Origin: Paenibacillus marchantiae
GTDB taxonomy: Bacteria; Bacillota; Bacilli; Paenibacillales; Paenibacillaceae
Assembly: GCF_028771845.1 (NCBI RefSeq)
Contig: NZ_CP118270.1
Span: 2,666,001 to 2,730,000, forward strand
DNA: 64,000 bases
Reading direction: 5' to 3'
Shown here: one piece after another, positions 1 through 64,000 of the stretch
How positions within the stretch are numbered: the first letter of the stretch is position 1
How the letters are laid out: the number at the start of each line of letters is the position of its first letter
Position numbers and translations under genes: made by a program
The notes under the pieces: model-generated
The model's database searches: none
Told to the model about the DNA's origin: nothing
The model's input: only the letters and a program-made list of their open reading frames with translations

Positions 1-320
1 AACTCATCAACGGCTTCAAAATTCATTGAAGCATCCTCGCGAATAGCGGTATGTGGGCAGCCTCCTGTCTCTACACCGATAATACGTTCCGGCGCGAGCG
101 CATTCTGACGCAGCAAAATCTCGGCATCTTCCTTTGTGTAAATATCATTGGTAATAACGGCCAGGCTGTAGCGTGTACGCAGTGCCTTGGACAGCTTCTC
201 TACTAGGGCCGTTTTTCCTGAACCTACCGGCCCACCGATTCCGATTCGCATCGGACGACTCCGATCAAATACCTTACGTTCCCATTCCGCATGATGCGTA
301 TGATTAGCTCCTCCACACAT
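1..320 (-). CDS. ureG: Urease accessory GTPase UreG, N-terminal part (runs off the window)
   Basis: UreG is the SIMIBI-class GTPase that delivers nickel to apo-urease with UreF and UreH/D. The visible part starts at ATG 318-320, behind a GGAGG site. It opens with a short His-containing leader ([14 protein letters not shown]), then a P-loop GPVGSGKT near residue 30. After that come ALVEKL and the switch segment [15 protein letters not shown], followed by [17 protein letters not shown], all classic UreG signatures. About 106 codons are visible; the family is usually 200-210 aa, so the C-terminus lies left of base 1. It is the last visible gene of the leftward ureABCFG operon, 33 bp after ureF. 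Confidence 0.95.
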
Positions 321-353
321 AACAAATTCCTCCTTGGTTTTGAATTATTGTAG

Positions 354-1052
354 TTAGGACATAAACAGACGGGCTGGCAGGCTCTCGTGCCGCATAGCAT
401 GGATTTCCTGGGCAATACCTAAGCTGTGCATGTCTTCCGGGTCGTTATCCCGAATTTGAGACCATTCAGAATCAATATCATTCAAAAGTTTTTGGATAAG
501 CATCTGTGCTTCGGTTTGCCCGATGGGCAGAAGACGCAGAGCGCTATTTACATAAGCATTAACTGAGGTGTACAGATGTCCGGTGACGGCTTCGTCCAGT
601 CCAATTTCCAGCTGATAATTGATGTAGCCGTGAATGGTTGTAATGCCGCAAAATGCACCGTGTTCCTGTACGGCTTCATCGATTAGAGAAAAGTCCATCC
701 ACGGATATAGTGATCTCGCGAGTTTGAGTAATCGCTTACCCATCTTGTGCCCACTTTCCCGTAGTTCCCTGGGGGTTCGCTGGGCGTGTACACGTTTGTC
801 GTAAAGGGCTAGAAGGGCGGCATCCTGTTGCTCAATGGCTTGGTAGACACCCTTGATGGCAAGACCATCAAGCCGTACGAGGCTGGAATGAAGCTGGCCG
901 CGAATGAATTGTTCAAGCTGGGCGGTGGTCCGTATTCTACCGTCATGAGTGTATGCCTCCAGACCGAACGAGTGGGAGAACCCGCCAATGGGCAAGGCCG
1001 AATCCAGCAGTTGAACATAACGGAGTAATTTCGTGCCGCTGTGCATCATCAT
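354..1052 (-). CDS. ureF: Urease accessory protein UreF
   Basis: UreF (232 aa) acts as a GTPase-regulating chaperone in the UreF-UreG-UreH complex that matures the urease nickel centre. The sequence carries the family's N-terminal LLDSALPIGGFSHSFGLE and the later segment HAQRTPRELRESGHKMGKRLLKL. The start lies in a run of three ATG codons behind a GGGGGAC site; the first is used here. It follows ureC by 15 bp, so ureE is absent between C and F. A second, diverged copy sits alone at 9805-10506. Confidence 0.95.
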   Translation of the reverse strand: MMMHSGTKLLRYVQLLDSALPIGGFSHSFGLEAYTHDGRIRTTAQLEQFIRGQLHSSLVRLDGLAIKGVYQAIEQQDAALLALYDKRVHAQRTPRELRESGHKMGKRLLKLARSLYPWMDFSLIDEAVQEHGAFCGITTIHGYINYQLEIGLDEAVTGHLYTSVNAYVNSALRLLPIGQTEAQMLIQKLLNDIDSEWSQIRDNDPEDMHSLGIAQEIHAMRHESLPARLFMS

Positions 1053-1067
1053 GCGTGTCCCCCTTTG

Positions 1068-2786
1068 TCAAAACATGAAATAGCGTTGTGCCATCGGTAA
1101 TTCGTCTGCGGGCTCACAGGTGAGAAGCTCGCCATCAGCCCGTACCTCATAGGTTTCGGGATCGACTTCAATGATGGGTGTCACGTCGTTGTGAATCATA
1201 TCCTTTTTGCTCACTGATCGGCAGCCTTTGACGGGTTCCACACGCTTGTTCAAGCCTAGCATCTCCTTGATTCCTGCATCTGCTGCGGCTTGGGAGACAA
1301 AAGTGATCGACCCTTTGGCGAGTGCACCGCCGTAAGCACCGAACATCGGTCTGCCGAATACGGGCTGCGGCGTAGGGATCGATGCGTTGGGGTCACCCAT
1401 CTGGGCGAAAGTGATCATACCGCCCTTGATAACCATCTCGGGCTTTACCCCGAAATAGGCCGGGTTCCAGACGATCAGGTCTGCAAGCTTGCCAACCTCC
1501 ACGGAACCGACGAGATGGCCTATGCCGTGAGCAATAGCTGGATTGATCGTATATTTGGCGATATACCTTTTGATCCGATCATTATCGGACGGGGAGCCTG
1601 AGGTCAGTTCAAGTTTGCCTCGCTGCTTTTTCATCTTGTCGGCAGTTTGCCAGGTGCGAATAATGACTTCGCCAACCCGGCCCATCGCTTGCGAATCGGA
1701 ACTGATGATGCTGAATACACCAAGATCATGCAAAATGTCTTCGGCCGCGATCGTTTCGGGACGAATACGTGAATCAGCAAAAGCAACGTCTTCAGGGATA
1801 GACGGGTCCAGATGGTGACAAACCATCAGCATATCAAGATGTTCTTCTACGGTATTGCGTGTGTAAGGACGTGTTGGGTTGGTCGAAGAGGGGATGACGT
1901 AAGACTCTCCGGCAGCGCGAATAATATCCGGCGCGTGTCCGCCGCCAGCACCTTCTGTATGGTAGGTGTGGATTGTGCGTCCGTTAATGGCCGCCAGTGT
2001 ATTTTCGAGAAATCCGGTCTCGTTCAGCGTATCGGTATGAATGGCTACTTGAACATCATGTTCTCCGGCCGCGGTCAGACAGGCATCTATAGCGCTTGGC
2101 GTTGTGCCCCAATCTTCATGCAGCTTCAGTCCAATGACACCGGCTTCAATCTGTTCAATTAATGGAGCGGTGCTGGAACTATTGCCTTTACCTAGATAAC
2201 CGATATTCATGGGAAATGCCTCTGCGGACTCCAGCATCCGGTGAATGTGCCAGGCTCCGGGTGTACAGGTGGTGGCTTTGGTGCCAGTTGCAGGTCCTGT
2301 ACCGCCGCCGATCATGGTTGTTACTCCTGAAGATAATGCCGTTTGAATCTGTTGTGGACAAATAAAATGAATATGGGTATCAATGCCTCCAGCGGTCACA
2401 ATCATGCCTTCTCCGGCAATGATTTCGGTCGATGCGCCAATAACCAGCGCGGGATCGACTCCATCCATTGTATCCGGGTTGCCGGATTTGCCGATTGCGC
2501 AGATGAAGCCATCGCGAATACCGATGTCCGCTTTGACAATCCCCCAATGATCGATGATGACGGCGTTGGTAATGACGGTATCAGGTGTGCCATCACTGCG
2601 AAGGGCAGATGTGGACTGACCCATCCCGTCACGAATAACCTTACCGCCACCGAATTTGCTTTCGTCCCCATAGACAGCGTAATCATGCTCAATCTCCGCC
2701 CATAGTTCCGTATCCGCCAATCTGACGGCATCCCCGGTTGTAGGCCCGAACATGGACGCGTATTGTTCGCGGCTCATTCGTTTCAT
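1068..2786 (-). CDS. ureC: Urease alpha subunit (catalytic)
   Basis: This 572-aa protein is the catalytic urease subunit, an amidohydrolase that splits urea to ammonia and carbamate at a di-nickel site. Visible landmarks: the metal-binding HIHF (near residue 138), the lysine that is carbamylated to bridge the nickels in GLKLHEDWG (Lys221 by codon count), the flap histidine region MVCHHLD near residue 325, and full family length. The start overlaps the end of ureB by 4 bp (ATGA), indicating translational coupling. No frameshift or missing active-site residue is seen. Confidence 0.98.
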
Positions 2787-3172
2787 AAAGGGTCCCCTCC
2801 GTCCTGCATAGGGGGTGCAAATGTCTTCAGAAATGTTTCTAGTTTCTGTGGATCAGGTGGCTGATCTGCCGATCCTTCGGTTAATCCGTTAAATCCATAA
2901 ATCTGACGTTTGCCACCGAATGTGGTGAGTTCGACCGGTTTTTCTTCACCAGGTTCAAAACGAACAGCGGTGCCTGCCGGAATATGCAGACGGTGCCCAA
3001 AAGCGGAAAGGCGATCAAAGTCCAGCGCAGCATTGACTTCATAGAAGTGAACGTGAGAACCGACCTGAACGGGACGGTCGCCGCGGTTCAGTACAATCAG
3101 ACGCACGGTTAAGCGATCGGGATGACAGACGATCTCATCATCCTGTTTTAAGCGATATTCACCTGGGATCAT
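2783..3172 (-). CDS. ureB: Urease beta subunit
   Basis: This 129-aa structural subunit of urease assembles with UreA and UreC. It shows the family opening MIPGEY and the core [19 protein letters not shown], followed by [14 protein letters not shown]. It starts 18 bp after ureA and overlaps ureC by 4 bp. The C-terminus is longer than in minimal UreB proteins (about 100-110 aa), which is common in Bacillales. Confidence 0.97.
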
Positions 3173-3190
3173 GGAGTTCTCCTGCCTTTC

Positions 3191-3493
3191 TCAGCGTATA
3201 GGTTCGTGGACAGTGACCAGTTTTGTTCCGTCAGGAAAAGTGGCTTCCACCTGTACCTCAGGAATCATATCGGATACACCTTCCATGCAGTCTTCGCGTG
3301 TCAGGATCGTGCCGCCGTATCTCATCAACTCTGCAACACTCATCCCATCGCGTGCACGTTCCATGAGTTCTGAGGTCAACAATGCGATAGCTTCAGGAAC
3401 ATTCAGTTTAAGTCCACGTCCTCTGCGTTCGCGGGCGAGGTTAGCAGCCACGGTAATCAGGAGTTTTTCTTTTTCCTGCTCAGTCCAGTGCAA
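3191..3493 (-). CDS. ureA: Urease gamma subunit
   Basis: This 100-aa protein has the standard UreA length. Its start [13 protein letters not shown], the motif [16 protein letters not shown] and the segment [16 protein letters not shown] are all diagnostic. It is the first gene of the leftward ureABCFG operon. A nitrogen-control box lies 53-69 bp upstream of its start. Confidence 0.97.
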
Positions 3494-3545
3494 GGTAATC
3501 CGACCTTTCCCTTAGATAGTCTATGTCGTCATGGATCATGTTATA

Positions 3546-3562
3546 TGTTAAATATACTCACA
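3546..3562. promoter_or_regulatory. GlnR/TnrA-type box upstream of ureA
   Basis: TGTTAAATATACTCACA fits every fixed position of the Bacillales GlnR/TnrA consensus TGTNAN7TNACA. It lies between ureA and urtA, nearer ureA. Nitrogen control of urease by this family is well known; which of the two regulators this organism uses cannot be read here. Confidence 0.75.
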
Positions 3563-3639
3563 CAGGGTGGGCCCTTTGTCAATATGGTTCCGATTATATT
3601 AGCAGCATGCATGAAATGAGTATGCATAAAATAAAATTG

Positions 3640-3679
3640 TGTAAGCATTATTGACACGGTGAGTGTGACCCTCCATAAT
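3640..3679 (+). promoter_or_regulatory. urtA promoter overlapped by a second GlnR/TnrA-type box
   Basis: Bases 3640-3656 (TGTAAGCATTATTGACA) match TGTNAN7TNACA exactly. The last six bases of the box are also a consensus -35 element (TTGACA, 3651-3656), followed by 17 bp and CATAAT (3674-3679). A box lying over the -35 is the geometry expected for GlnR repression rather than TnrA activation, which usually needs a box near -50. Confidence 0.72.
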
Positions 3680-3687
3680 TTGGATCA

Positions 3688-3723
3688 ACGAACATTTCGG
3701 ACATATATGACCTTAATGTTCGT
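3688..3723. promoter_or_regulatory. Inverted repeat in the urtA leader
   Basis: ACGAACATT (3688-3696) and AATGTTCGT (3715-3723) form a perfect 9-bp inverted repeat separated by 18 bp. It sits just downstream of the predicted urtA transcription start and ends 30 bp before the start codon. It could be a leader hairpin or the operator of a dimeric regulator. Confidence 0.5.
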
Positions 3724-3753
3724 CAATAGACTAAAAAAAGGGAGTGTAGGCTA

Positions 3754-5004
3754 TTGAAGAAGAGGACGGTCAAGTTATGGAGTGTTTTGCTCGGTGCGGT
3801 CATTGCGTTGACAGGATGTGTGGAGGGTGGAACGCCGCCGGAGGCATCGGGCTCCGATGGGGCGGGAGAATCAACTTCGTCCGGAGAACCGATTAAGGTA
3901 GGTGTTCTTCACTCCCTAAGTGGAACGATGGCAATCAGTGAAGTGTCGGTTAAGGATGCGGAGATGCTTGCCATTGAAGAGATTAATGCAGCGGGCGGAG
4001 TTCTGGGTAAACAGATCGAGCCTGTGGTTGAGGACGGAGCTTCCGATTGGCCTACATTTGCGGAGAAAGCAGGGAAGTTGCTGCAACAGGATAAAGTAGC
4101 TGCTGTATTCGGCGGATGGACCTCTGCGAGTAGGAAGGCGATGCTTCCGGTGTTTGAACAAAACAAGGGTCTGTTGTTTTACCCGGTGCAATATGAAGGA
4201 TTGGAATCGTCCCCCAACATTTTTTATACAGGAGCCACAACGAATCAGCAGATCGTTCCATCCGTAACCTGGTTGCTGGAGAACAGGGGCAAGAAGTTTT
4301 ATCTGCTTGGTTCCGATTATGTTTTCCCAAAAACGGCCAATCAGGTCATCAAAGCCCAGCTGGCAGCTGAGGGTGGCGAAGTTGTAGGGGAAGAATATAC
4401 ACCGCTGGGACATACGGATTACAGTACAATTATCAGCAAAATCAAGGCTGCCAAGCCGGATATTGTATACAACACGCTGAACGGAGACAGCAATGTCGCC
4501 TTTTTCAAACAATTAAAGGATGCCGGGATCTCTTCCGAACAGTTGACAACTCTGTCAGTGAGTGTGGCGGAGGAAGAAATTCGGGGGATTGGTGCGGATG
4601 TACTGAAAGGGCATTTGGCCTCCTGGAACTATTATCAGACTACAGATACATCTGAAAATAAAACATTTGTAGAGAAATATAAAGAAAAATATGGAGCTGA
4701 CCGGGTGACGGCCGATCCGATTGAAGCGGGATATGTGGCCGTTTATCTGTGGAAAGCAGCCGTGGAAAAAGCCGGATCAACTGATGTTGAAAAAGTGAAG
4801 GAGGCAGCCAAAGGTCTGGAATTCGATGCGCCGGAAGGAAAAGTGACGGTGGATGGAGAGAACCAGCATATCTACAAAACGGTGCGGATTGGTGAAGTGC
4901 AGGAAGATGGACAGTTCAAGGAATTGTGGAACTCCGGAGCACCCGTCAAACCTGATCCGTATCTGAAAACGTACGATTGGGGCGCTTCCCTTAGTGCCAA
5001 ATAG
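3754..5004 (+). CDS. urtA: Urea ABC transporter, substrate-binding lipoprotein
   Basis: This 416-aa lipoprotein captures urea outside the membrane for the Urt transporter (HAAT family). The N-terminal signal ends in a lipobox (LTGC) near residue 22. The mature part has the type I periplasmic-binding fold seen in UrtA, with [20 protein letters not shown] and later [19 protein letters not shown]. It starts at TTG 3754 behind GGGAG. It heads the urtABCDE operon and is divergent from urease, which ties uptake to breakdown of urea. Confidence 0.95.
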
Positions 5005-5153
5005 CATGGGAATCTCACGTCAGAACTGCTGAATAACAGACGAGGGTGAGACAACACACCCTCTTACAACATCACGGTAAAGCGTTGATGCGAAACGAAA
5101 ATTGATGTCTTGTATAAAATTTCAGATGTTCACAGCATGAGGAGGGAAAGGCG

Positions 5154-6059
5154 ATGGATATGTTTGTCCTGCAAATGTTCAATGGGTTAAGCATCAGCTC
5201 CATCTTGCTGCTGATTGCATTGGGACTCGCGGTTACATTTGGATTGATGAATGTCATTAATATGGCTCATGGTGAATTGATCATGATCGGTGCTTACGCT
5301 ACATATGTGACGCAAAACCTGTTCATTTCGTATGCTCCGCAAGCGTGGTTCGATGTCTACTTTATTGTGGCTCTGCCTATCGCCTTTGGTGTGGCGGCTC
5401 TTATAGGCTGGTTGCTGGAAGTGGTGCTGATCAGGCATCTGTATGGGAGGCCGCTCGATAGTCTGCTTGCTACATGGGGCGTAGGCATGATGCTGCAACA
5501 ATTGGCCCGAACGATATTTGGGGCGCCAAATGTAGGGGTATCCAGTCCGGCTTGGCTCAACGGAGGTCTGACCATAGCGGACGGTATTGTGTTTCCGTAT
5601 AAACGTCTTTTCATTATCGCGCTGGTTTCTGTTGTACTGCTGTGCATGTATCTGTACATCTATCGGACTTCTTCCGGGAGACGGATGAGGGCCGTGATGC
5701 AAAATCGAAGCATGGCGGGCTGTCTCGGGATTTCCACCAGACGGGTGGATGGCATGACCTTTGCGATTGGTTCGGGCATTGCCGGCATCGCTGGATGTGC
5801 ATTGACACTCATTGGCCCGATTGGCCCTTCGCTGGGGACGTATTATATCGTAGATGCGTTCATGGTGGTTGTACTGGGCGGTGTGGGGAAACTGGTGGGA
5901 ACCGTGTGTGGTGCGCTTGGAATTGGCATGTTCAATACGTTATTTGAAACGTATACCTCAGCCTCTATCGGTAAGGTGCTGGTATTTGTCTGTATAGTAG
6001 CTTTTCTGCAATGGAAGCCGCGTGGGCTCGTTGCCATACGGACTCGGAGTCTGGATTAA
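5154..6059 (+). CDS. urtB: Urea ABC transporter permease
   Basis: This 301-aa LivH-type permease has about eight hydrophobic segments. Family marks are [19 protein letters not shown] and the long [20 protein letters not shown] stretch. ATG 5154 follows GGAGGGAAAGGCG. With UrtC it should form the transmembrane channel of the urea importer. Confidence 0.95.
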
Positions 6060-6077
6060 TGCGAAGAAGGGGGTTAT

Positions 6078-7172
6078 ATGATGTCGGCACTTCTCAAGAC
6101 GGGTAGTCTGAAAATGAAGATCATCTGGGCGGTTGTCCTGATCATGATGTGTCTGGCTCCACTCATTTCCACGGAATTCCGGCTTAGTCTATTGGCGAAA
6201 TTCCTGGCACTGGCCATTCTGGCGATCGGTCTGGATTTGATCTGGGGATATGGAGGGGTGCTTAGTCTGGGCCATGGTGTATTCTTCGGACTTGGTGGGT
6301 ACGCCATGGCGATGTATCTGAAGCTGCAAGCCAGCGGTACAACACTTCCAGACTTTATGGGATGGAGTGGTCTTAGTGGTCTGCCGTGGTTCTGGGAGCC
6401 GTTCAGGTCATTCCCAGTGGCGCTATTGCTGGGCATTGCCCTTCCGGCATTGCTGGCCTTTGCCCTGGGGTGGTTCACGTTCCGTAACCGGATCACCGGT
6501 GTGTATTTTACAATCCTGACCCAAGCGTTAGTCCTCATTACCGTAACGTTATTTGTGGGCAAACAGGAATGGACGGGAGGGACCAATGGTATAACGGGAT
6601 ATAACGCGATCTTTGGTTTTACCCTTCATTCGGCAGGGACAACGATTGCTCTCTACTATATAACGCTTGCCGTTCTGGTGCTCGCCTACCTGCTTTGTCG
6701 CCGGGTTGTGAACAGCAGGTTTGGTCAGGTGCTTGAAGCTGCGCGGGATGGGGAGAATCGGGTTCGCTTTCTTGGCTATGACCCGGCAGGGTTCAAGACG
6801 CTGGCTTTCGCCCTTTCCGGAGCGTTGGCGGGAATCGCAGGTATGTTATTTGTGCTCCAGGTAGGGATCATCTCACCTTCCATGATGGGAATCGTGCCAT
6901 CAATTGAAATGGTATTATGGGTTGCCTTGGGAGGGCGTGGGACGCTGATTGGTGCGGTAATCGGAGCTGTGGTACTGAACGCAGCCAAAACGGGCATCAG
7001 TGAAGCTTATCCGGAAGGTTGGTTGTTTGTCATTGGTGGGCTCTTTGTAACAGTGGTCTTGTTCATGCCGAATGGACTTGTTGGTGTATATCGTCATGTG
7101 GTGCGCTTGCTGAAACGGAGAGGAGAGGTTGTGCATGTTCCAGTCAGTCAGGAAAAACCAAAAGTCTACTGA
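6078..7172 (+). CDS. urtC: Urea ABC transporter permease
   Basis: This 364-aa LivM-type permease shows GLDLIWGYGGVLSLGHGVFF, the coupling-loop region AARDGENRVRFLGYD, and GRGTLIGAVIGA near the end. It starts 18 bp after urtB behind a GGGGG site, and its end overlaps the start of urtD by 38 bp. Confidence 0.95.
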   Translation: MMSALLKTGSLKMKIIWAVVLIMMCLAPLISTEFRLSLLAKFLALAILAIGLDLIWGYGGVLSLGHGVFFGLGGYAMAMYLKLQASGTTLPDFMGWSGLSGLPWFWEPFRSFPVALLLGIALPALLAFALGWFTFRNRITGVYFTILTQALVLITVTLFVGKQEWTGGTNGITGYNAIFGFTLHSAGTTIALYYITLAVLVLAYLLCRRVVNSRFGQVLEAARDGENRVRFLGYDPAGFKTLAFALSGALAGIAGMLFVLQVGIISPSMMGIVPSIEMVLWVALGGRGTLIGAVIGAVVLNAAKTGISEAYPEGWLFVIGGLFVTVVLFMPNGLVGVYRHVVRLLKRRGEVVHVPVSQEKPKVY

Positions 7173-7944
7173 CGTTCCGGTAGTTCTGGTCGCCGAGGAA
7201 ATCACGGTGGCATTTGGCGGTTTTGTTGCGGTCAAAGGTATGGATCTGAAGCTGCATGAACATGATCTGCATTTTCTGATCGGCCCCAATGGTGCTGGAA
7301 AAACAACGATGCTGGATGTGATTTGCGGCAAAACCAAGCCCTTGTCCGGTACAGTGAAGATGGCGGATGGTACGGATCTGACACGTCTGAAGGAGCACCA
7401 GATTGCTCGAAAAGGGGTAGGGCGCAAGTTCCAGGCTCCATCGATCTTTGCTGGTCTGACCGTGCAGGAGAACCTGACGCTGGCTGCGGAGACTCGTCGT
7501 TCTCCTTTACAGGCTCTGGGTATTCAACGGTATTCAAAAATAAGTCCGGCAATGGAGCAGATTACGCTCCAGGTTGGTCTGCAGGACCGTGTGGACGCAC
7601 GTGCAGGTGCTCTATCACATGGGGAAAAGCAGTGGCTTGAGATTGGCATGCTACTGCTGCAGGAACCCCGTGTATTGCTGCTGGATGAACCGGCAGCGGG
7701 GATGACGGACGAAGAAACACACAAGACGGGTCGCCTACTGCAGGAGATTGCGCGAGAAAGGTCTGTTGTGGTAGTGGAGCATGATATGGAATTCGTCCGC
7801 GAGTATGCAGCCAAAGTGACGGTGATGCATGAAGGCAAACTTCTTAAGGAAGGTACGATGGCGGAAGTGCAGGAAGATCCGAGAGTGGCTGAAGTGTACC
7901 TGGGCAAAAGGAGGGATGACCATGCTGTCGCTGCAACGAATTGA
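7135..7944 (+). CDS. urtD: Urea ABC transporter ATP-binding protein
   Basis: This 269-aa LivG-type ATPase has Walker A GPNGAGKT, the signature ALSHGEKQWLEIGM (a HGE variant typical of UrtD rather than SGGQ), Walker B VLLLDEPAAGM and the H-loop VVVEHDMEFV. ATG 7135, preceded by a GAGAGGAGAGG site, is preferred over the GTG six bases upstream. Confidence 0.95.
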   Translation: MFQSVRKNQKSTDVPVVLVAEEITVAFGGFVAVKGMDLKLHEHDLHFLIGPNGAGKTTMLDVICGKTKPLSGTVKMADGTDLTRLKEHQIARKGVGRKFQAPSIFAGLTVQENLTLAAETRRSPLQALGIQRYSKISPAMEQITLQVGLQDRVDARAGALSHGEKQWLEIGMLLLQEPRVLLLDEPAAGMTDEETHKTGRLLQEIARERSVVVVEHDMEFVREYAAKVTVMHEGKLLKEGTMAEVQEDPRVAEVYLGKRRDDHAVAATN

Positions 7945-8617
7945 GTCCGGCTATGGGGAAAGTAATGTGCTGCGCGGTGTGAATCTGGATGTCGAGCCAG
8001 GTCAGGTAGTATGCCTGATGGGGCGTAATGGTGTAGGGAAAACCACCTTGATGAAGACGTTGATGGGGCTTCTTAAAACGCGCAAGGGAAGTATTCAGTG
8101 GAAAGGTCAGGAATTATCCACCCACGATCCGGCCAAACGGGCCAGGTCGGGGATTGGATATGTGCCGCAGGGGCGGGAAATATTCCCGCAGCTTACGGTA
8201 AAAGAAAATCTGTTGCTGGGTCTGGAGACGAGTGCTGCAGGGGTGAAGACGTTTCCAGAGGATGTGCTAGCGATGTTTCCGGTGCTTGCCACGATGTATG
8301 GGCGGCAGGGTGGTGATTTGAGTGGTGGGCAGCAACAGCAGTTGGCATTTGCCCGCGCGCTGGCTTCTCGGCCTGGATTATTGCTTCTGGATGAACCGAC
8401 AGAAGGTATTCAGCCTTCCATCGTAGAGGACATCCGGCAGGTTATTTTGCAAATTAAGGCAAAGGGTGAGATCTCCATCTTGCTGGTGGAGCAAAGCATT
8501 GATTTTGTACGCGGTGCTGCAGATTATATCTATGTAATGGACAAAGGGGTAATTGCACTGCAAGGAGCACCGCGAGAGCTGGATATGTCGCAGTTTGAGC
8601 ACCATCTGTCTGTGTAG
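7922..8617 (+). CDS. urtE: Urea ABC transporter ATP-binding protein
   Basis: This 231-aa LivF-type ATPase has Walker A GRNGVGKTT, signature LSGGQQQQLAFARAL, Walker B LLLLDEPTEGIQPS and H-loop LVEQSIDFV. The strong AAAAGGAGG at 7907-7915 favours ATG 7922, although ATG 7916 is also possible. The gene overlaps urtD by 23 bp. It ends the urt operon and faces a leftward gene at 8643. Confidence 0.95.
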   Translation: MLSLQRIESGYGESNVLRGVNLDVEPGQVVCLMGRNGVGKTTLMKTLMGLLKTRKGSIQWKGQELSTHDPAKRARSGIGYVPQGREIFPQLTVKENLLLGLETSAAGVKTFPEDVLAMFPVLATMYGRQGGDLSGGQQQQLAFARALASRPGLLLLDEPTEGIQPSIVEDIRQVILQIKAKGEISILLVEQSIDFVRGAADYIYVMDKGVIALQGAPRELDMSQFEHHLSV

Positions 8618-8642
8618 CTAAGGTTCATGGCGTAGGAAGAGT

Positions 8643-9296
8643 TCAGGAGCGCTTGTCCAGAATGTTGGAGTACTTCGGATATAGTCTTCGGATGCAATCC
8701 GGGCAGATATCATGAGTGAATTCGGCATGGGTGTGCTTCTCCAAATAACTTTCAACAGAGTTCCAGCTGTCCTGTTCATCCTTAATCTGTTTGCAGACAG
8801 CGCAGATGGGAAGCAGTCCACGCAAAGTGCGCACTTCAGACAGAGCCTTCTTCAATTGGCGTTCTGTCTGTTTCTGTTCGGTAACATCCGTGTGTGCAAT
8901 CAGTGCAAGATCAGACAGCAGGGATGGGTCGGCCTGAATCAATGGGGTGAGTTCCATACGGAACCATCGCTGTTCGCTGTGAGCAGTTTGAACGGAGATA
9001 TCGTATGTATAACTGTCTTTAAAAGGTGCAGTGATACTTTTCAACTCCTGAACAATCTTCGCATTTTTTGCTTTCTCCTCGCGTAATGTCCACCCCTCTA
9101 CAAGATGAAGGTAATGAGGCGGTTCAGGTGCTGTTCTGGAGGGGCTTGTTACGCTCTGTTTGGGAAGCAGTTGCCCAAGTCCATGTTGCCAAGCGGTGTT
9201 GCAGCTTCGAATGATCCAGTTGTGATCGACGATGATAAGTTGGTGTTGAATGGACTGGAACGATAATCTCTCCAGATCGGATATTAAGTATCTCAT
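8643..9296 (-). CDS. PAS-domain protein with a C-terminal cysteine module
   Basis: This 217-aa soluble protein has an N-terminal PAS region (residues about 15-130, with SIQHQLIIVDHNWIIRSCN and DVTEQKQTERQL at the PAC end). A compact tail follows with ICAVCKQIKD near residue 165 and EFTHDICPDCIRRLYP near residue 195. This tail is common in environmental sensor proteins and may bind metal or a cofactor through its four cysteines. No kinase or output domain follows, so its partner is unknown. AAGGAGGAGC precedes the start. Confidence 0.75.
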   Translation of the reverse strand: MRYLISDLERLSFQSIQHQLIIVDHNWIIRSCNTAWQHGLGQLLPKQSVTSPSRTAPEPPHYLHLVEGWTLREEKAKNAKIVQELKSITAPFKDSYTYDISVQTAHSEQRWFRMELTPLIQADPSLLSDLALIAHTDVTEQKQTERQLKKALSEVRTLRGLLPICAVCKQIKDEQDSWNSVESYLEKHTHAEFTHDICPDCIRRLYPKYSNILDKRS

Positions 9297-9323
9297 GAAA
9301 TGAGCTCCTCCTTGGCAGAAATC

Positions 9324-9527
9324 TTATCTTAAATCATCTGGAATTTCCAAGATGTCTGCGACCTGGTTCCTGAACCGGGTTGCTTTGCGGGTACCGTGAA
9401 TGAGATTGGACAGACGATATGGCGGAATGCCATACTGTTCACAAAATGTCTTTTGGTCGACCTGGAGTTCGGTTAGTCGTCGTTTAATGGCCCATCCGAA
9501 AGGAGTCACAGGTTTCTTTTTGTTCAA
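9324..9527 (-). CDS. Small helix-turn-helix (XRE/Cro-like) protein
   Basis: The product has 67 aa and consists of little more than one helix-turn-helix (GWAIKRRLTELQVDQKTFCE then PPYRLSNLIHGTRK). It starts at TTG 9527 behind GAGGGGTG. It lies 27 bp upstream of the PAS gene on the same strand, so the two may be co-transcribed. Confidence 0.65.
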   Translation of the reverse strand: MNKKKPVTPFGWAIKRRLTELQVDQKTFCEQYGIPPYRLSNLIHGTRKATRFRNQVADILEIPDDLR

Positions 9528-9720
9528 AAGGGTTCACCCCTCGTTGGAATGTAGTGTTCAGCTGGTTATTCTTGGTGTAAAATATATAGATATGCGAGCT
9601 GTATGTTTTATTATATACGTATTTGCGTCATCTAACAATTAAAAAAGACGTAAATAAGTGTATTTTAATATGTTAAATGGCGTAAATGCGTTAAATAGAC
9701 AAAATAAATGACATAAAAAA

Positions 9721-9746
9721 CACGCCAGCAATGAGGTTGCGGCGTG
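9721..9746. terminator. Bidirectional intrinsic terminator
   Basis: CACGCC and GGCGTG, continued by GCAA/TTGC, form a stem with an A-run on the left and a T-run on the right. It stands between the HTH gene and the orphan ureF and should end leftward transcription from ureF. Confidence 0.75.
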
Positions 9747-9804
9747 TTTTTTTATATTTTACTGTGTGAGGAGATGGGTTGTGTGAAGAAAAAGGGGATG
9801 GGAA

Positions 9805-10506
9805 TTAGGCTCTGTATGCGTGAAGCCCTGCTCCAAGCATGTGAAAGCTTGGAAACAACGTTTTCATGGACGATGAGGTTGGTTGTACCAGTCCATCCGC
9901 AGCGGAGGCGCTGACGGTATGCCATTCATGCTCCAGGTCTGCGGCCAGGCGAACCAGCAGGTCCTGGGTTGTATCGGTGTTAAGGGGAATCACTTTGGAG
10001 GCTTCGGTTATGCAGGCACTCATGGCTGAATGCAGATAACCAAGGACCGCCTCCTCGACAGGGATTTCGAGGTGGTGGTTAATCCAGGCGTGAACAGTGG
10101 GGAGACAGCCAACAGATTCATACTTAGCCAGCGTTTGTTCGAGATGGCTAAAATCAATCCAGGGGTGTAGTGCGCGAGCTAGCTTAATTAGTCGTTTGCC
10201 CATAATGGAGGCATGTTCTCTAAGATTGACTGGGGTGCGCTGGACATGAACGAGTTTGTCGATGAGGGCTGTACGCCATGCGTCCTTGTGATCTGCGGCG
10301 GTGTATATGCCTTTAATCGCCATACCTTCCAGACGCACGATGCTGGGATGCAATTGACAGCGCATGAATGATTCGAGATCTTCAACACTACGAATGGTAC
10401 CTTCAGCGATATGGGCATCCATACCGAAGGAATGGGTGAACCCTCCGACCTGGATAGAGGAATCAAGCAGTTTGACATAATCGAGCAGCTTATTCCCACG
10501 GTTCAC
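9805..10506 (-). CDS. Orphan second UreF-like protein
   Basis: This 233-aa protein is clearly a UreF paralogue. It has LLDSSIQVGGFTHSFGMD near the N-terminus and VHVQRTPVNLREHASIMGKRL in the middle, matching the operon UreF segment by segment. It differs in key places, for example SIQVGGF for ALPIGGF, and has a longer tail. GTG 10506 behind AGGAGGCG is the best start. No other urease gene is nearby. A consensus GlnR/TnrA box lies 28 bp upstream, so it is probably expressed under nitrogen limitation. It could replace or modulate the main UreF or serve another metalloprotein. Confidence 0.85.
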   Translation of the reverse strand: MNRGNKLLDYVKLLDSSIQVGGFTHSFGMDAHIAEGTIRSVEDLESFMRCQLHPSIVRLEGMAIKGIYTAADHKDAWRTALIDKLVHVQRTPVNLREHASIMGKRLIKLARALHPWIDFSHLEQTLAKYESVGCLPTVHAWINHHLEIPVEEAVLGYLHSAMSACITEASKVIPLNTDTTQDLLVRLAADLEHEWHTVSASAADGLVQPTSSSMKTLFPSFHMLGAGLHAYRA

Positions 10507-10533
10507 AATCTTTCGCCTCCTACGTTCGTTAAA

Positions 10534-10550
10534 TGTTATGTTAAATAACA
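10534..10550. promoter_or_regulatory. GlnR/TnrA-type box upstream of the orphan ureF
   Basis: TGTTATGTTAAATAACA matches TGTNAN7TNACA at every fixed base and is itself strongly palindromic. It sits 28-44 bp before GTG 10506, inside the expected leader or promoter, a position that suits repression. A weaker relative (TGATATATATATTCACA) lies further upstream near 10597. Confidence 0.72.
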
Positions 10551-10556
10551 TTTATA

Positions 10557-10927
10557 CTCCTTTTTGGTTCGCTTTATGTTTGTAAATCCGAATTATATGA
10601 TATATATATTCACATAAATATCCGCTTTTTGTCAATAGTTTCTTTGTTTTTTGAATATTAAATCTATTTAGTGTTATTTTATATAACTTTATGAGTTACT
10701 TTATACTAAGAGGATGTGAAGGATGGTAATACAAATAAAGTAGAGTGATCGGCCTAATCGGGTATACAAACGAGATCAAATTTAATCATATGCACTTCGT
10801 AGGAGAAAATGACGAGATTATACGATTTATGGAAGGAAAAGCGCAGTTAAAATGATATTAAGAAAAATGCTTTACTTTTAAACATGAACCGGGTATAATC
10901 AATTTTGTTGCCGATTATTTACGACAT
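10557..10927. other. Gene-poor intergenic stretch
   Basis: No convincing gene is seen between the orphan ureF control region and tRNA-Leu. A 36-codon open frame at 10745-10855 (+) reads like protein (GYTNEIKFNHMHFVGENDE) but lacks a good ribosome-binding site and may be a gene fragment. The rest is AT-rich. Confidence 0.4.
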
Positions 10928-11010
10928 GCGGTCGTGGTGGAATGGCAGACACGCTATCTTGAGGGGGTAGTGGGTGTATACCCGTGGAGGTTCGAGTCCT
11001 CTCGACCGCA
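10928..11010 (+). tRNA. tRNA-Leu (anticodon GAG)
   Basis: The acceptor arms GCGGTCG and CGACCGC pair perfectly. A D-arm (GTGGAATGGCAGACAC), an anticodon stem CTATC/GGTAG around TTGAGGG (anticodon GAG), a long variable arm (GTGGGTGTATACCCGT) and a T-arm with GGTTCGAGTCC follow. The long variable arm is the class II form expected for Leu. CCA is not encoded. The gene is not used as an integration site here. Confidence 0.95.
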
Positions 11011-11023
11011 TCATAAGAACGAT

Positions 11024-11064
11024 AAAGAAGAAGCTTCCCGTATGGGAAGCTTCTTCTTTTTTTG
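11024..11064 (+). terminator. Intrinsic terminator after tRNA-Leu
   Basis: AAGAAGAAGCTTCCC and GGGAAGCTTCTTCTT form a long perfect stem with a four-base loop, followed by seven T. It lies 14 bp after the tRNA. Confidence 0.9.
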
Positions 11065-11162
11065 TTTTATTTACAGTACAGATGGGCCAGACAAAAAAAA
11101 GGTCACCCGTTTCCCCTGAATGCATGCTCATTCTGTCTGCTGGGTCGGATGGCCTTTACTTG

Positions 11163-11639
11163 TTATTTAAGCAATTCTTTGATGTCCGCTTCAATTTTAT
11201 CAGGTGTTGTTTTGGGAGCATACCGTTTCAGAACACGTCCGTTCTGATCCACAAGGAATTTGGTGAAGTTCCATTTAATGGCTTTGGAGCCGAGTACGCC
11301 TGGCGCTTCTTTGGTAAGGTGCTGGAAAAGAGGGTGAGCGCTTGAACCATTCACATCGATCTTCTCAAACATCGGGAAGCTAACACCATAGTTCATCTGG
11401 CAGAACTCGGCAATATCATCAGAAGAGCCTTTTTCCTGTGCAAACTGGTTGCTTGGAAAACCAAGAACTTCGAATGGGGAGTCTTTAAACTTATCCTGAA
11501 GCTCTTGCAGACCTTTGAATTGAGGTGTGAGGCCGCATTGGCTTGCTGTATTCACGATAAGCAGTACTTTGTCACGATAGTTGGACATTTCAACTTCCTG
11601 ACCGCGAAGGGTGTTTACTTTGTAGTCGTAGACTGACAT
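11163..11639 (-). CDS. Glutathione peroxidase family peroxidase
   Basis: This 158-aa thiol peroxidase of the GPx/BsaA type reduces peroxides, in Bacillales usually with thioredoxin or bacillithiol. The catalytic triad is visible: Cys in NTASQCGLTPQ, Gln in GFPSNQFAQE and Trp in KWNFTKF. The active residue is cysteine, not selenocysteine. ATG 11639 follows GGAGG; the in-frame ATG 15 bp upstream has no such site. Confidence 0.93.
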   Translation of the reverse strand: MSVYDYKVNTLRGQEVEMSNYRDKVLLIVNTASQCGLTPQFKGLQELQDKFKDSPFEVLGFPSNQFAQEKGSSDDIAEFCQMNYGVSFPMFEKIDVNGSSAHPLFQHLTKEAPGVLGSKAIKWNFTKFLVDQNGRVLKRYAPKTTPDKIEADIKELLK

Positions 11640-11654
11640 GAAAATCGCCTCCAT

Positions 11655-12010
11655 TTCATATTCTTCTTTCTTCTATTATATTGATTACAATTAAATAATG
11701 CAAAATTAATATTGCTTTTTTAACTCAATTTGAAGCTGTCGTGTATGATCTGTGACTGATTTGCTACCTGAATTTCGCTAAAGAGAGAATTAGAGAGCTT
11801 TGATGAGATGGGTAGAGAATGGATACGTTGTAAGCGCTATTATTGATGTGAAATGGCAAAAATCCGTCGATTCGGTGATCTGCGCAGACTTTACACCAAT
11901 ATGGCACGGGTGTATGATTCATATCGTAATTCCAATTTAAATTAAATTTTACATGAAAAACGAAACAAACGATAATATCGCTCTGATTAATGATTATAAA
12001 AGAACGATGT
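11655..12010. other. Intergenic stretch with no supported gene
   Basis: An open frame on the minus strand (11764-12030) has no family resemblance and runs into the riboswitch. The interval holds the promoters of the peroxidase gene and, near its right end, of the riboswitch transcript. No further element is recognised. Confidence 0.4.
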
Positions 12011-12021
12011 TTTAATCGCTG

Positions 12022-12192
12022 AGTTTCCATTCATTCATGGGTGGGAAACGGGGGAACCAACAGGATGAACTGTCCAGGACAGTAGGCATCCATGGGGTGA
12101 ATTTTCCGGTGACAGCCGGAAATAGGGCGACTCTCGCGCCCGAATCCGTCAGCTAACCTCGTAAGCGTTAAAGGGAGAGGCAACAAGCCGTA
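12022..12192 (+). ncRNA. c-di-AMP riboswitch (ydaO/yuaA type)
   Basis: The conserved blocks of the ydaO/yuaA aptamer occur in order: ACGGGGGAACC near 12050, GGGGTGAAT near 12095, ATAGGGCGACTCTC near 12123, CCCGAATCCGTCAGCTAAC near 12140, CGTAAGCG near 12160 and the closing GGGAGAGG near 12172. A terminator follows, so this should be a transcriptional OFF switch: bound c-di-AMP would stop transcription of the gene at 12300. Family members usually control potassium uptake, osmolyte or cell-wall genes. Confidence 0.85.
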
Positions 12193-12227
12193 CGCTGGTT
12201 CATAGTGTCTTTTTGCTATGGATTATT

Positions 12228-12272
12228 GAAGAAGCGTCCGGGAGGCCTTGGTCCCCCACGCTTCTTTTTTGT
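12228..12272 (+). terminator. Expression-platform terminator of the riboswitch
   Basis: AGAAGCGT and ACGCTTCT pair around a G/C-rich loop and are followed by a T-run ending at 12270. It lies between the aptamer and the start codon at 12300. Confidence 0.8.
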
Positions 12273-12299
12273 TGTCTTTTCACGCCAAGGGAGGAACGA

Positions 12300-12698
12300 A
12301 TGATGGATAAAGAGATGATCTTAGTGACTGCTCCAAATGAAGCAGGACGTAAATTTATCAAATTGCTGATGTACAAAAAAATGCCGTTTGCCGTTCTGAC
12401 CAACAGTGCAGGGGAAGAGCGCAGGCTCCGGAGAATCGGTGTGGAGCATGTCATTCGCATGAACACAGCTGCTGCTCAGAAATGGTTTTTGCCGCAAGGT
12501 AGTGTCGGCAATGTTTTTATTTTTGAAAATAGCCTAAACCTGACCTGTCGATATTTACAGATCTGCCGCTCCTGGACATCCAAGTCCCTGTGTGTCATTA
12601 CGGAACAAAGCCACCCCAAAGGGATCTATCGGGGAATGGGAGCAGACCGTATTGTATATTCCTTGAATGGGGAAGTTGGGTTTCTACTGAATGGCTAG
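12300..12698 (+). CDS. Small Rossmann-like protein under c-di-AMP riboswitch control
   Basis: This 132-aa soluble protein begins with a nucleotide-binding-like beta-alpha-beta (MILVTAPNEAGRKFIKLLM, then FAVLTNSAGEERRLRRIGVEHVIRMN). It resembles the N-terminal half of a KTN/TrkA domain, the regulatory fold of Ktr potassium systems, but lacks a clear GxGxxG. Two adjacent ATG codons (12300, 12303) follow GGGAGGAACGA. The riboswitch context supports a role in potassium or osmotic balance; that role is inference. Confidence 0.7.
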   Translation: MMDKEMILVTAPNEAGRKFIKLLMYKKMPFAVLTNSAGEERRLRRIGVEHVIRMNTAAAQKWFLPQGSVGNVFIFENSLNLTCRYLQICRSWTSKSLCVITEQSHPKGIYRGMGADRIVYSLNGEVGFLLNG

Positions 12699-12863
12699 TG
12701 GCTAGTACTATTCCTGTGATTGATCCAGTGTCAGCTGCCTGTTATAATTGAAATCATAAATAAACGGAAACTTGAGGAGACTCATGCATGTTGGTGGGTC
12801 TTCTTTTTTATGGTTTGGGAAATAGGGATATGGATTTCCTGTGGCTAACGAGGAGGAATAGGC

Positions 12864-13556
12864 GTGCCGGATGTACGTGGAATACAATGGTTGTTCTTTG
12901 ATGTGGGGGATACGCTCGTGGACGAATGGGAGCCGGTAGATGATATTATCGGTCAGTTCGTTCGTGAAGCTTGTGCGCTTGGTTATCAGGTGGAGATGCA
13001 GACGGTGCGAGATATATTTGCCGCCTCCTACCGAAATTACGAGCAATGGCCGATGAAATTGGCTATTCGTACCCTTATCAGCGACGAGGGGCACCGGGAA
13101 CAGATACAGGAGAAGCTGAAGTTCCGCAAAGAGCTTGAGCGCCCCTTCGCGTCAGCCGACGCTGTTCTCCAGACGTTGTCGCAAAACTATAAGATTGGTA
13201 TCATTGCCAATCAGAGTCCGGGGACGGAAAATCGGCTGGATAGCTACGGCTTGCGCAAGTATGTGGATGTGCTGGCCTGTTCGGCTGAAGAAGGAGTGTC
13301 CAAGCCTGATCCTGAATTGTATGCTGTAGCGTTGAAACAGGCGGGATGCAAACCTGAGGAAGCGGTCATGATCGGCGACAGGATTGATAATGATATTATT
13401 CCGGCTAAGAAGCTGGGTATGCACACGATCCGGATTTTGCAGGGTTATGGCAGATTCCAGCCGGAGCTTGCGGATGCAGAGCGTCCAGACTGGACTATTG
13501 AATCACTGGAGGAACTTCTTCCTTTGTTAATGGTAACTCAAAATTCAGACAACTAA
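12864..13556 (+). CDS. HAD-superfamily hydrolase
   Basis: This 230-aa phosphatase-like protein carries HAD motif I as FFDVGDTLVDE (nucleophile Asp). Motif II follows at IGIIANQSP, a lysine at SKPDPELY, and motif IV as MIGDRIDNDI. GTG 12864 follows GAGGAGGAATAGGC. The first position after the nucleophile is DVGDT, as in many phosphoglycolate-phosphatase-like proteins. Substrate unknown. Confidence 0.9.
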   Translation: MPDVRGIQWLFFDVGDTLVDEWEPVDDIIGQFVREACALGYQVEMQTVRDIFAASYRNYEQWPMKLAIRTLISDEGHREQIQEKLKFRKELERPFASADAVLQTLSQNYKIGIIANQSPGTENRLDSYGLRKYVDVLACSAEEGVSKPDPELYAVALKQAGCKPEEAVMIGDRIDNDIIPAKKLGMHTIRILQGYGRFQPELADAERPDWTIESLEELLPLLMVTQNSDN

Positions 13557-13613
13557 ATAAGAGCAGTATTTATGAACTATTCGGTATAATTAGGCTGCTG
13601 CTCTAACATATAA

Positions 13614-13666
13614 AAGGCTGATCGTCTCAAGGGGTACGTTACTTGAGTTGATCAGCCTTTTTGAGT
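13614..13666. terminator. Intrinsic terminator between convergent genes
   Basis: AGGCTGATC and GATCAGCCT, with inner CTCAAG/CTTGAG, form a long stem followed by five T. It lies between the HAD gene and the leftward mntH gene and can serve both. Confidence 0.8.
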
Positions 13667-13696
13667 TAGACAAAATACGGCGTAATTCCGTTTAAC

Positions 13697-15046
13697 CTAG
13701 AACAACAGAATGGTCTGGATAATCAGATACACATTCAGGACAACGATAACTCCGGCAATGATCCAGGAGATGATTTTGAGCCACAGCTTGTTGGCAAAAG
13801 CCCCCATGCTTTTTTTGTCACTCGTAAACATTACCAGCGGAATGACGGCAAAGGGTAGCTGCAGAGACAGCACAACCTGGCTAAGAATCAACAGTTCTTC
13901 TGTTCCGTGCTCTCCAGCAATGGCTGTTACGATGACGGCCGGGATGATAGCGATCAGACGTGTAACCAGTCGACGAAGCCACGCTGGAATACGAATGTTC
14001 AGGAAGCCTTCCATTACAATCTGTCCGGACAACGTGCCGGTGAGTGTTGAGTTTTGGCCTGAAGCCAGCAGGGCTACACCGAACAGGATGCTAGCGATGG
14101 TGGTTCCCAGCAGAGGTGTCAACAGATGGTAAGCATCTGTAATTTCCGCCACCTGGGTCATACCCGCACTATGAAACACGGCAGCAGACACAATCAGGAT
14201 GGCTGCATTAATGAACAGAGCTAGCGTTAAAGCGATGGTTGAATCCATGGTGGAATACAGAATCGCTTCTTTTTTTCCTTTTGGCGTCTGTTCAATCTGA
14301 CGGGTCTGCACAATGGAAGAATGCAGATACAGATTATGGGGCATGACGGTTGCACCGATAATCCCGATGGCGATGTAGAGCATAGCCGGATTTTGCAAAA
14401 TCTCGACATTCGGTACGAAACCATGCATGACGCCACCCATATCTGGTTTAGCGAGAAACAGGTCAATCCCGAAGCAGAGGGCGATGGTAGCCATTAGTAC
14501 AATTACGAGGGATTCCAATGCGCGAAAGCCTTTATTTTGCAGCAAAAGAATGACCAGTACATCGACAGCGGTAATAATGACGCCGTATAACATGGGGATG
14601 TTGAACAGCAGCTTGAGCGCGATGGCTGAACCAATAACCTCGGCAAGGTCAGTGGCTGCAATCGCAAGCTCACACAAAATCCATAATACGATCACAACAG
14701 GCATGCTGAATCGTTCGCGGCAGGCTTGCGCCAAATCCCGTCCTGTGACAATCCCGAGCTTGCCAGCGAGAGACTGTAACACAACTGCCATTAAGTTCGA
14801 AATCAGAATAACGGACAATAACGTATAACCGAATTGTGAACCACCCGCAATATCCGTTGCCCAGTTCCCAGGATCCATATATCCAACGGCAACGAGGTAA
14901 CCCGGTCCAACAAAAGCAAGGAACTTTTTCCACCAAGCAGCGTTTTGAGGCACCTTCATGGAGCTGTGGGCTTCCCCGAGAGATGGGGCCATGCCCGCAG
15001 CCAATGGCTCATTTGAAGGAGTGGTGAACGGATTTTTTTTACTCAT
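13697..15046 (-). CDS. mntH: Manganese transporter of the Nramp family
   Basis: This 449-aa proton-coupled divalent metal importer has the metal-site motif [12 protein letters not shown] in the first transmembrane helix and [10 protein letters not shown] in helix 6, both diagnostic of Nramp/MntH. About eleven hydrophobic helices are visible. The N-terminal 35 residues are a polar extension. It is transcribed leftward from the 15050-15430 intergenic region and ends 31 bp before a bidirectional terminator. Confidence 0.95.
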
Positions 15047-15438
15047 AATATAATCACCCGACTTTGAAGTATTGATATTCTATATGAAGAGGAACGGTGT
15101 CATTCCTTTGATTAAATTGGAACATTGAAACCAAAATCTTAAAAGCGTAATTAAACGACTTCACATATGTCTAAACGTTTATGTTGATACTTACATTGTA
15201 CTCCTTCAATTATTTTTGTCTAGTGCAACTTTTGTGTATGAGGACAAAATTTACCGGAGAGTGAATTGTGCCTTAGTATATTACCCAACCCTGGATAAAT
15301 TACCTGTGTTCATCCCCAATGCATGAAAAAGATAAAGATGTAAAAGCTGAATAAGGAGCAACAACGTTTCAAAATGAGCCAGAAGTTTAAATTGAATTGT
15401 AGGCAACAAAAAACTTAAAGGTGAAGGAGAGATTCTTA
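15047..15438. promoter_or_regulatory. Divergent control region of mntH and ohr
   Basis: Nearly 400 bp of AT-rich sequence separates mntH (left) and the Ohr gene (right). It must hold both promoters. An MntR or OhrR operator would be expected here, but no site is clear enough to mark. Confidence 0.35.
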
Positions 15439-15858
15439 ATGGAAGCTTTATATACAGCAACAGCGACAGTTAAAGGTGGACGTACAGGTTCGGTGGCTTC
15501 TTCGGATGGCGTGCTCAAGCATGATCTGAAAATGCCAAAAGAACTTGGAGGCTCCGGTGGTGAAGGAACCAATCCTGAGCAGCTCTTTGCAGCGGGATAC
15601 GGTGCATGTTATGAAAGTGCTCTTGCCAATGTGGCACGCAAAGCAGGCGTGAAATTGGAGAATGTGGTGGTCACAAGTAATGTATCCATCGGCAAAGATC
15701 CGGCAGATGATGGTTTCCAACTGTCTGTACGTTTGGATGTGAGCATGCCTGGCGTGGATCACAGTCAAGCAGAGGATCTTGCACGCAAGGCACATGATTT
15801 CTGTCCTTACTCCAAAGCAACACGCGGCAATATTGATGTGGTACTTAATGTAGTTTAA
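15439..15858 (+). CDS. Organic hydroperoxide resistance protein (OsmC/Ohr family)
   Basis: This 139-aa thiol peroxidase reduces organic hydroperoxides. The two redox cysteines appear in GYGACYESAL and in HDFCPYSKATRGNI, with NPEQLFAAGYGACY typical of Ohr. ATG 15439 follows GAAGGAGAGATTCTTA. No OhrR regulator gene is adjacent. Confidence 0.92.
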   Translation: MEALYTATATVKGGRTGSVASSDGVLKHDLKMPKELGGSGGEGTNPEQLFAAGYGACYESALANVARKAGVKLENVVVTSNVSIGKDPADDGFQLSVRLDVSMPGVDHSQAEDLARKAHDFCPYSKATRGNIDVVLNVV

Positions 15859-15928
15859 GACCTGACTCGTAGGAGTAAAGGGAACATATAGAGCAGGGTA
15901 TCTTTGGATACCTGATGTTCGAGTACAA

Positions 15929-15956
15929 GACCCTGCTGGCCTTCGGCAGGGTTTTG
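15929..15956 (+). terminator. Intrinsic terminator after ohr
   Basis: ACCCTGC and GCAGGGT form a stem around a short loop, followed by TTTTG. Confidence 0.65.
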
Positions 15957-16063
15957 TATTTTATAATACAGATGAGATGCAGGAGATTGCATGTTGAACA
16001 GCGTACTATTTTACATAATCTACTCTTGCTTGAAGTCATACATTCGAATAAGGGGGAACGACA

Positions 16064-16309
16064 ATGAGTATTGAAGAGATGATAGAACGACGATTTGTAT
16101 GTACCAAATGCAGGGGTACGGATTGCAATATTAAGGAAGTATCCATGTCAGGAGCAGGACTTAGCAAAATGTTTGATATTCAGCACAATCATTATCTCTT
16201 CGTCGCCTGTTCTTCCTGTGGATATGTAGAAGTATTCGATCCGGATGTGTTGAAAGGGAAAAAACAGGGTCAGGTGGGTACCATTCTTGATATTCTATTT
16301 GGTGGGTAA
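16064..16309 (+). CDS. Zinc-ribbon protein of unknown role
   Basis: This 81-aa protein has two Cys pairs, CTKCRG near residue 13 and CSSCGY near residue 49, separated by a beta-rich segment. This is the small nucleic-acid-binding zinc-ribbon type found widely in Firmicutes. GGGGGAACGACA precedes the ATG. Confidence 0.75.
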   Translation: MSIEEMIERRFVCTKCRGTDCNIKEVSMSGAGLSKMFDIQHNHYLFVACSSCGYVEVFDPDVLKGKKQGQVGTILDILFGG

Positions 16310-16407
16310 ATGTGCGTGAGTTGACATCGAACTAAAATTTCTTTAATATGATTTAGTACTAAGAAGTGTCAATGCATGAACCAAATTTGAATTAACAGGT
16401 GATATCC

Positions 16408-16686
16408 ATGTCTTATAGACCGCGTATTGCAAATTTAGAATTAGCTAGTGGCAACAAGGAAGACGGATTGTATGAATTTAAAATGAAATTGGTAGACGGT
16501 ACACAATGCCGTGTATTCTACTCCCATTCCCCGGAATGGAAGCTGACCAATATCAGCCGTCTACAGAAAACACCTTGTCCGGTATGTCGCAAAGATTTCA
16601 TTTGCAAATGCATGGACCAGTGGGCTGGTGACCTGCACCAACAGATGATCGACGACCAATGGATGGAAAAGGCAATTGCCGAGTAA
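16408..16686 (+). CDS. Small conserved Cys-rich protein
   Basis: This 92-aa protein starts at ATG 16408 (MSYRPRIANLELASG) behind ACAGGTGATATCC. Cysteines occur in the tail as CPVCRKDFICKC, suggesting a metal site. The family was not recognised. Confidence 0.65.
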   Translation: MSYRPRIANLELASGNKEDGLYEFKMKLVDGTQCRVFYSHSPEWKLTNISRLQKTPCPVCRKDFICKCMDQWAGDLHQQMIDDQWMEKAIAE

Positions 16687-16702
16687 TTGCCAAAACAGAT
16701 AC

Positions 16703-16732
16703 GAGCGTGGGCATAGAGCCTGCGCTCTTTTT
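16703..16732 (+). terminator. Intrinsic terminator
   Basis: GAGCG and CGCTC enclose a 15-base loop that can pair further (GGGC/GCCT), followed by TTTTTCT. Confidence 0.6.
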
Positions 16733-16829
16733 CTATTTTCCGTTATACTTAAATAAAATGTGAAAAAGCGACCGAGATGACTCAAAACGGGTAAGTTATG
16801 CTAATAGCACACATGAGGAGGCCGCGATT

Positions 16830-17252
16830 ATGACAGTAAATCAAACGGATCAGCATCAGGGACACCCGATTGTGCTTGTGGACGGAGTCTGTCATTTCTG
16901 CCAAGGATTAACGAAGTGGATTATCAAGCGTGACCCTGAGGGGAAATATCATTTTGCATCACTCCAATCGGATGTAGCGAAAAAATTGCTGGAGAAGGGC
17001 AATCTGTCCACGGACAGCATGGATACTTTTGTACTCATTGAGGATGGAAAATATTATACACGTTCAACCGCAGCGCTGCGTCTGGCCAAAGGTTTGAAAT
17101 TCCCTTATCCATTATTGTACGTGTTGATTATTGTACCGAAATTTATTCGAAATGCCATATATAACACTGTAGCTCGCAACCGATATCGCTGGTTCGGTAA
17201 AGATGAAGCGTGCATGCTGCCTACACCTGAAATTAAGGATCGATTCCTTTGA
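16830..17252 (+). CDS. DCC-family thiol-disulfide oxidoreductase-like protein (DUF393)
   Basis: This 140-aa protein has the DCC motif early (LVDGVCHFCQGLTKWIIKRD) and the family's FASLQSDVAKKLL and KDEACMLPT segments. DCC proteins have a thioredoxin-like fold with a CxxC pair; here CHFC. GAGGAGGCCGCGATT precedes the ATG. Confidence 0.85.
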   Translation: MTVNQTDQHQGHPIVLVDGVCHFCQGLTKWIIKRDPEGKYHFASLQSDVAKKLLEKGNLSTDSMDTFVLIEDGKYYTRSTAALRLAKGLKFPYPLLYVLIIVPKFIRNAIYNTVARNRYRWFGKDEACMLPTPEIKDRFL

Positions 17253-17351
17253 AAGGCTGAAGTGTGACATATTTTATCGGTGACGATTGATTAATAACGG
17301 AAATAATTGGGTAATGAGTACGGATCAACTCTATTTTGGGAGGCAAATAAC

Positions 17352-18215
17352 TTGAAGAAGTGGACTACATTAATTATTGGGGCATTATTAGCAGTAAGCA
17401 TGACAGCTTGCAGTAGCGATGCAGATAACAGTACAGCAACGCCGCCAGCTGGAAACGAAACGTCTAACGAGGGGAATACAACTGCGGAGCAGGAGACAAA
17501 GATCCCTACATTGGACGAGTTAATTGAGAAAACGAATGCAGCTACTAAAGATATGAAAAGCTTCACTACGGAAGCCAATATCGATCAAAATTTGAAACTG
17601 GTGGCTGGTGAGCAGTCCCAGGATCAACAGGTGAAAACATCACTGAAGATGGATATCATCAAAGATCCGATGATAATCTATCAGGAGATGAAAATGGAAA
17701 TGTCCGGACAGGAAGCACAGAATGTGAAGCAGTACATCACTTCGGATAACATTTATTCACAGGTGGGAGAGCAGTGGGTCAAAATTCCTGACGAACAAAC
17801 GAAACCACTGATTGAGCAGATGAAGGCAAGCATGAATCCGGAAGGTGAGCTGGAGCAATTCAAAAAGATTGCCGAAGACACCAAAATTACGGAAGAAGGC
17901 GACAACTACGTCATTAACGCTGACGTATCCGGTGATAACGTGAAGGAACTGGCCAAAGCGGTTATGGAGCAAAATGGATCGGATGCCCAAACTCAAGCGA
18001 TGCTTGATCAAATGAATATTACCAGCATGAAAATGAAATATATGATCAACAAAGAAACCTACCTGCCTGCAAGTACGGATGTCAACATGGTTATGAATAT
18101 GGAGCAGGAAGGACAGAAAATCTCGATGGACATGAAGATGACCAGTACGTTCTCTAACCATAATGGCGTGAAAGAGATCAAGATCCCGCAAGAAGCATTG
18201 GATAGTGCTAAATAA
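17352..18215 (+). CDS. Secreted lipoprotein of the DUF6612/LppX-like type
   Basis: This 287-aa lipoprotein starts at TTG 17352 (MKKWTTLIIG) behind GGGAGGCAAATAAC. The signal peptide ends in a lipobox MTAC. The body has long amphipathic strands (IDQNLKLVAGE, LKMDIIKDPMIIYQEMKMEM) like LolA/LppX-fold lipid carriers of Gram-positive bacteria. It probably sits on the outer face of the membrane. Function unproven. Confidence 0.75.
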   Translation: MKKWTTLIIGALLAVSMTACSSDADNSTATPPAGNETSNEGNTTAEQETKIPTLDELIEKTNAATKDMKSFTTEANIDQNLKLVAGEQSQDQQVKTSLKMDIIKDPMIIYQEMKMEMSGQEAQNVKQYITSDNIYSQVGEQWVKIPDEQTKPLIEQMKASMNPEGELEQFKKIAEDTKITEEGDNYVINADVSGDNVKELAKAVMEQNGSDAQTQAMLDQMNITSMKMKYMINKETYLPASTDVNMVMNMEQEGQKISMDMKMTSTFSNHNGVKEIKIPQEALDSAK

Positions 18216-18480
18216 AAAGCGTTCGGATAAGCAGGTATGATTCTCTCTGATGAGAAGTTAGCCTGGTAAAGCTGCTATGATGTGGATATTCTGGAGAAGG
18301 CACTTCTGATATGAATTTGTGTGAACCGACAGGTTCGCTGAATTCAATCAGGGGTGTTTTTTTTTTTTTTGTATGCGTTGTGGTTAGAGTCCAAGGTGTT
18401 ATAGTATAGTCGTGTAAGCGATTGAATTTAGAGTTGATGGGAAGTTGAAGGAAGGCTATTTCAGGCAGGAGGTCAAAGAA

Positions 18481-18864
18481 ATGATTGAATATGCACATAT
18501 ACATCATGTGAGTCTGGCTGTACGTGATTTGGAAGTTGCGAAAAAATTTTATTCCGGTTTGCTCCGCATGCAAGAGATTGAACGTCCGCCTTTCAACTCC
18601 ACAGGCACCTGGTATGCCCTTGGTAGTCAACAGCTTCATCTGTTACAGCACCCGCAGGGACACACTCTTCGTGAGGCAGGGATCGATACAACAGATGGAC
18701 ATTTTGCGATCTGGGTGAAGAGTTACAAGGAGACTTTGGCCTGGCTGGAACAGCAGGGAATTGAATATGAGGCAAGACCAGATAGTGTTGCCGGGTTTGC
18801 ACAGATTTTTGTACTTGATCCTGACCGCAATATTATTGAGTTTGATGCACCTTATCATTCTTGA
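18481..18864 (+). CDS. VOC-superfamily protein (glyoxalase/dioxygenase fold)
   Basis: This 127-aa protein shows HHVSLAVRDLEVAKKFYSGLL at the start, a central HFAIWVKSY and the closing FVLDPDRNIIEF. These are the repeated beta-alpha-beta-beta-beta units and metal-ligand positions (His, His, Glu) of the VOC fold. ATG 18481 follows CAGGAGGTCAAAGAA. Substrate unknown. Confidence 0.85.
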   Translation: MIEYAHIHHVSLAVRDLEVAKKFYSGLLRMQEIERPPFNSTGTWYALGSQQLHLLQHPQGHTLREAGIDTTDGHFAIWVKSYKETLAWLEQQGIEYEARPDSVAGFAQIFVLDPDRNIIEFDAPYHS

Positions 18865-18888
18865 GTGATTTGCGTTTGAATAAATCCC

Positions 18889-18917
18889 TTGCTCCTCCAG
18901 AAATTGTATGCTATATT
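18889..18917 (+). promoter_or_regulatory. Predicted promoter of the tad operon
   Basis: TTGCTC (18889-18894), 17 bp, then TATATT (18912-18917). It is the only good sigma-A-like match between the VOC gene and tadZ and lies upstream of the leader hairpin. Confidence 0.5.
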
Positions 18918-18943
18918 ATCCATACATTCATAGCACGTGACGG

Positions 18944-18995
18944 AAGCACCGTCCATACACTGCTTATTCTTGCGGTTATTGGACGGTGCTTTTTT
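18944..18995 (+). terminator. Long hairpin with T-run in the tad leader (attenuator-like)
   Basis: AAGCACCGTCCA (18944-18955) and TGGACGGTGCTT (18980-18991) pair over 12 bp with a 24-base loop, followed by more T. It lies downstream of the predicted tad promoter and about 30 bp before the tadZ start. It can terminate upstream transcripts or act as an attenuator. Confidence 0.7.
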
Positions 18996-19023
18996 GTGCT
19001 TTTTTTCAGGGAGGGGAGAAGAA

Positions 19024-20247
19024 GTGATTGTGCTTAAGGCAGTGCTGGCTTCTAAAGACAGAGAGTATATCAGCGCCTGGCTTGATTTTGTACAAGGCAG
19101 CCCGTCCGGCTCCAGTATACGGTTTACCGCCTTTTCACAATGGGAAGCGTTCAGGGATCACATGAACGAACAGGAAGGCAGGGAACTGCCGGATCTGGTG
19201 ATTGCGGAACCGGAATTTCTGAACAGCTGGCTGAGTCACGGTGGCGAAACCTCGGGTATTCCATGGTTGATGCTTAGTGAAGGATTAGATGAGGTGGATG
19301 AGGATAAACGGCTGATGAAATATCAACCATTGCCTACGCTGATGGATGCTGTTCTTAATGCTTGTCGGCAGCCGCGTCGGAAGAAAACCCATCGTCCAGG
19401 ACAGGAGACACTTTCTATTGGAGTTGTATCAGCTTCCGGCGGGAGTGGCAAAACTGCGGTGGCGATGCATATGGCGAAGCAGCTTGGGCTTGCAGGATAT
19501 GCTGTTCTGTATCTCAATCTGGAGACGTTAGATAGCTCGATGCCGTTTCTGGAGAAAGGTCTGTCTAGAAGTGGGCAGCGTACACTCGATGCAGAAACAG
19601 GGCTGTCACGTCTTCTTTACGATTTGAAGGTGGGCAGGAAGGAATCGGGCAAACAGGGACAAGCACAGTCTTCCTCCAAAGGGGTGGACGGATATGTACT
19701 TCGTCACGAAGTGCTGAAGTCGGATGTATTCTGGCCATTATCGAATCGGAAGGAATTGCTGCAAATGTCCCGTGAGGATACGAAGAGCCTTATTCGGTAT
19801 TTGGCGGACTGCGGGCAATATGATGTGCTCATTCTGGATGGGGACTCAGGTTGGGATGGACGCAGTGAGGGGATTTTCGATGCTGCCGATGCATTCGTGT
19901 GGCTGGTGGAGGATGACATCTCTTCCATGCACCGCTGGGGTCAATGGATTCAGCACATGGAGCGTACGTGGCCGGATCTGCATGAAAGTGTACTGGATCG
20001 TGCCCGCTTCATTGTCAACAAGTATCGGGACAGCGTCATCAATGCTTTGCCAAGATCTGATCTGCATTTGGATGGAGTGCTGCCGTATATCCCTTCCTGG
20101 AAGCAGCTGAGTCAGGAGGAAGTGATGCTCAGCTCACCGATTTTTCAACGCGAAGTGAAGAGGCTATGCGCCATGATCGTACAGGATGGGGAAGAAGAAC
20201 TGAAGCAGACAGGACGAATCCAGAAGGGTGATGGGTGGTCACTGTGA
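19024..20247 (+). CDS. tadZ: Tad pilus localisation ATPase TadZ/CpaE-like
   Basis: This 407-aa protein has an N-terminal receiver-like domain with weak conservation (residues 1-120) and a ParA/MinD-type ATPase domain with the deviant Walker A SASGGSGKTAVAMHMAK near residue 140 and VLILDGDSGWDG near residue 270. This is the CpaE/TadZ arrangement that places Tad machinery in the cell. GTG 19024 follows GGGAGGGGAGAAGAA. Its stop overlaps the tadA start (TGATG). Confidence 0.85.
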   Translation: MIVLKAVLASKDREYISAWLDFVQGSPSGSSIRFTAFSQWEAFRDHMNEQEGRELPDLVIAEPEFLNSWLSHGGETSGIPWLMLSEGLDEVDEDKRLMKYQPLPTLMDAVLNACRQPRRKKTHRPGQETLSIGVVSASGGSGKTAVAMHMAKQLGLAGYAVLYLNLETLDSSMPFLEKGLSRSGQRTLDAETGLSRLLYDLKVGRKESGKQGQAQSSSKGVDGYVLRHEVLKSDVFWPLSNRKELLQMSREDTKSLIRYLADCGQYDVLILDGDSGWDGRSEGIFDAADAFVWLVEDDISSMHRWGQWIQHMERTWPDLHESVLDRARFIVNKYRDSVINALPRSDLHLDGVLPYIPSWKQLSQEEVMLSSPIFQREVKRLCAMIVQDGEEELKQTGRIQKGDGWSL

Positions 20248-21140
20248 TGGATTCATCCAAGATGATACTGGACCGTGAAGAGCAGTTTCAGATCATGCGT
20301 CGTGAGGTCAGGGAAGGCCTGGATTTAACTTCTTCTGCGGGAGACGAAGAACTGTGGCAGGGAATCGAGCGTAAAGTACTTTCTGACCCGAAACTGGATG
20401 ATCTGACCTCCGGGGAGCGTCATACGCTGGTACAACGGTTATTCGACTCCTTTCGAGGGCTGGATATTCTGCAACCCTTGGTGGATCATCCCGAAATTAC
20501 GGAGATTATGATTAACAGCCACCGGGAGATATTCGTTGAGCAGGAAGGTGAAGTCAGACAGATCACGCTGGAGTTCGAGTCCAGGGAACGACTGGAAGAC
20601 ATTATCCAGATGATTGTATCCGGGGTGAACCGGATTGTGAATGAGTCTTCTCCAATCGTGGATGCGCGGTTGAAAGACGGCTCTCGGGTCAATATCGTGT
20701 TGCCTCCTATTGCATTGAAGGGTCCGACTATGACGATTCGGAAATTCCCAAGTGAACCGATGAAGATGTCCGATCTGATTGGTAAAGGTGCCCTGCATGA
20801 GAAAGCGGCAGAATTGCTGCAGCAGTTGGTACGCAGCAAATACAATATTTTTATCGGCGGCGGAACCGGGTCGGGGAAAACTACTTTCCTAAATGCATTA
20901 TCTCAGTTTATCCCGGCGGATGAACGGATCATCACGATTGAGGACTCTGCTGAATTACAGATTGTCACGGTACCCAATCTGGTATCGCTGGAGACGCGTA
21001 ATGCCAATACCGAAGGCAAGGGGCAAATATCTATTCGTGATCTGATCAAGTCATCCTTGCGGATGCGTCCAAATCGAATTGTCATTGGTGAGGTGCGGGG
21101 GGCAGAAGCGCTGGATATGTTGCATAACACGGCTATATAA
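20247..21140 (+). pseudogene. tadA: Tad pilus ATPase TadA/CpaF, 5' half, interrupted by the element
   Basis: TadA/CpaF is the hexameric secretion ATPase that drives Tad pilus assembly. This half holds 292 native codons: the N-terminal domain, Walker A GGGTGSGKTT, the Asp box and Walker B RIVIGEVRGAEALDML. After base 21122 the frame enters the inserted element and adds only His-Asn-Thr-Ala-Ile before a stop. The missing part (AMNTGHDGSLSTGHANT with the His box, and the C-terminal domain) is at 57503-57928. ATG 20247 overlaps the tadZ stop by one base. The truncated product should be inactive as an assembly ATPase. Confidence 0.92.
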
Positions 21141-21147
21141 ATGGATA
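21108..21147. other. attL: left attachment junction
   Basis: Chromosomal tadA sequence (GCGCTGGATATGTTG) runs to 21122, the shared core is CA at 21123-21124, and element sequence begins TAACACGGCTATATAAATGG. A two-base core is what serine integrases use. The element arm is related by inverted symmetry to the arm at the right end. Confidence 0.8.
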
Positions 21148-21170
21148 TGAATTAAAAAGGAGACTAGAAT

Positions 21171-21350
21171 ATGAGAAAAATGCTTGCTACAACAGAAGAT
21201 TTCGAACGATATATGAACTTTAAACGACCAATAGTTGTATTGTTTAATAGTGAAAAAGAAGAGGGAGTGATCACATCCCACAATGATTTTACAGTCAAAG
21301 TAAACGGTAATTACTTTGGAAGGGAATCATGTGAGTTTTGGTCAAAGTAG
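21171..21350 (+). CDS. 59-aa protein at the left end; candidate excision (directionality) factor
   Basis: The first gene inside attL starts at ATG 21171 behind AAAAAGGAGACTAGAAT and encodes 59 residues (MRKMLATTEDFERYMNF...). It is beta-rich with a basic-acidic mix and has no membrane segment or clear HTH. Its start is 46 bp from the core. In SPbeta the 58-aa directionality factor SprB lies at the end opposite the integrase, the same layout as here. Function is inferred from position and size only. Confidence 0.6.
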   Translation: MRKMLATTEDFERYMNFKRPIVVLFNSEKEEGVITSHNDFTVKVNGNYFGRESCEFWSK

Positions 21351-21406
21351 AAAGTACGTTCGCGTTTATGGTATAATATTCCTGATCACAACATAGAGGG
21401 AGAAAT

Positions 21407-21673
21407 GTGAATTTGGGATATCGTACTTTATTCAAAATTATGTCTGGAATTACTCTTGCATCGCTAATTTTTTTATCATCAACAATCATTTTCAAAATTA
21501 AACCAGCTACTAAATACTCTGATCCCAGCTTAGGATTTCAAACGATGGGATTCGAGACACTTGAGAAATTGCAACGTGTAGTAATTGATCCAACCAATAT
21601 AGTAATTGCACTGATTGTATTAGCCTTTTCAATTTATTGCATGTACTACATAAAACGATATGAAACAGCCTAG
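21407..21673 (+). CDS. Small two-helix membrane protein
   Basis: This 88-aa protein has hydrophobic helices at residues about 10-27 (FKIMSGITLASLIFLSS) and 62-80 (IVIALIVLAFSIYCMYYI) and a short tail KRYETA. GTG 21407 follows AGAGGGAGAAAT. Family not recognised. A hairpin with T-run (CACACGGCTGTTTTTT) follows the stop. Confidence 0.6.
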   Translation: MNLGYRTLFKIMSGITLASLIFLSSTIIFKIKPATKYSDPSLGFQTMGFETLEKLQRVVIDPTNIVIALIVLAFSIYCMYYIKRYETA

Positions 21674-21762
21674 ACAGCCTCACACGGCTGTTTTTTATTT
21701 GCCCTCAAACTATATGTCCTACTTTTAAACTCCAGCACAACTAAATCTATCCCTATACAATC

Positions 21763-21834
21763 GTGTCACGGGTGACACTTTGGTTCCGAATTTAGAAAAT
21801 GCAACGTTTACTACCGTGCTGTCATCAGTTGACA
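21763..21834. promoter_or_regulatory. Two palindromic operator candidates upstream of the DGQHR gene
   Basis: GTGTCACGGGTGACAC (21763-21778) is a perfect 16-bp palindrome. TGTCATCAGTTGACA (21820-21834) repeats the TGTCA/TGACA half-sites with a five-base centre. Both lie 120-195 bp before the two-gene regulator operon at 21957. The half-sites suggest a dimeric DNA-binding protein; autoregulation by the downstream pair is a guess. Confidence 0.55.
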
Positions 21835-21956
21835 CCCTATAGTTTGTTAACACCACGTCAACTTCTACCAACCATTTGATTTACAACCTATACGTATCAT
21901 TACGTTTAAAATCATTTTGACAGGTGCTATACTGTGTATAAGGAGTGAATATACAT

Positions 21957-23276
21957 ATGAAGATAGATAGAACAGAAGTTGAACAAATCCTTTTGACTCA
22001 TCTTGAAGTAGTTCTTAAAACTAAAAAATTAAAGCACCAAATACAGATTCAACTTATCGAATTAAATGTTCCAGTTGAAGAGATTGATTCAATCCTATCT
22101 AATGTGGAGTCTGTTTCCGATTTAGATGTTCCATTACTTTATGGCCTGACTAAGACGTTATACACAGTTACAGAGGATCAACAATTAGACCCAGATAGAT
22201 ATTTTGGTAAGCGAGAAATCAGTGAAGCTGAGGATATTCTTAGCCAATCAGTTCAAGAAAGAATTAGTTTGCCTATCCATTTTGAGGAATGTACAAAGAT
22301 TAAATTTGATAGCTTCATTACTAAGATTTCAATTCAAAACTTAGTCAAGTTGTACGATAGCCAGTTAATTATTTATGACGATGAAACACAACGTGGTGCT
22401 AAATATAAGACAAACAAATCAGGAGGTATAGTAAGGACTCCTATTGTAAATAAGGCCAGCGTTAAAAGGATCGCTGATAAAATGGCATCCAACAGTTATT
22501 TTGAAGATATGATCACTCTTAATGTATTCTCAAGTGAAGTAGACCCTGTCACGTACAATGAGGAGTCCAACACACTGACATTAAACGAGGGCGCTGTTAT
22601 ATCTATTCTCGATGGATTCCATCGCTTACAAGGAGGTGTGGTTGCTCTACAAACCAATCCACACTTAGACTTGGAGTTGATATTATCTATAAGATCATAC
22701 GACCATGATACAGCTCAAAGATACTTTGGTCAGATTAATACAGTTAACGTGCTACAGAGGGAAAGAAGAGAAGAATTAGCTCAAGAAAGATTGTCTGATA
22801 AAGTAGTGGCAAATCTGCAACGTAAGTCTGAAATCGGGAAACAGATTGCATCATCTAACAAAGTAAGTGATTTAGTTGGAGAACTCACTACTTTTGATAT
22901 CCTTTCTTATACAATAGATAAAGTGTTCATACTGGAAAGACAATTCGATGTGCTACAAACATCAGATTATTTAGTGGAGTTCGTTACTTATTTAGTTGGA
23001 AGTTATCCAAATGAATTCTCAATAAGTGTAAAAATACGAGTTAATCACATTATGAGCCACCCTCTAATGTTTATAGGATACATTGTTTTATCCCATTACA
23101 TGTATGAGAATAAGATTCCTTTACAGAAATTATCCCATTACATTCACAGCATTAATCTAGAAGATGAAGAATTATTAGATTTGCTCAATAAAAAGAAGAC
23201 ATTAACCGGAAACAAGCGTATACGTGAAGATCTTATCAAGTATTTTGACTCTGCATTCAGAGGTGTACAAAGTGAA
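21957..23276 (+). CDS. DGQHR-domain (DndB-like) protein
   Basis: This 440-aa protein has the family's hallmark segment near residue 217 as ILDGFHRLQGG, a variant of DGQHR, followed by RYFGQINTVNVLQRER. DndB, the best-known DGQHR protein, is a DNA-binding regulator of phosphorothioate genes, but no dnd genes occur here. ATG 21957 is preferred because AAGGAG lies 12 bp upstream. Its end overlaps the next gene's start. The pairing with a recombinase-like protein recalls YopQ-YopR of SPbeta in order and size. Confidence 0.65.
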
Positions 23277-24294
23277 TAAAATCTATGATGAGTCCTTCTA
23301 CAATTCAGCCGTGAAAGAAAGATACTTGAAAAATCAGAGTCAAGCAGCGAGAATCTCATATGGACGTGTACTCAAGAGAGCTTCGAGTATTGAAGCTAAA
23401 TTAGGTCGTGATCTATATGATTTTAACTTGGGCGAGATTAAACAGGTACTCCTTCTTTTAAAGTCCACAAAGATGACTACAATCACTGCTACAGGAATCA
23501 TAATACAAAATTATATAAGATGGGCTATAGAGCAAGATTTACGTACAGACAATATTAATCCTCTTGATGCTGTTAGTTCTGATGAATTTTATAGGCAATT
23601 TCTAGATACAAGTGAGCCTACATTATTCTCTCACGATGACATCATGGATTGGGTGGATGAGTGCATAAATCATCAAGATAAACTTGCCATACTCGGAATA
23701 TCTGAAGGCATATATGGCAGACAATACAGTGAACTTTTGACCCTTAAAATGGACAGAGTAAGAGAAGTTAGTAGCGATACGTTGAGTTATGAAGTTGAAT
23801 TATTCAATGAATCATCAGATGGCAGTAAAGAATCAAGAGTAATACCCATCTCAAACAAACTTTATAACATTATGAGAATTGCCAACAATGAAGAGGTCAA
23901 TTTCAAGAATAATGGATTAGAGTTTGAAGGCATGAGAAACAACAAAAACTATCTTACTAAAACGGACTACATAGTTCGTGGCGCGGCTGACGCACGTACA
24001 AAGGTGGAGGGTAATGTACCAGCAGCTTCTGCATTGATCAATAGAAGAATAAAGAAGATATCAGAGCTGTATCAAGTTCCTACTTTAACGCCTACAAATA
24101 TCAGAAACAGCGGGATGTTGTATACGGCACATGAACTGTATAAAGAAAGTGGTAAACTTGGTAAAGAGGAATATTATGCTATTTGTGAACGTTATAATGT
24201 AGGACGTACACGTGATGGAGGTTATGTTTACGCTAGATTGAAAAAGGATTTCTTGAACATGGAGAACCTTGAATTATTATATGGATTGGAATAA
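23272..24294 (+). CDS. Tyrosine-recombinase-fold protein, probable MrpR/YopR-like regulator
   Basis: The product has 340 aa. An N-terminal SAM-like core-binding region (TATGIIIQNYIRWAIEQD near residue 85) is followed by a catalytic-like domain with GIYGRQYSELLTLKMDRV and NIRNSGMLYTAHELYKES. The second segment corresponds to the HxLRHxFA box but has lost the usual histidines, which argues against active recombination. In SPbeta the master lysogeny repressor MrpR (YopR) is such a repurposed recombinase. GTG 23272 follows AGAGGTG. Confidence 0.6.
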   Translation: MNKIYDESFYNSAVKERYLKNQSQAARISYGRVLKRASSIEAKLGRDLYDFNLGEIKQVLLLLKSTKMTTITATGIIIQNYIRWAIEQDLRTDNINPLDAVSSDEFYRQFLDTSEPTLFSHDDIMDWVDECINHQDKLAILGISEGIYGRQYSELLTLKMDRVREVSSDTLSYEVELFNESSDGSKESRVIPISNKLYNIMRIANNEEVNFKNNGLEFEGMRNNKNYLTKTDYIVRGAADARTKVEGNVPAASALINRRIKKISELYQVPTLTPTNIRNSGMLYTAHELYKESGKLGKEEYYAICERYNVGRTRDGGYVYARLKKDFLNMENLELLYGLE

Positions 24295-24655
24295 ATTGAT
24301 CGCATGGGGTGGCACTTGATGTCACCTTTTTGTTTGCTACAATAAGTAACTCGAAGCAGTCAGATTTCGTCCCCTTGCCCATGAATAGGGATCATTATAA
24401 TGACTCCCCAACAGATTGTGGGCTGACCATGTTCTCCAAGTGGGGAATATGTCTCCTCAATTCTGAGGAAGCGACCTGCACGAAAATCAGGTAGGTAGTT
24501 TAGTTTCTGCCGGACAAAATGGCCACCAGAAATTTTAAAGCTTCCACGAAAATTTAGTATAACCCTTGATATATACCAAGTTAGTGTCTGATGTTGAACA
24601 TCCCCACATATAAAGTGGACAAACAAAAAGCACCCCAAAAGGAGTGCCGATGTAA
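24295..24655. other. Gene-free stretch with terminators at both ends
   Basis: A hairpin GGTGGCAC...GTCACC followed by TTTTTG (24308-24335) should end the regulator operon. At 24617-24645 GCACTCC/GGGGTGC, read on the minus strand with a T-run, ends the leftward pair that follows. No protein-like frame is seen in the middle. Confidence 0.6.
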
Positions 24656-24979
24656 TTAGTCACCTAGTTCTATGATCAAATTTGAATAATATATTAGTTT
24701 TTTAAGATAATCTCTTTCTTTCTTAAGGCTCGCTATGTATTCAGGAGAACTTTTAGCAAGTTTAGCTCTTTGCTTTTTCAAATTAGCAATCGAACCTTTA
24801 ATTTTCTTAATTTGTTTTTGATAATATGCCAACTTTTCTAATGCGGTGCTCTCCTTTTTATCAGCAGCTTCTACTTTAGGTTGAAGGGCAGGAACCGTAG
24901 TTACAGTAGTAATTACAGAGAAACAGATTAAGGCGTTGACAATTTTAGTTAGGTTATTTTTTCTCACATGCAACACCAT
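24656..24979 (-). CDS. Secreted or membrane-anchored coiled-coil protein
   Basis: About 107 aa. An N-terminal hydrophobic segment (KIVNALICFSVITTVTTVPA) looks like a signal peptide ending near ...KVEAADKKES. The rest is a charged coiled coil (LEKLAYYQKQIKKIKGS...). The start overlaps the end of the Excalibur gene, so ATG 24979 or GTG 24967 is translated by coupling; the choice is uncertain. Confidence 0.55.
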   Translation of the reverse strand: MVLHVRKNNLTKIVNALICFSVITTVTTVPALQPKVEAADKKESTALEKLAYYQKQIKKIKGSIANLKKQRAKLAKSSPEYIASLKKERDYLKKLIYYSNLIIELGD

Positions 24980-25166
24980 CCCCGTCTCTATCCAATGCCT
25001 TACGATATCCTGGCTCACCTTTGTATAGAGGAGCTTTGCCAGCCTTTCTCACAGCAGTACAATTCTTGTAATACACTTTTTTTGCTTCAGCTTTAGGTAC
25101 AGCTATTACTAATACGTTTGCAACCAAAATCGTAGCTAACACAGTAAAAACTAATTTCTTTTTCAT
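24954..25166 (-). CDS. Secreted Excalibur-domain protein
   Basis: This 70-aa protein starts at ATG 25166 behind GAAGGAG. A signal peptide (LVFTVLATILVANVLVIA) is followed by an Excalibur domain: YYKNCTAVRKAGKAPLYKGE and the calcium-loop-like DRDGDGVACE. The two conserved Cys of the family are present. Excalibur proteins act at the cell surface; the role here is unknown. Confidence 0.85.
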   Translation of the reverse strand: MKKKLVFTVLATILVANVLVIAVPKAEAKKVYYKNCTAVRKAGKAPLYKGEPGYRKALDRDGDGVACEKK

Positions 25167-25261
25167 ACTTTGATACTCCTTCAATGTTTATGTAAGTTGC
25201 AAAGATAGTTTACCAAAAATATATGGGGGGTACTACATATTTCCTTTGACTGAAAAGTAAA

Positions 25262-25291
25262 GTAAAAAGAACCCTTATTCAGAGTTCTTAA
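25262..25291 (-). terminator. Intrinsic terminator of the XRE gene
   Basis: Read on the minus strand, AAGAACTCTGAA...GGTTCTT is followed by TTT. It overlaps the end of the repressor gene. Confidence 0.6.
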
Positions 25292-25533
25292 TTTGATGTA
25301 GATTCATTATGTTGTGTATCCGATACTTCTTCAAACTGGATCAGTTCAGATATATCTGTGATATTTAGAGCAGCGGCTATTTTTTCAAGAATACCTAAGT
25401 TGATTTCTTGTCTGCCCGGCTTACAGAGTTGAGATATCCTAGCTTGATTAACTCCAGACATGCTTTCTAATTGTCTTTGAGTAACGTTTCGTTGTTTTAG
25501 TACATCTTTAAGTTTAATTTTCAAAACGTGCAA
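25288..25533 (-). CDS. XRE-family repressor
   Basis: This 81-aa protein is a single Cro/CI-type HTH: LKDVLKQRNVTQRQLESMSGVNQARISQLCKP. An acidic tail follows. It starts at TTG 25533 behind AGGGGGAATC; TTG 25524 is possible. It is transcribed away from a promoter region with two palindromes, a layout typical of a phage or ICE repressor. Confidence 0.8.
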   Translation of the reverse strand: MHVLKIKLKDVLKQRNVTQRQLESMSGVNQARISQLCKPGRQEINLGILEKIAAALNITDISELIQFEEVSDTQHNESTSN

Positions 25534-25557
25534 CTAAAGATTCCCCCTAAAAAACAG

Positions 25558-25617
25558 TTGACATGATTCGTTTAAGCGAATATTATGTAGAGGAGATCAT
25601 TATTCGCTTATGGGAAT
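25558..25617 (+). promoter_or_regulatory. Repressor-controlled rightward promoter with two operators
   Basis: TTGACA (25558-25563), 17 bp, TATTAT (25581-25586) is a near-perfect promoter reading right. Operator 1, ATTCGTTTAAGCGAAT (25566-25581), fills the spacer and is palindromic but for one pair. Operator 2, ATTCGCTTATGGGAAT (25602-25617), has the same outer half-sites 36 bp away. The XRE gene diverges to the left, so binding should shut the rightward promoter. Confidence 0.75.
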
Positions 25618-25951
25618 CAAATTGTAAATATCAAACGTTAACACTTGTATACACATTGTACATCAAATAAGCGCAACATTGTACCGGAACTTGAATTTCG
25701 ATTTTCGAATAGGAACCACACCAAGCAACAATATACTGTAACGAATATTCGTGTAACAACTACAGATAACAATTACGTACTTTGCGAAAAGTGAATTCAA
25801 TTAGGAAGGTGCGATACACATACATGTACAAACACGGTAAATTGATTAACAGACAATTATGTATACGTACACGTAACGGTACGTGGATTGCATTAAAATC
25901 TGTTGCATACGTTTAGTCAATAATACTAATTTCAAAGGAGACGAATACATA
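25618..25951 (+). promoter_or_regulatory. Long leader rich in repressor-like half-sites
   Basis: No gene is seen. Further motifs related to the operators occur: TTCGATTTTCGAA (25698-25710) and the perfect palindrome ACGAATATTCGT (25741-25752). A block at 25731-25775 is shared with 26495-26550 upstream of the next gene, including TACTGTAACGA and later AACAAC. The stretch also has several TACGTA/GTAC palindromes near 25870. Confidence 0.5.
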
Positions 25952-26425
25952 ATGATACTCATGAACAAACCATCCACAACTTCACAAGTAAAGGGGAACG
26001 AATCCTTGACAACATTCATTTTACCAGCTTGGACTTTTGAACAAATCATCATTGAATGTGAAATCAAAAAAAATGCTTTTATGTTAATTGCCGATATGAA
26101 AGCAGTTCTTGCAACTGACGAACTGCGGAACGAGTTTATGAATCGTATTCCTCACAAACCATCTGGTTCAAATATTCACGCTTTACTTGACGAGATGAGG
26201 GAAGAACAACTTTACATCAATCCAATGTCAGACGAATCATTTTTGGATATGTACATGCTTAATCCGTTACAGGCTTTAATGCAGTATTTCAAACATAGTG
26301 TGTCTACGGCTCATCTTGAACGGGTTAAACAATGGAGAATCGATATCAAAGATGTGATGAGAATAAAACGAATAAAGAATAACATACATCTCAATGATGT
26401 GTTGGAACGATTGTACCTTAATTAA
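25952..26425 (+). CDS. Unknown protein, first gene of the repressed rightward unit
   Basis: 157 aa. ATG 25952 follows AAAGGAGACGAATACATA. The protein is soluble and mixed alpha, with FILPAWTFEQIIIECEIKK near the start and KQWRIDIKDVMRIKRIKNN near the end. It is the first gene after the repressor promoter, where phages place antirepressors or early functions. Family not recognised. Confidence 0.65.
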   Translation: MILMNKPSTTSQVKGNESLTTFILPAWTFEQIIIECEIKKNAFMLIADMKAVLATDELRNEFMNRIPHKPSGSNIHALLDEMREEQLYINPMSDESFLDMYMLNPLQALMQYFKHSVSTAHLERVKQWRIDIKDVMRIKRIKNNIHLNDVLERLYLN

Positions 26426-26592
26426 TTTATTCGCACTGACCGACAGGTACAAAGTTAGCTCCCTGACCGGAGAATAATATAAATCAAACATTGTAACATT
26501 GTACTGTAACGAGACTTCTATAATTCGTTTAACAACCACAAATAAATAACTTGATAAAATTCCGATTTTAACTTGATTAAAGGAGGATGCAC

Positions 26593-26901
26593 GTGCAGAA
26601 TATGTACAAGGCCGATTATGATAATTTACCACCTGATGAAAAATCAGCTTGGAACTTTGACCATTACCAGCGTACTCGCGCAACCATTGATAATGGATTA
26701 GATATTGCCATGATAATTGGTATGATGGATCGTGCAAGGGAACAAGATATTCGATATAAATCACTCATTAAAGTCATCGAGGGTAAAGTGCTTCCTGAAT
26801 ATAGCAGGGAACAAGATGAATTAGAATCTTTGCGAAATACTGACAGAGGAGAGGGGAACGAAATTCTATGTATGGTAGAGACGACTTGCTTGAAGCAATA
26901 A
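26593..26901 (+). CDS. Unknown small protein
   Basis: 102 aa, acidic, mostly helical (MYKADYDNLPPDEKSAWNF). GTG 26593 has the best spacing from AAAGGAGG (26579-26586); ATG 26587 or ATG 26602 are alternatives. It overlaps the next gene by 34 bp. Confidence 0.6.
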   Translation: MQNMYKADYDNLPPDEKSAWNFDHYQRTRATIDNGLDIAMIIGMMDRAREQDIRYKSLIKVIEGKVLPEYSREQDELESLRNTDRGEGNEILCMVETTCLKQ

Positions 26902-27137
26902 TGAGCCTGAGGCATACAGAGATTCCGTATAGGTCAGCAAAAAACAAAGTTCAGCAAGTGAAGCCAAAGAAACAACGTAGGCCTAATCCTATAACGCCTG
27001 ATTCAAGGTATAGTCATTTAGTTGCTGAAGGATCTAGGTTAGATTTAACAGTTGAACGTAGGATGGAAATTCGGGAAGAGTTAACATTGATCAGGAAACA
27101 GAAACGAATGATGTTGAAAATTGAATGTTACATATGA
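26868..27137 (+). CDS. Unknown small basic protein
   Basis: 89 aa, rich in Lys and Arg (SAKNKVQQVKPKKQRRPNPI, then TLIRKQKRMMLKI), so it may bind nucleic acid. It starts inside the previous gene, behind GAGAGGGG. The last gene before the hairpin-rich tract. Confidence 0.6.
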   Translation: MYGRDDLLEAIMSLRHTEIPYRSAKNKVQQVKPKKQRRPNPITPDSRYSHLVAEGSRLDLTVERRMEIREELTLIRKQKRMMLKIECYI

Positions 27138-27838
27138 GGATGGCACATTTTTGTGTACTACATTGAAAATCAGATTTAAGTTGGGATTTTGTATGCGCAC
27201 ATTTTTGTGCACATTGGATTACAAGCAACTATATAGACATTACAATTGAAAAGCGTAAGAAATTTAACTAGTGTCTTGTTTGATGTTCGTGTTCTCAATA
27301 TGGACAATTTTGTCCACATTGGATTATATCCTATTATTGATCCGCTTCTAGCAAATTAACGAACAGTACTTTTCCGAGAAATCTCGATTAGACTCAGTAC
27401 ACCTCATTTTGACGGTAACTAAGCCTCTCGTCAAATTGACGACAGCCTATCTAGACGACCAATGATCGTGTTGAGAATTGTTGGACGTTGTGTCCAACTC
27501 TAACGTGAGTGTCCATTGTGAACATGTGTTCTACAGAGTGTATAGCTGTTTAACACTGCGTGAAACCATATTGAGAACATCCTCGTGACGGTCACAGTGG
27601 ATTCGTGACATCAGCTAAAATAAGGGTAACTCCAAATAGAAGGCCCCTGCTAGACTTCGATCATGAGTCTGGGATCGTGCATATTATAATCCACGACTTC
27701 AATTACAAAGTGGATAATAATCCACTTCGTTAACTATCGTGAGCTTCACAGAAAGATTACGATATTATATGCGACCAAAGTCTCCTATCTGCGTATATTA
27801 ACTTGTGTGATAACATTAAGTTGGGAGAGATGGATTAA
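27138..27838. repeat. 700-bp gene-free tract packed with perfect inverted repeats
   Basis: At least nine short perfect inverted repeats of different sequence occur, among them GCACATTTTTGTGC (27197-27210), TGGACAATTTTGTCCA (27301-27316), CGAGAAATCTCG (27375-27386), TCGTCAAATTGACGA (27429-27443), GTTGGAC/GTCCAAC (27480-27498), GTGACGGTCAC (27585-27595), AGACT/AGTCT (27652-27670) and AAGTGGATAATAATCCACTT (27708-27727). The first two are each followed by ACATTGGATTA, and a weaker copy stands at 27143. No coding frame is convincing. Confidence 0.75.
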
Positions 27839-28201
27839 ATGTCTATGAATAGAGAAGCCGAATTTAGAGAAAATTCTTTGAACGAGTGGGCTAGGAAATT
27901 GGACAGAGATCTAAAAGAACTTAATGAAGAAATTAAAGACAACGAAGAGAAAATATATGTTTTAAATATGAAACGTGAGATTCTAGTAAATCTACTTGAA
28001 ACTGAAAATTTATCTACTTCTATAAGAAATTTTATTACAAATCAAGCCAATGATGTGGTAAATGTATTAGATGGACTGGTTCAAGAAAAACTACAACTAA
28101 CCAAACAGAAAGATGAACTTCAATCAGCCAACAATCTTATCCGAAACAAAATTGATATTGAACTGGCTAAAATTGATTTAGACGAAGATGATGAATATTA
28201 A
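27839..28201 (+). CDS. Coiled-coil protein of unknown function
   Basis: 120 aa, almost entirely charged helix with heptad character (LDRDLKELNEEIKDNEEKI, later LTKQKDELQSANNLIRNKI). GGGAGAGATGGATTAA precedes the ATG. Probably an oligomer; partner unknown. A terminator (AAGCATCCTCGCGATGCTTTTTT) follows at 28207-28232. Confidence 0.65.
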   Translation: MSMNREAEFRENSLNEWARKLDRDLKELNEEIKDNEEKIYVLNMKREILVNLLETENLSTSIRNFITNQANDVVNVLDGLVQEKLQLTKQKDELQSANNLIRNKIDIELAKIDLDEDDEY

Positions 28202-28206
28202 ACACT

Positions 28207-28232
28207 TTAAGCATCCTCGCGATGCTTTTTTC
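28207..28232 (+). terminator. Intrinsic terminator
   Basis: AAGCATC, loop CTCGC, GATGCTT, then a T-run. Confidence 0.8.
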
Positions 28233-28342
28233 TTTGGCCTTCTACACAGGGAAATTAACCATGATGTATTAGAATATATCACTATGCGATAGTCCTATTG
28301 TAGATGGTATAATATTCCTATCTTACATAAGGAGTGATATAG

Positions 28343-28426
28343 ATGAATGAAGCAACAATGTCTAGTTTGATTGACATGATTTATGATATGAGGACAAAAG
28401 AGAAGAAGGTTGAGGACGCTCTATGA
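28343..28426 (+). CDS. Very short ORF coupled to the next gene
   Basis: 27 codons (MNEATMSSLIDMIYDMRTKE...) with a strong AAGGAGTGATATAG site. Its TGA directly abuts the GTG start of the next gene, so it may be a leader peptide that couples translation. Confidence 0.45.
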   Translation: MNEATMSSLIDMIYDMRTKEKKVEDAL

Positions 28427-28696
28427 GTGGATTGGAGTGTGTATGATAAATATATTGAAGACCTCGAAGAGATCATCTTAGATGCGGTAGGAATGCCTAA
28501 GGATAATACAGTTGAAATGATTAAACTGCATGGCGAGGACGCAGCACACGAGCACAAAGATATGTTTTGTAGGGACACTCCTTCTGAATGGTTCTATGCA
28601 CATGGTAATGGAGAATTAAGTAAGGAACAGTTAATCTACAATGTTAAGAATTGGCGTGAATTGTTTGGCATGAAGAGTGAGTGGATTGATTTATAA
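28427..28696 (+). CDS. Unknown protein
   Basis: 89 aa, acidic (MDWSVYDKYIEDLEEIILD). Starts at GTG 28427 immediately after the short ORF. Family not recognised; soluble. Confidence 0.55.
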   Translation: MDWSVYDKYIEDLEEIILDAVGMPKDNTVEMIKLHGEDAAHEHKDMFCRDTPSEWFYAHGNGELSKEQLIYNVKNWRELFGMKSEWIDL

Positions 28697-28714
28697 TAAA
28701 AGGAGTCGATTGAT

Positions 28715-29023
28715 ATGGTTAAGATTACTTTCTTAGATGGAACCGATATTACAATTAACGAAGAGACTGTGATATATGGTTATACAAATTTTTCTGATGA
28801 TCCAGAAAAGGAATTCTACTTAAAAGAATTTTACACCAATTCTATTAATGGAAATGAAGGTAAGAAAACTTCCCGATTGACAACATATGATGAGAAAATT
28901 GGTATTATGGGATTCATACTTTCAGTTGATTGTTTTTTAATTGGTGAAGACACGAAGAACAGCATACTTTATCGTTCTACAGCAGTAAAATCGGTAGAAA
29001 ATTTGGACTTCTATTTTGATTAA
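28715..29023 (+). CDS. Unknown protein
   Basis: 102 aa, beta-rich and soluble (MVKITFLDGTDITINEETVIYG). AAAGGAGTCGATTGAT precedes the ATG. A terminator follows at 29027-29050 (AAGCATCCTTCGGGGTGCTTTTT). Confidence 0.6.
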   Translation: MVKITFLDGTDITINEETVIYGYTNFSDDPEKEFYLKEFYTNSINGNEGKKTSRLTTYDEKIGIMGFILSVDCFLIGEDTKNSILYRSTAVKSVENLDFYFD

Positions 29024-29026
29024 TAT

Positions 29027-29052
29027 AAAGCATCCTTCGGGGTGCTTTTTCT
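29027..29052 (+). terminator. Intrinsic terminator
   Basis: AAGCATC, loop CTTCG, GGGTGCTT, T-run. It is a near copy of the terminator at 28207. Confidence 0.8.
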
Positions 29053-29284
29053 TATGCGGACAATATGAATAGCCACTATTGAAACAAGGATTGAATCAGT
29101 AGTAGTCAAACTGGTTACCACTGAACACAGTTACATTCAAATACATAGGTAGACTGACACTTGTTGTTGTATAATTGTGGTAGCAAATTAAGTGGATTGA
29201 TAGGGACCAGCGTATTATGTACTGATATATGAAATTGCGTAGTTATTCTGAGTGAAATAATACTTTTATAAGGAGATTAGTCAA

Positions 29285-30121
29285 ATGGGTTGGTTACAAA
29301 AAATGGATGTATCCCTTGATCAAATTAGAGGGCTTGTGTTAGAAGTTTTTAAGAGTGTACCACAAAGCCAGTATGTCAGAGTATGTAGTGATGTAGCACA
29401 ACTTGCAGTAAGTAAAGGCCTAATCTTAAATATAGGGAACAACAACAGTGGACATTTTGGGAGGGAATATGTATTAGATGGTAACGATGAGGATCGCGTC
29501 AGAGAGATTATATGGAACTTAATAGTTGAAGGCGTATTAATGATTGGAATTAATGCAAGTAATTCTGAATGGCCATGGCTTAAACTTACAGATTACGGGC
29601 ATTCGGTTGTAGACTCAGAAATGCCTATGCCACATGACCCATCAGGATACTTAAGTAGCATAAAACAAGATATTCCTGAAATTGACGAACTAATTATTAC
29701 ATATATGACTGAATGTCTAAAGGCGTATCGAATTAATCTTTTGTTATCCTCTACGATTATGCTTGGCTGCGCTTCTGAAAAGGCTCTACTCTTACTCATT
29801 GATTCATTTATTAACTCATTTCATGATGAAGCAAAGCGTAAGCAGATTTATGATAAATTCGCAAATAGAATGATTAAGAGACAATTCGATGAATTGACAA
29901 GAAGTCTTACGACGATCCAATCGAGTATCCCGAAAGATATCAGTGATGGGTTAAATAATGTATTACTTGGAGTTTTTGAAATGATCAGAAACTATCGCAA
30001 TGATGCTGGTCATCCAACAGGAGTAACCATCTCAAAGGAGCAAGTGTATGCCAATATTCAGGTCTTTATTCCGTATCTTAAGAAGATATATCAATTAATA
30101 AATTTCTTTAAAACGCTATAA
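29285..30121 (+). CDS. HEPN-motif protein, possible abortive-infection RNase
   Basis: 278 aa. The C-terminal half carries MLGCASEKALLLLIDSF near residue 158 and YRNDAGHPTG near residue 238; R-N-D-A-G-H fits the RX4-6H motif of HEPN RNases. The N-terminal half looks like a wing/HTH-type domain (LTDYGHSVV). HEPN proteins often act in toxin-antitoxin and phage-defence systems. It has its own intergenic promoter region and AAGGAGATTAGTCAA before ATG 29285. No nucleotidyltransferase partner is adjacent. Confidence 0.6.
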   Translation: MGWLQKMDVSLDQIRGLVLEVFKSVPQSQYVRVCSDVAQLAVSKGLILNIGNNNSGHFGREYVLDGNDEDRVREIIWNLIVEGVLMIGINASNSEWPWLKLTDYGHSVVDSEMPMPHDPSGYLSSIKQDIPEIDELIITYMTECLKAYRINLLLSSTIMLGCASEKALLLLIDSFINSFHDEAKRKQIYDKFANRMIKRQFDELTRSLTTIQSSIPKDISDGLNNVLLGVFEMIRNYRNDAGHPTGVTISKEQVYANIQVFIPYLKKIYQLINFFKTL

Positions 30122-30234
30122 AACAATTCTTTTACTGGAATATCTTATTATTTCTGAATAGATCGTTCAGAAGCGAAATTGAAGAAAGCAAAATTAACGA
30201 TAAATGATTCTGTAAGAAAGAGGATATTAAATTC

Positions 30235-30954
30235 ATGAGTTATTACGAACTAGCTGTTGAGAGAATTAAGAATATTGACGCGAATCAATACATTGGAATC
30301 TCCAATAAAAGATACGAAGAGGTAAGGTCTAGAGGTAAATATGAAGCAGATGCTAGGTTGATTGCTGAGTATTACCGAAGAGTTGGTGTTTATTTACAGT
30401 TCATCTCCAAAGAAGTTACAAGTATCTATGTCGGAATGGATTTGTTATTAGGCTATAAAATGGCCGATAATGAATGGGACGAGCTATTGGCTACAGCTCC
30501 GAACTACAAAGAAATTGATTTTTATCTTATGAAATTATTAAGCATGCACTATCTACGATGGTGTAATCTACTTGATAGTGGCAACAATATTGCACTTCAG
30601 TTTCCAGACATTTATGAACCCATGATAAAATTATTCGAAATAGGTGGTGGGCGGATTAGCACGCATCATCATGAGCTGGTTGGTGGGTTTGGAGCTTTTT
30701 CTCGTTCAATTGACGCAAAAAGAGGGCATAAGAAACCTATTGATATAAGTGATAATGCTCTTGCAACAATAATTGAAGAGATAGAACTAGCAGAAGCATA
30801 TCTGGAAGAGTATAAAGGAGGTAATCTATCAGAAAAAAATTGTGTTCGATGTGGCAACACATTATTGATTCATTCAAACATAACTGAGTATGGTTATCAA
30901 TGGTACAAAATTAAATGTGAATCTAAAGATTGTTTTGATAATAATTTCTCATGA
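30235..30954 (+). CDS. Unknown protein with a C-terminal zinc-ribbon
   Basis: 239 aa. The N-terminal 190 residues are helical and unrecognised (GGFGAFSRSIDAKRGHKKP in the middle). The tail has CVRCGNTLL near residue 204 and KCESKDCF near residue 227, a probable zinc ribbon. Start ATG 30235 after AAAGAGGATATTAAATTC. Confidence 0.55.
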   Translation: MSYYELAVERIKNIDANQYIGISNKRYEEVRSRGKYEADARLIAEYYRRVGVYLQFISKEVTSIYVGMDLLLGYKMADNEWDELLATAPNYKEIDFYLMKLLSMHYLRWCNLLDSGNNIALQFPDIYEPMIKLFEIGGGRISTHHHELVGGFGAFSRSIDAKRGHKKPIDISDNALATIIEEIELAEAYLEEYKGGNLSEKNCVRCGNTLLIHSNITEYGYQWYKIKCESKDCFDNNFS

Positions 30955-31001
30955 ATTTATATAAGAAATGAGTCTTTCATTGGAAGGAGATAAAATAAAG
31001 T

Positions 31002-31298
31002 ATGAGAAATAATAAATTTTATGAATTTTCAGATGCGTACGCCAGACTTATAGAAGCTTCAACTGAAGATTATGCAATTTTCAGTAAAAAACTCCCTGAT
31101 ATTATTGATTTTATTGAATTTGATATCAATTCAAAAACGTATATAAGGAGACCTATATCCACGAATGAAAAGTCGAGCAATAACGATATCCGTCTAAAAT
31201 GGATAACTAGTAAATTTGAAAAATTTGAAGAGATTACTAACGTTGTATGTAATAGGGATCATGTTGATGTGTCATATAAAGAGTTCTTCGGAGTCTAG
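31002..31298 (+). CDS. Unknown small protein
   Basis: 98 aa (MRNNKFYEFSDAYARLIEAS). GGAAGGAGATAAAATAAAGT precedes the ATG. No membrane segment, family not recognised. Confidence 0.55.
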   Translation: MRNNKFYEFSDAYARLIEASTEDYAIFSKKLPDIIDFIEFDINSKTYIRRPISTNEKSSNNDIRLKWITSKFEKFEEITNVVCNRDHVDVSYKEFFGV

Positions 31299-31367
31299 TT
31301 AAGATAAAATTAGCCTTTCACGGAGATAACGGCGAAAGAAAAAAATGTAAAATTAATCCATATAATC

Positions 31368-31608
31368 ATGATACTTTTTTAAAGAACAAATCAATGATTT
31401 AATATCTCACGACTGGAAGATAGTCTATGATGTTTTATCTAAAACAACAATAATCATTAATGAAGAGGGAGAGGAGATAAGCCCGCTTACCCTAGGTTTT
31501 GTTCACAATGAGATCTTAGATTACATAAATAGAAGAGAAGAAGAGCAAATTGGATTAATATATCCAGATGCCCTAAGTAAAGCCTATTATTTAAAACGTC
31601 GAAGTTGA
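31368..31608 (+). pseudogene. Frameshifted small gene
   Basis: From ATG 31368 the frame stops after four codons at a six-T run (31375-31380). One T fewer would give one frame of about 79 codons: MILFKEQINDLISHDWKIVY... to ...SKAYYLKRRS. The reading frame after the T-run is clearly protein-like. Either a real decay mutation, a slippage-controlled gene or a homopolymer sequencing error. Confidence 0.55.
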
Positions 31609-31645
31609 TAAATCATAACATTTTACATCAATGGAGGGATATGGT

Positions 31646-31978
31646 ATGGAAGCTCAGGTATACTTATTAAGGAATGTTGATGAAGAAGGGAAAGAAATAG
31701 TCACTTTCAGTAAGACTCCTCAAGCACTTAAAATGTATAAAGAGAGATATATACATAACGTTGAGTATGTTGTTTACACCATAAAGAATGGAAATGAAGA
31801 TTACTTAGTTAAGAAAGTAGGAATACCTCATGAAATGCTATTAAATATTGATCAACTCTCAGATCTTGTTGCTGATATGTTTTATGAGCAAATTGATTCC
31901 CAGCAAGGATATGATAATTATGATGTAGCTCAACTTTATAGTATTGGAGTAATAGATGTATTTGATAAGGCACTATGA
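31646..31978 (+). CDS. Unknown protein
   Basis: 110 aa (MEAQVYLLRNVDEEGKEIVT). GGAGGGATATGGT favours ATG 31646 over the in-frame ATG 15 bp upstream. Acidic, soluble; family not recognised. Confidence 0.55.
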   Translation: MEAQVYLLRNVDEEGKEIVTFSKTPQALKMYKERYIHNVEYVVYTIKNGNEDYLVKKVGIPHEMLLNIDQLSDLVADMFYEQIDSQQGYDNYDVAQLYSIGVIDVFDKAL

Positions 31979-32002
31979 AGTTTCTAGAAATGGGGTGTAG
32001 GT

Positions 32003-32290
32003 TTGACCACAAACTTATCGATAAAGGCGAAGAGAGATGGAAGTATTGAATTATTGGATTTATTTGATGCACTTTCATTGGAACAGATATGCAGAGTCCC
32101 TGCCCTTTTGAAAGAAAACCCATTATTTGGTGATAAGAAAAAGGATGCTTTATTGATCAAGGAAATAAATGAGCTGATTTATAACAAGAAACTGGACGCG
32201 CAGTTCTCAGTGGCGAAAAACAGCTCTTTGGAGTTCAAAATAATGCTCGCTGATGTGATTGAAAAGCTAATTCATTATGAGAATAGGTGA
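32003..32290 (+). CDS. Unknown protein
   Basis: 95 aa, starting at TTG 32003 behind GGGGTGTAGG. Mostly helical (ALSLEQICRVPALLKENPLF). Confidence 0.5.
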   Translation: MTTNLSIKAKRDGSIELLDLFDALSLEQICRVPALLKENPLFGDKKKDALLIKEINELIYNKKLDAQFSVAKNSSLEFKIMLADVIEKLIHYENR

Positions 32291-32322
32291 AGTTTTTTGG
32301 TATGAATTGAGGAGGTAATATT

Positions 32323-32481
32323 TTGTTGTTAGAATGTCCTGATTGTGAGTCGAATGAAGTGGAGTATGCAGGTTATGAAGTGCTGCAAGAACAGAACGGA
32401 GATATTGTAGATGTAATTGATCTGGTAATCTGTAAGAGGTGTAAGGTGACATTCCCATCGTACAATTTGAGAGAAAACTGA
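32323..32481 (+). CDS. 52-aa zinc-finger-like protein
   Basis: TTG 32323 follows GAGGAGGTAATAT. The product has CPDCESNEV at the N-terminus and CKRCKVTF near residue 38, two CxxC pairs separated by 30 residues: a minimal zinc ribbon. Confidence 0.55.
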   Translation: MLLECPDCESNEVEYAGYEVLQEQNGDIVDVIDLVICKRCKVTFPSYNLREN

Positions 32482-32491
32482 GGTGATAGAT

Positions 32492-32773
32492 TTGAAGTAC
32501 TATCCAATGCCTGACCATATAAGAAAACAGTGTAATCAACACTTTTCATACACTGTTATCGTGAACTTGTTTACCAGTAGAGATGAGATAAAGGATTACA
32601 TAAATAAGAATGTTAAGATCGATAGTGATGAGAAACTAAGTGAAGATGAATTAATCCGACGAGCAGCGGATGTCGTGGATGGATTAGTGGAGACAAACGC
32701 GGAGTTTAAGGACTATGATTCAGTGCAAGTTTCGGGATTTACTATTGCAAATGCATATAATAAAGAACTTTGA
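32492..32773 (+). CDS. Unknown protein
   Basis: 93 aa from TTG 32492 (MKYYPMPDHIRKQCNQHFSY) with GAGGTGATAGAT upstream; GTG 32483 is an alternative. Acidic helical C-terminal half. Confidence 0.5.
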   Translation: MKYYPMPDHIRKQCNQHFSYTVIVNLFTSRDEIKDYINKNVKIDSDEKLSEDELIRRAADVVDGLVETNAEFKDYDSVQVSGFTIANAYNKEL

Positions 32774-32817
32774 GTCTGTGGTGTGATGCTGATGAGAACA
32801 TAGCTCATTTCAAAAAA

Positions 32818-32850
32818 AAGAGACAGTCTCTTCTTCACTGTCTCTAAAAA
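32818..32850 (-). terminator. Intrinsic terminator
   Basis: AGAGACAGT and ACTGTCTCT pair across CTCTTCTTC; the A-run to the left acts as the T-run for the leftward gene that follows. Confidence 0.7.
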
Positions 32851-32866
32851 TTCTTTTTTAAGTTTT

Positions 32867-33484
32867 TTATATCTGAGAAGGTTCTCTGTTAGTCGATAAA
32901 TCCAATGAGTATACAGTTATCTTTGCCTTAATTCCAAAGAAAAAATTTGGCGACCCACTAAATTCAATTGAAATTGCTGAATCATCAAGTAACATAATTA
33001 CGTTAGTAGAATTAAGCTTGGCTGCGAAATAATTTTCGCTAGTTTTAACCCAATTATATATTGCTAGATTGGGAAGGGAGTTGTCGGTAGATCTTGTGAA
33101 AGCATCTTGCTGACCTGTTTCCATTGAACTTTTACACGCTTTATTAGGTATAGTGATGGTTGTAGTATTTTTATCGGCCTCAACTTGTTTGGCCTTACTT
33201 AACAAAGTGTTTACGTCATTAGTAAGATTTAATGACTTACTCATTGAAAAGAACACACTAGAGGCGTTTATACTCTCATTAAAAGTTCGTGCAGAAGTTA
33301 CTTTGATTTCTTCAGCTTGTTTAAGCTTATCATTAGAATAAATGAGATTGCTACAGGAATATTCGGTGGAATCTGGGTTTTCCTTTAATCCAATATACAA
33401 AATCAATGGGATTAGGATTAAAGAGACAATTCCAGCCAGTGCATAAGATATGTACTTCAATTTATTCGTTTCATATAAATTCAT
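32867..33484 (-). CDS. Membrane-anchored protein of unknown function
   Basis: 205 aa from ATG 33484, behind AAGGAGGTGTTAC. One N-terminal transmembrane helix (YALAGIVSLILIPLILYIGL, residues about 14-33), then an extracellular-type domain with two cysteines. It stands alone against the direction of its neighbours. The same ribosome-binding site (GGAGGTGTTAC) precedes the other leftward membrane gene at 42604. Confidence 0.6.
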   Translation of the reverse strand: MNLYETNKLKYISYALAGIVSLILIPLILYIGLKENPDSTEYSCSNLIYSNDKLKQAEEIKVTSARTFNESINASSVFFSMSKSLNLTNDVNTLLSKAKQVEADKNTTTITIPNKACKSSMETGQQDAFTRSTDNSLPNLAIYNWVKTSENYFAAKLNSTNVIMLLDDSAISIEFSGSPNFFFGIKAKITVYSLDLSTNREPSQI

Positions 33485-33654
33485 GTAACACCTCCTTGAG
33501 TTGTATAAATTTGTACGTATGAGTGCAGAAAAAGATGCATTATTCATATATCTTTTATAACAACGTACCGCATATATCCAATAAAACAGGAATAATGTTA
33601 CAATAATTTCGGCTTAAAACTAGGTTTATTTCATAAAGAATAGGAGAATTTAGG

Positions 33655-33960
33655 GTGAGAGAACGAACCAAATCAATTTTTAATCATGGTGAAGATAATG
33701 AGATTGTCGTTGAGGGGAATTCCGAAATCTTTGGAGGTGTCGATCTACAAGTAAGTGCTATTACAGCTATGCTGGAGAATCTTGATTTTAAATTTGCCAA
33801 TGATCACTTGGGGAATGATTATGCAGATAAAGCATTTACGAAGATTCTTGATTCAATGGGGAGAGCACTAAAAGCAGAAACAGAAGAGTATCCTGATGGT
33901 ATGTCTAATATTGAATTTATTCAATACTATCTTAAGTTTATGCTGGAAGAAGACAATTAA
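33655..33960 (+). CDS. Unknown acidic protein
   Basis: 101 aa from GTG 33655 (MRERTKSIFNHGEDNEIVVE). Soluble, helical; family not recognised. AGGAGAATTTAGG precedes the start. Confidence 0.55.
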   Translation: MRERTKSIFNHGEDNEIVVEGNSEIFGGVDLQVSAITAMLENLDFKFANDHLGNDYADKAFTKILDSMGRALKAETEEYPDGMSNIEFIQYYLKFMLEEDN

Positions 33961-33996
33961 ATAACTCAAAATAACTATTTTACAAGGAGATGAAGT

Positions 33997-34263
33997 ATGG
34001 ACCTCTATAAATTCAGTATTGAAAAGATTGAAGATGTTGTAAATCCATATGGAGGCACAGTTCAACAGTTTACAGTGAACTGTACTCTGTTGTTTGCTGA
34101 ACCTGTTATGAATGTGAAAGTAAAAGTAAATAGAATTGATAGCTCAATGGCTGTTATACTCAATGAATATTTAGTAATGCTAAAAGGGATTCGTGAGATG
34201 AAGTCAACTGTAAGATTGAGTATGGTTTCAGATATTAAGAAATTTGTTAAAGAGTTTGAGTAA
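33997..34263 (+). CDS. Unknown protein
   Basis: 88 aa, beta-rich (MDLYKFSIEKIEDVVNPYGG) with a helical end. AAGGAGATGAAGT precedes ATG 33997. Confidence 0.55.
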   Translation: MDLYKFSIEKIEDVVNPYGGTVQQFTVNCTLLFAEPVMNVKVKVNRIDSSMAVILNEYLVMLKGIREMKSTVRLSMVSDIKKFVKEFE

Positions 34264-34307
34264 AATGACTGTTTCAAATAGAATCTACAACACAAGGAGT
34301 GGTTCAG

Positions 34308-34634
34308 ATGATCAAAGAAAACTACGCAAAAAATCTTAATGATGATGAAAGAAATGTTATATGGAGACAATTAAATCAACAAGGTGAAATCGAATATGTC
34401 TTTAATTACACAGAGAAGCTTGCTGATTCATTAAGCGATCCATCTAAAACTAGAAGTGTTAATAGAGAGGATCGACTTAATCTTGAAGAGTGGTACGCCA
34501 AAATGGAGTTGGCTTTGAAGAAAATGAAGGATAATAATAATTATTCTCTTGAAGTAAAAGCTCAATATCTGGATCGTTATAATAAGTGCATAGAGCTTGC
34601 TGGACACATTAATCAAAGGTCAATCTCAGACTGA
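34308..34634 (+). CDS. Unknown helical protein
   Basis: 108 aa from ATG 34308 behind AAGGAGTGGTTCAG. Highly charged and helical (MIKENYAKNLNDDERNVIWR). Confidence 0.55.
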   Translation: MIKENYAKNLNDDERNVIWRQLNQQGEIEYVFNYTEKLADSLSDPSKTRSVNREDRLNLEEWYAKMELALKKMKDNNNYSLEVKAQYLDRYNKCIELAGHINQRSISD

Positions 34635-34684
34635 TCTTTGATTAATAAAATGGCTATTTCAAAAGGAAAGGGAGGTTGCTGCTT

Positions 34685-35362
34685 ATGAATCGAATTTGCT
34701 TCCCTGAGAAACGCGTTTACATCATGCGAGACCACAATTGGGCATATTATGCTTGGGACATTGCAAAAAGTCTAAAGTATATCAACAAAGAATCCTCATT
34801 AATCCACGTCGATGCACATTTAGACGATTTATTTGATCAACTTGAAATTGTTGACAACGGTTGGGATACGGTAGACTCACTACAAGATTCTCATGACTAT
34901 GCTTCAAAGACTGCTATTGATGAATTTCTAGCTCCTGCTTTTGCTAAGGGATTATTCAATAATATAATTTTCCTTTCAAATGAGAATGTTCCAGATGCTT
35001 TCCATGAGGGGAATCAAACCATAATGGGGAGAGAATACAGAGGTGCTCAGTTCACAAGTTTTAGTGCCTTTAAGAGTCAAATTGAATCAGGAAAGTTAAA
35101 TAGTTTACTGAAAGGCAGAACAAAAGTTCTTGACCTTGATTTAGACTACTTCAATCTGGGAACACATATGTATTCTGGACAGATTTTGAAAAGTGATAAC
35201 GAAATCGTGGAGATATTAACTTATCTAAAGAATTATCCTTGGGATTTTATAACAGTGGCACAATCTCCAGAATTTTGTGGAGATGATGATGCAGCAAAAC
35301 ATATTTATAATTTGTTTTGTTCGGTGTTTGATTTGAATATTGAGGATGCGACCTATTGGTAG
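34685..35362 (+). CDS. UPF0489 (arginase-like fold) protein
   Basis: 225 aa from ATG 34685 behind GGGAGGTTGCTGCTT. It shows VYIMRDHNWAYYAWDI, then LIHVDAHLDD near residue 43 and VLDLDLDYFNLG near residue 146. These Asp/His-rich motifs match UPF0489 proteins, related to ureohydrolases and probably metal-binding. Substrate unknown. It lies directly before a receiver-like gene and a methyltransferase-like gene. Confidence 0.65.
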   Translation: MNRICFPEKRVYIMRDHNWAYYAWDIAKSLKYINKESSLIHVDAHLDDLFDQLEIVDNGWDTVDSLQDSHDYASKTAIDEFLAPAFAKGLFNNIIFLSNENVPDAFHEGNQTIMGREYRGAQFTSFSAFKSQIESGKLNSLLKGRTKVLDLDLDYFNLGTHMYSGQILKSDNEIVEILTYLKNYPWDFITVAQSPEFCGDDDAAKHIYNLFCSVFDLNIEDATYW

Positions 35363-35398
35363 ATGAAAGATGTGTTTCACAAGGAAGGTGGTGCGACC

Positions 35399-35761
35399 AT
35401 GACAAAGAAGATCAACCTCTATGTAGATGACCTCAGAGACTGTCCAGAAGGCTTTGTAGTCGCTCGTACATACTATGAAGCAATACATATTCTTGAGCAC
35501 AGAAACGTTGGTATACTTACATTAGACCATGATCTGGGTTAGGATGTGTTTGGTAATGAAATGCCCAATGGATATGACTTAGTGAAGTACTTCTGTGAGC
35601 ATGGGCTGAAGGCTGTCAAGGTCTATTTACATACAGACAATCCAGTGGGACGCACAAACATGTATGAGACACTGCTAGCTGCTCAACGTAGAGGGTTTAT
35701 AGATGAAGATATAGAAATATATCATTATCCTATAACGGAGAATAAGTATTCTGGAATTTGA
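35399..35761 (+). pseudogene. Cyclic-phosphate-processing receiver-like gene with an in-frame TAG
   Basis: ATG 35399 follows GGAAGGTGGTGCGACC. The 121-codon frame (MTKKINLYVDDLRDCPEGF..., LTLDHDLG then DVFGNEMPNGYDLVKYF) resembles small receiver-like proteins of the cREC type found in phages. Codon 48 is TAG (35540-35542), just after the conserved LDHDLG, where relatives usually have Glu or Gln. The rest of the frame is intact to a stop at 35761. Probable nonsense mutation. Confidence 0.6.
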
Positions 35762-35789
35762 AATGACTTTTATTACGGAGGGGCAATAA

Positions 35790-36662
35790 ATGTTACAAAA
35801 ACAACTTACTTTGATGAATATTGATACAAGAGAACAATGGGAGGAATGGGCTCAATATAGAAATACTATTGGGGAAGTGATTAAAAAATGTATTGAGCGC
35901 TATGGAGTCAATAATGGGAATCTTCTTCTGCTTGGAGTGGGTAATGGTAACGACATCCCGGTGGAACTATTAGAATCCAAATTTAATAATATAACAATTG
36001 TTGATCTTGACGATGGTGCACTTGAAAGATTTTTGGCTAGGGTTAGTGATAAGAAGAAATTTAACAAAGTAATAATTGATTTATCTGGCATAAGCAATCA
36101 AATAAAAAATGCAAAAGAACTACTAAATCGTGCAACTAGCATTCAACCTGTTATTGACCTTTCAAAACTTGATAAGACTTATGATTTAGTAGTGAATTGT
36201 TGCTTTTCAACACAATTATTAACAAGTCATTTTTATGGAACAAATGAATTTCAAACACAGAGTTTGTCTCCTAAAGTTGGGCAAAAGTTAAATGAGTTAT
36301 CTAATCGAATCCATAGTAGTTTGTTTTCAGGGTTAAAGAGTAAACTTGTTTCTAATGGCGTTATTATACACATGACCGATACCTTTGAACTTAAACATAA
36401 TAAAATCACTGGTGAGTATAGCCCAGCCATGCTTCCTGTGAGTAAAATTATTAAGGGCGACTGGAGAAATATTCATCTAGTACTAAATCATTTGCAGCAG
36501 CTTTCTAGGGATGGATTATACATACTAGGCAGTGCTCTGCCTCCTGAGCTCAATGATATGTTTGCAACTAGAACACTCTTTAGTCTACTGTGGGAATTCT
36601 TACATGATGATGAAGAAGACAGAAATTACATTGTCATAGTGTATGTATTTCAAAATCAATGA
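35790..36662 (+). CDS. Class I SAM-methyltransferase-like protein
   Basis: 290 aa. The SAM-binding start LLLLGVGNGNDIPVELL near residue 50, the acidic loop ITIVDLDDGALERF near residue 70 and YDLVVNCCFSTQLL near residue 130 fit a Rossmann methyltransferase. Target unknown; no nuclease partner sits next to it. GGAGGGGCAATAA precedes ATG 35790. Confidence 0.65.
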   Translation: MLQKQLTLMNIDTREQWEEWAQYRNTIGEVIKKCIERYGVNNGNLLLLGVGNGNDIPVELLESKFNNITIVDLDDGALERFLARVSDKKKFNKVIIDLSGISNQIKNAKELLNRATSIQPVIDLSKLDKTYDLVVNCCFSTQLLTSHFYGTNEFQTQSLSPKVGQKLNELSNRIHSSLFSGLKSKLVSNGVIIHMTDTFELKHNKITGEYSPAMLPVSKIIKGDWRNIHLVLNHLQQLSRDGLYILGSALPPELNDMFATRTLFSLLWEFLHDDEEDRNYIVIVYVFQNQ

Positions 36663-36691
36663 TGAGATGCAAGTTTCACATAAAAAATTGA

Positions 36692-37287
36692 GTGAGGGTG
36701 GTCAAGATTGATAAGGTAGCTGATTTTTTTACAGAAGTTGATGTTATAACAGGTTTTGGCGGTGTAATCCTGGGTTTTTTGTTAACTGAGGTTATCGGTT
36801 TTTTTCGGAGAAAAAGTGAAAGCAAAACTAGATTTATTGAGTCTAACTACATATATAGACAACAAGCATACTCTGATTCTATATTGCACTCATTAAATTC
36901 AGAAAATATTTTGCAAGTTTTATTGTTTCAGATGGAGATGAATTCTCCGAAAGAAGAGAATATGAGGAGTTTGGTCCCCTAACAACGTACGATGAATTTA
37001 GAACTAAATATCAAGAGGTTGAACTCTGGCTTCCTGAAAATATACGATTTGCAGTTGAAAATGTTCTTCAGCAATCAATGGTGCAATGTAATATTGGTTT
37101 GAATATAGCTTTAAATCGAATAAAGCTTCAAGAAAATCCTAATGATGAAATCTACGACTATTCTGATGATGTGAAGATAACTTGTGAGAAAATAGTTGCT
37201 GATATTGAAGTTATTTATGAATTAATTATTGCAGCTACGGGGATGAAGCAGTTAAGTGACTATCACTCTAAAAAAATATCCAAGTGA
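36692..37287 (+). pseudogene. Membrane protein gene broken by a frameshift
   Basis: The first frame from GTG 36692 has a membrane helix (VITGFGGVILGFLLTEVIGFF) and stays protein-like to about LNSENILQVL. A second frame, open from about 36920 (IVSDGDEFSERREYEEFGPL) to a stop at 37287, continues the protein. The switch falls at a TTTT run near 36917-36920; one added T joins the frames. Intact length would be about 198 codons. Confidence 0.55.
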
Positions 37288-37308
37288 AATGTAGATTACA
37301 CAGATAAA

Positions 37309-37338
37309 ACCCACCATTTAAATGGCGGGTTTTTTATT
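37309..37338 (+). terminator. Intrinsic terminator
   Basis: AACCCACCATTT and AAATGGCGGGTT form a stem with one mismatch, followed by TTTTT. It ends the rightward small-gene run. Confidence 0.75.
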
Positions 37339-37547
37339 TTGTTCACCTTGCAACAGAACATCATTACAAACTCTGAACGGCTGGCGCAGAACCACACAAA
37401 ATAGAACAAAATGGAGCACGTTACTATATGTATCTGAAGTTCGACCAATTTTCATTGAGATCTGAAAATGAACGTGTAACTATTAAGGAGCAAAGACAGG
37501 CTGCTAGTCAACGATTTAAGAAGATGCACAGAAATAAAGTACATAAA

Positions 37548-37571
37548 AAAACCGAGAAGGTTTCTCGGTTA
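37548..37571 (-). terminator. Intrinsic terminator
   Basis: AACCGAGAA and TTTCTCGGTT form a perfect stem; with the A-run on its left it terminates the leftward gene starting at 37916. Confidence 0.75.
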
Positions 37572-37916
37572 AGTTCGCAGATATGGAGGAAGCCTCAAAC
37601 AATTTAACATATTTCTGATATGATACCGATTGTTCCATCCTTGCTCATATGTATAAGCGATATCATATTTCACAAAATAATCTGGGTGTTCACTCTGCAA
37701 TTCAAGATATCTTTTTCCAATATCGTAAGATGTATGTACATGATTAATTACGAAATCTTTATCGCTATCTAGCGAACAAAATAAAATAAGGCCTGGGGCA
37801 TTTCTGATTTTAGTAATATCATATTTCCAAGAAAGTCTTCTTAATACTGAGAAAGCATAACCAAATAATAGTTCGTTACGTTTGTTCCAATATTTCCGAA
37901 CTGCAAGCTTAGACAT
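37569..37916 (-). CDS. Unknown basic protein
   Basis: 115 aa (MSKLAVRKYWNKRNELLFGY). TTAAGGAGGTGTCTAT precedes ATG 37916. Rich in Tyr, Arg and Lys; soluble. Family not recognised. Confidence 0.55.
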   Translation of the reverse strand: MSKLAVRKYWNKRNELLFGYAFSVLRRLSWKYDITKIRNAPGLILFCSLDSDKDFVINHVHTSYDIGKRYLELQSEHPDYFVKYDIAYTYEQGWNNRYHIRNMLNCLRLPPYLRT

Positions 37917-38048
37917 ATAGACACCTCCTTAATTGTGCAGATGATGATACACCGAAAGTCAGTAAAAGTCAATATGAAATGAGAATGATCATTTAGAACT
38001 AAGCTGCCGACTAACTAAAAAAAAGCGGAGATTATCCGCTCAGAGAAA

Positions 38049-38234
38049 TTATTTGAAGAATAAGACCATAGCTTTGTAACTATTTGATTTAAATTTACCA
38101 GTACCATCTTCTAAGAATATGAAATGATTGCTGTTCAGATGTTCGGGAGTAATTGAGATGCTATCAAATACATCTGGTGGAACAGTAATCACGAGAATTT
38201 GAAAGTTGTTAATTGTTATGACTACAGGTGGCAA
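38049..38234 (-). CDS. Unknown short protein
   Basis: About 61 aa (PPVVITINNFQILVITVPPD near the start). GAGGAG lies nine bases before TTG 38234; an upstream TTG (38255) is also open. A terminator (AGCGGATAATCTCCGCT, minus strand) follows at 38022-38041. Confidence 0.45.
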   Translation of the reverse strand: MPPVVITINNFQILVITVPPDVFDSISITPEHLNSNHFIFLEDGTGKFKSNSYKAMVLFFK

Positions 38235-38371
38235 TAAAACCATCTCCTCTATCAACTAATTAATGTTGTTAACTATATAAGGAGTATATACACGTTAAAT
38301 GAAAGTTATACCAAATGCTAAAATTTCATAGTTTTATACAATCGTGATTTGATTAAGAGAGGAGGTACAAT

Positions 38372-38606
38372 GTGGCTATTATTCAAACCTTAAATCAAGA
38401 AGGTTTACAATTAAACTCATACTAGTAATGGGGATCAGGGTAGGCTGTATTGGAATCACGACACCATTGTGAGAACATTGGATAAAGCAGAAAAGGATGA
38501 ATTCTACTTACATATACAAGGTTGCATAGGAAAAGCCGTGATTGATTTCTCTCTTGCCGATGCCATAGTTTTAAGAGACACGCTGGATCACATGATTAAA
38601 AACTAA
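38372..38606 (+). pseudogene. Frameshifted small gene
   Basis: GTG 38372 has a strong GAGGAGGTACAAT site and reads MAIIQTLNQEGLQLN before the frame breaks at an AAA run (38413-38415). One A fewer joins it to HTSNGDQGRLYWNHDT and on to ...VLRDTLDHMIKN (stop 38604-38606), about 77 codons. Confidence 0.5.
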
Positions 38607-38650
38607 GCAAATAAGATCACAATACTAATTAGATAGAAGGAGACATACTT

Positions 38651-38842
38651 ATGGTCGTATTCTAGGATAGTCAGTGTGCGATGATTGGAGCAGTTTGTGA
38701 TTTTTGTATCCATTATAAAAATGATTATACAAATTCCAAGTTTCAAGGCAAGGCTTATGCAAGGTAAAGGGAGTTAGAGTTTGAGGCACATTTTTCGTGT
38801 GACGATGATTTTCACTGTTTTCAAGCCAAGTCGGATAAATGA
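38651..38842 (+). pseudogene. Cys-rich small gene with two nonsense codons
   Basis: ATG 38651 follows AAGGAGACATACTT. One frame runs 63 codons with stops at codon 5 (TAG, 38663) and codon 39 (TAA, 38765). Between and after them it reads SQCAMIGAVCDFCIHYKNDY and ELEFEAHFSCDDDFHCF, with spaced cysteines suggesting a zinc-binding protein. Both stops differ by one base from sense codons. Confidence 0.5.
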
Positions 38843-38853
38843 GAGTAAAGAAT

Positions 38854-38997
38854 GTGAGAAAAGCAATTATCAGAGGATACATCATTTTTGATGAAGAAGA
38901 GTTGCAACACAAAGAGAAAATAATTGGTCAGATTGATCATGAACTGTATAATGTGGACGGCGTTCTCGAATGGGAGTTTGATTATAAAATAAATTAA
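38854..38997 (+). CDS. Unknown 47-aa protein
   Basis: From GTG 38854 (MRKAIIRGYIIFDEEELQHK). Short, acidic, intact, directly after the broken Cys-rich gene. Ribosome-binding site weak (GAGAGTAAAG). Confidence 0.4.
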   Translation: MRKAIIRGYIIFDEEELQHKEKIIGQIDHELYNVDGVLEWEFDYKIN

Positions 38998-39075
38998 GAA
39001 ATTGAATATATACGAGAAGATTAAGTCTTGATGAGTCGCAATTTTATTAAAAAAGCAGCCCAGAGGGCCACCATT

Positions 39076-39519
39076 TTAAAGGATGTCGTGTTTCAATTCT
39101 GTATGACAATGAATAAAATTCCGAGGAAGTTTAAAACCATGTGGTACTCTAGCAAAGAAAAATATTAGATAGTCAACCTCTGTATCTGTTAATTCGTGAT
39201 TTACTTCTTTAAATATAGTGAACATGAACTTGCTAAATCTTTCGTTTGATGTGGACTTCGGAAAAGCATACATATCATAAGAAGTCTCGTGCCAATTTTG
39301 TATTATTTCATCGTCATTACCAAATGATCTAAGGTGTAGTGCTGTGGCAAGAGAATCTGTTAATATGGTATTCCCATTTACTTTATGTATAGCGTTGACC
39401 ACTTTAGTTGGAACCACAATAGCCGTATTCTTGTCAGGATTAGTAAAATAGGTTGTGCCACTGGAACGGTCAACTTCAGAAGCATTTTTGAATTTGAAAG
39501 GTTTAAAAGGAACTGTCAT
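39076..39519 (-). CDS. Unknown protein
   Basis: 147 aa from ATG 39519 (MTVPFKPFKFKNASEVDRSS), chosen for its spacing from AAAGGTGG. Soluble, mixed fold. Family not recognised. A terminator for it (GGTGGCCCTCTGGGCTGC then T-run, minus strand) lies at 39050-39073. Confidence 0.55.
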   Translation of the reverse strand: MTVPFKPFKFKNASEVDRSSGTTYFTNPDKNTAIVVPTKVVNAIHKVNGNTILTDSLATALHLRSFGNDDEIIQNWHETSYDMYAFPKSTSNERFSKFMFTIFKEVNHELTDTEVDYLIFFFARVPHGFKLPRNFIHCHTELKHDIL

Positions 39520-39654
39520 CAACATCGCCACCTTTAGTAAGATTCAGTATGTATTTTATAAACTTCAACGTATAAAGACAAGCAAGATTAGTAGAAAAGA
39601 GGGTTTTTATCAATATACTTAGGAAGTATGTTAGAATAATGTAAAAAATAGGTT

Positions 39655-40452
39655 GTGAAAAAAATGGAAATTTTTAGCCTTGATCACTTGTTAATAAATA
39701 TCAAAACTCTCTTAAGTTATAGTACGTCTTCTGAAAAGAGCAAACAAAAATTCTATTTAGACTTGGTTAAGAATGGGCAATGTTATGTGGTTGCAGAAGT
39801 TAATGGATCATTAACATTCACTCCAAGTAGATTTGCAGGCTATATCGACAACAATTTTGAAGAACATGACGGAGATCGCGGTCATGGTGGAAGAACAAAT
39901 ACTGCAATTAAAAAGATACTTGGTAATGAATATTACATAGAAGAAGTTGAAAACGAATTTTTAGAATTTTGTAACAAGTTAAATGTTAAGCCAGCTAAAA
40001 AGAAACGCAGGTACTGGGAAACTCGATTCCAAATATCGAATAGGGAAATAGAAGTACAAAAGTTAGTAACACAAAGAGATACATTAACTACATCAAGGCT
40101 AGGACAAGGATCATTCAGAGCTGCTCTTATTGAATATTGGCAAGGCTGTTCAGTAACTGGCTCTCAGAGACTTGACTTACTTAAAGCATCTCACATAAAA
40201 CCTTGGAAAGACAGTACGGATAATGAAAGATTGGATGTGTTTAATGGGTTACTGTTAACTCCAAATTTAGATGCTTTATTTGATAAAGGTTATATATCAT
40301 TTGATAAAAATGGAGAGATTATACTCTCGAAATATTTAACAGATGAGGATATTGCTAATATGGTGGTCAGTAGTTGCCTTATAAGAAAGCCACATCAAAG
40401 ACATCAGAAATATCTAAGATATCATAGAACGCATATATTTAATAAAATGTAA
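39655..40452 (+). CDS. HNH endonuclease
   Basis: 265 aa. The C-terminal HNH domain is clear: LDLLKASHIKPWKDSTDNER near residue 180, then LDVFNGLLLTPNLDALFDKG. This form (HNH_2 type) is common in restriction endonucleases and defence proteins. The N-terminal half may recognise DNA (GDRGHGGRTNTAIKKILG). Start GTG 39655 or ATG 39664; the ribosome-binding site is weak. No cognate methylase is adjacent, the methyltransferase-like gene being 3 kb away. Confidence 0.75.
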   Translation: MKKMEIFSLDHLLINIKTLLSYSTSSEKSKQKFYLDLVKNGQCYVVAEVNGSLTFTPSRFAGYIDNNFEEHDGDRGHGGRTNTAIKKILGNEYYIEEVENEFLEFCNKLNVKPAKKKRRYWETRFQISNREIEVQKLVTQRDTLTTSRLGQGSFRAALIEYWQGCSVTGSQRLDLLKASHIKPWKDSTDNERLDVFNGLLLTPNLDALFDKGYISFDKNGEIILSKYLTDEDIANMVVSSCLIRKPHQRHQKYLRYHRTHIFNKM

Positions 40453-41104
40453 ATTTTTTGTAAGTTGGGAGTGCAAAGCATGGCACGTGAATAAATGTGA
40501 AATAATGCATAAATAAGTCAACATTTCAAATAATCCTGTTACTATACGATTGAACTTTTGGAAAACGCTGAAATCCCTTGTCCTACCTACATTTTTTGAT
40601 ATTCCAATCGTAAAATTACAAAATTTTCTAATGTGTTGAAATCGTTGCTACGACTAGCTTTTTAGGGTGTTGTTGGTCATTTCACGATTGCGCTTACGAT
40701 ATAGGATAAATTGACCTCATAAAGAAGCTAAAACGTTGATTTAACTGCATAAATGGATAGTTGTTGTATCGTACACGATTGGAATCATGATCTATGTGAT
40801 TGTAATTTGTCGATTCAGTCAGAATCCGGTTACAGAGACGAATTTTTAAGACAGGCTCACACTGTCCAAAGGGACTTCGTAATTGTCCGATATTGTTCCA
40901 GTACCACATTGGTACGTGCCTACGATTGAAAAGCTGTGGCTAAAAGTATACTTTTTGAAAGACTCTTTCGGTGTATGTCAAAAGTAGTTTTGGTATGTTT
41001 CAAATACTGTAAAATTATATATAAAACATTTCAAAACTTATTATATACTTTTTGACACACTTTTTGGTATAATATCCTTAACGACATAGTAAAGGATGAT
41101 TAGT
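40453..41104. promoter_or_regulatory. Gene-free stretch with repeats upstream of the resolvase-like gene
   Basis: No protein-like frame is seen. In the last 160 bp TATACTTTTTGA occurs at 40948 and 41044, and its inverse TGTCAAAAGTA at 40976. Together they resemble the subsites of a res/recombination region or operator for the serine recombinase that starts at 41105. Confidence 0.45.
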
Positions 41105-41734
41105 ATGAGCGAGATTCGGAAGTATGGATACATAAGAGTTTCATCTAAAGATCAGAACGAAGCGAGACAGTTAGAAGCAATGAAGGACTTAGGTATAATG
41201 GATCGTGATTTCTTTATAGACAAACAGAGTGGTAAAAACTTTGACAGGCCATATTATCAAGCTTTGAAGAATGTGCTTCGTAAAGGTGATATTCTCTTTG
41301 TTAAAGAACTGGATCGTTTGGGACGGAATGCAGAAGAGATAAAGAATGAATGGCAGGATCTAAGCCAAAACATAGGTGCACACATTGTGATTCTGGATAT
41401 GGAAATGCTCGATACGAGGAAGTACCAGAATGGACTAGAGAAGGTTATATCAAGCATCGTATTAGAGTTGTTGTCATATATGGCAGAGCGCGAACGGGAA
41501 AAGATAAACGGTAGACAGGCTGAGGGAATAGCGGCTGCTAAGAATAACAATGTAGTGTTTGGTAGACCTAAGCAAGCAATCAACGATGAGTTTAAGCAAG
41601 CATACACAGAATGGAAACAAGGAAGGATTACAGCAGTTGCCGCAATGAGAAGGGCAGACATGAAGCCTAACAGTTGGTATCGCAGAGTAAAGGAATATGA
41701 ACAACAAGAAGCTAAAGCAAATGGCCTAAGCTAA
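41105..41734 (+). CDS. Small serine recombinase (resolvase/invertase type)
   Basis: 209 aa. N-terminal catalytic domain with KYGYIRVSSKDQNEARQLEA (nucleophile Ser near residue 12), ELDRLGRNAEEI and YMAEREREKINGRQAEGI, then a short C-terminal HTH (AVAAMRRADMKPNSWYRRVKEY). This is the Hin/resolvase architecture. ATG 41105 follows AAAGGATGATTAGT. Confidence 0.9.
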   Translation: MSEIRKYGYIRVSSKDQNEARQLEAMKDLGIMDRDFFIDKQSGKNFDRPYYQALKNVLRKGDILFVKELDRLGRNAEEIKNEWQDLSQNIGAHIVILDMEMLDTRKYQNGLEKVISSIVLELLSYMAEREREKINGRQAEGIAAAKNNNVVFGRPKQAINDEFKQAYTEWKQGRITAVAAMRRADMKPNSWYRRVKEYEQQEAKANGLS

Positions 41735-41793
41735 ATGATTGTTCTGGAATTAATCCTGAGTTTGATCAAGTTTATGATTGGTGAATAAATAGA

Positions 41794-41822
41794 AGAGGAC
41801 TCATTTCGAGTCCTTTTTTTGT
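41794..41822. terminator. Bidirectional terminator
   Basis: AGGACTC, loop ATTTC, GAGTCCT, T-run; it lies between the convergent recombinase and the next gene. Confidence 0.8.
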
Positions 41823-42604
41823 TCATTTGATTTCTTTAGTTCTGACAGTATCTGTTTGTTAACTTTAACCTGTTCCTGATCAATCTTTATTTGAATCTGT
41901 TTCAACTCAAGATCATCTCGTTGATATTGTTCTTCAACTATATTGTGTCGCTTAGTTTCCTCGACTAAATCATCAGTTGGATCTGGAAGTAAAATTTGAG
42001 GACCATATATACCAACTAACGTAATGATGAGATGGATTAGTATTTTTAAGCCAGTAATAGTAAGTTTACTCTTACTTAGATCAATTTTTGCACCAACATG
42101 AGATGATAATACCTCTTCAATGCTTTCCATATAAGGTTGGAAGTTAGCTTTGGTTTCAGGATCACTCTCTATTTCCTGTTCGATATCATTAATGTTAGAA
42201 GAAATATCTTCAGGTACAGTATCAACAAATGATTGCCAAGAATGCGTATCCATATTTGAAAAAGCTTCAATCATTGCCCTATATGATGGTGAGTCATAGT
42301 ACACCTGCATTGTATTTACCAAAGCATTGCCGACCTTCTTCAACTCATTCATTGTGTTCAAGAAAGAAGGCGAAGACGTCACCTTAGAAAGCTCCACTAA
42401 TGATTTATAAAGTGGCTCATATCTTGACACATCAAATTGAGCGGATGCTACTAATAAAGAATTTGATAATCTTTCATAGGCTTTCATACGAGGAGATTCA
42501 TTAAGTGTCTTTGCAACCTTTGAGATTGCATTTATTTGTTCGTCACGTAGGACAGACATGCTTTTACTAAGTTCTTTTAATTTCTCATAATCACTATTCG
42601 TCAT
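41801..42604 (-). CDS. Helical protein with one internal membrane helix
   Basis: 267 aa from ATG 42604 behind GGGAGGTGTTAC. A long helical N-terminal part (residues 1-175) is followed by one transmembrane segment (LKILIHLIITLVGIYGPQILL, about 183-203) and a charged coiled coil to the end (LELKQIQIKIDQEQVKVNKQ). Proteins of this plan often belong to phage-exclusion or signalling systems, but no family is recognised. Confidence 0.6.
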   Translation of the reverse strand: MTNSDYEKLKELSKSMSVLRDEQINAISKVAKTLNESPRMKAYERLSNSLLVASAQFDVSRYEPLYKSLVELSKVTSSPSFLNTMNELKKVGNALVNTMQVYYDSPSYRAMIEAFSNMDTHSWQSFVDTVPEDISSNINDIEQEIESDPETKANFQPYMESIEEVLSSHVGAKIDLSKSKLTITGLKILIHLIITLVGIYGPQILLPDPTDDLVEETKRHNIVEEQYQRDDLELKQIQIKIDQEQVKVNKQILSELKKSNEQKKDSK

Positions 42605-43049
42605 GTAACACCTCCCTAAAGTATTTGTACACTACAGTATAACACACGCTTAAAGAAATAAGATTAGCCGATACAATGTCTGATAACGGATGGAAATAGG
42701 AAAATGTACATAAGGGGGTGTATTTACACCTAAAAATGAGTGAGAATTTCCATAATATCCTACAGCACATCTATCTACACCGTAAACTTGGATTCAGTGA
42801 CGATACATACTGACACGCCACCCTGATCATAGGACTAGTATGGGGGGGATATTTTAAATCCAAAAAGGTGACTATTTTACAGAATATGCCCCTAGCACAT
42901 CTGCTTCGACACGAGAGTTGTATTTGAATCAGGGAAATTCTATTGGATAAAACCGACACCATAACGCCATCCCATCTACACAAAATAGCCCTCCATAGGT
43001 AGGAGGGGATTACAAAATCCCTCTCAAGAGGGTTAAAGAGGGGTGTTTT
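42605..43049. other. Gene-free stretch with a degenerate direct repeat
   Basis: AGCACATCT followed by an ACAC-rich stretch and a TTCA block occurs at about 42766-42810 and again at 42895-42940. Near the right end CCCTCTCAAGAGGG (43020-43033) can fold as a hairpin that ends the leftward recombinase gene. No coding frame is supported. The stretch adjoins the 3' end of a large serine recombinase, where an att site would be expected. Confidence 0.35.
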
Positions 43050-45026
43050 TCAATTTTTCAACATATACATGTTTTCTTCGAGTACCTGTTTACAGTATGT
43101 TGGACTAATTCCGTACTCCTTATAAATCTTAGTGAAGGCTAGTCCATCCTCATAGTGTAATTTATATATCCACTCAAAGTCACGAGCACGTCTTTTTATT
43201 CCTCTTTCTTTAGTTGTAAGCAAAAGGGCTCCTTTAGCGTTGAACATTTGCTTAATTGTCCACCAATCAGTTTCGGTTGTTTCTGCAATTTGTTCAAAAC
43301 TAAGTAAGTCTTCGTTGTACATTTTTAGCATCCGAGGGTAAAGTTGCTCGATATTTTCCCATTTAGGAGCTGAGGGTTCAACTACCCACTTTAGTTTATC
43401 GAAGTTGACTGAATCAGAGGCATAGATAGCACTTCTAATTAATTGATTCTCAGCGATGAATTTGTAGAATATCTCAATACGTTTATCATCATGTAAGACT
43501 ATTTTATTGACAAGGATACCAACGATTTTCCTCATGTCTTTCATTTGCAATTCGTTATTGATAATTTTTTGATATTTCTCCAGCAAAGGGAATCCTAATT
43601 GCATATAATTATGTTCCCTGTTCAGATCAAGATTTTCGTTTAATGCGGATAGTTCCTGTTTTAATTGCTCAAGATTACTCTCAATTAATTGCAATTTGCT
43701 CGATAACTCCTCTTTGGTTTTAATAAACCCATTAGCATACAGGTCAATATATCTTTCTTTGGACCTTTCTTTTCCCGTAATTTCTTTAGTAATAGAGTTT
43801 CTTCTTATTTCCATCTCATCAATTTTACTCTTATCTGATAATCGTTCTAATAATTTATCAGGATTAATGATGAACTTAGATAGTTCATTCCATACAATAG
43901 AGTCAATAATATCTGTACGCCAATTATGACCGAGACACACCTTGTTTGATTCCCCAGTTCCAACAGTAAATGACTTTCTTGTTTTTTGAGTGCAAGTATA
44001 ATATCTATGAGTTCCACTCTGTGTAACACTCGCCACTCCACCAGAGACAGCAGCTCCGCATCTGCCACATCTTACTACTCCCTTCAGCAGATAACCTTCT
44101 GAAGGTCTGCCTCCTTGTTTAATATTACCCTCCAGACATTTTTTTACCTTTTCGTAAGTTAATTCATCTATGTACATTGGAATAGTGATAGCCTTCCATT
44201 CATCTCTAGGTCTTGGTACTTGGACTTTCTCCCCATTTATTTGTTTAACCTCAGTTTTACCGTAGTAGTATATACCTTTATACGTCTCATTATTTAATAT
44301 TCTACTTATGGTTGCTTCGTACCATTTGTCTCCCTTTGGAGCACAATAATTATTTATTGATAGGTGCCTTGCTATCCCGGAACATGTTTCACCGCTCAGA
44401 ATCATTTTTACCATAGTAAGATATCCTTCTTTTTCTTTGGGGTTCTCCACTAAAGTTTGTAGTTCTTTATCATAAGTATATCCGTATAACCGATTCATTC
44501 CTGGTATTTTGTTGTTTGCTACCATTGCCCTTCTACCACGTTTTGTATTGGCTAGGATTTTTGCTTTGTTATATTGAGCTATCGAGCCCTGGATGTTGAA
44601 ATTGAGCATTGATTCGGCGTTGTTCTTATCTAAATCAAACTCTACAAAGTGTATATCACAACCAAGTTCCCATATCTTATGTGTAATCTGTTGTTGCAAA
44701 TGTAGGTGTCTGCTCAATCTGTCTGGGTGAAGGAATATTACTTTGCTACCAATACCTTTACTTAGCAAGAAGATAATATAGTTAAGCATTGGACGATTAG
44801 GATTATCCCCTGATTCTGCTTCTTCTCTTAGTACGATGATTTCATCTTCAGTTATGTTAAATTTGTCTTTTGCTTCTTTGACACATATCTCAATTTGTGA
44901 ACCGAGAGAATAATTATCGACTTGAATTTCACTGGATACACGAACATAAACGATAGCCCTAATCTTACCGATCAAGGTTACAAGCTCTTCCCTGGTTAGT
45001 TTTTCATTGTCTCTGAGTACTTTCAT
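43050..45026 (-). CDS. Second large serine recombinase
   Basis: 658 aa. The catalytic domain shows IRAIVYVRVSSEIQVDNYSL (nucleophile Ser near residue 35) and FLHPDRLSRHL. A recombinase domain (INNYCAPKGDKWYEATISRILNN), a zinc ribbon (VRCGRCGAAVSGG...YYTC) and a coiled coil (LQLIESNLEQLKQELSAL) follow, so all large-serine-integrase parts are present. It points left, away from both element ends, and is preceded by a 56-aa gene. It may belong to an older nested element. Confidence 0.9.
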   Translation of the reverse strand: MKVLRDNEKLTREELVTLIGKIRAIVYVRVSSEIQVDNYSLGSQIEICVKEAKDKFNITEDEIIVLREEAESGDNPNRPMLNYIIFLLSKGIGSKVIFLHPDRLSRHLHLQQQITHKIWELGCDIHFVEFDLDKNNAESMLNFNIQGSIAQYNKAKILANTKRGRRAMVANNKIPGMNRLYGYTYDKELQTLVENPKEKEGYLTMVKMILSGETCSGIARHLSINNYCAPKGDKWYEATISRILNNETYKGIYYYGKTEVKQINGEKVQVPRPRDEWKAITIPMYIDELTYEKVKKCLEGNIKQGGRPSEGYLLKGVVRCGRCGAAVSGGVASVTQSGTHRYYTCTQKTRKSFTVGTGESNKVCLGHNWRTDIIDSIVWNELSKFIINPDKLLERLSDKSKIDEMEIRRNSITKEITGKERSKERYIDLYANGFIKTKEELSSKLQLIESNLEQLKQELSALNENLDLNREHNYMQLGFPLLEKYQKIINNELQMKDMRKIVGILVNKIVLHDDKRIEIFYKFIAENQLIRSAIYASDSVNFDKLKWVVEPSAPKWENIEQLYPRMLKMYNEDLLSFEQIAETTETDWWTIKQMFNAKGALLLTTKERGIKRRARDFEWIYKLHYEDGLAFTKIYKEYGISPTYCKQVLEENMYMLKN

Positions 45027-45033
45027 CAAAAAA

Positions 45034-45204
45034 TCAATCCTCCATATTTACTTTAAATTCTATTTGGTTATGAATGGAGTAGTTTAGAAGAATGGATTCC
45101 ATCCAATTTAGAATTTGCGCTTCCATAATTTCTTCTGGGACTGCAACATCTTCGTCTGGGTAACGAGAAATAATCTGATAATCATACTTTTTTTTGTATT
45201 TCAT
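45034..45204 (-). CDS. 56-aa protein upstream of the second large recombinase
   Basis: ATG 45204 follows AAGGTGGTCATT. The product (MKYKKKYDYQIISRYPDEDV...) is acidic and helical. It ends 7 bp before the recombinase start, so the two are surely co-transcribed. Such small partners can be directionality factors, but nothing in the sequence proves it. Confidence 0.55.
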   Translation of the reverse strand: MKYKKKYDYQIISRYPDEDVAVPEEIMEAQILNWMESILLNYSIHNQIEFKVNMED

Positions 45205-45495
45205 AATGACCACCTTAATAAGCTCAATTACTACTTGATTTTATTATCTCCTCCAAAAATACATTCTATTCTTTTGAATGAATTGAAAGAGTGAGGGAAG
45301 TAGAAGACAAGCATAAAGAATTTGACAATAGATTCTAGCGAACATTATTTCGTTTTATTTGGGCATATTGGAGAAATGGTTGCTAAAAGATATGTAGATT
45401 CTAAAAGAAGAGTTACTTCATACGAATAACCTGTCATCTATCCTACCCATATTCTTCATACTATAATGTGGATATACCAAAGAGGAGGGGATATA
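45205..45495. other. Divergent intergenic stretch
   Basis: It separates the leftward recombinase pair from a rightward HTH gene. A 35-codon open frame (TTG 45321 to stop 45428, EHYFVLFGHIGEMVAKRYVD) looks protein-like but has no ribosome-binding site; it may be a gene fragment. Confidence 0.35.
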
Positions 45496-46545
45496 ATGAC
45501 TGTTGCAGTAGATGAGCAGCAACAACTTAAAGCACTTATTAGACAGTACATAGACGAAGAAAGAAATGTTGAAAAGCTGGTTGATTACTTATCCAGGCAT
45601 GAGGTAGTTGGATTAGAGGTATTTGCATACTTAGGATTTGATAAAATGGATGGACATTTATTTCAGTCAGTTGCAAAAGATGTATTTATTAGAAGGATTC
45701 CATTTTATTTTCATCATTCGCAAGGAAATTTAGACAACCTAGGCACTTTGTATAACTTTGTAATTCGTATAATTGAATATTCCCGTATTAGTTATGAAGA
45801 GGAATTAGAACGTTTCTACATTGCACTTGAACAGCTTTATCACGACTATAGAATTGATACAGTTACTATCTTCAACTACACTATTAGGCAAACTGGATAT
45901 GTGGGCGAATTTGAATCTATTTACACTTGGTTGCATTACCTTGAATTGGCTCGGAAACTTGGTGTAGAAGAAAAAACTCCAAAGCATCTTATCGTGGACT
46001 ATAACATAGTCAGAGAGAGGGCTGGACTTAAGCCGATTATATATGAGATTCGTGATATGTATGTCGGAGACTACATTGAAAGAAACGGAAACATCTTAAA
46101 GATGGAAGGTATATTTCCATGTGATCGCAATAATCAACCTATACTGAAATGGATTGGTTTGAGGATTAAAAATGCAAAAAGGATTTGGGTTGATGTTAAT
46201 GATAGGCTTAAAGGGTTTCTGTATGTAGAAATAACGCCTAAAACAAAAGTGTGGGGGCTTAATGCGTATGGGGAAGCTGAAGATGGTTCAGACGTTTGGT
46301 ATGACCTATATACAGGCCCATTGTTAATGGAGTTTGATTATACAGTAATTAAAGATAAACGTGTAGCGATAAAGATGACCCAGAAACAACTTGCTGAAGC
46401 AATTGGGGCCTCAGATCGAACTCTTCAAAAATGGGAACGTGGAGAAACAACACCTGATGGTCATTTTCTGCTTAGACTGATGAATGTGTTGGATATCAAG
46501 GAATTGAGTGAGATTACTAAGATACAGGATGTAAATGATATATGA
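45496..46545 (+). CDS. Protein with a C-terminal XRE helix-turn-helix
   Basis: 349 aa. The N-terminal 210 residues are helical and unrecognised; a beta-rich middle follows. The C-terminus (residues about 285-345) is a clear HTH: IKMTQKQLAEAIGASDRTLQKWERGETTPDG. ATG 45496 follows GAGGAGGGGATATA. The position and the diverging recombinase suggest a regulator of the neighbouring genes. Confidence 0.7.
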   Translation: MTVAVDEQQQLKALIRQYIDEERNVEKLVDYLSRHEVVGLEVFAYLGFDKMDGHLFQSVAKDVFIRRIPFYFHHSQGNLDNLGTLYNFVIRIIEYSRISYEEELERFYIALEQLYHDYRIDTVTIFNYTIRQTGYVGEFESIYTWLHYLELARKLGVEEKTPKHLIVDYNIVRERAGLKPIIYEIRDMYVGDYIERNGNILKMEGIFPCDRNNQPILKWIGLRIKNAKRIWVDVNDRLKGFLYVEITPKTKVWGLNAYGEAEDGSDVWYDLYTGPLLMEFDYTVIKDKRVAIKMTQKQLAEAIGASDRTLQKWERGETTPDGHFLLRLMNVLDIKELSEITKIQDVNDI

Positions 46546-46565
46546 AATTTACCTAGCCAATTAAA

Positions 46566-46596
46566 ACAAGTCCCCTTCCAGTGTGGAGGGGGATAG
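46566..46596 (+). terminator. Hairpin after the HTH gene
   Basis: GTCCCCTTCC, loop AGTGT, GGAGGGGGAT. A strong stem but without a long T-run. Confidence 0.5.
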
Positions 46597-46661
46597 TTTA
46601 CGTTCGATTATGTATTTTGAGTCTTCTCATATGCTACCTTGATAATTTGGAACAAGAATAA

Positions 46662-46691
46662 AGAGAGGATACTTCATAAGAGATATCCTCT
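46662..46691 (-). terminator. Terminator of the secreted-protein gene
   Basis: AGAGGATA and TATCCTCT pair across 14 bases, 16 bp beyond the stop codon of the leftward gene. Confidence 0.55.
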
Positions 46692-46706
46692 GCACCTATA
46701 ATTATA

Positions 46707-47159
46707 TTAAAATTGTCGAGCACTGATACTCATATCAATTTTATGGCCTGTTGAACTGTAGATATAAAGTTTGACTTTTGTTGTGCCTATGACAGCTAAT
46801 CTTGTTGTTTTTTGAGTCCCTTTCTCGATTGAAATGTCAATTGGGGAAAGATTGCCCACAGTAAGTTTGGCATAAATAGTATCGGTACTATTGTTCTGAA
46901 TCCAAATATTGGCATCTTCTCCATTATCAGGATTCAATGTGAATGTTCTCTCATATGCATTGTAACTACTGTAAGTATCTGGTTTGATAATTTGTAACTC
47001 AAAAGGAGTAATAATCGGATCATCAGGGTTCTCCACAGTGATTGGAGGGTTAGTATAAGTATCCTTTACTCTATCTTCTAATGCACCAGCACTAGCTGAA
47101 TTCGCAGATAGTAATACAGACAAAGCTACACCAACACCTAAAATTTTATTGAATGACAA
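46707..47159 (-). CDS. Secreted protein of unknown function
   Basis: 150 aa with a Sec signal peptide (ILGVGVALSVLLSANSASAGA, cleavage near residue 25). The mature part is beta-rich without cysteines (FTLNPDNGEDANIWIQNNST). GAGGAGGAATTACATTGTC precedes ATG 47159. Family not recognised. Confidence 0.65.
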   Translation of the reverse strand: MSFNKILGVGVALSVLLSANSASAGALEDRVKDTYTNPPITVENPDDPIITPFELQIIKPDTYSSYNAYERTFTLNPDNGEDANIWIQNNSTDTIYAKLTVGNLSPIDISIEKGTQKTTRLAVIGTTKVKLYIYSSTGHKIDMSISARQF

Positions 47160-47574
47160 TGTAATTCCTCCTCTATGGCTAGTAGTATGTAATCGTGTTT
47201 CAATTACTTACATAATAATATTACCAAAACATGGAACAGTATATAGTTCTAAAGTATAAATGTTAATTACTAACATATAAAACAAAAATGTATTATTTAA
47301 TAGATGGTCCTAAAGTCAAAATGTTATAATTTAAGTGAATATTATAAGTATTTTAACATATTTTGATGAAATTGATATATTAATATAACCTACGAATTTT
47401 GGAGATAAATATTTTTCAATAGTGCTTTCGACATATAATTACCTGATTATACCATAAAAATTAAATTCAAGTACTAAGGAGTCTGCGTAAATTCAAATGA
47501 CATTCACAACGGATTTTGTTGTGGATGAAGGTGAGCGACAGCCATGGAGTGAATCGGAATGGATCTCTCCACGC
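47160..47574. other. AT-rich intergenic stretch with a short relic-like ORF
   Basis: The first 340 bp have no gene. From ATG 47497 a 45-codon frame (MTFTTDFVVDEGERQPWSES, ending 47634) overlaps the 3' end of the leftward primase gene. Its first part is less AT-rich than its surroundings and looks like the start of a lost gene. Confidence 0.35.
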
Positions 47575-49509
47575 CTATTCTATTGTAAAATACACAACTG
47601 GATAACTTGGATTGCCATTCTCATTGTAATGTAAGGGGATATCTCGCTCTTCCATCAACTTGTTATTGAGTTTCTGTTTACTTAACCCATGATTGATCAT
47701 CAGTCCACCAATGATTTTTTTGAGTTGTCTACGTTTTAGTTCATACAGCCACTTTAACTTATCTTCTTCTGTAACAATGGAATCCTTAATTCGTTTATCT
47801 CGTTTTCTCATTTCTGCTTCAACATCTTCAATTTCTAAGTATGTATTTTCTATGATTCTATGTTCAGTTACCCATCCGTACTCTGTAATGTAGTTCAGGC
47901 AAGTCTTTTCTAATTGTTCGCATACGTGCTCATTTAATCTAGATAATTGTTCATTCTTCCTCATGGGAAATATGCGGTTTGCTTCTTCTTCTCCCAACGT
48001 TTTTAAAACCATCTGTCGATCAAAGTTGCCTACCGTCATACCCAAGTCCTTAAATTGCTTGGCTAACATTTCAACTTCGTGCATATGTGTGGCTGCCATA
48101 GATGGAATTGTCCAAAACGTAATCATGTTCTGATAATGCTTTTTCTGTGCTTCTAATTTGGCTCTATTCACATATTCAAACGGCAAACGTTCTATGTCGA
48201 TCCGATTTAGTAACTGTAAGTAAACCAACAATGACAATATAGTTCTGATTCGGCGCTCCTTGCTATTCTTAAAACGATCAAAGTCACACCATCTATCCAA
48301 ACGTTTCATTATGTAGTTTATTGAAGCAAAAAATACAGCTTCTTCAGTATCCTCGATGTGAATGAGCGTTGAAATATTCTCTAGTGCAATCAAGTGAATC
48401 TCTCTTAACACTGAATAGTATAGTGGCGTTCGAAGTAGTGAATTCAAATTGGGATATGCTTCTTTTATGAATTCCTCATCGTTAAGCAACTCTAGATTCT
48501 GCTGGATTAAGTTCTCCATTTCAACATGCCACTCTGATTTCTGAATTGTGATGTTAAAGCATTCCATCAGGTATCGGAGTGATTTGGGCTTGTTTAGTTT
48601 GGTCAACCATTCTGTTACTTCAATAATAGTACCTGTGAATGGATGAGAACTACTCCAACACTTATACCACCAGTAACCTGTTTTGGGATCTTGGTATATA
48701 TTAGCTGATGGTGATGACTCATTGTGGAATATGTCATGGAACTGTTTACTTGCTATTCCTATATACTCATGTAGATTAATCTTCTTTAGATAATCATAAA
48801 CTTCCTTACGTGATGATACAGTTATAGGCTTGTAAGTAGTTTTCATTCTTTCTATTATATTTACATTTAAACTCTGTATCATATCTATATTGTTTATGTA
48901 CGTATTTACTATCTCTGATGTAGTAAGGGGGGATACTGTGACCTCAATTATATCTATATTATTACTATAGTAATTGGGGCTATAATATCCCCCCTCTATA
49001 ACTAAGTCATGGTTAATCTGAAGCCTATTTTCATAATCGAATACATGAAGGTCAGTCCCACCAAAGAATAGCCGTTCAACTTGGAAGGTTGACTCATCAG
49101 CATACGGATACTCTTTAAATAATTGATCAGTATGAACGTTCAATAAGTTAATGTCTGTAAATGGCTCATTGAATGCGAAGACTACTCTAAACTTAGGCCA
49201 ATCATCTGTATGACTAAACGTTTTGTACATGAACATGGCTGATGCTTTAAACTCTTCCTGTGCTTCTTCCCATGTGATACGTACATCCATAACCTTTTGC
49301 TTGAGTGTCCTATCGTAATATCCATTGTCAAAATCCATACAGATAACTTGCTGAGAAGTCCAACAATCTTTGGTGCGTCTTAATGATCCATCTACTTTTG
49401 TAGTTATGTAGGCTGGAACGAATGTCTTACCTTGGGTGATGCCATGTGCCAGTTGTTCAGGCTCAATGTCTACAGGATTTCGAAGCAGTTCATTGTTAAT
49501 TCGTTGCAC
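47575..49509 (-). CDS. Primase/replication-type protein
   Basis: 644 aa. The N-terminal 200 residues have QVICMDFDNGYYDRTL near residue 53 and WPKFRVVFAFNEPFTD near residue 102, the acidic pair and FRVVF strand of AEP-type primase-polymerase domains of mobile elements. A middle domain with FHNESSPSANIYQDPKTGYW near residue 265 resembles a primase zinc/TOPRIM-side motif. The C-terminal part is helical and basic. It is the only replication gene recognised in the element. The closest family could not be fixed. Confidence 0.6.
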   Translation of the reverse strand: MQRINNELLRNPVDIEPEQLAHGITQGKTFVPAYITTKVDGSLRRTKDCWTSQQVICMDFDNGYYDRTLKQKVMDVRITWEEAQEEFKASAMFMYKTFSHTDDWPKFRVVFAFNEPFTDINLLNVHTDQLFKEYPYADESTFQVERLFFGGTDLHVFDYENRLQINHDLVIEGGYYSPNYYSNNIDIIEVTVSPLTTSEIVNTYINNIDMIQSLNVNIIERMKTTYKPITVSSRKEVYDYLKKINLHEYIGIASKQFHDIFHNESSPSANIYQDPKTGYWWYKCWSSSHPFTGTIIEVTEWLTKLNKPKSLRYLMECFNITIQKSEWHVEMENLIQQNLELLNDEEFIKEAYPNLNSLLRTPLYYSVLREIHLIALENISTLIHIEDTEEAVFFASINYIMKRLDRWCDFDRFKNSKERRIRTILSLLVYLQLLNRIDIERLPFEYVNRAKLEAQKKHYQNMITFWTIPSMAATHMHEVEMLAKQFKDLGMTVGNFDRQMVLKTLGEEEANRIFPMRKNEQLSRLNEHVCEQLEKTCLNYITEYGWVTEHRIIENTYLEIEDVEAEMRKRDKRIKDSIVTEEDKLKWLYELKRRQLKKIIGGLMINHGLSKQKLNNKLMEERDIPLHYNENGNPSYPVVYFTIE

Positions 49510-49646
49510 GTGAGTTGTTGGTTTTAAATTGTATTTCGTTTGGTCAAGTAACAGTTTGATACTGATATCCTCCTTTTCCTTTTAAGAGTTAATATATGTA
49601 CAATAACTAAAATGTATCATGATTATATTGCTTTGGCAAGTGTATT

Positions 49647-49907
49647 TTGAAAAATGGGGGTCAAGATATTTCAACCTCCCTGGATGTAGATGAATGGCAT
49701 GACGAATACATGCTCATTGCTGAAAACACGGAACGCAGGGGGAAGCCGAGTCTGATCCAGCTAAGAAGGGGAAACAGGCGACTTTTTTGAAGGATTATTG
49801 AAAGGCTGGACATGGAGGTATAAGCAACACGACCAATGGCCGCCTTGAAGGAAACTGCCGAATCAATTGGAGAAAGTGAACTAAATATCAATGAGATCTC
49901 AGACTGA
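49647..49907 (+). pseudogene. Protein-like frame with two nonsense codons
   Basis: From TTG 49647 one frame reads SLDVDEWHDEYMLIAENTER, then RRGNRRLF, TGA (49788), RIIERLDMEV, TAA (49821), and on to ATRPMAALKETAESIGESEL and a stop at 49905. It is richer in G and C than its neighbours. Both stops are one C-to-T change away from CGA and CAA. A decayed gene of unknown family. Confidence 0.45.
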
Positions 49908-50052
49908 CATAGTTATGGGACACTTTACACCTCCATTGGGAGTTGTATTCCAATTTCCTAATAATAAATCAAGGATTTGAGGAAGAGAATCGAATCTGAG
50001 GTGTCACTATAGTAGAAGAGAAAATTTTTAAAAATAAATATACGTATTTATG

Positions 50053-50323
50053 TTTACAAAAATAAAACAGTCTGCATATAATGGATACATGAGGTTAACG
50101 AATTCCAAGGCACACTCTTGGAGCCTATGAATACAGATGAACGGGAGGGATGAGATACGTGGAAGGTTAGATATGCGTGGTACAGGTTGATGCAACGGCT
50201 AGGCTGGAAGTGATCCAAGGAGACCAGCAAGGGCAACAAGGATGAAGAAGAGAGAATAAGGTTGACTTAGTTTATCTAGGAGAATATTTATAGACGAAAA
50301 TAATACATAGTGAAGAGGGATAT
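50053..50323 (+). promoter_or_regulatory. Promoter and long leader of the 50330-51958 genes
   Basis: TTTACA (50053-50058), 18 bp, TATAAT (50077-50082). The roughly 240-base leader has a small hairpin (CCAAG/CTTGG near 50105). It also has a frame from ATG 50127 broken by TGA at 50151 and 50211 that otherwise looks protein-like (KVRYAWYRLMQRLGWK). It may be a relic or a structured leader RNA. Confidence 0.5.
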
Positions 50324-50329
50324 GTGAAT

Positions 50330-50569
50330 ATGAGTAAGTTTGATATTGTTTTTAAGTTAAAAGATGGTTATGAGTTTAGATTGGATAAATTGGACAGGGA
50401 CATTCTAATGCTTGAAGAGATGAAACCTGTCTTGACACAATGGTGGTCAAATTTTGTGAATGGCTTGACAGCGAATCGCCCAATTAATGTTAAGGATGGA
50501 AATAAACGTCAATACAAATATGAAAATTTAGCATCCATCACAATTAATTTTGTAGAGGAGGGCAAGTAA
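50330..50569 (+). CDS. Unknown protein, co-transcribed with the phage-tail-like gene
   Basis: 79 aa from ATG 50330 (MSKFDIVFKLKDGYEFRLDK); GTG 50324 is possible. It abuts the next gene without a gap. Soluble; family not recognised. Confidence 0.6.
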   Translation: MSKFDIVFKLKDGYEFRLDKLDRDILMLEEMKPVLTQWWSNFVNGLTANRPINVKDGNKRQYKYENLASITINFVEEGK

Positions 50570-51595
50570 ATGAGTTTGGCAATTAGCGCTAGTTATGAGC
50601 ATGAACATTATATTGCTGTAGATACTGCGGTATCTTTTAATCGAAAAGGAATTAGTTATAGAAATACAGACCCTAGAGAATATGACAAACTACATGTATT
50701 AGACGGAGAGGGGTACTTTTTCTCAGGAGATTCGATCTTATGTGTCAATACTTATGCTCGTTTTAAAAATCAGCCAGACAGAAGTTTCAAAAAGTTGTTA
50801 TCTATCGCAAAGGAGACATACTCTAAATTGGCTGATGAAGGAGATAAACTTGCCTTTGCTAAATATGGATTCGATAATGATTGCCGTGCCACCTTTGAAT
50901 GTATGGATAGTAGCAACTGGGATACAGGAAGGAATATATTCTATTACGGGAACCCCAAAATCAGTTACATAACTTATGGAGCTCAGATGCAAAAAGCAAT
51001 GAATGAGCTTGACAAGTATAAGAGTGGAGATCCTTCAATCCCTTCATTTTATCTACCTATTTATGAAGCTGTTGCTAATGAAGGCGTTGGTGGATCAATC
51101 ATCTTCTATCATCTAACACCTGAAAAATGGGAAATGTCTTCTGAAATTACTTTGAACGAACCTACTGATATTAAGAAAGCATCATTTTCGGATATTCAAT
51201 TAAAGAAGCAGCATACTTTTGTTGGATCAGGAGCAGACGCTTTTCCAGAGGTCACTTTGGGGGAGGGCGATGGAAATGGATTCGGAAAGGCAAAAATCTC
51301 TAAGCCGAATGGTTCATTAGATGTTGTGTATACTGCAAGCAACTTTGGACGTGAAAGAAGTGTGAGGTTCAAAGACAATGGAATCACATTAATTTCTGAC
51401 AATGGCTCTTTTACGGCAGAAAGTAAAGACTTCAAATTCATTGCTACAGAAAGTGGTTCATATCAGTTAGGATTGTCCAATGGCTCAACTTTTGAATTGA
51501 CAACATCAGGTCTTGGGATCGACATTCAAGGCGACATCAATATTAAGGCCACAGGAAACATTAAAATGAACGGTGCGCGCATCGATCTAAACTAA
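50570..51595 (+). CDS. Putative Ntn-hydrolase domain fused to a phage-needle-like C-terminus
   Basis: 341 aa. The N-terminal half (SLAISASYEHEHYIAVDTAVSF, then KLHVLDGEGYFFSGDS) has the strand pattern of proteasome-like Ntn-hydrolases carried by some phages. The C-terminal 70 residues are beta-repeats ending GDINIKATGNIKMNGARIDL, the form seen in phage baseplate hub and spike proteins. It could be a relic tail protein or a secreted effector; no other structural phage gene is near. Confidence 0.5.
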   Translation: MSLAISASYEHEHYIAVDTAVSFNRKGISYRNTDPREYDKLHVLDGEGYFFSGDSILCVNTYARFKNQPDRSFKKLLSIAKETYSKLADEGDKLAFAKYGFDNDCRATFECMDSSNWDTGRNIFYYGNPKISYITYGAQMQKAMNELDKYKSGDPSIPSFYLPIYEAVANEGVGGSIIFYHLTPEKWEMSSEITLNEPTDIKKASFSDIQLKKQHTFVGSGADAFPEVTLGEGDGNGFGKAKISKPNGSLDVVYTASNFGRERSVRFKDNGITLISDNGSFTAESKDFKFIATESGSYQLGLSNGSTFELTTSGLGIDIQGDINIKATGNIKMNGARIDLN

Positions 51596-51625
51596 TTAAA
51601 TAAACATATAGAGGAGAATATACAT

Positions 51626-51958
51626 ATGGATAAACGATTTGAACTAGAGAAAAAACTGATGGAAGAATTGATTGAAACGAGAGAGTTGTACGAAACGACT
51701 ATGACTGAGTGTGATATTTTGATGAATTTTGTCATGCACAACGATTTAACAAAGGCTTTGGACTCTTACATTTATGGACAATTAAAGAACTGCAATGATG
51801 AATACATTATTGATCGCTACCTACAGCTGGTTACAAATCCTCAAGAGGAGTTTGTCAATGAAGAAACAAGTGTGGAATCGTCAGAAACTCAGCCATTCTT
51901 TTTCATTAATGGGCAGGCAGTCGATTTCTCTAAAATTTTAGTAGGGAATTCTAAGTAA
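51626..51958 (+). CDS. Unknown protein
   Basis: 110 aa, acidic and helical (MDKRFELEKKLMEELIETRE). GAGGAGAATATACAT precedes ATG 51626. Last gene of the 50330 unit. Confidence 0.55.
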   Translation: MDKRFELEKKLMEELIETRELYETTMTECDILMNFVMHNDLTKALDSYIYGQLKNCNDEYIIDRYLQLVTNPQEEFVNEETSVESSETQPFFFINGQAVDFSKILVGNSK

Positions 51959-52035
51959 AACTGGAATTTTAACCGATAATTCTATGGTATAGTCTCTGTA
52001 TTGGCTATACCATACTTAAATCGGAGGTGCACAAT

Positions 52036-52809
52036 ATGAAAAAGATGTTTACTAAGTTACCCACATTCCTACTCGGAGCCGTGGTTGGTATTACATTAAC
52101 AACAGGTACAGCAGTAGGGGCAACTACATACCTTAAAGCAACTCAAAGTAATGTGAAGATTGTAGTAGATGGTACTCAGGCAAAGTTGTCTGACTCTCCA
52201 TTGAACGTGAATGGAAGATTGTATTTGCCTGTAAGAGACACAGCGAACGCAATGGGTTACTCTGTTGAATCTGTAACCAGCACTCAGGTTTCTTTAGAAA
52301 AAGGATCAACGACAAACAGTACAACAAATACTGGTTCTACAGGTAGTCAATCTGGATCGGCAATTGTGCCTAGTCAAAGCTCGGACAATAATACAAGTAC
52401 AACTACAAGCAAAAAGGTGAAAAATTTGAGAGAAACTTATTCGACAGATGAAAAATTGGATGCGGAGAAGATTCGTACAGCTTTGAATAATGGTACACTT
52501 GATGTGAATGCTCAAGATTCAACTAATGGTGGAAATACTCTCCTGATGTACGTAATTGAGGAGGATAATTTCGAGGCATATAAAGCGATTAATCGTAATG
52601 CACTTGATGTTAATGTTCAACGTGATGACGGCAAAACAGCGTTAATGCTGTCTGTGATTGAGAATAGTTCGTTTTATTTTGGAGAGGTAATCAATAAGAA
52701 GCCAGATACAAAATTGAAAGACAATAGTAAAAAAACGGCTTTGGACTATGCTGAAAATAATTCTTCGCTACGGGTTGACTTAAACGCATATATGCTCTTC
52801 AACAAGTAA
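52036..52809 (+). CDS. Secreted protein with a copper-amine-oxidase-type domain and ankyrin repeats
   Basis: 257 aa. Signal peptide or anchor (FLLGAVVGITLTTGTAVGAT), then a stalk-like domain with VKIVVDGTQAKLSDSPLNVN and GRLYLPVRDTANAMGYSVE, typical of copper amine oxidase N-terminal domains of Paenibacillus surface proteins. A Ser/Thr/Asn linker is followed by about three ankyrin-like units (NTLLMYVIEEDNFEAYKAIN, KTALMLSVIENSS). GGAGG precedes ATG 52036. It probably lies at the cell surface. Confidence 0.75.
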   Translation: MKKMFTKLPTFLLGAVVGITLTTGTAVGATTYLKATQSNVKIVVDGTQAKLSDSPLNVNGRLYLPVRDTANAMGYSVESVTSTQVSLEKGSTTNSTTNTGSTGSQSGSAIVPSQSSDNNTSTTTSKKVKNLRETYSTDEKLDAEKIRTALNNGTLDVNAQDSTNGGNTLLMYVIEEDNFEAYKAINRNALDVNVQRDDGKTALMLSVIENSSFYFGEVINKKPDTKLKDNSKKTALDYAENNSSLRVDLNAYMLFNK

Positions 52810-53060
52810 TCAATGTGTAACAAATCACAAACGAGCGTCTAGACTATATCTAGGCGCTTTTTCTTTTACCAACTATGTGCAGAAAATAGGACACTTTTAA
52901 TGCCTATTAACAATGTTGAACCGAAAGCTATAATATATAAAAATTAATATGTAATATAATTTATATAAAAATGTATATTATTGAAATTAATTCTATTAAT
53001 GTGTAGTATTTTAAATACCAATTGCTCTCAAATAATATAAACATTTAGGAGGAACTAACA

Positions 53061-53453
53061 ATGAAATCAAAATTGAAAGTAATGTTATCTTTAATCCTAA
53101 CCCTTAGCTTATTATTGGGAAGTAGTGTTTCTGCAGGTAGTTTATCTAATTCTCAGGAGAATGAGGCATCCAGTAAGAATGATTTAATGTTACAATTTAC
53201 TTATCAGCCTTTTCAGATTGAAAATCCAGATGGAGAAGTCCAAGCAGCTGGGCCAATAGTAGGAATAGCTGTATTCTTGGCTGGAGTCCTTGTCGGCTAT
53301 GTTGTTGACGGTGTTGTTATATATGCAACAGGGCAATCAGGTGGCGAATGGGTAGCAACTGCACTTAATTATTTCAAAAGTAATCCTGGTTGCACTCAAA
53401 TACAAATAACTAAAGCAGGACACTCTTACTGTGGAGTAAAAGGCGGCTTCTAA
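53061..53453 (+). CDS. Secreted hydrophobic peptide precursor, possible bacteriocin
   Basis: 130 aa. Signal peptide (VMLSLILTLSLLLGSSVSAG), a polar propeptide-like stretch to about residue 70, then a Gly/Val-rich hydrophobic segment (GPIVGIAVFLAGVLVGYVVDG) and a tail with two Cys (PGCTQ, SYCGV). This plan fits pore-forming bacteriocins. It starts behind AGGAGGAACTAACA and is followed by a 25-aa membrane peptide that could be an immunity factor. Confidence 0.5.
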   Translation: MKSKLKVMLSLILTLSLLLGSSVSAGSLSNSQENEASSKNDLMLQFTYQPFQIENPDGEVQAAGPIVGIAVFLAGVLVGYVVDGVVIYATGQSGGEWVATALNYFKSNPGCTQIQITKAGHSYCGVKGGF

Positions 53454-53492
53454 ATTTATTGTCTGATGATGAGTGATTGGGGATGGTTGGTA

Positions 53493-53570
53493 ATGAAGAA
53501 AAGTACAATGGTGCTAATCTTCTTAGTCGGAATAGTTTGTTACTTTATCATATCTGCATTGCTTAAATAG
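53493..53570 (+). CDS. 25-aa single-helix membrane peptide
   Basis: ATG 53493 follows GGGGATGGTTGGTA. The product (MKKSTMVLIFLVGIVCYFII...) is one membrane helix with a basic start. It is directly followed by a terminator, so it shares a transcript with the secreted precursor. Immunity, toxin or holin-like roles are all possible. Confidence 0.45.
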   Translation: MKKSTMVLIFLVGIVCYFIISALLK

Positions 53571-53577
53571 CAAAGAA

Positions 53578-53614
53578 ATGTCCCAATCTAAATAAGATTG
53601 TGGGGCATTTTTTT
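53578..53614 (+). terminator. Intrinsic terminator
   Basis: ATGTCCCAATCT and AGATTGTGGGGCAT pair with one bulge; a seven-T run follows. Confidence 0.8.
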
Positions 53615-53756
53615 GTATATAGGAAAGAAATATAGGTATACGCTGAAACATTTTTGATCCGATTTCAAATGTCAAGTCTTTTTAGTTGGGGGGTAAAATA
53701 TAGTTAGTTGTAACGATTTACATATTGACTTTAGTGAACTTTCAGAAATAAAACTG

Positions 53757-53784
53757 TTGAAATGCTAAGTATCCGTGATATAAT
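53757..53784 (+). promoter_or_regulatory. Promoter of the MazF-like gene
   Basis: TTGAAA (53757-53762), 16 bp, TATAAT (53779-53784), about 60 bp before the start codon. Confidence 0.55.
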
Positions 53785-53843
53785 ACTTATTAAGAATAAA
53801 TATACAAACAAATATATAATGTGTCGTACATGGAGGTTTTATT

Positions 53844-54230
53844 ATGAGTATGGTAATGGAGCGTAGAGGAGTTGATAGCAAGACAGTAAAGCGATTTGAA
53901 ATTTGGGAAGCAGATTTAGGTTACAGAGAGCGTTCAATTCAAGGTGGTAAACGTCCTGTGCTTGTTATTTCAAATAATATCGGAAACAAATATGCGCCAA
54001 TTGTAATTGTAGTTCCTCTAACAAGCAAACTTAAAAAGCCTACACAACCAACGCATGTTTTCTTTGACTCAAATGAGTGTGGAATGGCAGATGATAGTAT
54101 TTTGTTGTGTGAACAAATAATGACGATTAATAAAGAAGAGAATTTATTAAGGAAGTTATTTGATATACCAACACATTATAACGATGAGATAACAAGAGCA
54201 TTGAGTGTTAGTATTGGCGTAATGAGATAA
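53844..54230 (+). CDS. MazF/PemK-family endoribonuclease toxin
   Basis: 128 aa. The family signatures are in order: EIWEADLGYRERSIQGGKRP, VLVISNNIGNKYAPIVIVVP, LTSKLKKPTQPTHVFF and DDSILLCEQIMTINKE. These proteins cut mRNA at short motifs. No antitoxin gene overlaps or precedes it; the next gene downstream is an HNH-like protein. ATG 53844 follows GGAGGTTTTATT. Confidence 0.85.
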   Translation: MSMVMERRGVDSKTVKRFEIWEADLGYRERSIQGGKRPVLVISNNIGNKYAPIVIVVPLTSKLKKPTQPTHVFFDSNECGMADDSILLCEQIMTINKEENLLRKLFDIPTHYNDEITRALSVSIGVMR

Positions 54231-54396
54231 TTAAGTATAAATATATGTACTTAATCAAAATAGTGTGATATCATTAAATTGTGAAAGGAGGGCTTGTAGC
54301 AAGCATATAGACAAATCTCATGCAGTCTATGTGAAATAAGATTTTCATTGTATTTTAAGAGTGAATATATAAAATAAATAAAGAAGGTGTTTTTTA

Positions 54397-55212
54397 GTGG
54401 CAGAAGATAAAAAGATGGGTAGACCTTACAAGTTAGATCCATCAGTGATAGAAAGATGGAAACAAGAATATGGCGACAATACATATTTAGTTAGGGGGAT
54501 TCTATGCACACAGGGTTTAATTGAAAATGGAATTATTATGGAAGAACATGAACTCGCTGCTTATTTACTCTACAAATCAGTAGAATCTCGCATCCATAGT
54601 TGTCGCTATGAGCAAGGGATTTATAAAGGGGTTCACTGTGAGTGGAGTGATCCGATTAGTGGAGTCAACTCCATTATTAAAATGAAGCCTGAGATGTGGA
54701 ATCAGTGGATTGCACAGACAAAATGCTTTCTTGATAATGACCAATGTCAGTCATACCGTCCAACTATTGACCGCAGAGATACTAATCCAGAGATAGGATA
54801 CAGGTTATCTAATATCACCATGCTTCCGTTCGGTCAGAACTCATATAAGGCACAAGCTAAGCCAGTATATGCTTTTGAGATGGGAAACAAGCAATCCAAT
54901 GTTCTCGGGACTTTCAAGAGGTATGACACAATAACAGATGCAAAGAAAGACATGGGTTTACCAAAGCTAGAAAACGATACTGGAGTGTTTACAAATACAC
55001 CTGATGGCAGAACGATTATTTTGCAGTCAAGCGATGCAACGGTTGGTCAGAAAAGTGTTGAAAGTGTGAGTAATGAGACTGAGCAGAAGTTGTATACGGG
55101 GTACATACCAATTGGACAGATAGAGATTGATGGGCAAGTGTACAATGTTCATCAACCATTTACTTTTGAGCAAATGCAAATTAAATTGAATGATCAAAGT
55201 ATAGATACATAA
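54397..55212 (+). CDS. HNH-like (homing-type) endonuclease candidate
   Basis: 271 aa from GTG 54397 behind AAGGTGTTTTTTA. The middle holds RPTIDRRDTNPEIGYRLSNI then TMLPFGQNSYKA, like the DRIdn-x-gY-x-x-NI-x-N pattern of phage HNH endonucleases. An N-terminal GRPYKLDPSVIERWKQEYGD could be a DNA-binding part. The C-terminus is unrecognised. Confidence 0.5.
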   Translation: MAEDKKMGRPYKLDPSVIERWKQEYGDNTYLVRGILCTQGLIENGIIMEEHELAAYLLYKSVESRIHSCRYEQGIYKGVHCEWSDPISGVNSIIKMKPEMWNQWIAQTKCFLDNDQCQSYRPTIDRRDTNPEIGYRLSNITMLPFGQNSYKAQAKPVYAFEMGNKQSNVLGTFKRYDTITDAKKDMGLPKLENDTGVFTNTPDGRTIILQSSDATVGQKSVESVSNETEQKLYTGYIPIGQIEIDGQVYNVHQPFTFEQMQIKLNDQSIDT

Positions 55213-55387
55213 CGAAAGAACAAGTTGGGCTATCTAGATTCAATTATAAGCCTACTAACCATTTCATCTTAAACTACACTTAACACAAATGAAACGATGC
55301 TTAGAATCGATTCCAGAAGATATAGCAGGGTGACAGTAAGTGTTACCTAAGATAATAGTGAATAAGATAAGGAAGGATGATTAACAA
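55213..55387. other. Short spacer without recognised features
   Basis: AT-rich, no coding frame or hairpin of note; it should carry the promoter of the integrase transcript. Confidence 0.3.
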
Positions 55388-55714
55388 TTGATTGAAGCGC
55401 TCAAGTATGATGAAGGTGAGTTTTCCCTAATTGAACAAAAAGAATTTATAGCCTACATATGTCAAGAATTTAGCATTAACGAGCAATCCCTATACAGTGA
55501 CTACTATAAAAAATTGAAGGATGTCCAAGAGAAATGTAACCTGTCTGACGTAACAGATACTATTAAAAGGAATGCTGAAGCGATTAAAGGGTTTATTCAG
55601 CAAAATAATGACTACAACAATGATGTATTTACAGCTTTAGCAGTTATAAAATTAGGGATAAAGCTTCATTTAAACGAGAATTTAAATAGACTGAACATAG
55701 TATTACATAAGTAA
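55388..55714 (+). CDS. Unknown protein co-transcribed with the integrase
   Basis: 108 aa from TTG 55388 (MIEALKYDEGEFSLIEQKEF), behind AAGGAAGGATGATTAACAA. Helical, acidic. It ends 12 bp before the integrase gene, so it may take part in integration or its control. Confidence 0.55.
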   Translation: MIEALKYDEGEFSLIEQKEFIAYICQEFSINEQSLYSDYYKKLKDVQEKCNLSDVTDTIKRNAEAIKGFIQQNNDYNNDVFTALAVIKLGIKLHLNENLNRLNIVLHK

Positions 55715-55726
55715 GGAGAAATCGAT

Positions 55727-57451
55727 ATGATTGCAACTTTCTATGCTCGTGTATCAACAGATAGTGATGAACAAAAGAACTCAATTGTGAGCCAAGTAGA
55801 CTATTTTAATACATATCTTGATGAAAACAATTACCAGCATTCTAAAACAGGCGTGTTCTATAAAACAGATGGGACATTTACTTTAACAGATGGATATTAC
55901 GTTGACGAGGGGTTCTCTGGTGCAAAATCAAACAAATACAGAAAAGCTTTTCAAGAAATGATGAATGATGCACGAGCAAGAAAGTTCAACATAATACTTA
56001 CTAAAAGCATAAGTAGATTCGGGCGTAACGTTAAGGAATTATTGGCAGCAGTAGCTGAGTTAAGAAGCTATGACATTGCTGTGTACTTTGAGGATTTAAA
56101 AATTAACACAATGAACAGAGCCGATGACTTTAAATTGACTATCTTTGCAGCACAAGCAGAGGAAGAATCCAGAGCAAAAAGTGAAGCAGTGCAGTTTGGT
56201 AAACTTCAAGGCTATAAGAAGGGTGTATGGGGTGGTCGTGCTCCCTATGGTTATGATATTAGACAAGGGAAGTTAGCTGTTAATCCCAATGAAGCACCAA
56301 TTGTTAAAAGAGTATTCTCCATGTATCTAAATGAGTGTATGGGTTTAAGGAGCATAGCACAGCAGCTGAATGCTGAAGAAATTCCTACTAAACGCGGGGC
56401 TAGCCTATGGGATCAAAGTTTGATTTCAAAGATGTTGAAGAATGTTATATATACAGGCGAGATCAGGTTACATAGAACACGTAAGATTGATTTGAATCAA
56501 AATCTAATTAAGAAAATACCACCGGAAAAACAAGTCGTAACCTATGATGAAGATTTAGCGTTAATTGACATTGATGAATTCAAGCTAGTTCAGATAGAAA
56601 AAGAAAAGAGAAAAGATGACTTTGGTACATTAACTGTTAAAGAAATAACGGTAGAAAACAATGGAGAGATTGAGAAGCAAAAGGTGCATGTTTTAGAACG
56701 TGGTTCATCTAGACATTCATCAAAACACATTATTTCCAACATACTGAAGTGTGGTAACTGTGGAGGTAGTTTACGAAGAAAAGTCCAGCGTAATAAAAAC
56801 AGATCATTTATTCAATGGATATGTCGCAACAATGATCAGTATGGCAGAAAGGGTTGTCAGTATAGAAACCTCCAATACGAAGAAGACTTACTGGATTATA
56901 TAAAAAGGGAAATCAAACAGTATCGAAATAATGAACAGGTTCACCAAGAGAATCTTAATTACTATATCAAATCACAGTTTGATTTAAAAAATGTGGAGCG
57001 AGATATACAATCACTCAAAAGTGAGATTGGAGAATTAACTCAGGAAAGAGAAGTGAACTTTAGGCTTCTTACCAAAAGCATCATTGACGACAGCGAGTAT
57101 GAGCAACGTAACACCTCAATTCAGGCTCAATTGACTGACAAACAGAACAACTTATCACGGCTTGAGAATATTAGCATTGAGATTGAAAAACTTGAATTAC
57201 GTCATAAAAAGTTTTTGGCTTTTCTTGCTCAGGTTGATGTTGATAACCTAACCAATGCAACTCTAAGACAGATCATAGACAGATTCGAAGTAACATCACC
57301 TCAAGGAGCAGAGCCTTTGCCAAGATTCACACAACATGAATTCAAGGAAGAACAGTTAAGAATTTATTGGCGTGTATTCGGGAAATCGAGAGAAAGTGTT
57401 ATCGAAGATACCGTAAATAAGCTTATAGATGGATTCAAATTAGACAGCTAA
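55727..57451 (+). CDS. Large serine integrase of the element
   Basis: 574 aa. Catalytic domain with MIATFYARVSTDSDEQKNSI (nucleophile Ser at residue 10), ILTKSISRFGRNVKELL and FAAQAEEESRAKSEAV. Then the recombinase domain (GVWGGRAPYGYDIRQGKL, LISKMLKNVIYTGEI), a zinc ribbon (ILKCGNCGGSLRRK, WICR...GCQYR) and a coiled coil (LKSEIGELTQEREVNFRLL). It lies 52 bp from the right core, the normal place for the integrase that made the insertion. AAGGAGAAATCGAT precedes ATG 55727. Confidence 0.95.
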   Translation: MIATFYARVSTDSDEQKNSIVSQVDYFNTYLDENNYQHSKTGVFYKTDGTFTLTDGYYVDEGFSGAKSNKYRKAFQEMMNDARARKFNIILTKSISRFGRNVKELLAAVAELRSYDIAVYFEDLKINTMNRADDFKLTIFAAQAEEESRAKSEAVQFGKLQGYKKGVWGGRAPYGYDIRQGKLAVNPNEAPIVKRVFSMYLNECMGLRSIAQQLNAEEIPTKRGASLWDQSLISKMLKNVIYTGEIRLHRTRKIDLNQNLIKKIPPEKQVVTYDEDLALIDIDEFKLVQIEKEKRKDDFGTLTVKEITVENNGEIEKQKVHVLERGSSRHSSKHIISNILKCGNCGGSLRRKVQRNKNRSFIQWICRNNDQYGRKGCQYRNLQYEEDLLDYIKREIKQYRNNEQVHQENLNYYIKSQFDLKNVERDIQSLKSEIGELTQEREVNFRLLTKSIIDDSEYEQRNTSIQAQLTDKQNNLSRLENISIEIEKLELRHKKFLAFLAQVDVDNLTNATLRQIIDRFEVTSPQGAEPLPRFTQHEFKEEQLRIYWRVFGKSRESVIEDTVNKLIDGFKLDS

Positions 57452-57470
57452 TTGTAGCTGTTTTTCTTTT
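57445..57470 (+). terminator. Terminator of the integrase gene
   Basis: ACAGCTA, loop ATTG, TAGCTGT, T-rich tail. It overlaps the stop codon and should limit read-through into tadA' and tadB. Confidence 0.75.
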
Positions 57471-57478
57471 GTCTTATC

Positions 57479-57518
57479 GTAACCACTTATATGTACATAC
57501 TACAGGCCATGAACACTG
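57479..57518. other. attR: right attachment junction
   Basis: Element sequence (ACTTATATGTACATACTA) runs to 57502; the core is CA at 57503-57504; tadA resumes with GGCCATGAACACTGG. Pairing the element arms from both ends gives an attP with imperfect dyad symmetry: 15 of 24 positions match when one arm is inverted, with ATATAA and TGG shared. Confidence 0.8.
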
Positions 57519-57928
57519 GACATGATGGCTCGTTGTCCACGGGTCACGCCAATACGATCTCCGATATGATCAGCAGATTGGAGACCATGGTGCTCAGCGG
57601 AGCGGATCTTCCCATTGCGGTTGTCCGGCAGCAGATCAGCTCGGCCATTGATATCTTTGTACATTTATCCCGGCTGCGTGATCGTTCACGTCGGGTGACC
57701 GAGATTAGCGAAGTGATTGGCATGCAGGACGGAGAAGTACTGCTCAATCCACTGTTTCGTTTCCAGGAAATCGAAGAAAAAGAAGGCAAGATTATTGGCG
57801 GACTCGTGCAAGTTGGAACACTGAGACAAGTGGATAAAATTCAGATGGCTGGGCTAGCGGAATGGTTGAACGAGTACATAGAACGCAATAGTGATGAGTT
57901 GAATGGATCGGATAACAACGTGAAATAG
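57503..57928 (+). pseudogene. tadA: Tad pilus ATPase TadA/CpaF, 3' part
   Basis: 141 native codons plus stop: Q-A-M-N-T-G-H-D-G, then SLSTGHANTISDMISRLETM (the His box) and the CpaF C-terminal domain to DNNVK. The frame is in register with the 5' part across the core. An ATG at 57491, inside the element, is in frame and could start a short product, but without Walker A and B it cannot be an ATPase. Confidence 0.92.
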
Positions 57929-57947
57929 TCGATTTTATTGGTAGGTG

Positions 57948-58715
57948 ATGAAGTTGGGTGAGGCCAGACAAGCGTTAACGGACTACACCGTATATACGCT
58001 ATCTCGAAGACAGCGGATTGTCTGCATGCTGATTAGTGGTTTGTTGTTCTTTGGTGTCGGTATTCTGTTCTATCATCAGTGGTTGGCCGGACTGATATTG
58101 GCTGCGGGGTGTATATGGGTACCAAAACACTGGACAAAAGTACTGCTGGAACGAAGAAGAATGACTCTCAGTTTACATTTTAAGCAGGCATTATATGCGT
58201 TGTCCTCTGCGCTGGCTGCGGGAAAATCAGTAGAGAACGGTTTTAAGGAATCAGTGGAGGATCTGCGCATGCTCAATCCTGAGGCGGATACAGATCTCAT
58301 TCGTGAATTCACCATTCTGAGGACGCGGATGGAATATGGTCAGCCCATTGAAGAGGCGCTGCAAAACTTCTCGGATCGGGCCAAAATTGAGGATATCACA
58401 AACTTTGCCGATGTGTTCATCACATGTAAGCGAACGGGTGGAGATCTGGTCGAAGTGGTAAGGCGAACCTCGGCGGTAATTGGTGAGAAGCTGGATATTC
58501 AGCAGGACATCATGGTAGCGGTGGCACAGAAGAAGTTTGAATCTAAAGTGATGTTTGCCGCTCCATTTATTTTTCTGATTTTTCTAAACTTTACGGCCAA
58601 GGATTTTATGGAGCCGTTATACAGCGGGATTGGATATATGATCTCCAGCGGGGCATTGGCGTTACTTGCCTGCTGTTATTTGTGGATTACACGCATTATG
58701 GATATCAAAGTATAA
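57948..58715 (+). CDS. tadB: Tad pilus inner-membrane protein TadB
   Basis: 255 aa, T2SSF-type platform protein. Two helices near residues 25-60 (VCMLISGLLFFGVGILFYH) and two near the C-terminus, with ALYALSSALAAGKSVENGF and FADVFITCKRTGGDLVEVVR typical of TadB. It starts 19 bp after tadA. Expression after the insertion depends on read-through or a promoter in the element. Confidence 0.88.
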   Translation: MKLGEARQALTDYTVYTLSRRQRIVCMLISGLLFFGVGILFYHQWLAGLILAAGCIWVPKHWTKVLLERRRMTLSLHFKQALYALSSALAAGKSVENGFKESVEDLRMLNPEADTDLIREFTILRTRMEYGQPIEEALQNFSDRAKIEDITNFADVFITCKRTGGDLVEVVRRTSAVIGEKLDIQQDIMVAVAQKKFESKVMFAAPFIFLIFLNFTAKDFMEPLYSGIGYMISSGALALLACCYLWITRIMDIKV

Positions 58716-58727
58716 GGAGCTGACACG

Positions 58728-59597
58728 ATGCTGCTTCCCGTTATTTTCGGAGGGGTGCTTGGAGCAGGGTGGCTGGTGCTTGATCGAACGCGAGGGCAGA
58801 ACTACCGACATTTGCGCAAACTGGATATGGAAGGAATACGTCTGAAGAAGCTGCATGGCCCCTTTTTGTTTTTACTGGACAAGTTCGAGGTGGGCCGCAG
58901 ATTGCCTGTGCTCATGTTCCGTATGCAGCATGCCATTCAGAAAATGTATGGCATACAGCATAGTGGAGAGAAAACGATGCTCTACTGTGCTGAGATGCTG
59001 ACTTATTCGTGGCTGATGTTGCTCGTAGGCTGCCTTTTGGCGCTCGTTGGGGACATGGGGCTTGGGGGTATGGTAGGTGGATTGGCACTCGGTGCTGCAC
59101 TGCCCTTTGCGCTCTACAAAGATCTTAACACCAAAGTACAGCGAAGAGATCAGGACATACTCATGGAGCTGCCGGAGTTATTGAACCGAATTGTTCTGCT
59201 AGTTGGTGCGGGAGAAACGTTGCAGCGTGCCATTGTTCACTGTGTAGCCAGTCAGGGAGAACGGAATCATCCTCTCTATAATGAGCTGCGAAAGACGGTC
59301 GGGGATTGGAACAACGGATACTCGTTTCAACAATCCTTTGAACAGTTCAGCCGCCGCTGTGGTGTACAGGAAGTGACGATTTTTACAACAACAGTGCTGC
59401 TGAATTTCCGGCGAGGGGGAGGTGACTTTGTATTGGCGCTGCGTGATCTGTCCCATGTGCTGTGGGAGAAACGCAAGGCCGTTAGTCGGGCTAAGGGAGA
59501 ACAGGCTTCTTCCAAATTGGTGTTTCCGATGGTACTGATCTTTTTTTCGATTGTGGTGATGATCGGGGCACCTGCTTTTATGATGATGAATATGTAG
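58728..59597 (+). CDS. tadC: Tad pilus inner-membrane protein TadC
   Basis: 289 aa, second T2SSF protein. ELPELLNRIVLLVGAGETLQ and FSRRCGVQEVTIFTTTVLLN are the T2SSF signatures; four hydrophobic segments are seen. It follows tadB by 12 bp. Confidence 0.88.
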   Translation: MLLPVIFGGVLGAGWLVLDRTRGQNYRHLRKLDMEGIRLKKLHGPFLFLLDKFEVGRRLPVLMFRMQHAIQKMYGIQHSGEKTMLYCAEMLTYSWLMLLVGCLLALVGDMGLGGMVGGLALGAALPFALYKDLNTKVQRRDQDILMELPELLNRIVLLVGAGETLQRAIVHCVASQGERNHPLYNELRKTVGDWNNGYSFQQSFEQFSRRCGVQEVTIFTTTVLLNFRRGGGDFVLALRDLSHVLWEKRKAVSRAKGEQASSKLVFPMVLIFFSIVVMIGAPAFMMMNM

Positions 59598-59608
59598 GAG
59601 GAATTGGG

Positions 59609-59803
59609 ATGCTGGAATTAATGAAAAGCAAAGTAATTGGACTTTGGAAGGAAGAGGACGGGCTGGGTACGTTGGAGCTCATTCTGATTATCGGCGTAAT
59701 TATCATTATTGCATTAATATTCAAAAATCAAATAACAGCATTAATTACGAGCCTGCTTAGTAAAGTGGACACGAAAAGCAATGAATTTTTCCCGGGTAAG
59801 TAA
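59609..59803 (+). CDS. flp: Flp-type (type IVb) pilin or pilin-like protein
   Basis: 64 aa. EDGLGTLELILIIGVIIIIALIFK has the pilin plan: a Gly-x-x-x-x-Glu motif (LGTLELI) before a hydrophobic helix. The processing site would lie at G|LGTLE. It is the likely major Tad pilus subunit. GGAGGAATTGGG precedes the ATG; its end overlaps tadE by 23 bp. Confidence 0.82.
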   Translation: MLELMKSKVIGLWKEEDGLGTLELILIIGVIIIIALIFKNQITALITSLLSKVDTKSNEFFPGK

Positions 59804-60458
59804 ATTGAAAAAGGAAGAAGGGAGCTTCACCATTGAAGCCTCCCTGGTCTTCCCTATTGTGTTGTTTATTCTCGTGTTACTTTTATTTTTCTCCATGTAC
59901 ATGTATCAGAAAACATTTCTGAACCAGCATGCGTATGCAGCTTCTGAACGTGCCGCCTACAGCTGGGATAACAGCCACAAGCAGGCGATGACAGGAGAAG
60001 TTGTTGCTGGGGAACATGACAACTTGTACTGGAGACTGACCGATGATCGATTGCTCGGAGCACTGTTTGGTTGGGTGGGAGCGGACAATGAGGTTATTGT
60101 GTCAGTACCCGCAGGGGAAGGCGGAAGTCTATCGGAAAAGAAACTGTCCCAAGCGGCACAAGGTATGCCCTCTGGCATGAACGGGACAATTGAATATCAG
60201 AACTCGCTGATCCAGCGAAAAGTAACGACTAAGCTGGAGCAGGTGATTTCTTTACCGCTGCCTTCTTTTTTATTTGATTCAGGTAACAGTGTACTAACAC
60301 AAGGTTCATCTGCAGTTGTAGAGCCGACGGAATTCATCCGAACGGTGGATCTGGTCCGTTATTATGCAGCCAAGTTTAAAGGCAAGGGCGGAGCCGCAGC
60401 CAGTACTGCCGCTGAAGCGGGACAGGTTGTACAGCATTTTGGCAAAACCAAAAAATGA
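59781..60458 (+). CDS. TadE-like minor pseudopilin
   Basis: 225 aa. EEGSFTIEASLVFPIVLFIL near residue 11 is the TadE signature with the conserved Glu in the helix. The remainder is a secreted domain. Starts inside flp, so translation is coupled. Confidence 0.8.
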   Translation: MNFSRVSKLKKEEGSFTIEASLVFPIVLFILVLLLFFSMYMYQKTFLNQHAYAASERAAYSWDNSHKQAMTGEVVAGEHDNLYWRLTDDRLLGALFGWVGADNEVIVSVPAGEGGSLSEKKLSQAAQGMPSGMNGTIEYQNSLIQRKVTTKLEQVISLPLPSFLFDSGNSVLTQGSSAVVEPTEFIRTVDLVRYYAAKFKGKGGAAASTAAEAGQVVQHFGKTKK

Positions 60459-60476
60459 GGAAAGGAGGAGGAAGCA

Positions 60477-62666
60477 CTGTTCAGAAAAAAAGACGGTGAA
60501 TCTGGAGCCGTAACCGTGTTCTTGATCTTGATTTTGGCTGGAATCTTTATGTTTGTTTCCATTTTCATTGATTATGCACGTATTGCTGCTTTCAAAGTAC
60601 AGGCAGAACGAATGACGCATGCAGCGATGAGATCTGTGATGTCAGCCTACGATACTTCCTTGCGGGAGTATGGTCTATTTGGATACGGTGACAGCAGTGG
60701 TGACTCCATTATGGCCAAGGTGCTGAATGATAGTGTGAAGCCCTCGGCTGTGAAAGATGGGTTTCCCATTCTGGATATCCAATGGGATACCACTTCACTA
60801 AGCATGGAGCGTGAACTGGGCAGATACGATATTTTTAATCGCCAGATCCAGGAGGATATGAAATATCGTGCGCCGGTTGATTTTACCCTGGAAGTGGTCA
60901 ACCGTTTTAAGCCGATGTCAGAAGAGATGAAAGAAGCTGCTCATACCGTGGATCTGCTCAAAAAATTGCAAAAACTGTATGACAAACGTGAGGAATTGCT
61001 GGACGAAGCAATAGCCAATCAGACGGAATCCGCCGATAAGCTGAAGGGTCTGCCTGCACTGATCATGAATCCGCCCTCCTCTGCCATTTACGATGAGATG
61101 TTAAGAGAGACGCCAGAGACAGCTGCCGAAGCAGCGGCGCGTTATGCGGATTATCTTAACAAAAAACAAATGGATGAGGGGCTGCCATTTAACCAGCAAC
61201 AGTACATGCTAGAGCTAGCTCGTTATCGGACAGGTGTAGGGAATGTGGCGACAGGCATAAGCACGATCATACAACCAGCATTGCAGGCTCACCAGACAAA
61301 ATTGGAGGAAGCCCAAGCTAAGATTGAAGAAGCTCGCAAGATCAATGAGGAAATGAAGCGGGTAATCGCTGAAGGGGAGAACCGTTCACAGAATGCCAGT
61401 TATGAAAACGTAGGCAACTCACCGCTGCCTGGGACGAGCCCTCCGTCTACCGGATCGGGAAGTGAAGCCAAGAGTACACGCTCCCTTGCTTCGGAACTTG
61501 TAAGAGCTGACACGCTGTTTGATCAGTTAAATGCACATGTACGCTCACAAAATTCGGATTTCACCAATGTCAGAAATGACAGTATGGAGCTTAATACGCA
61601 GCTTCGCACTGTTACGGTAATGAGTGGTGTTTCCATTAAACCAGGGGTTAGACAGGCTAGTCAGGTCACGGAACGATACATGGACACTTATGTAAGAAGT
61701 GGTCCCTCCAATGTTATTCTCCAAAGCAAACAGCTGTTGGAGAGCGGTCGCGGATCTGATGCCCAGCGCAAAGCGAATGATAAGGAATCCAAAGGGAAGT
61801 TGAAGGAAGTTAAACGCATATTGTCACAAATCGAAAAGGGGAGCTCCGGCTCCATGGAAGCCTTCAAACAATTGGAGGAGTACTACAACGCCAACATCGC
61901 TTTTAACCAAGCGAGCCGTGAAGAAGCCAAGAAGGCAGAGATTGCTGGAGATCCGTATGACTCCGGTGGTGACGCAATGAACGGAATGGACAGTTTGTTC
62001 GGAGGAATGTCTAATTTGCTGGATAGTTTTGGCGATGAGTTGTTCCAGAATGAGTATGCACTGGCGTATTTCAACTCCATGGATTTTGGGCAATTGTTGG
62101 GCTGGACTGAAGGCAGTGGAGATGCTGGTGAAGTGTTCAAACTGCAAAATCAGGAATTGGAGTACATCGTATATGGTTTTCATAATCCTTCGGGGAACAT
62201 TGCCGCTGCGTATGCGGAGATCTTTGGCATGCGTCTGGCGATTCGAACTGCAGAAGGACTAATTGAGAATAGCAAGCTTGGGAATCCACTACTTGTATTA
62301 TCTGCTGCAATTTTATACGGAATTACAAACGCTATAGCAGATATGGTGAAACTGGCTAAAGAAGGTAGTGTGGAATTGTCCAAATATATCAAAGTCAAGC
62401 TTACATACAGGGACCATCTGCGTTTGTTCCTATTAATGCATAGCAACAATGAACGCAAAATGTCCAGAATGTTGGCTTTGATCCGATTGAATACCGGCGT
62501 GAATCCGGATGAGAAGCAGACATACGCTTCAGGAAACATGCGCAGCAGTATTAAATTGTGGTTTTTACCAGGAGTCACAAGAAGTATAGGTGCTCTCATG
62601 GGTAGTGCAGACCAGGTAGAGGATGGGCGATTTTTCATTGATCGAAAGGCCGATTATTCCTATTGA
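60477..62666 (+). CDS. TadG-like large membrane-anchored Tad protein
   Basis: About 729 aa. The N-terminus LFRKKDGESGAVTVFLILIL-AGIF is a TadG/pseudopilin-like membrane anchor. The long outer part is rich in coiled coil (TKLEEAQAKIEEARKINEEM) with a Ser/Gly linker near residue 325. The best-placed start is CTG 60477, seven bases after AAAGGAGGAGG, because no ATG/GTG/TTG fits so well; GTG 60516 would delete the pilin-like start. Confidence 0.7.
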   Translation: MFRKKDGESGAVTVFLILILAGIFMFVSIFIDYARIAAFKVQAERMTHAAMRSVMSAYDTSLREYGLFGYGDSSGDSIMAKVLNDSVKPSAVKDGFPILDIQWDTTSLSMERELGRYDIFNRQIQEDMKYRAPVDFTLEVVNRFKPMSEEMKEAAHTVDLLKKLQKLYDKREELLDEAIANQTESADKLKGLPALIMNPPSSAIYDEMLRETPETAAEAAARYADYLNKKQMDEGLPFNQQQYMLELARYRTGVGNVATGISTIIQPALQAHQTKLEEAQAKIEEARKINEEMKRVIAEGENRSQNASYENVGNSPLPGTSPPSTGSGSEAKSTRSLASELVRADTLFDQLNAHVRSQNSDFTNVRNDSMELNTQLRTVTVMSGVSIKPGVRQASQVTERYMDTYVRSGPSNVILQSKQLLESGRGSDAQRKANDKESKGKLKEVKRILSQIEKGSSGSMEAFKQLEEYYNANIAFNQASREEAKKAEIAGDPYDSGGDAMNGMDSLFGGMSNLLDSFGDELFQNEYALAYFNSMDFGQLLGWTEGSGDAGEVFKLQNQELEYIVYGFHNPSGNIAAAYAEIFGMRLAIRTAEGLIENSKLGNPLLVLSAAILYGITNAIADMVKLAKEGSVELSKYIKVKLTYRDHLRLFLLMHSNNERKMSRMLALIRLNTGVNPDEKQTYASGNMRSSIKLWFLPGVTRSIGALMGSADQVEDGRFFIDRKADYSY

Positions 62667-62695
62667 GTAATCTGGGTCGTTTCGGTGGAGGGATT

Positions 62696-63763
62696 ATGGA
62701 TAAGCAGCATCTGCAGGAAAAAATATTGGCACGATTACAGAGTCGACTTACACGAGTGCGTAGACTGGAAAGATTAAAGTCTCTGACTGAGCAGACACAT
62801 TCAGTTTCCAAAGTGCGTTTTCCAAAAAAGACGGGTTCATCAGAAAAGGAAATGGGCAGCATCGTTTTGGAAGCCTCACTGGTTTTGCCTGTATTCCTGT
62901 TCTTTGTCATGTTCCTCATTTACATCGTACAGATGACGTTGGTATCAACAGCATTGCAGAGCACGGCAGGAGAGGCAGTAAAGCAGTTATCCACGAAAAT
63001 ATATCCGGTCTCCCTTGTATTCAGCCCCTCTGATTCCGCAGATGGTGAAGGTTCGGAGGGTGGGTGGAAAATACCGGAGTTGTCACTGACGGAATGGGCC
63101 GAAGAGTACGCCTCTTCACTGCCAGAGCCGCTAAGTGATTGGGTACGTGCAGCTGCTGCCAGGGGTGAACAACCGTTACAGGAGGTAAAGACATCCGTTC
63201 TTGAGACAGTACTTGATCCTACCGTTAAACCGCTGCTTGAGCCTTTTATTAATACTTCTGTACTAAATGTAGAGCGTGTGCATGTTAACGGTGTTTCCAT
63301 ACCTGATCTCAAAAATAAAACGAATCCTTACTTCAGGCTTGAATTGAGCTATGAATTGCCTGTTAAAGTTCCCTTTCTAGGGAAGTCTTTACGCATTCAA
63401 GCGGCTGCGGCAGAACGGGTATGGATTGGAGATACCGGAGAAGGCTCCAACAGTAGTGGGGGAGACACGGATTCAGCTGGAGCAGCAACCGTACTATCCA
63501 AGCCGGAGCCAGCATACATAGGCAACAACGCGACAATTAAGGTTCAAGTGGAGCCCGGAGCTACAGCGAACTTAACGATATTTTACAAGTCCGGTGAAAG
63601 TTCAGCCAAGCATATCGGGTGGGCGACTGCTGACGAAAATGGTGTGATTGAGTGGAACTGGTTTGTTGGTACACGTACAACGGAAGGCACATGGACATTT
63701 GTTGTAGAGACTGCGGATGGTGCCAAGACGGTGACCGAGTTTAATGTGGCTTCCAGAAAATAA
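62696..63763 (+). CDS. TadE/TadF-like pseudopilin with long extracellular part
   Basis: 355 aa from ATG 62696 behind GGTGGAGGGATT. A basic N-terminal 60 residues lead into SIVLEASLVLPVFLFFVMFL, a TadE-type helix with Glu. The outer part ends in a beta-sandwich-like domain (ATIKVQVEPGATANLTIFYK). Overlap with the previous gene is avoided by this start. Confidence 0.75.
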   Translation: MDKQHLQEKILARLQSRLTRVRRLERLKSLTEQTHSVSKVRFPKKTGSSEKEMGSIVLEASLVLPVFLFFVMFLIYIVQMTLVSTALQSTAGEAVKQLSTKIYPVSLVFSPSDSADGEGSEGGWKIPELSLTEWAEEYASSLPEPLSDWVRAAAARGEQPLQEVKTSVLETVLDPTVKPLLEPFINTSVLNVERVHVNGVSIPDLKNKTNPYFRLELSYELPVKVPFLGKSLRIQAAAAERVWIGDTGEGSNSSGGDTDSAGAATVLSKPEPAYIGNNATIKVQVEPGATANLTIFYKSGESSAKHIGWATADENGVIEWNWFVGTRTTEGTWTFVVETADGAKTVTEFNVASRK

Positions 63764-63771
63764 GGAAGGAG

Positions 63772-64000
63772 ATGGTGGAGGTGGAGTGGTTTTACCTGGC
63801 CTGTAGTCTGTATGTGATTGCAGCTTTTGTTACAGACGTTCGTTCGATGAAAATACCAAATCGTTTAACCTTACCAGTGACTGTCGCGGGAGTTGTGGCC
63901 CATATCATCTGGGGAGGATGGGAGGGGGCTCTATTCTCAGCAGCCGGATTCGCGATCGGGTTCGGTGTCTTATTTCTAATGTATCTGATCGGCGCAGTGG
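63772..64000 (+). CDS. tadV: Prepilin peptidase TadV/CpaA, N-terminal part (runs off the window)
   Basis: The visible 76 codons show a hydrophobic start (WFYLACSLYVIAAFVTDVRS) followed by MKIPNRLTLP, the Asp-x6-IPN motif of A24 prepilin peptidases. These enzymes process Flp pilins. AAGGAAGGAG immediately precedes ATG 63772; GTG 63775 or 63781 are alternatives. It continues beyond base 64000. Confidence 0.8.
   Translation, partial: MVEVEWFYLACSLYVIAAFVTDVRSMKIPNRLTLPVTVAGVVAHIIWGGWEGALFSAAGFAIGFGVLFLMYLIGAV

Follow-up and report, generated by a model that had tools for sequence, protein, structure and literature searches.

A family of integrase-bearing elements at one CA of the Tad pilus motor gene in Paenibacillus, with predicted excision and gene restoration

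The split motor gene and the element within it

The window, i.e. the whole 64,000-nucleotide stretch of Paenibacillus marchantiae DNA that was analyzed (genome G000), carries a tad operon whose motor gene, tadA (cpaF), is divided after codon 292 by an element of 36,380 bp and 35% GC. The features of the locus are:

18937..20247, +, TadZ/CpaE-like gene with a CbiA/MinD domain (Pfam PF01656), which we take to be TadZ; the upstream partner of tadA, overlapping its start
20247..21122, +, tadA (cpaF) 5′ part, read from the sequence, with Walker A and B; 94-99% identical to 29 intact loci
21103..21145, +, attL; core CA at 21123-21124, element arm TAACACGGCTATATAAATGGA
21171..21350, +, small ORF of 59 aa, candidate recombination directionality factor, 48 bp inside attL; AAGGAG ribosome site, predicted Hfq/Sm fold
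21348..21377, +, promoter-like site (TATAAT, 10/12) behind the small ORF; equivalent place in G036
21945..23279, +, DndB-family protein, SPbeta YopQ-like (26% over 417 columns)
23224..24294, +, MrpR (YopR)-like repressor of SPbeta type (Pfam PF22822/PF22823; PDB MrpR 8a0a, E 3.8e-27)
39655..40452, +, HNH endonuclease
41096..41734, +, small serine resolvase; its cluster occurs in 8 of 11 elements, the second widest spread after that of the integrase
43050..45029, -, second large serine recombinase, distant from the end integrase
45466..46545, +, protein with a C-terminal Cro/C1 helix-turn-helix
47575..49509, -, replication-type protein (phrog_25531; weak helicase/primase similarity)
50570..51595, +, protein with a C-terminus like a minor tail protein family (phrog_6211, E 1.3e-11)
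53844..54230, +, PemK/MazF-like toxin of a toxin-antitoxin system
55727..57451, +, end large serine integrase, 574 aa (Pfam Resolvase, Recombinase and Zn_ribbon), presumed enzyme of this att site
57442..57463, +, terminator-like hairpin behind the integrase
57481..57525, +, attR; core CA at 57503-57504, element arm ACCACTTATATGTACATACTA
57503..57928, +, tadA 3′ part, read from the sequence; joined to the 5′ part in 29/29 intact loci
57945..59597, +, tadB and tadC (T2SSF), downstream in the split operon
59781..60458, +, TadE-like protein

Read directly, the 5′ part runs from its ATG through 292 codons, and the 3′ part supplies 141 codons (57503-57925) and a stop (57926-57928). The sole sequence common to both junctions is the dinucleotide CA, flanked as ATGTTG-CA-TAACAC on the left and ACATACTA-CA-GGCCATG on the right; joining the two sides there gives LDMLQAMNTGHDGSLSTGHANT, stop-free and in frame, in a gene of 433 codons. 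In 1-kb steps, GC content is about 50% outside the element versus about 35% inside. The sequence-only reading had described a tadA split by a 36.4-kb element into 292 and 141 codons, and its coordinates, shared CA and in-frame join are all borne out by direct reading; the end that it gave for the feature, 57928, is the end of tadA, whereas the element itself ends at 57502 (57504 including the core).

All 29 further tadA loci collected from the genus are uninterrupted across the split point, and these intact loci, together with the recurrence of the same CA junction in 12 genomes, place the split beyond chance. A comparison with relatives had been suggested earlier, and it also returned an intact tadA in a conspecific genome. 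The gene is single-copy, the sole other match in the 7.0-Mb genome being 33% identical over 111 residues, and it is cut, so the motor would not be whole while the element is in; the earlier identification of the Tad pilus motor as the target stands. The rebuilt frame of the window agrees with intact relatives. In G000, dN/dS is low in both tadA halves (5′ half 0.018-0.053, 3′ half 0.018-0.125) and similar to that of intact-intact pairs, values that a young insertion explains equally well. The presence or absence of the element thus likely decides whether the Tad pilus is built.

The element has an MrpR/YopR repressor with a YopQ neighbor, as SPbeta-like elements do. PHROGs searches covering 20 of its 63 predicted ORFs, among them 14 of the 17 that reach 200 aa, returned no capsid, portal or large terminase; weak matches, with E values of 0.004-0.006, were to a tape measure protein, a tail chaperone and, through a helix-turn-helix, a small terminase. 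Sixteen of the 17 longer ORFs were searched in Pfam or PHROGs, the one at 32867-33547 (-) in neither. We therefore rejected a prophage reading of the window element: with capsid, portal and large terminase missing among the tested proteins, it is not recognisable as a prophage of the sort found in comK and spsM, the parallels drawn earlier. Positions 21123-45000 had no megablast match in 50,697 phage records, and among the 20 window-element proteins searched with Pfam there were no relaxase or type IV secretion genes. A search of G000 for SPBRE-like MrpR operators yielded no over-represented 11- or 13-mer, a test that divergent sites would escape. PADLOC, run on eight window-element proteins, matched HNH and regulator models only.

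One integrase subfamily at a single CA

tadA is split at the identical CA in 12 genomes (G000, G036, G025, G059, G062, G075-G079, G080 and G293), 11 of them Paenibacillus and one a relative within the family. In all ten elements that could be read end to end (nine of nine, plus G080), removal at the CA restores tadA in frame, which indicates that the choice of insertion site is real; nine of these ten complete elements are smaller than 37 kb. The insertion had been called reversible by design. Precise in-frame removal holds in 10/10 complete elements, but "by design", like any regulation of excision, is an inference.

The 574-aa end integrase has the Resolvase, Recombinase and zinc-ribbon domains (E 2.6e-24, 5.3e-22 and 7.2e-9) and the length (approximately 500-700 aa) of a large serine integrase. 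Its cluster is the sole protein cluster present in 10/10 complete elements, where the gene lies at, or at most 0.7 kb from, the element end. At E<=1e-90 the integrase occurs in 11 of 394 family genomes, ten of which have a split tadA, and the four best matches in 75 genus genomes all lie at split tadA. G015, with an intact tadA, has no match at E<=1e-40, and a related integrase of 37-38% identity accompanies an intact tadA in G199. The distant integrases (<=32% identity), which make up 68 of 77 loci, have no tadA half in the available flanking DNA of up to 10 kb. In nine elements the element-side arms form an inverted repeat, matching at 12-19 of 21 positions versus shuffle means of 6.0-7.7; the weakest, in G059, matches at 12/21 with a shuffle fraction of 0.0155. 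The short non-palindromic CA core, the quasi-palindromic element site and the lack of a long direct repeat are as expected for the attP of a large serine integrase. In the window, the integrase frame is open and the att arms are present. These comparisons suggest that: (i) the end integrase likely placed the elements at the CA and (ii) it could, by prediction, excise them, which would rebuild tadA in nearly all carriers. Three att-circle junction patterns had no match in viral_contigs, and a peptide pattern found no integrase relatives in IMG/VR.

Cargo varies among the elements. The G080 element is a siphovirus-like prophage, and several other elements carry defence-type genes: a GajB-type helicase with an AriA/GajA/OLD-like ATPase (G079), Eco57I-type modification enzymes (G075), a reverse transcriptase (G076) and AbiJ and HEPN domains (G059). 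The arrangement departs from the common one in G293, where the integrase lies 9.3 kb away from the tadA 3′ half rather than at the element end, and in G025, where neither a close integrase nor, with two genomes as positive controls, the tadA 3′ half was found; the loss of that half in G025 implies that the split state can become irreversible. A tadA broken at other points had been named as evidence against the sequence-only reading. Such a break does occur in G008, approximately 30 bp further on, but the integrase near the end of that element is a different one, 24% identical, and the break looks like a second landing rather than a shifted one.

A small open reading frame inside attL

In 7 of the 12 elements a small ORF in sense with tadA begins 39-49 bp from the core (49 in G036). 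Those of G000, G036, G075 and G077 are homologous and form one family with a predicted Hfq fold, which stays at attL regardless of integrase position (in two of them the integrase gene occupies the right end and reads in sense, in the other two it occupies the left end and reads antisense). A dissimilar 70-aa ORF, whose structural matches, to ribosomal protein LX and phi29 p6, are weak and given no weight here, takes the same slot in G059, G062 and G025, and in the remaining five (G076, G078, G079, G080 and G293) no sense ORF of at least 35 codons starts within 150 bp of the core. The type of small ORF tracks the integrase tree, and dN/dS of the small ORF is 0.09-0.31 in eight of nine pairs, the ninth not being computable.

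The single-chain prediction for the window's small ORF, an N-terminal helix followed by a five-strand barrel, corresponds to the Hfq/Sm architecture and suggests nucleic-acid binding; a profile search of PDB sequences returned no Hfq. The small ORF has no sequence similarity to SprB (probability 0.1%), and the absence of YokA-YotN chains from the 50 structural matches listed carries no weight. A literature search found no serine-integrase directionality factor with an Hfq fold. We propose that the small ORF at attL is an excision factor, expressed from the tad side.

Promoter scans bear on how it would be transcribed. A site at 21142-21170 matches at 9/12, and its -10 abuts the start codon of the small ORF, so that a transcript would start within the ORF; in the 1.1 kb scanned, six promoter-like sites were found versus 4.5 expected. 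A strict scan that stopped immediately upstream of the ORF gave no site in five of seven elements (the start being three bases off in G036), with junction-spanning matches in G075 (11/12) and G077 (9/12). A laxer scan gave matches of 9-11/12 in all 11 attL sites scanned, those lacking the ORF included, and nine of the 11 span the junction (shuffle fractions 0.002-0.082). The notion that the small ORF lacks a dedicated promoter is weakened by the 21142-21170 site and the junction-spanning matches. There may be a weak junction promoter, perhaps a by-product of AT-rich integrase arms. We considered and discarded a LexA (SOS) box at the promoter-like site that follows the small ORF: the candidates at 21349-21362 have two and three mismatches, and the window holds 93 such matches versus 103 expected.

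Proposed mechanism, alternatives and known systems

Based on these observations, we consider it probable that an integrase-placed element family occupies one CA of tadA, and that predicted excision, with a likely attL-encoded factor, would rebuild the gene. With the single-copy motor gene cut by the integrated element, no Tad pilus assembly would be expected. Known serine integrases need a directionality factor for excision; the end integrase would require one to exit, and the small ORF at attL could be that factor. Because the small ORF lies 39-49 bp from the crossover and reads in the same direction as tadA, it would be expressed from the host side in the integrated state, by read-through of the tad operon or from a weak junction promoter. 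In the window element, the MrpR/YopQ pair would keep the remainder silent. Excision, and with it activation of the pilus motor, would follow once repression is lost or the small ORF is expressed. The element would persist as a passenger, several relatives carrying anti-phage-type genes. That tad transcription through truncated tadA into the Hfq-fold factor itself triggers excision, a self-curing insertion invented twice with two dissimilar proteins, is in our judgment unlikely.

An ordinary landing site, in which a highly conserved stretch from Walker B to the His box of a dispensable gene is used and pilus control is incidental to element exit, has a somewhat better than even chance of being correct. 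Passages of PMC10083194 describe most clusters of large serine recombinases as predicted to be site-specific, with diverse ones converging on one conserved coding site, such as prolyl isomerase and competence genes; the words pilus, secretion and T2SS are absent from its main text. The element of a different integrase some 30 bp away in G008, the persistence of the G025 species without a tadA 3′ half and the sparseness of insertions (a tadA frame below 400 aa in 6/75 genus genomes) are also consistent with a mere landing site, which nevertheless leaves unexplained the sense small ORF of two dissimilar kinds, held at 39-49 bp in seven elements while the integrase gene moves. It is possible, though we doubt it, that the elements are phage satellites or mobile defence islands, which rely on a helper phage for packaging or movement, act mainly in anti-phage defence and only reside in tadA. 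The defence-type genes in G079, G075, G076 and G059, the replication-type proteins and the integrase relative that accompanies a whole prophage at the same site point this way, but no packaging or capsid-hijack gene was recognised among the proteins tested, and besides PemK in Pfam the eight window-element proteins submitted to PADLOC matched only the HNH and regulator models.

Decay of an SPbeta-like prophage, with repressor, integrase and att sites kept, virion genes lost and tadA in effect permanently broken, would account for the MrpR and YopQ homologues in SPbeta order, for the one tail-like protein of the window element and for its kinship with the siphovirus-like G080 prophage. We think it quite improbable, as small size is usual in the family, the integrase frame and att arms are preserved and no decayed structural genes appeared among the proteins tested. 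The attL small ORF might instead be an Hfq-type RNA-binding regulator of tad or element transcripts and not an excision factor, which we hold to be the less likely of the two roles; a slot taken elsewhere by a dissimilar protein fits directionality factors better, and the small ORF follows the integrase phylogeny.

Among known systems, the Listeria comK prophages insert reversibly into a competence regulator gene (active lysogeny); they are phages. Titles and opening lines of abstracts retrieved by our literature search, in which subscription papers are poorly covered, contained no report of insertion into Paenibacillus tadA or cpaF. SPbeta in Bacillus subtilis spsM (SprA/SprB), as presented in passages of PMC4191935 and PMC10516654, resembles the window element in its large serine integrase and in-frame split host gene. 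The two share the MrpR/YopQ repressor pair in the same order, and sprA and sprB lie at opposite att ends, as do the integrase and the small ORF in G000 and G036. SPbeta is, however, a 134-kb phage, whereas the window element measures 36 kb, with capsid, portal and large terminase not found among the tested proteins; SPbeta interrupts a spore polysaccharide gene, and sprB is transcribed from a separate mother-cell promoter. The non-phage gin element in Bacillus cereus gerE (GirC/GirX), 28.6 kb in length, splits and restores its host gene and has three serine recombinases and a 42-aa directionality factor, according to sections of PMC5595907. The window element likewise has three serine recombinases and is of similar size. 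Excision of gin has been shown and is timed to sporulation, its target being a sporulation regulator, whereas the window element targets a pilus motor and its excision is predicted. One integrase subfamily occurs, at a single nucleotide position, with a prophage, with elements that have defence-type genes and with an element that has an SPbeta repressor. To the sporulation and competence genes split by mobile elements, this family adds a pilus motor. If the proposed reading is true, Tad pili, which serve adhesion and surface sensing, would be phase-variable via the element in these soil bacteria.

Interruption of tadA in the window

The Tad pilus motor ATPase gene, tadA (cpaF), is split in the window by an element of ~36.4 kb. 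Direct reading of both halves confirms the interruption proposed from the sequence alone, and also that the two sides of the insertion have CA alone in common:

20247-21122: tadA 5' part, from the ATG, 292 codons
21123-21124: core CA, element start
57503-57928: tadA 3' part, starting with CA at 57503-57504

The further proposal that the element could be removed in frame likewise stands: the rejoined sequence in the window reads LDMLQAMNTGHDGSLSTGHANT, and rejoining is in frame in 10 of 10 elements with both ends on one contig (18.6-41.6 kb). GC content is ~35% within the element vs ~50% outside it, the surrounding tad operon runs TadZ-like, tadA, tadB, tadC and TadE, and no second close tadA was found in the window's genome (G000).

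All 75 genus genomes carry tadA, with an open frame below 400 aa in six (G000, G036, G062, G008, G025 and G059) and of at least 416 aa in the other 69. The insertion point is uninterrupted in 29/29 other retrieved loci. These include G015, a genome classified as the same species, in which no tadA-element integrase was found at E<=1e-40; the insertion is therefore polymorphic within the species. Compared with seven intact relatives, the window's tadA has dN/dS values of 0.018-0.053 (5' half) and 0.018-0.125 (3' half), similar to those of intact-intact pairs, and 9 of its 13 private codons are synonymous. Such low values fit purifying selection acting via excised cells and a young insertion alike.

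Elements inserted at one nucleotide

The same CA is the point of interruption in tadA of G036, G059, G062 and G025. One genome from each of 84,980 species was scanned with peptide patterns from the integrase alignment, an approach that detects only integrase relatives keeping one of two short patterns; it gave 77 loci. The best nine (>=39% identity) are all Paenibacillus: sp. PCH8 (G036), sp. Fux382_bin13, dokdonensis, allorhizosphaerae, cellulosilyticus, paridis, glycanilyticus and two terrae strains (G059 and G062); half of tadA adjoins the integrase in 9/9. Among 394 Paenibacillaceae genomes the integrase occurs at E<=1e-90 in 11, ten of them with split tadA; the exception, G199, has an integrase of 37-38% identity and intact tadA. 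In total, twelve genomes are split at this site (G000, G036, G025, G059, G062, G075, G076, G077, G078, G079, G080 and G293), eleven being Paenibacillus and G293 placed at family level only. G293 has its two tadA halves on separate contigs, with the integrase 9.3 kb from the 3' half. G025 is a decayed, irreversible case: in its one-contig genome the query that finds the 3' half in G059 and G062 finds none, and its element has no close integrase. The left end of this element (G025:C1:4316687-4390000) carries the small ORF described below.

On the element side, the att sequence forms an inverted repeat around the central CA. In the nine elements scored, its arms agree at 12-19 of 21 positions vs shuffle means of 6.0-7.7, G059 being the weakest; the G080 arms, outside the nine scored, are similar by eye. 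Such a layout is what one expects for the attP of a serine integrase whose core is non-palindromic. Identity with the target extends beyond CA in G076 and G293 and, over a shorter stretch, in G078 and G079, so in these four the crossover is not fixable to CA alone.

Gene content

The window's element encodes three serine recombinases, namely the end integrase, a small resolvase and a second large enzyme; the last may be the sign of an element nested within this one, or a spare recombinase like that of gin:

55727-57451 (+): end integrase, 574 aa
43050-45029 (-): second large serine recombinase

It also carries replication-type, HNH, PemK and HTH proteins, a small Excalibur (calcium-binding) domain protein at 24954-25184 (-), and a YopQ-MrpR pair in SPbeta order with relatives also in phages. 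MrpR-type repressors occur in 12/75 genus genomes (e.g. L067, L069-L072); just two of these (G000 and G036) have them within tadA elements, so the SPbeta module also resides elsewhere in the genus. From 63 predicted ORFs, 20 were searched against PHROGs and 20 against Pfam, jointly covering 16 of the 17 ORFs of at least 200 aa; no capsid, portal or large terminase was found among these. One tail-like C-terminus matched phrog_6211 (E 1.3e-11); tape-measure and tail-chaperone families were matched weakly (E 0.004-0.006), as was a small-terminase family, there via an HTH.

The G080 element (P. glycanilyticus; L176, L177, L179) is a siphovirus-like prophage of 41.6 kb that occupies this tadA site with an integrase of the same subtype and encodes portal, head protease, major head, major tail, tape measure and Dit proteins. 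Other elements carry Eco57I-type modification enzymes (G075), a reverse transcriptase (G076), an AEP primase (G077), a GajB-like helicase alongside an AAA ATPase (G079), or AbiJ and HEPN domains (G059). In the P. paridis element, two genes ~2 kb apart form a Gabija-like or related defence pair:

L174:386-2236: GajB-like UvrD helicase
L173:15785-18196: AriA/GajA/OLD-like ATPase

A 457-472-aa protein with an N-terminal HTH and a weak TPR match (L036:12789-14204; relatives in G059 and G025) is reminiscent of RRNPP/AimR-type peptide-sensing regulators. The integrase is the only gene cluster common to 10/10 complete elements while other genes vary; therefore integrase and att site form the unit, and cargo is modular.

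Predicted excision and comparison with known systems

Excision by serine integrases of this kind requires a directionality factor, which is established knowledge and is stated in PMC5595907. Just inside attL lies a 59-aa sense ORF with a predicted Hfq/Sm fold. A small protein that keeps to one att end, comes in dissimilar, exchangeable kinds and follows its integrase is most readily taken as such a factor, a reading to which we give an even chance. The ORF would be expressed from the host (tad) side because the next 10/12 promoter-like site is behind it; a 9/12 site directly before it abuts the start codon, and a weak promoter spanning the tadA/element junction may drive it. At attL of 9/11 elements scanned, integration brings a -35-like stretch of tadA to 16-18 bp ahead of a -10-like stretch belonging to the att arm, which makes a possible junction promoter. 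A terminator-like hairpin 3' of the end integrase would block integrase transcripts from entering the tadA 3' part, so the downstream tad genes are likely silent too. The MrpR/YopQ pair would give lysogeny-like stability. Counting against this mechanism, neither excision nor a circle was observed, att-circle patterns having no match in viral contigs, and G025 has lost its 3' half.

Insertion and in-frame reversibility are well supported by the ten complete elements, and regulated switching of tadA is plausible. Alternatively, tadA may be a plain conserved landing site. Large serine recombinases converging on one conserved coding site are already known, with competence genes enriched (PMC10083194), and in G008 tadA is also struck by another element, which favours this view:

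G008:C68 (L039-L041): ~54-kb element, large serine recombinase near its left end

For the sequence-only reading, breaks elsewhere in tadA would count against reversibility by design. G008 is such a break, located ~30 bp 3' of the CA, but its recombinase is a different one (24% identity).

As far as literature searches reach, three features are new: (i) tadA as target, (ii) a single nucleotide position shared by phage and non-phage elements and (iii) a small ORF fixed at attL. In its way of working the tadA element resembles, as proposed, SPbeta in spsM, where sprA and sprB lie at opposite att ends, an arrangement repeated in G000 and G036. The closer likeness is to gin in gerE of B. cereus, which PMC5595907 describes as a non-phage element, 28.6 kb long, that encodes three serine recombinases along with a factor of 42 aa.
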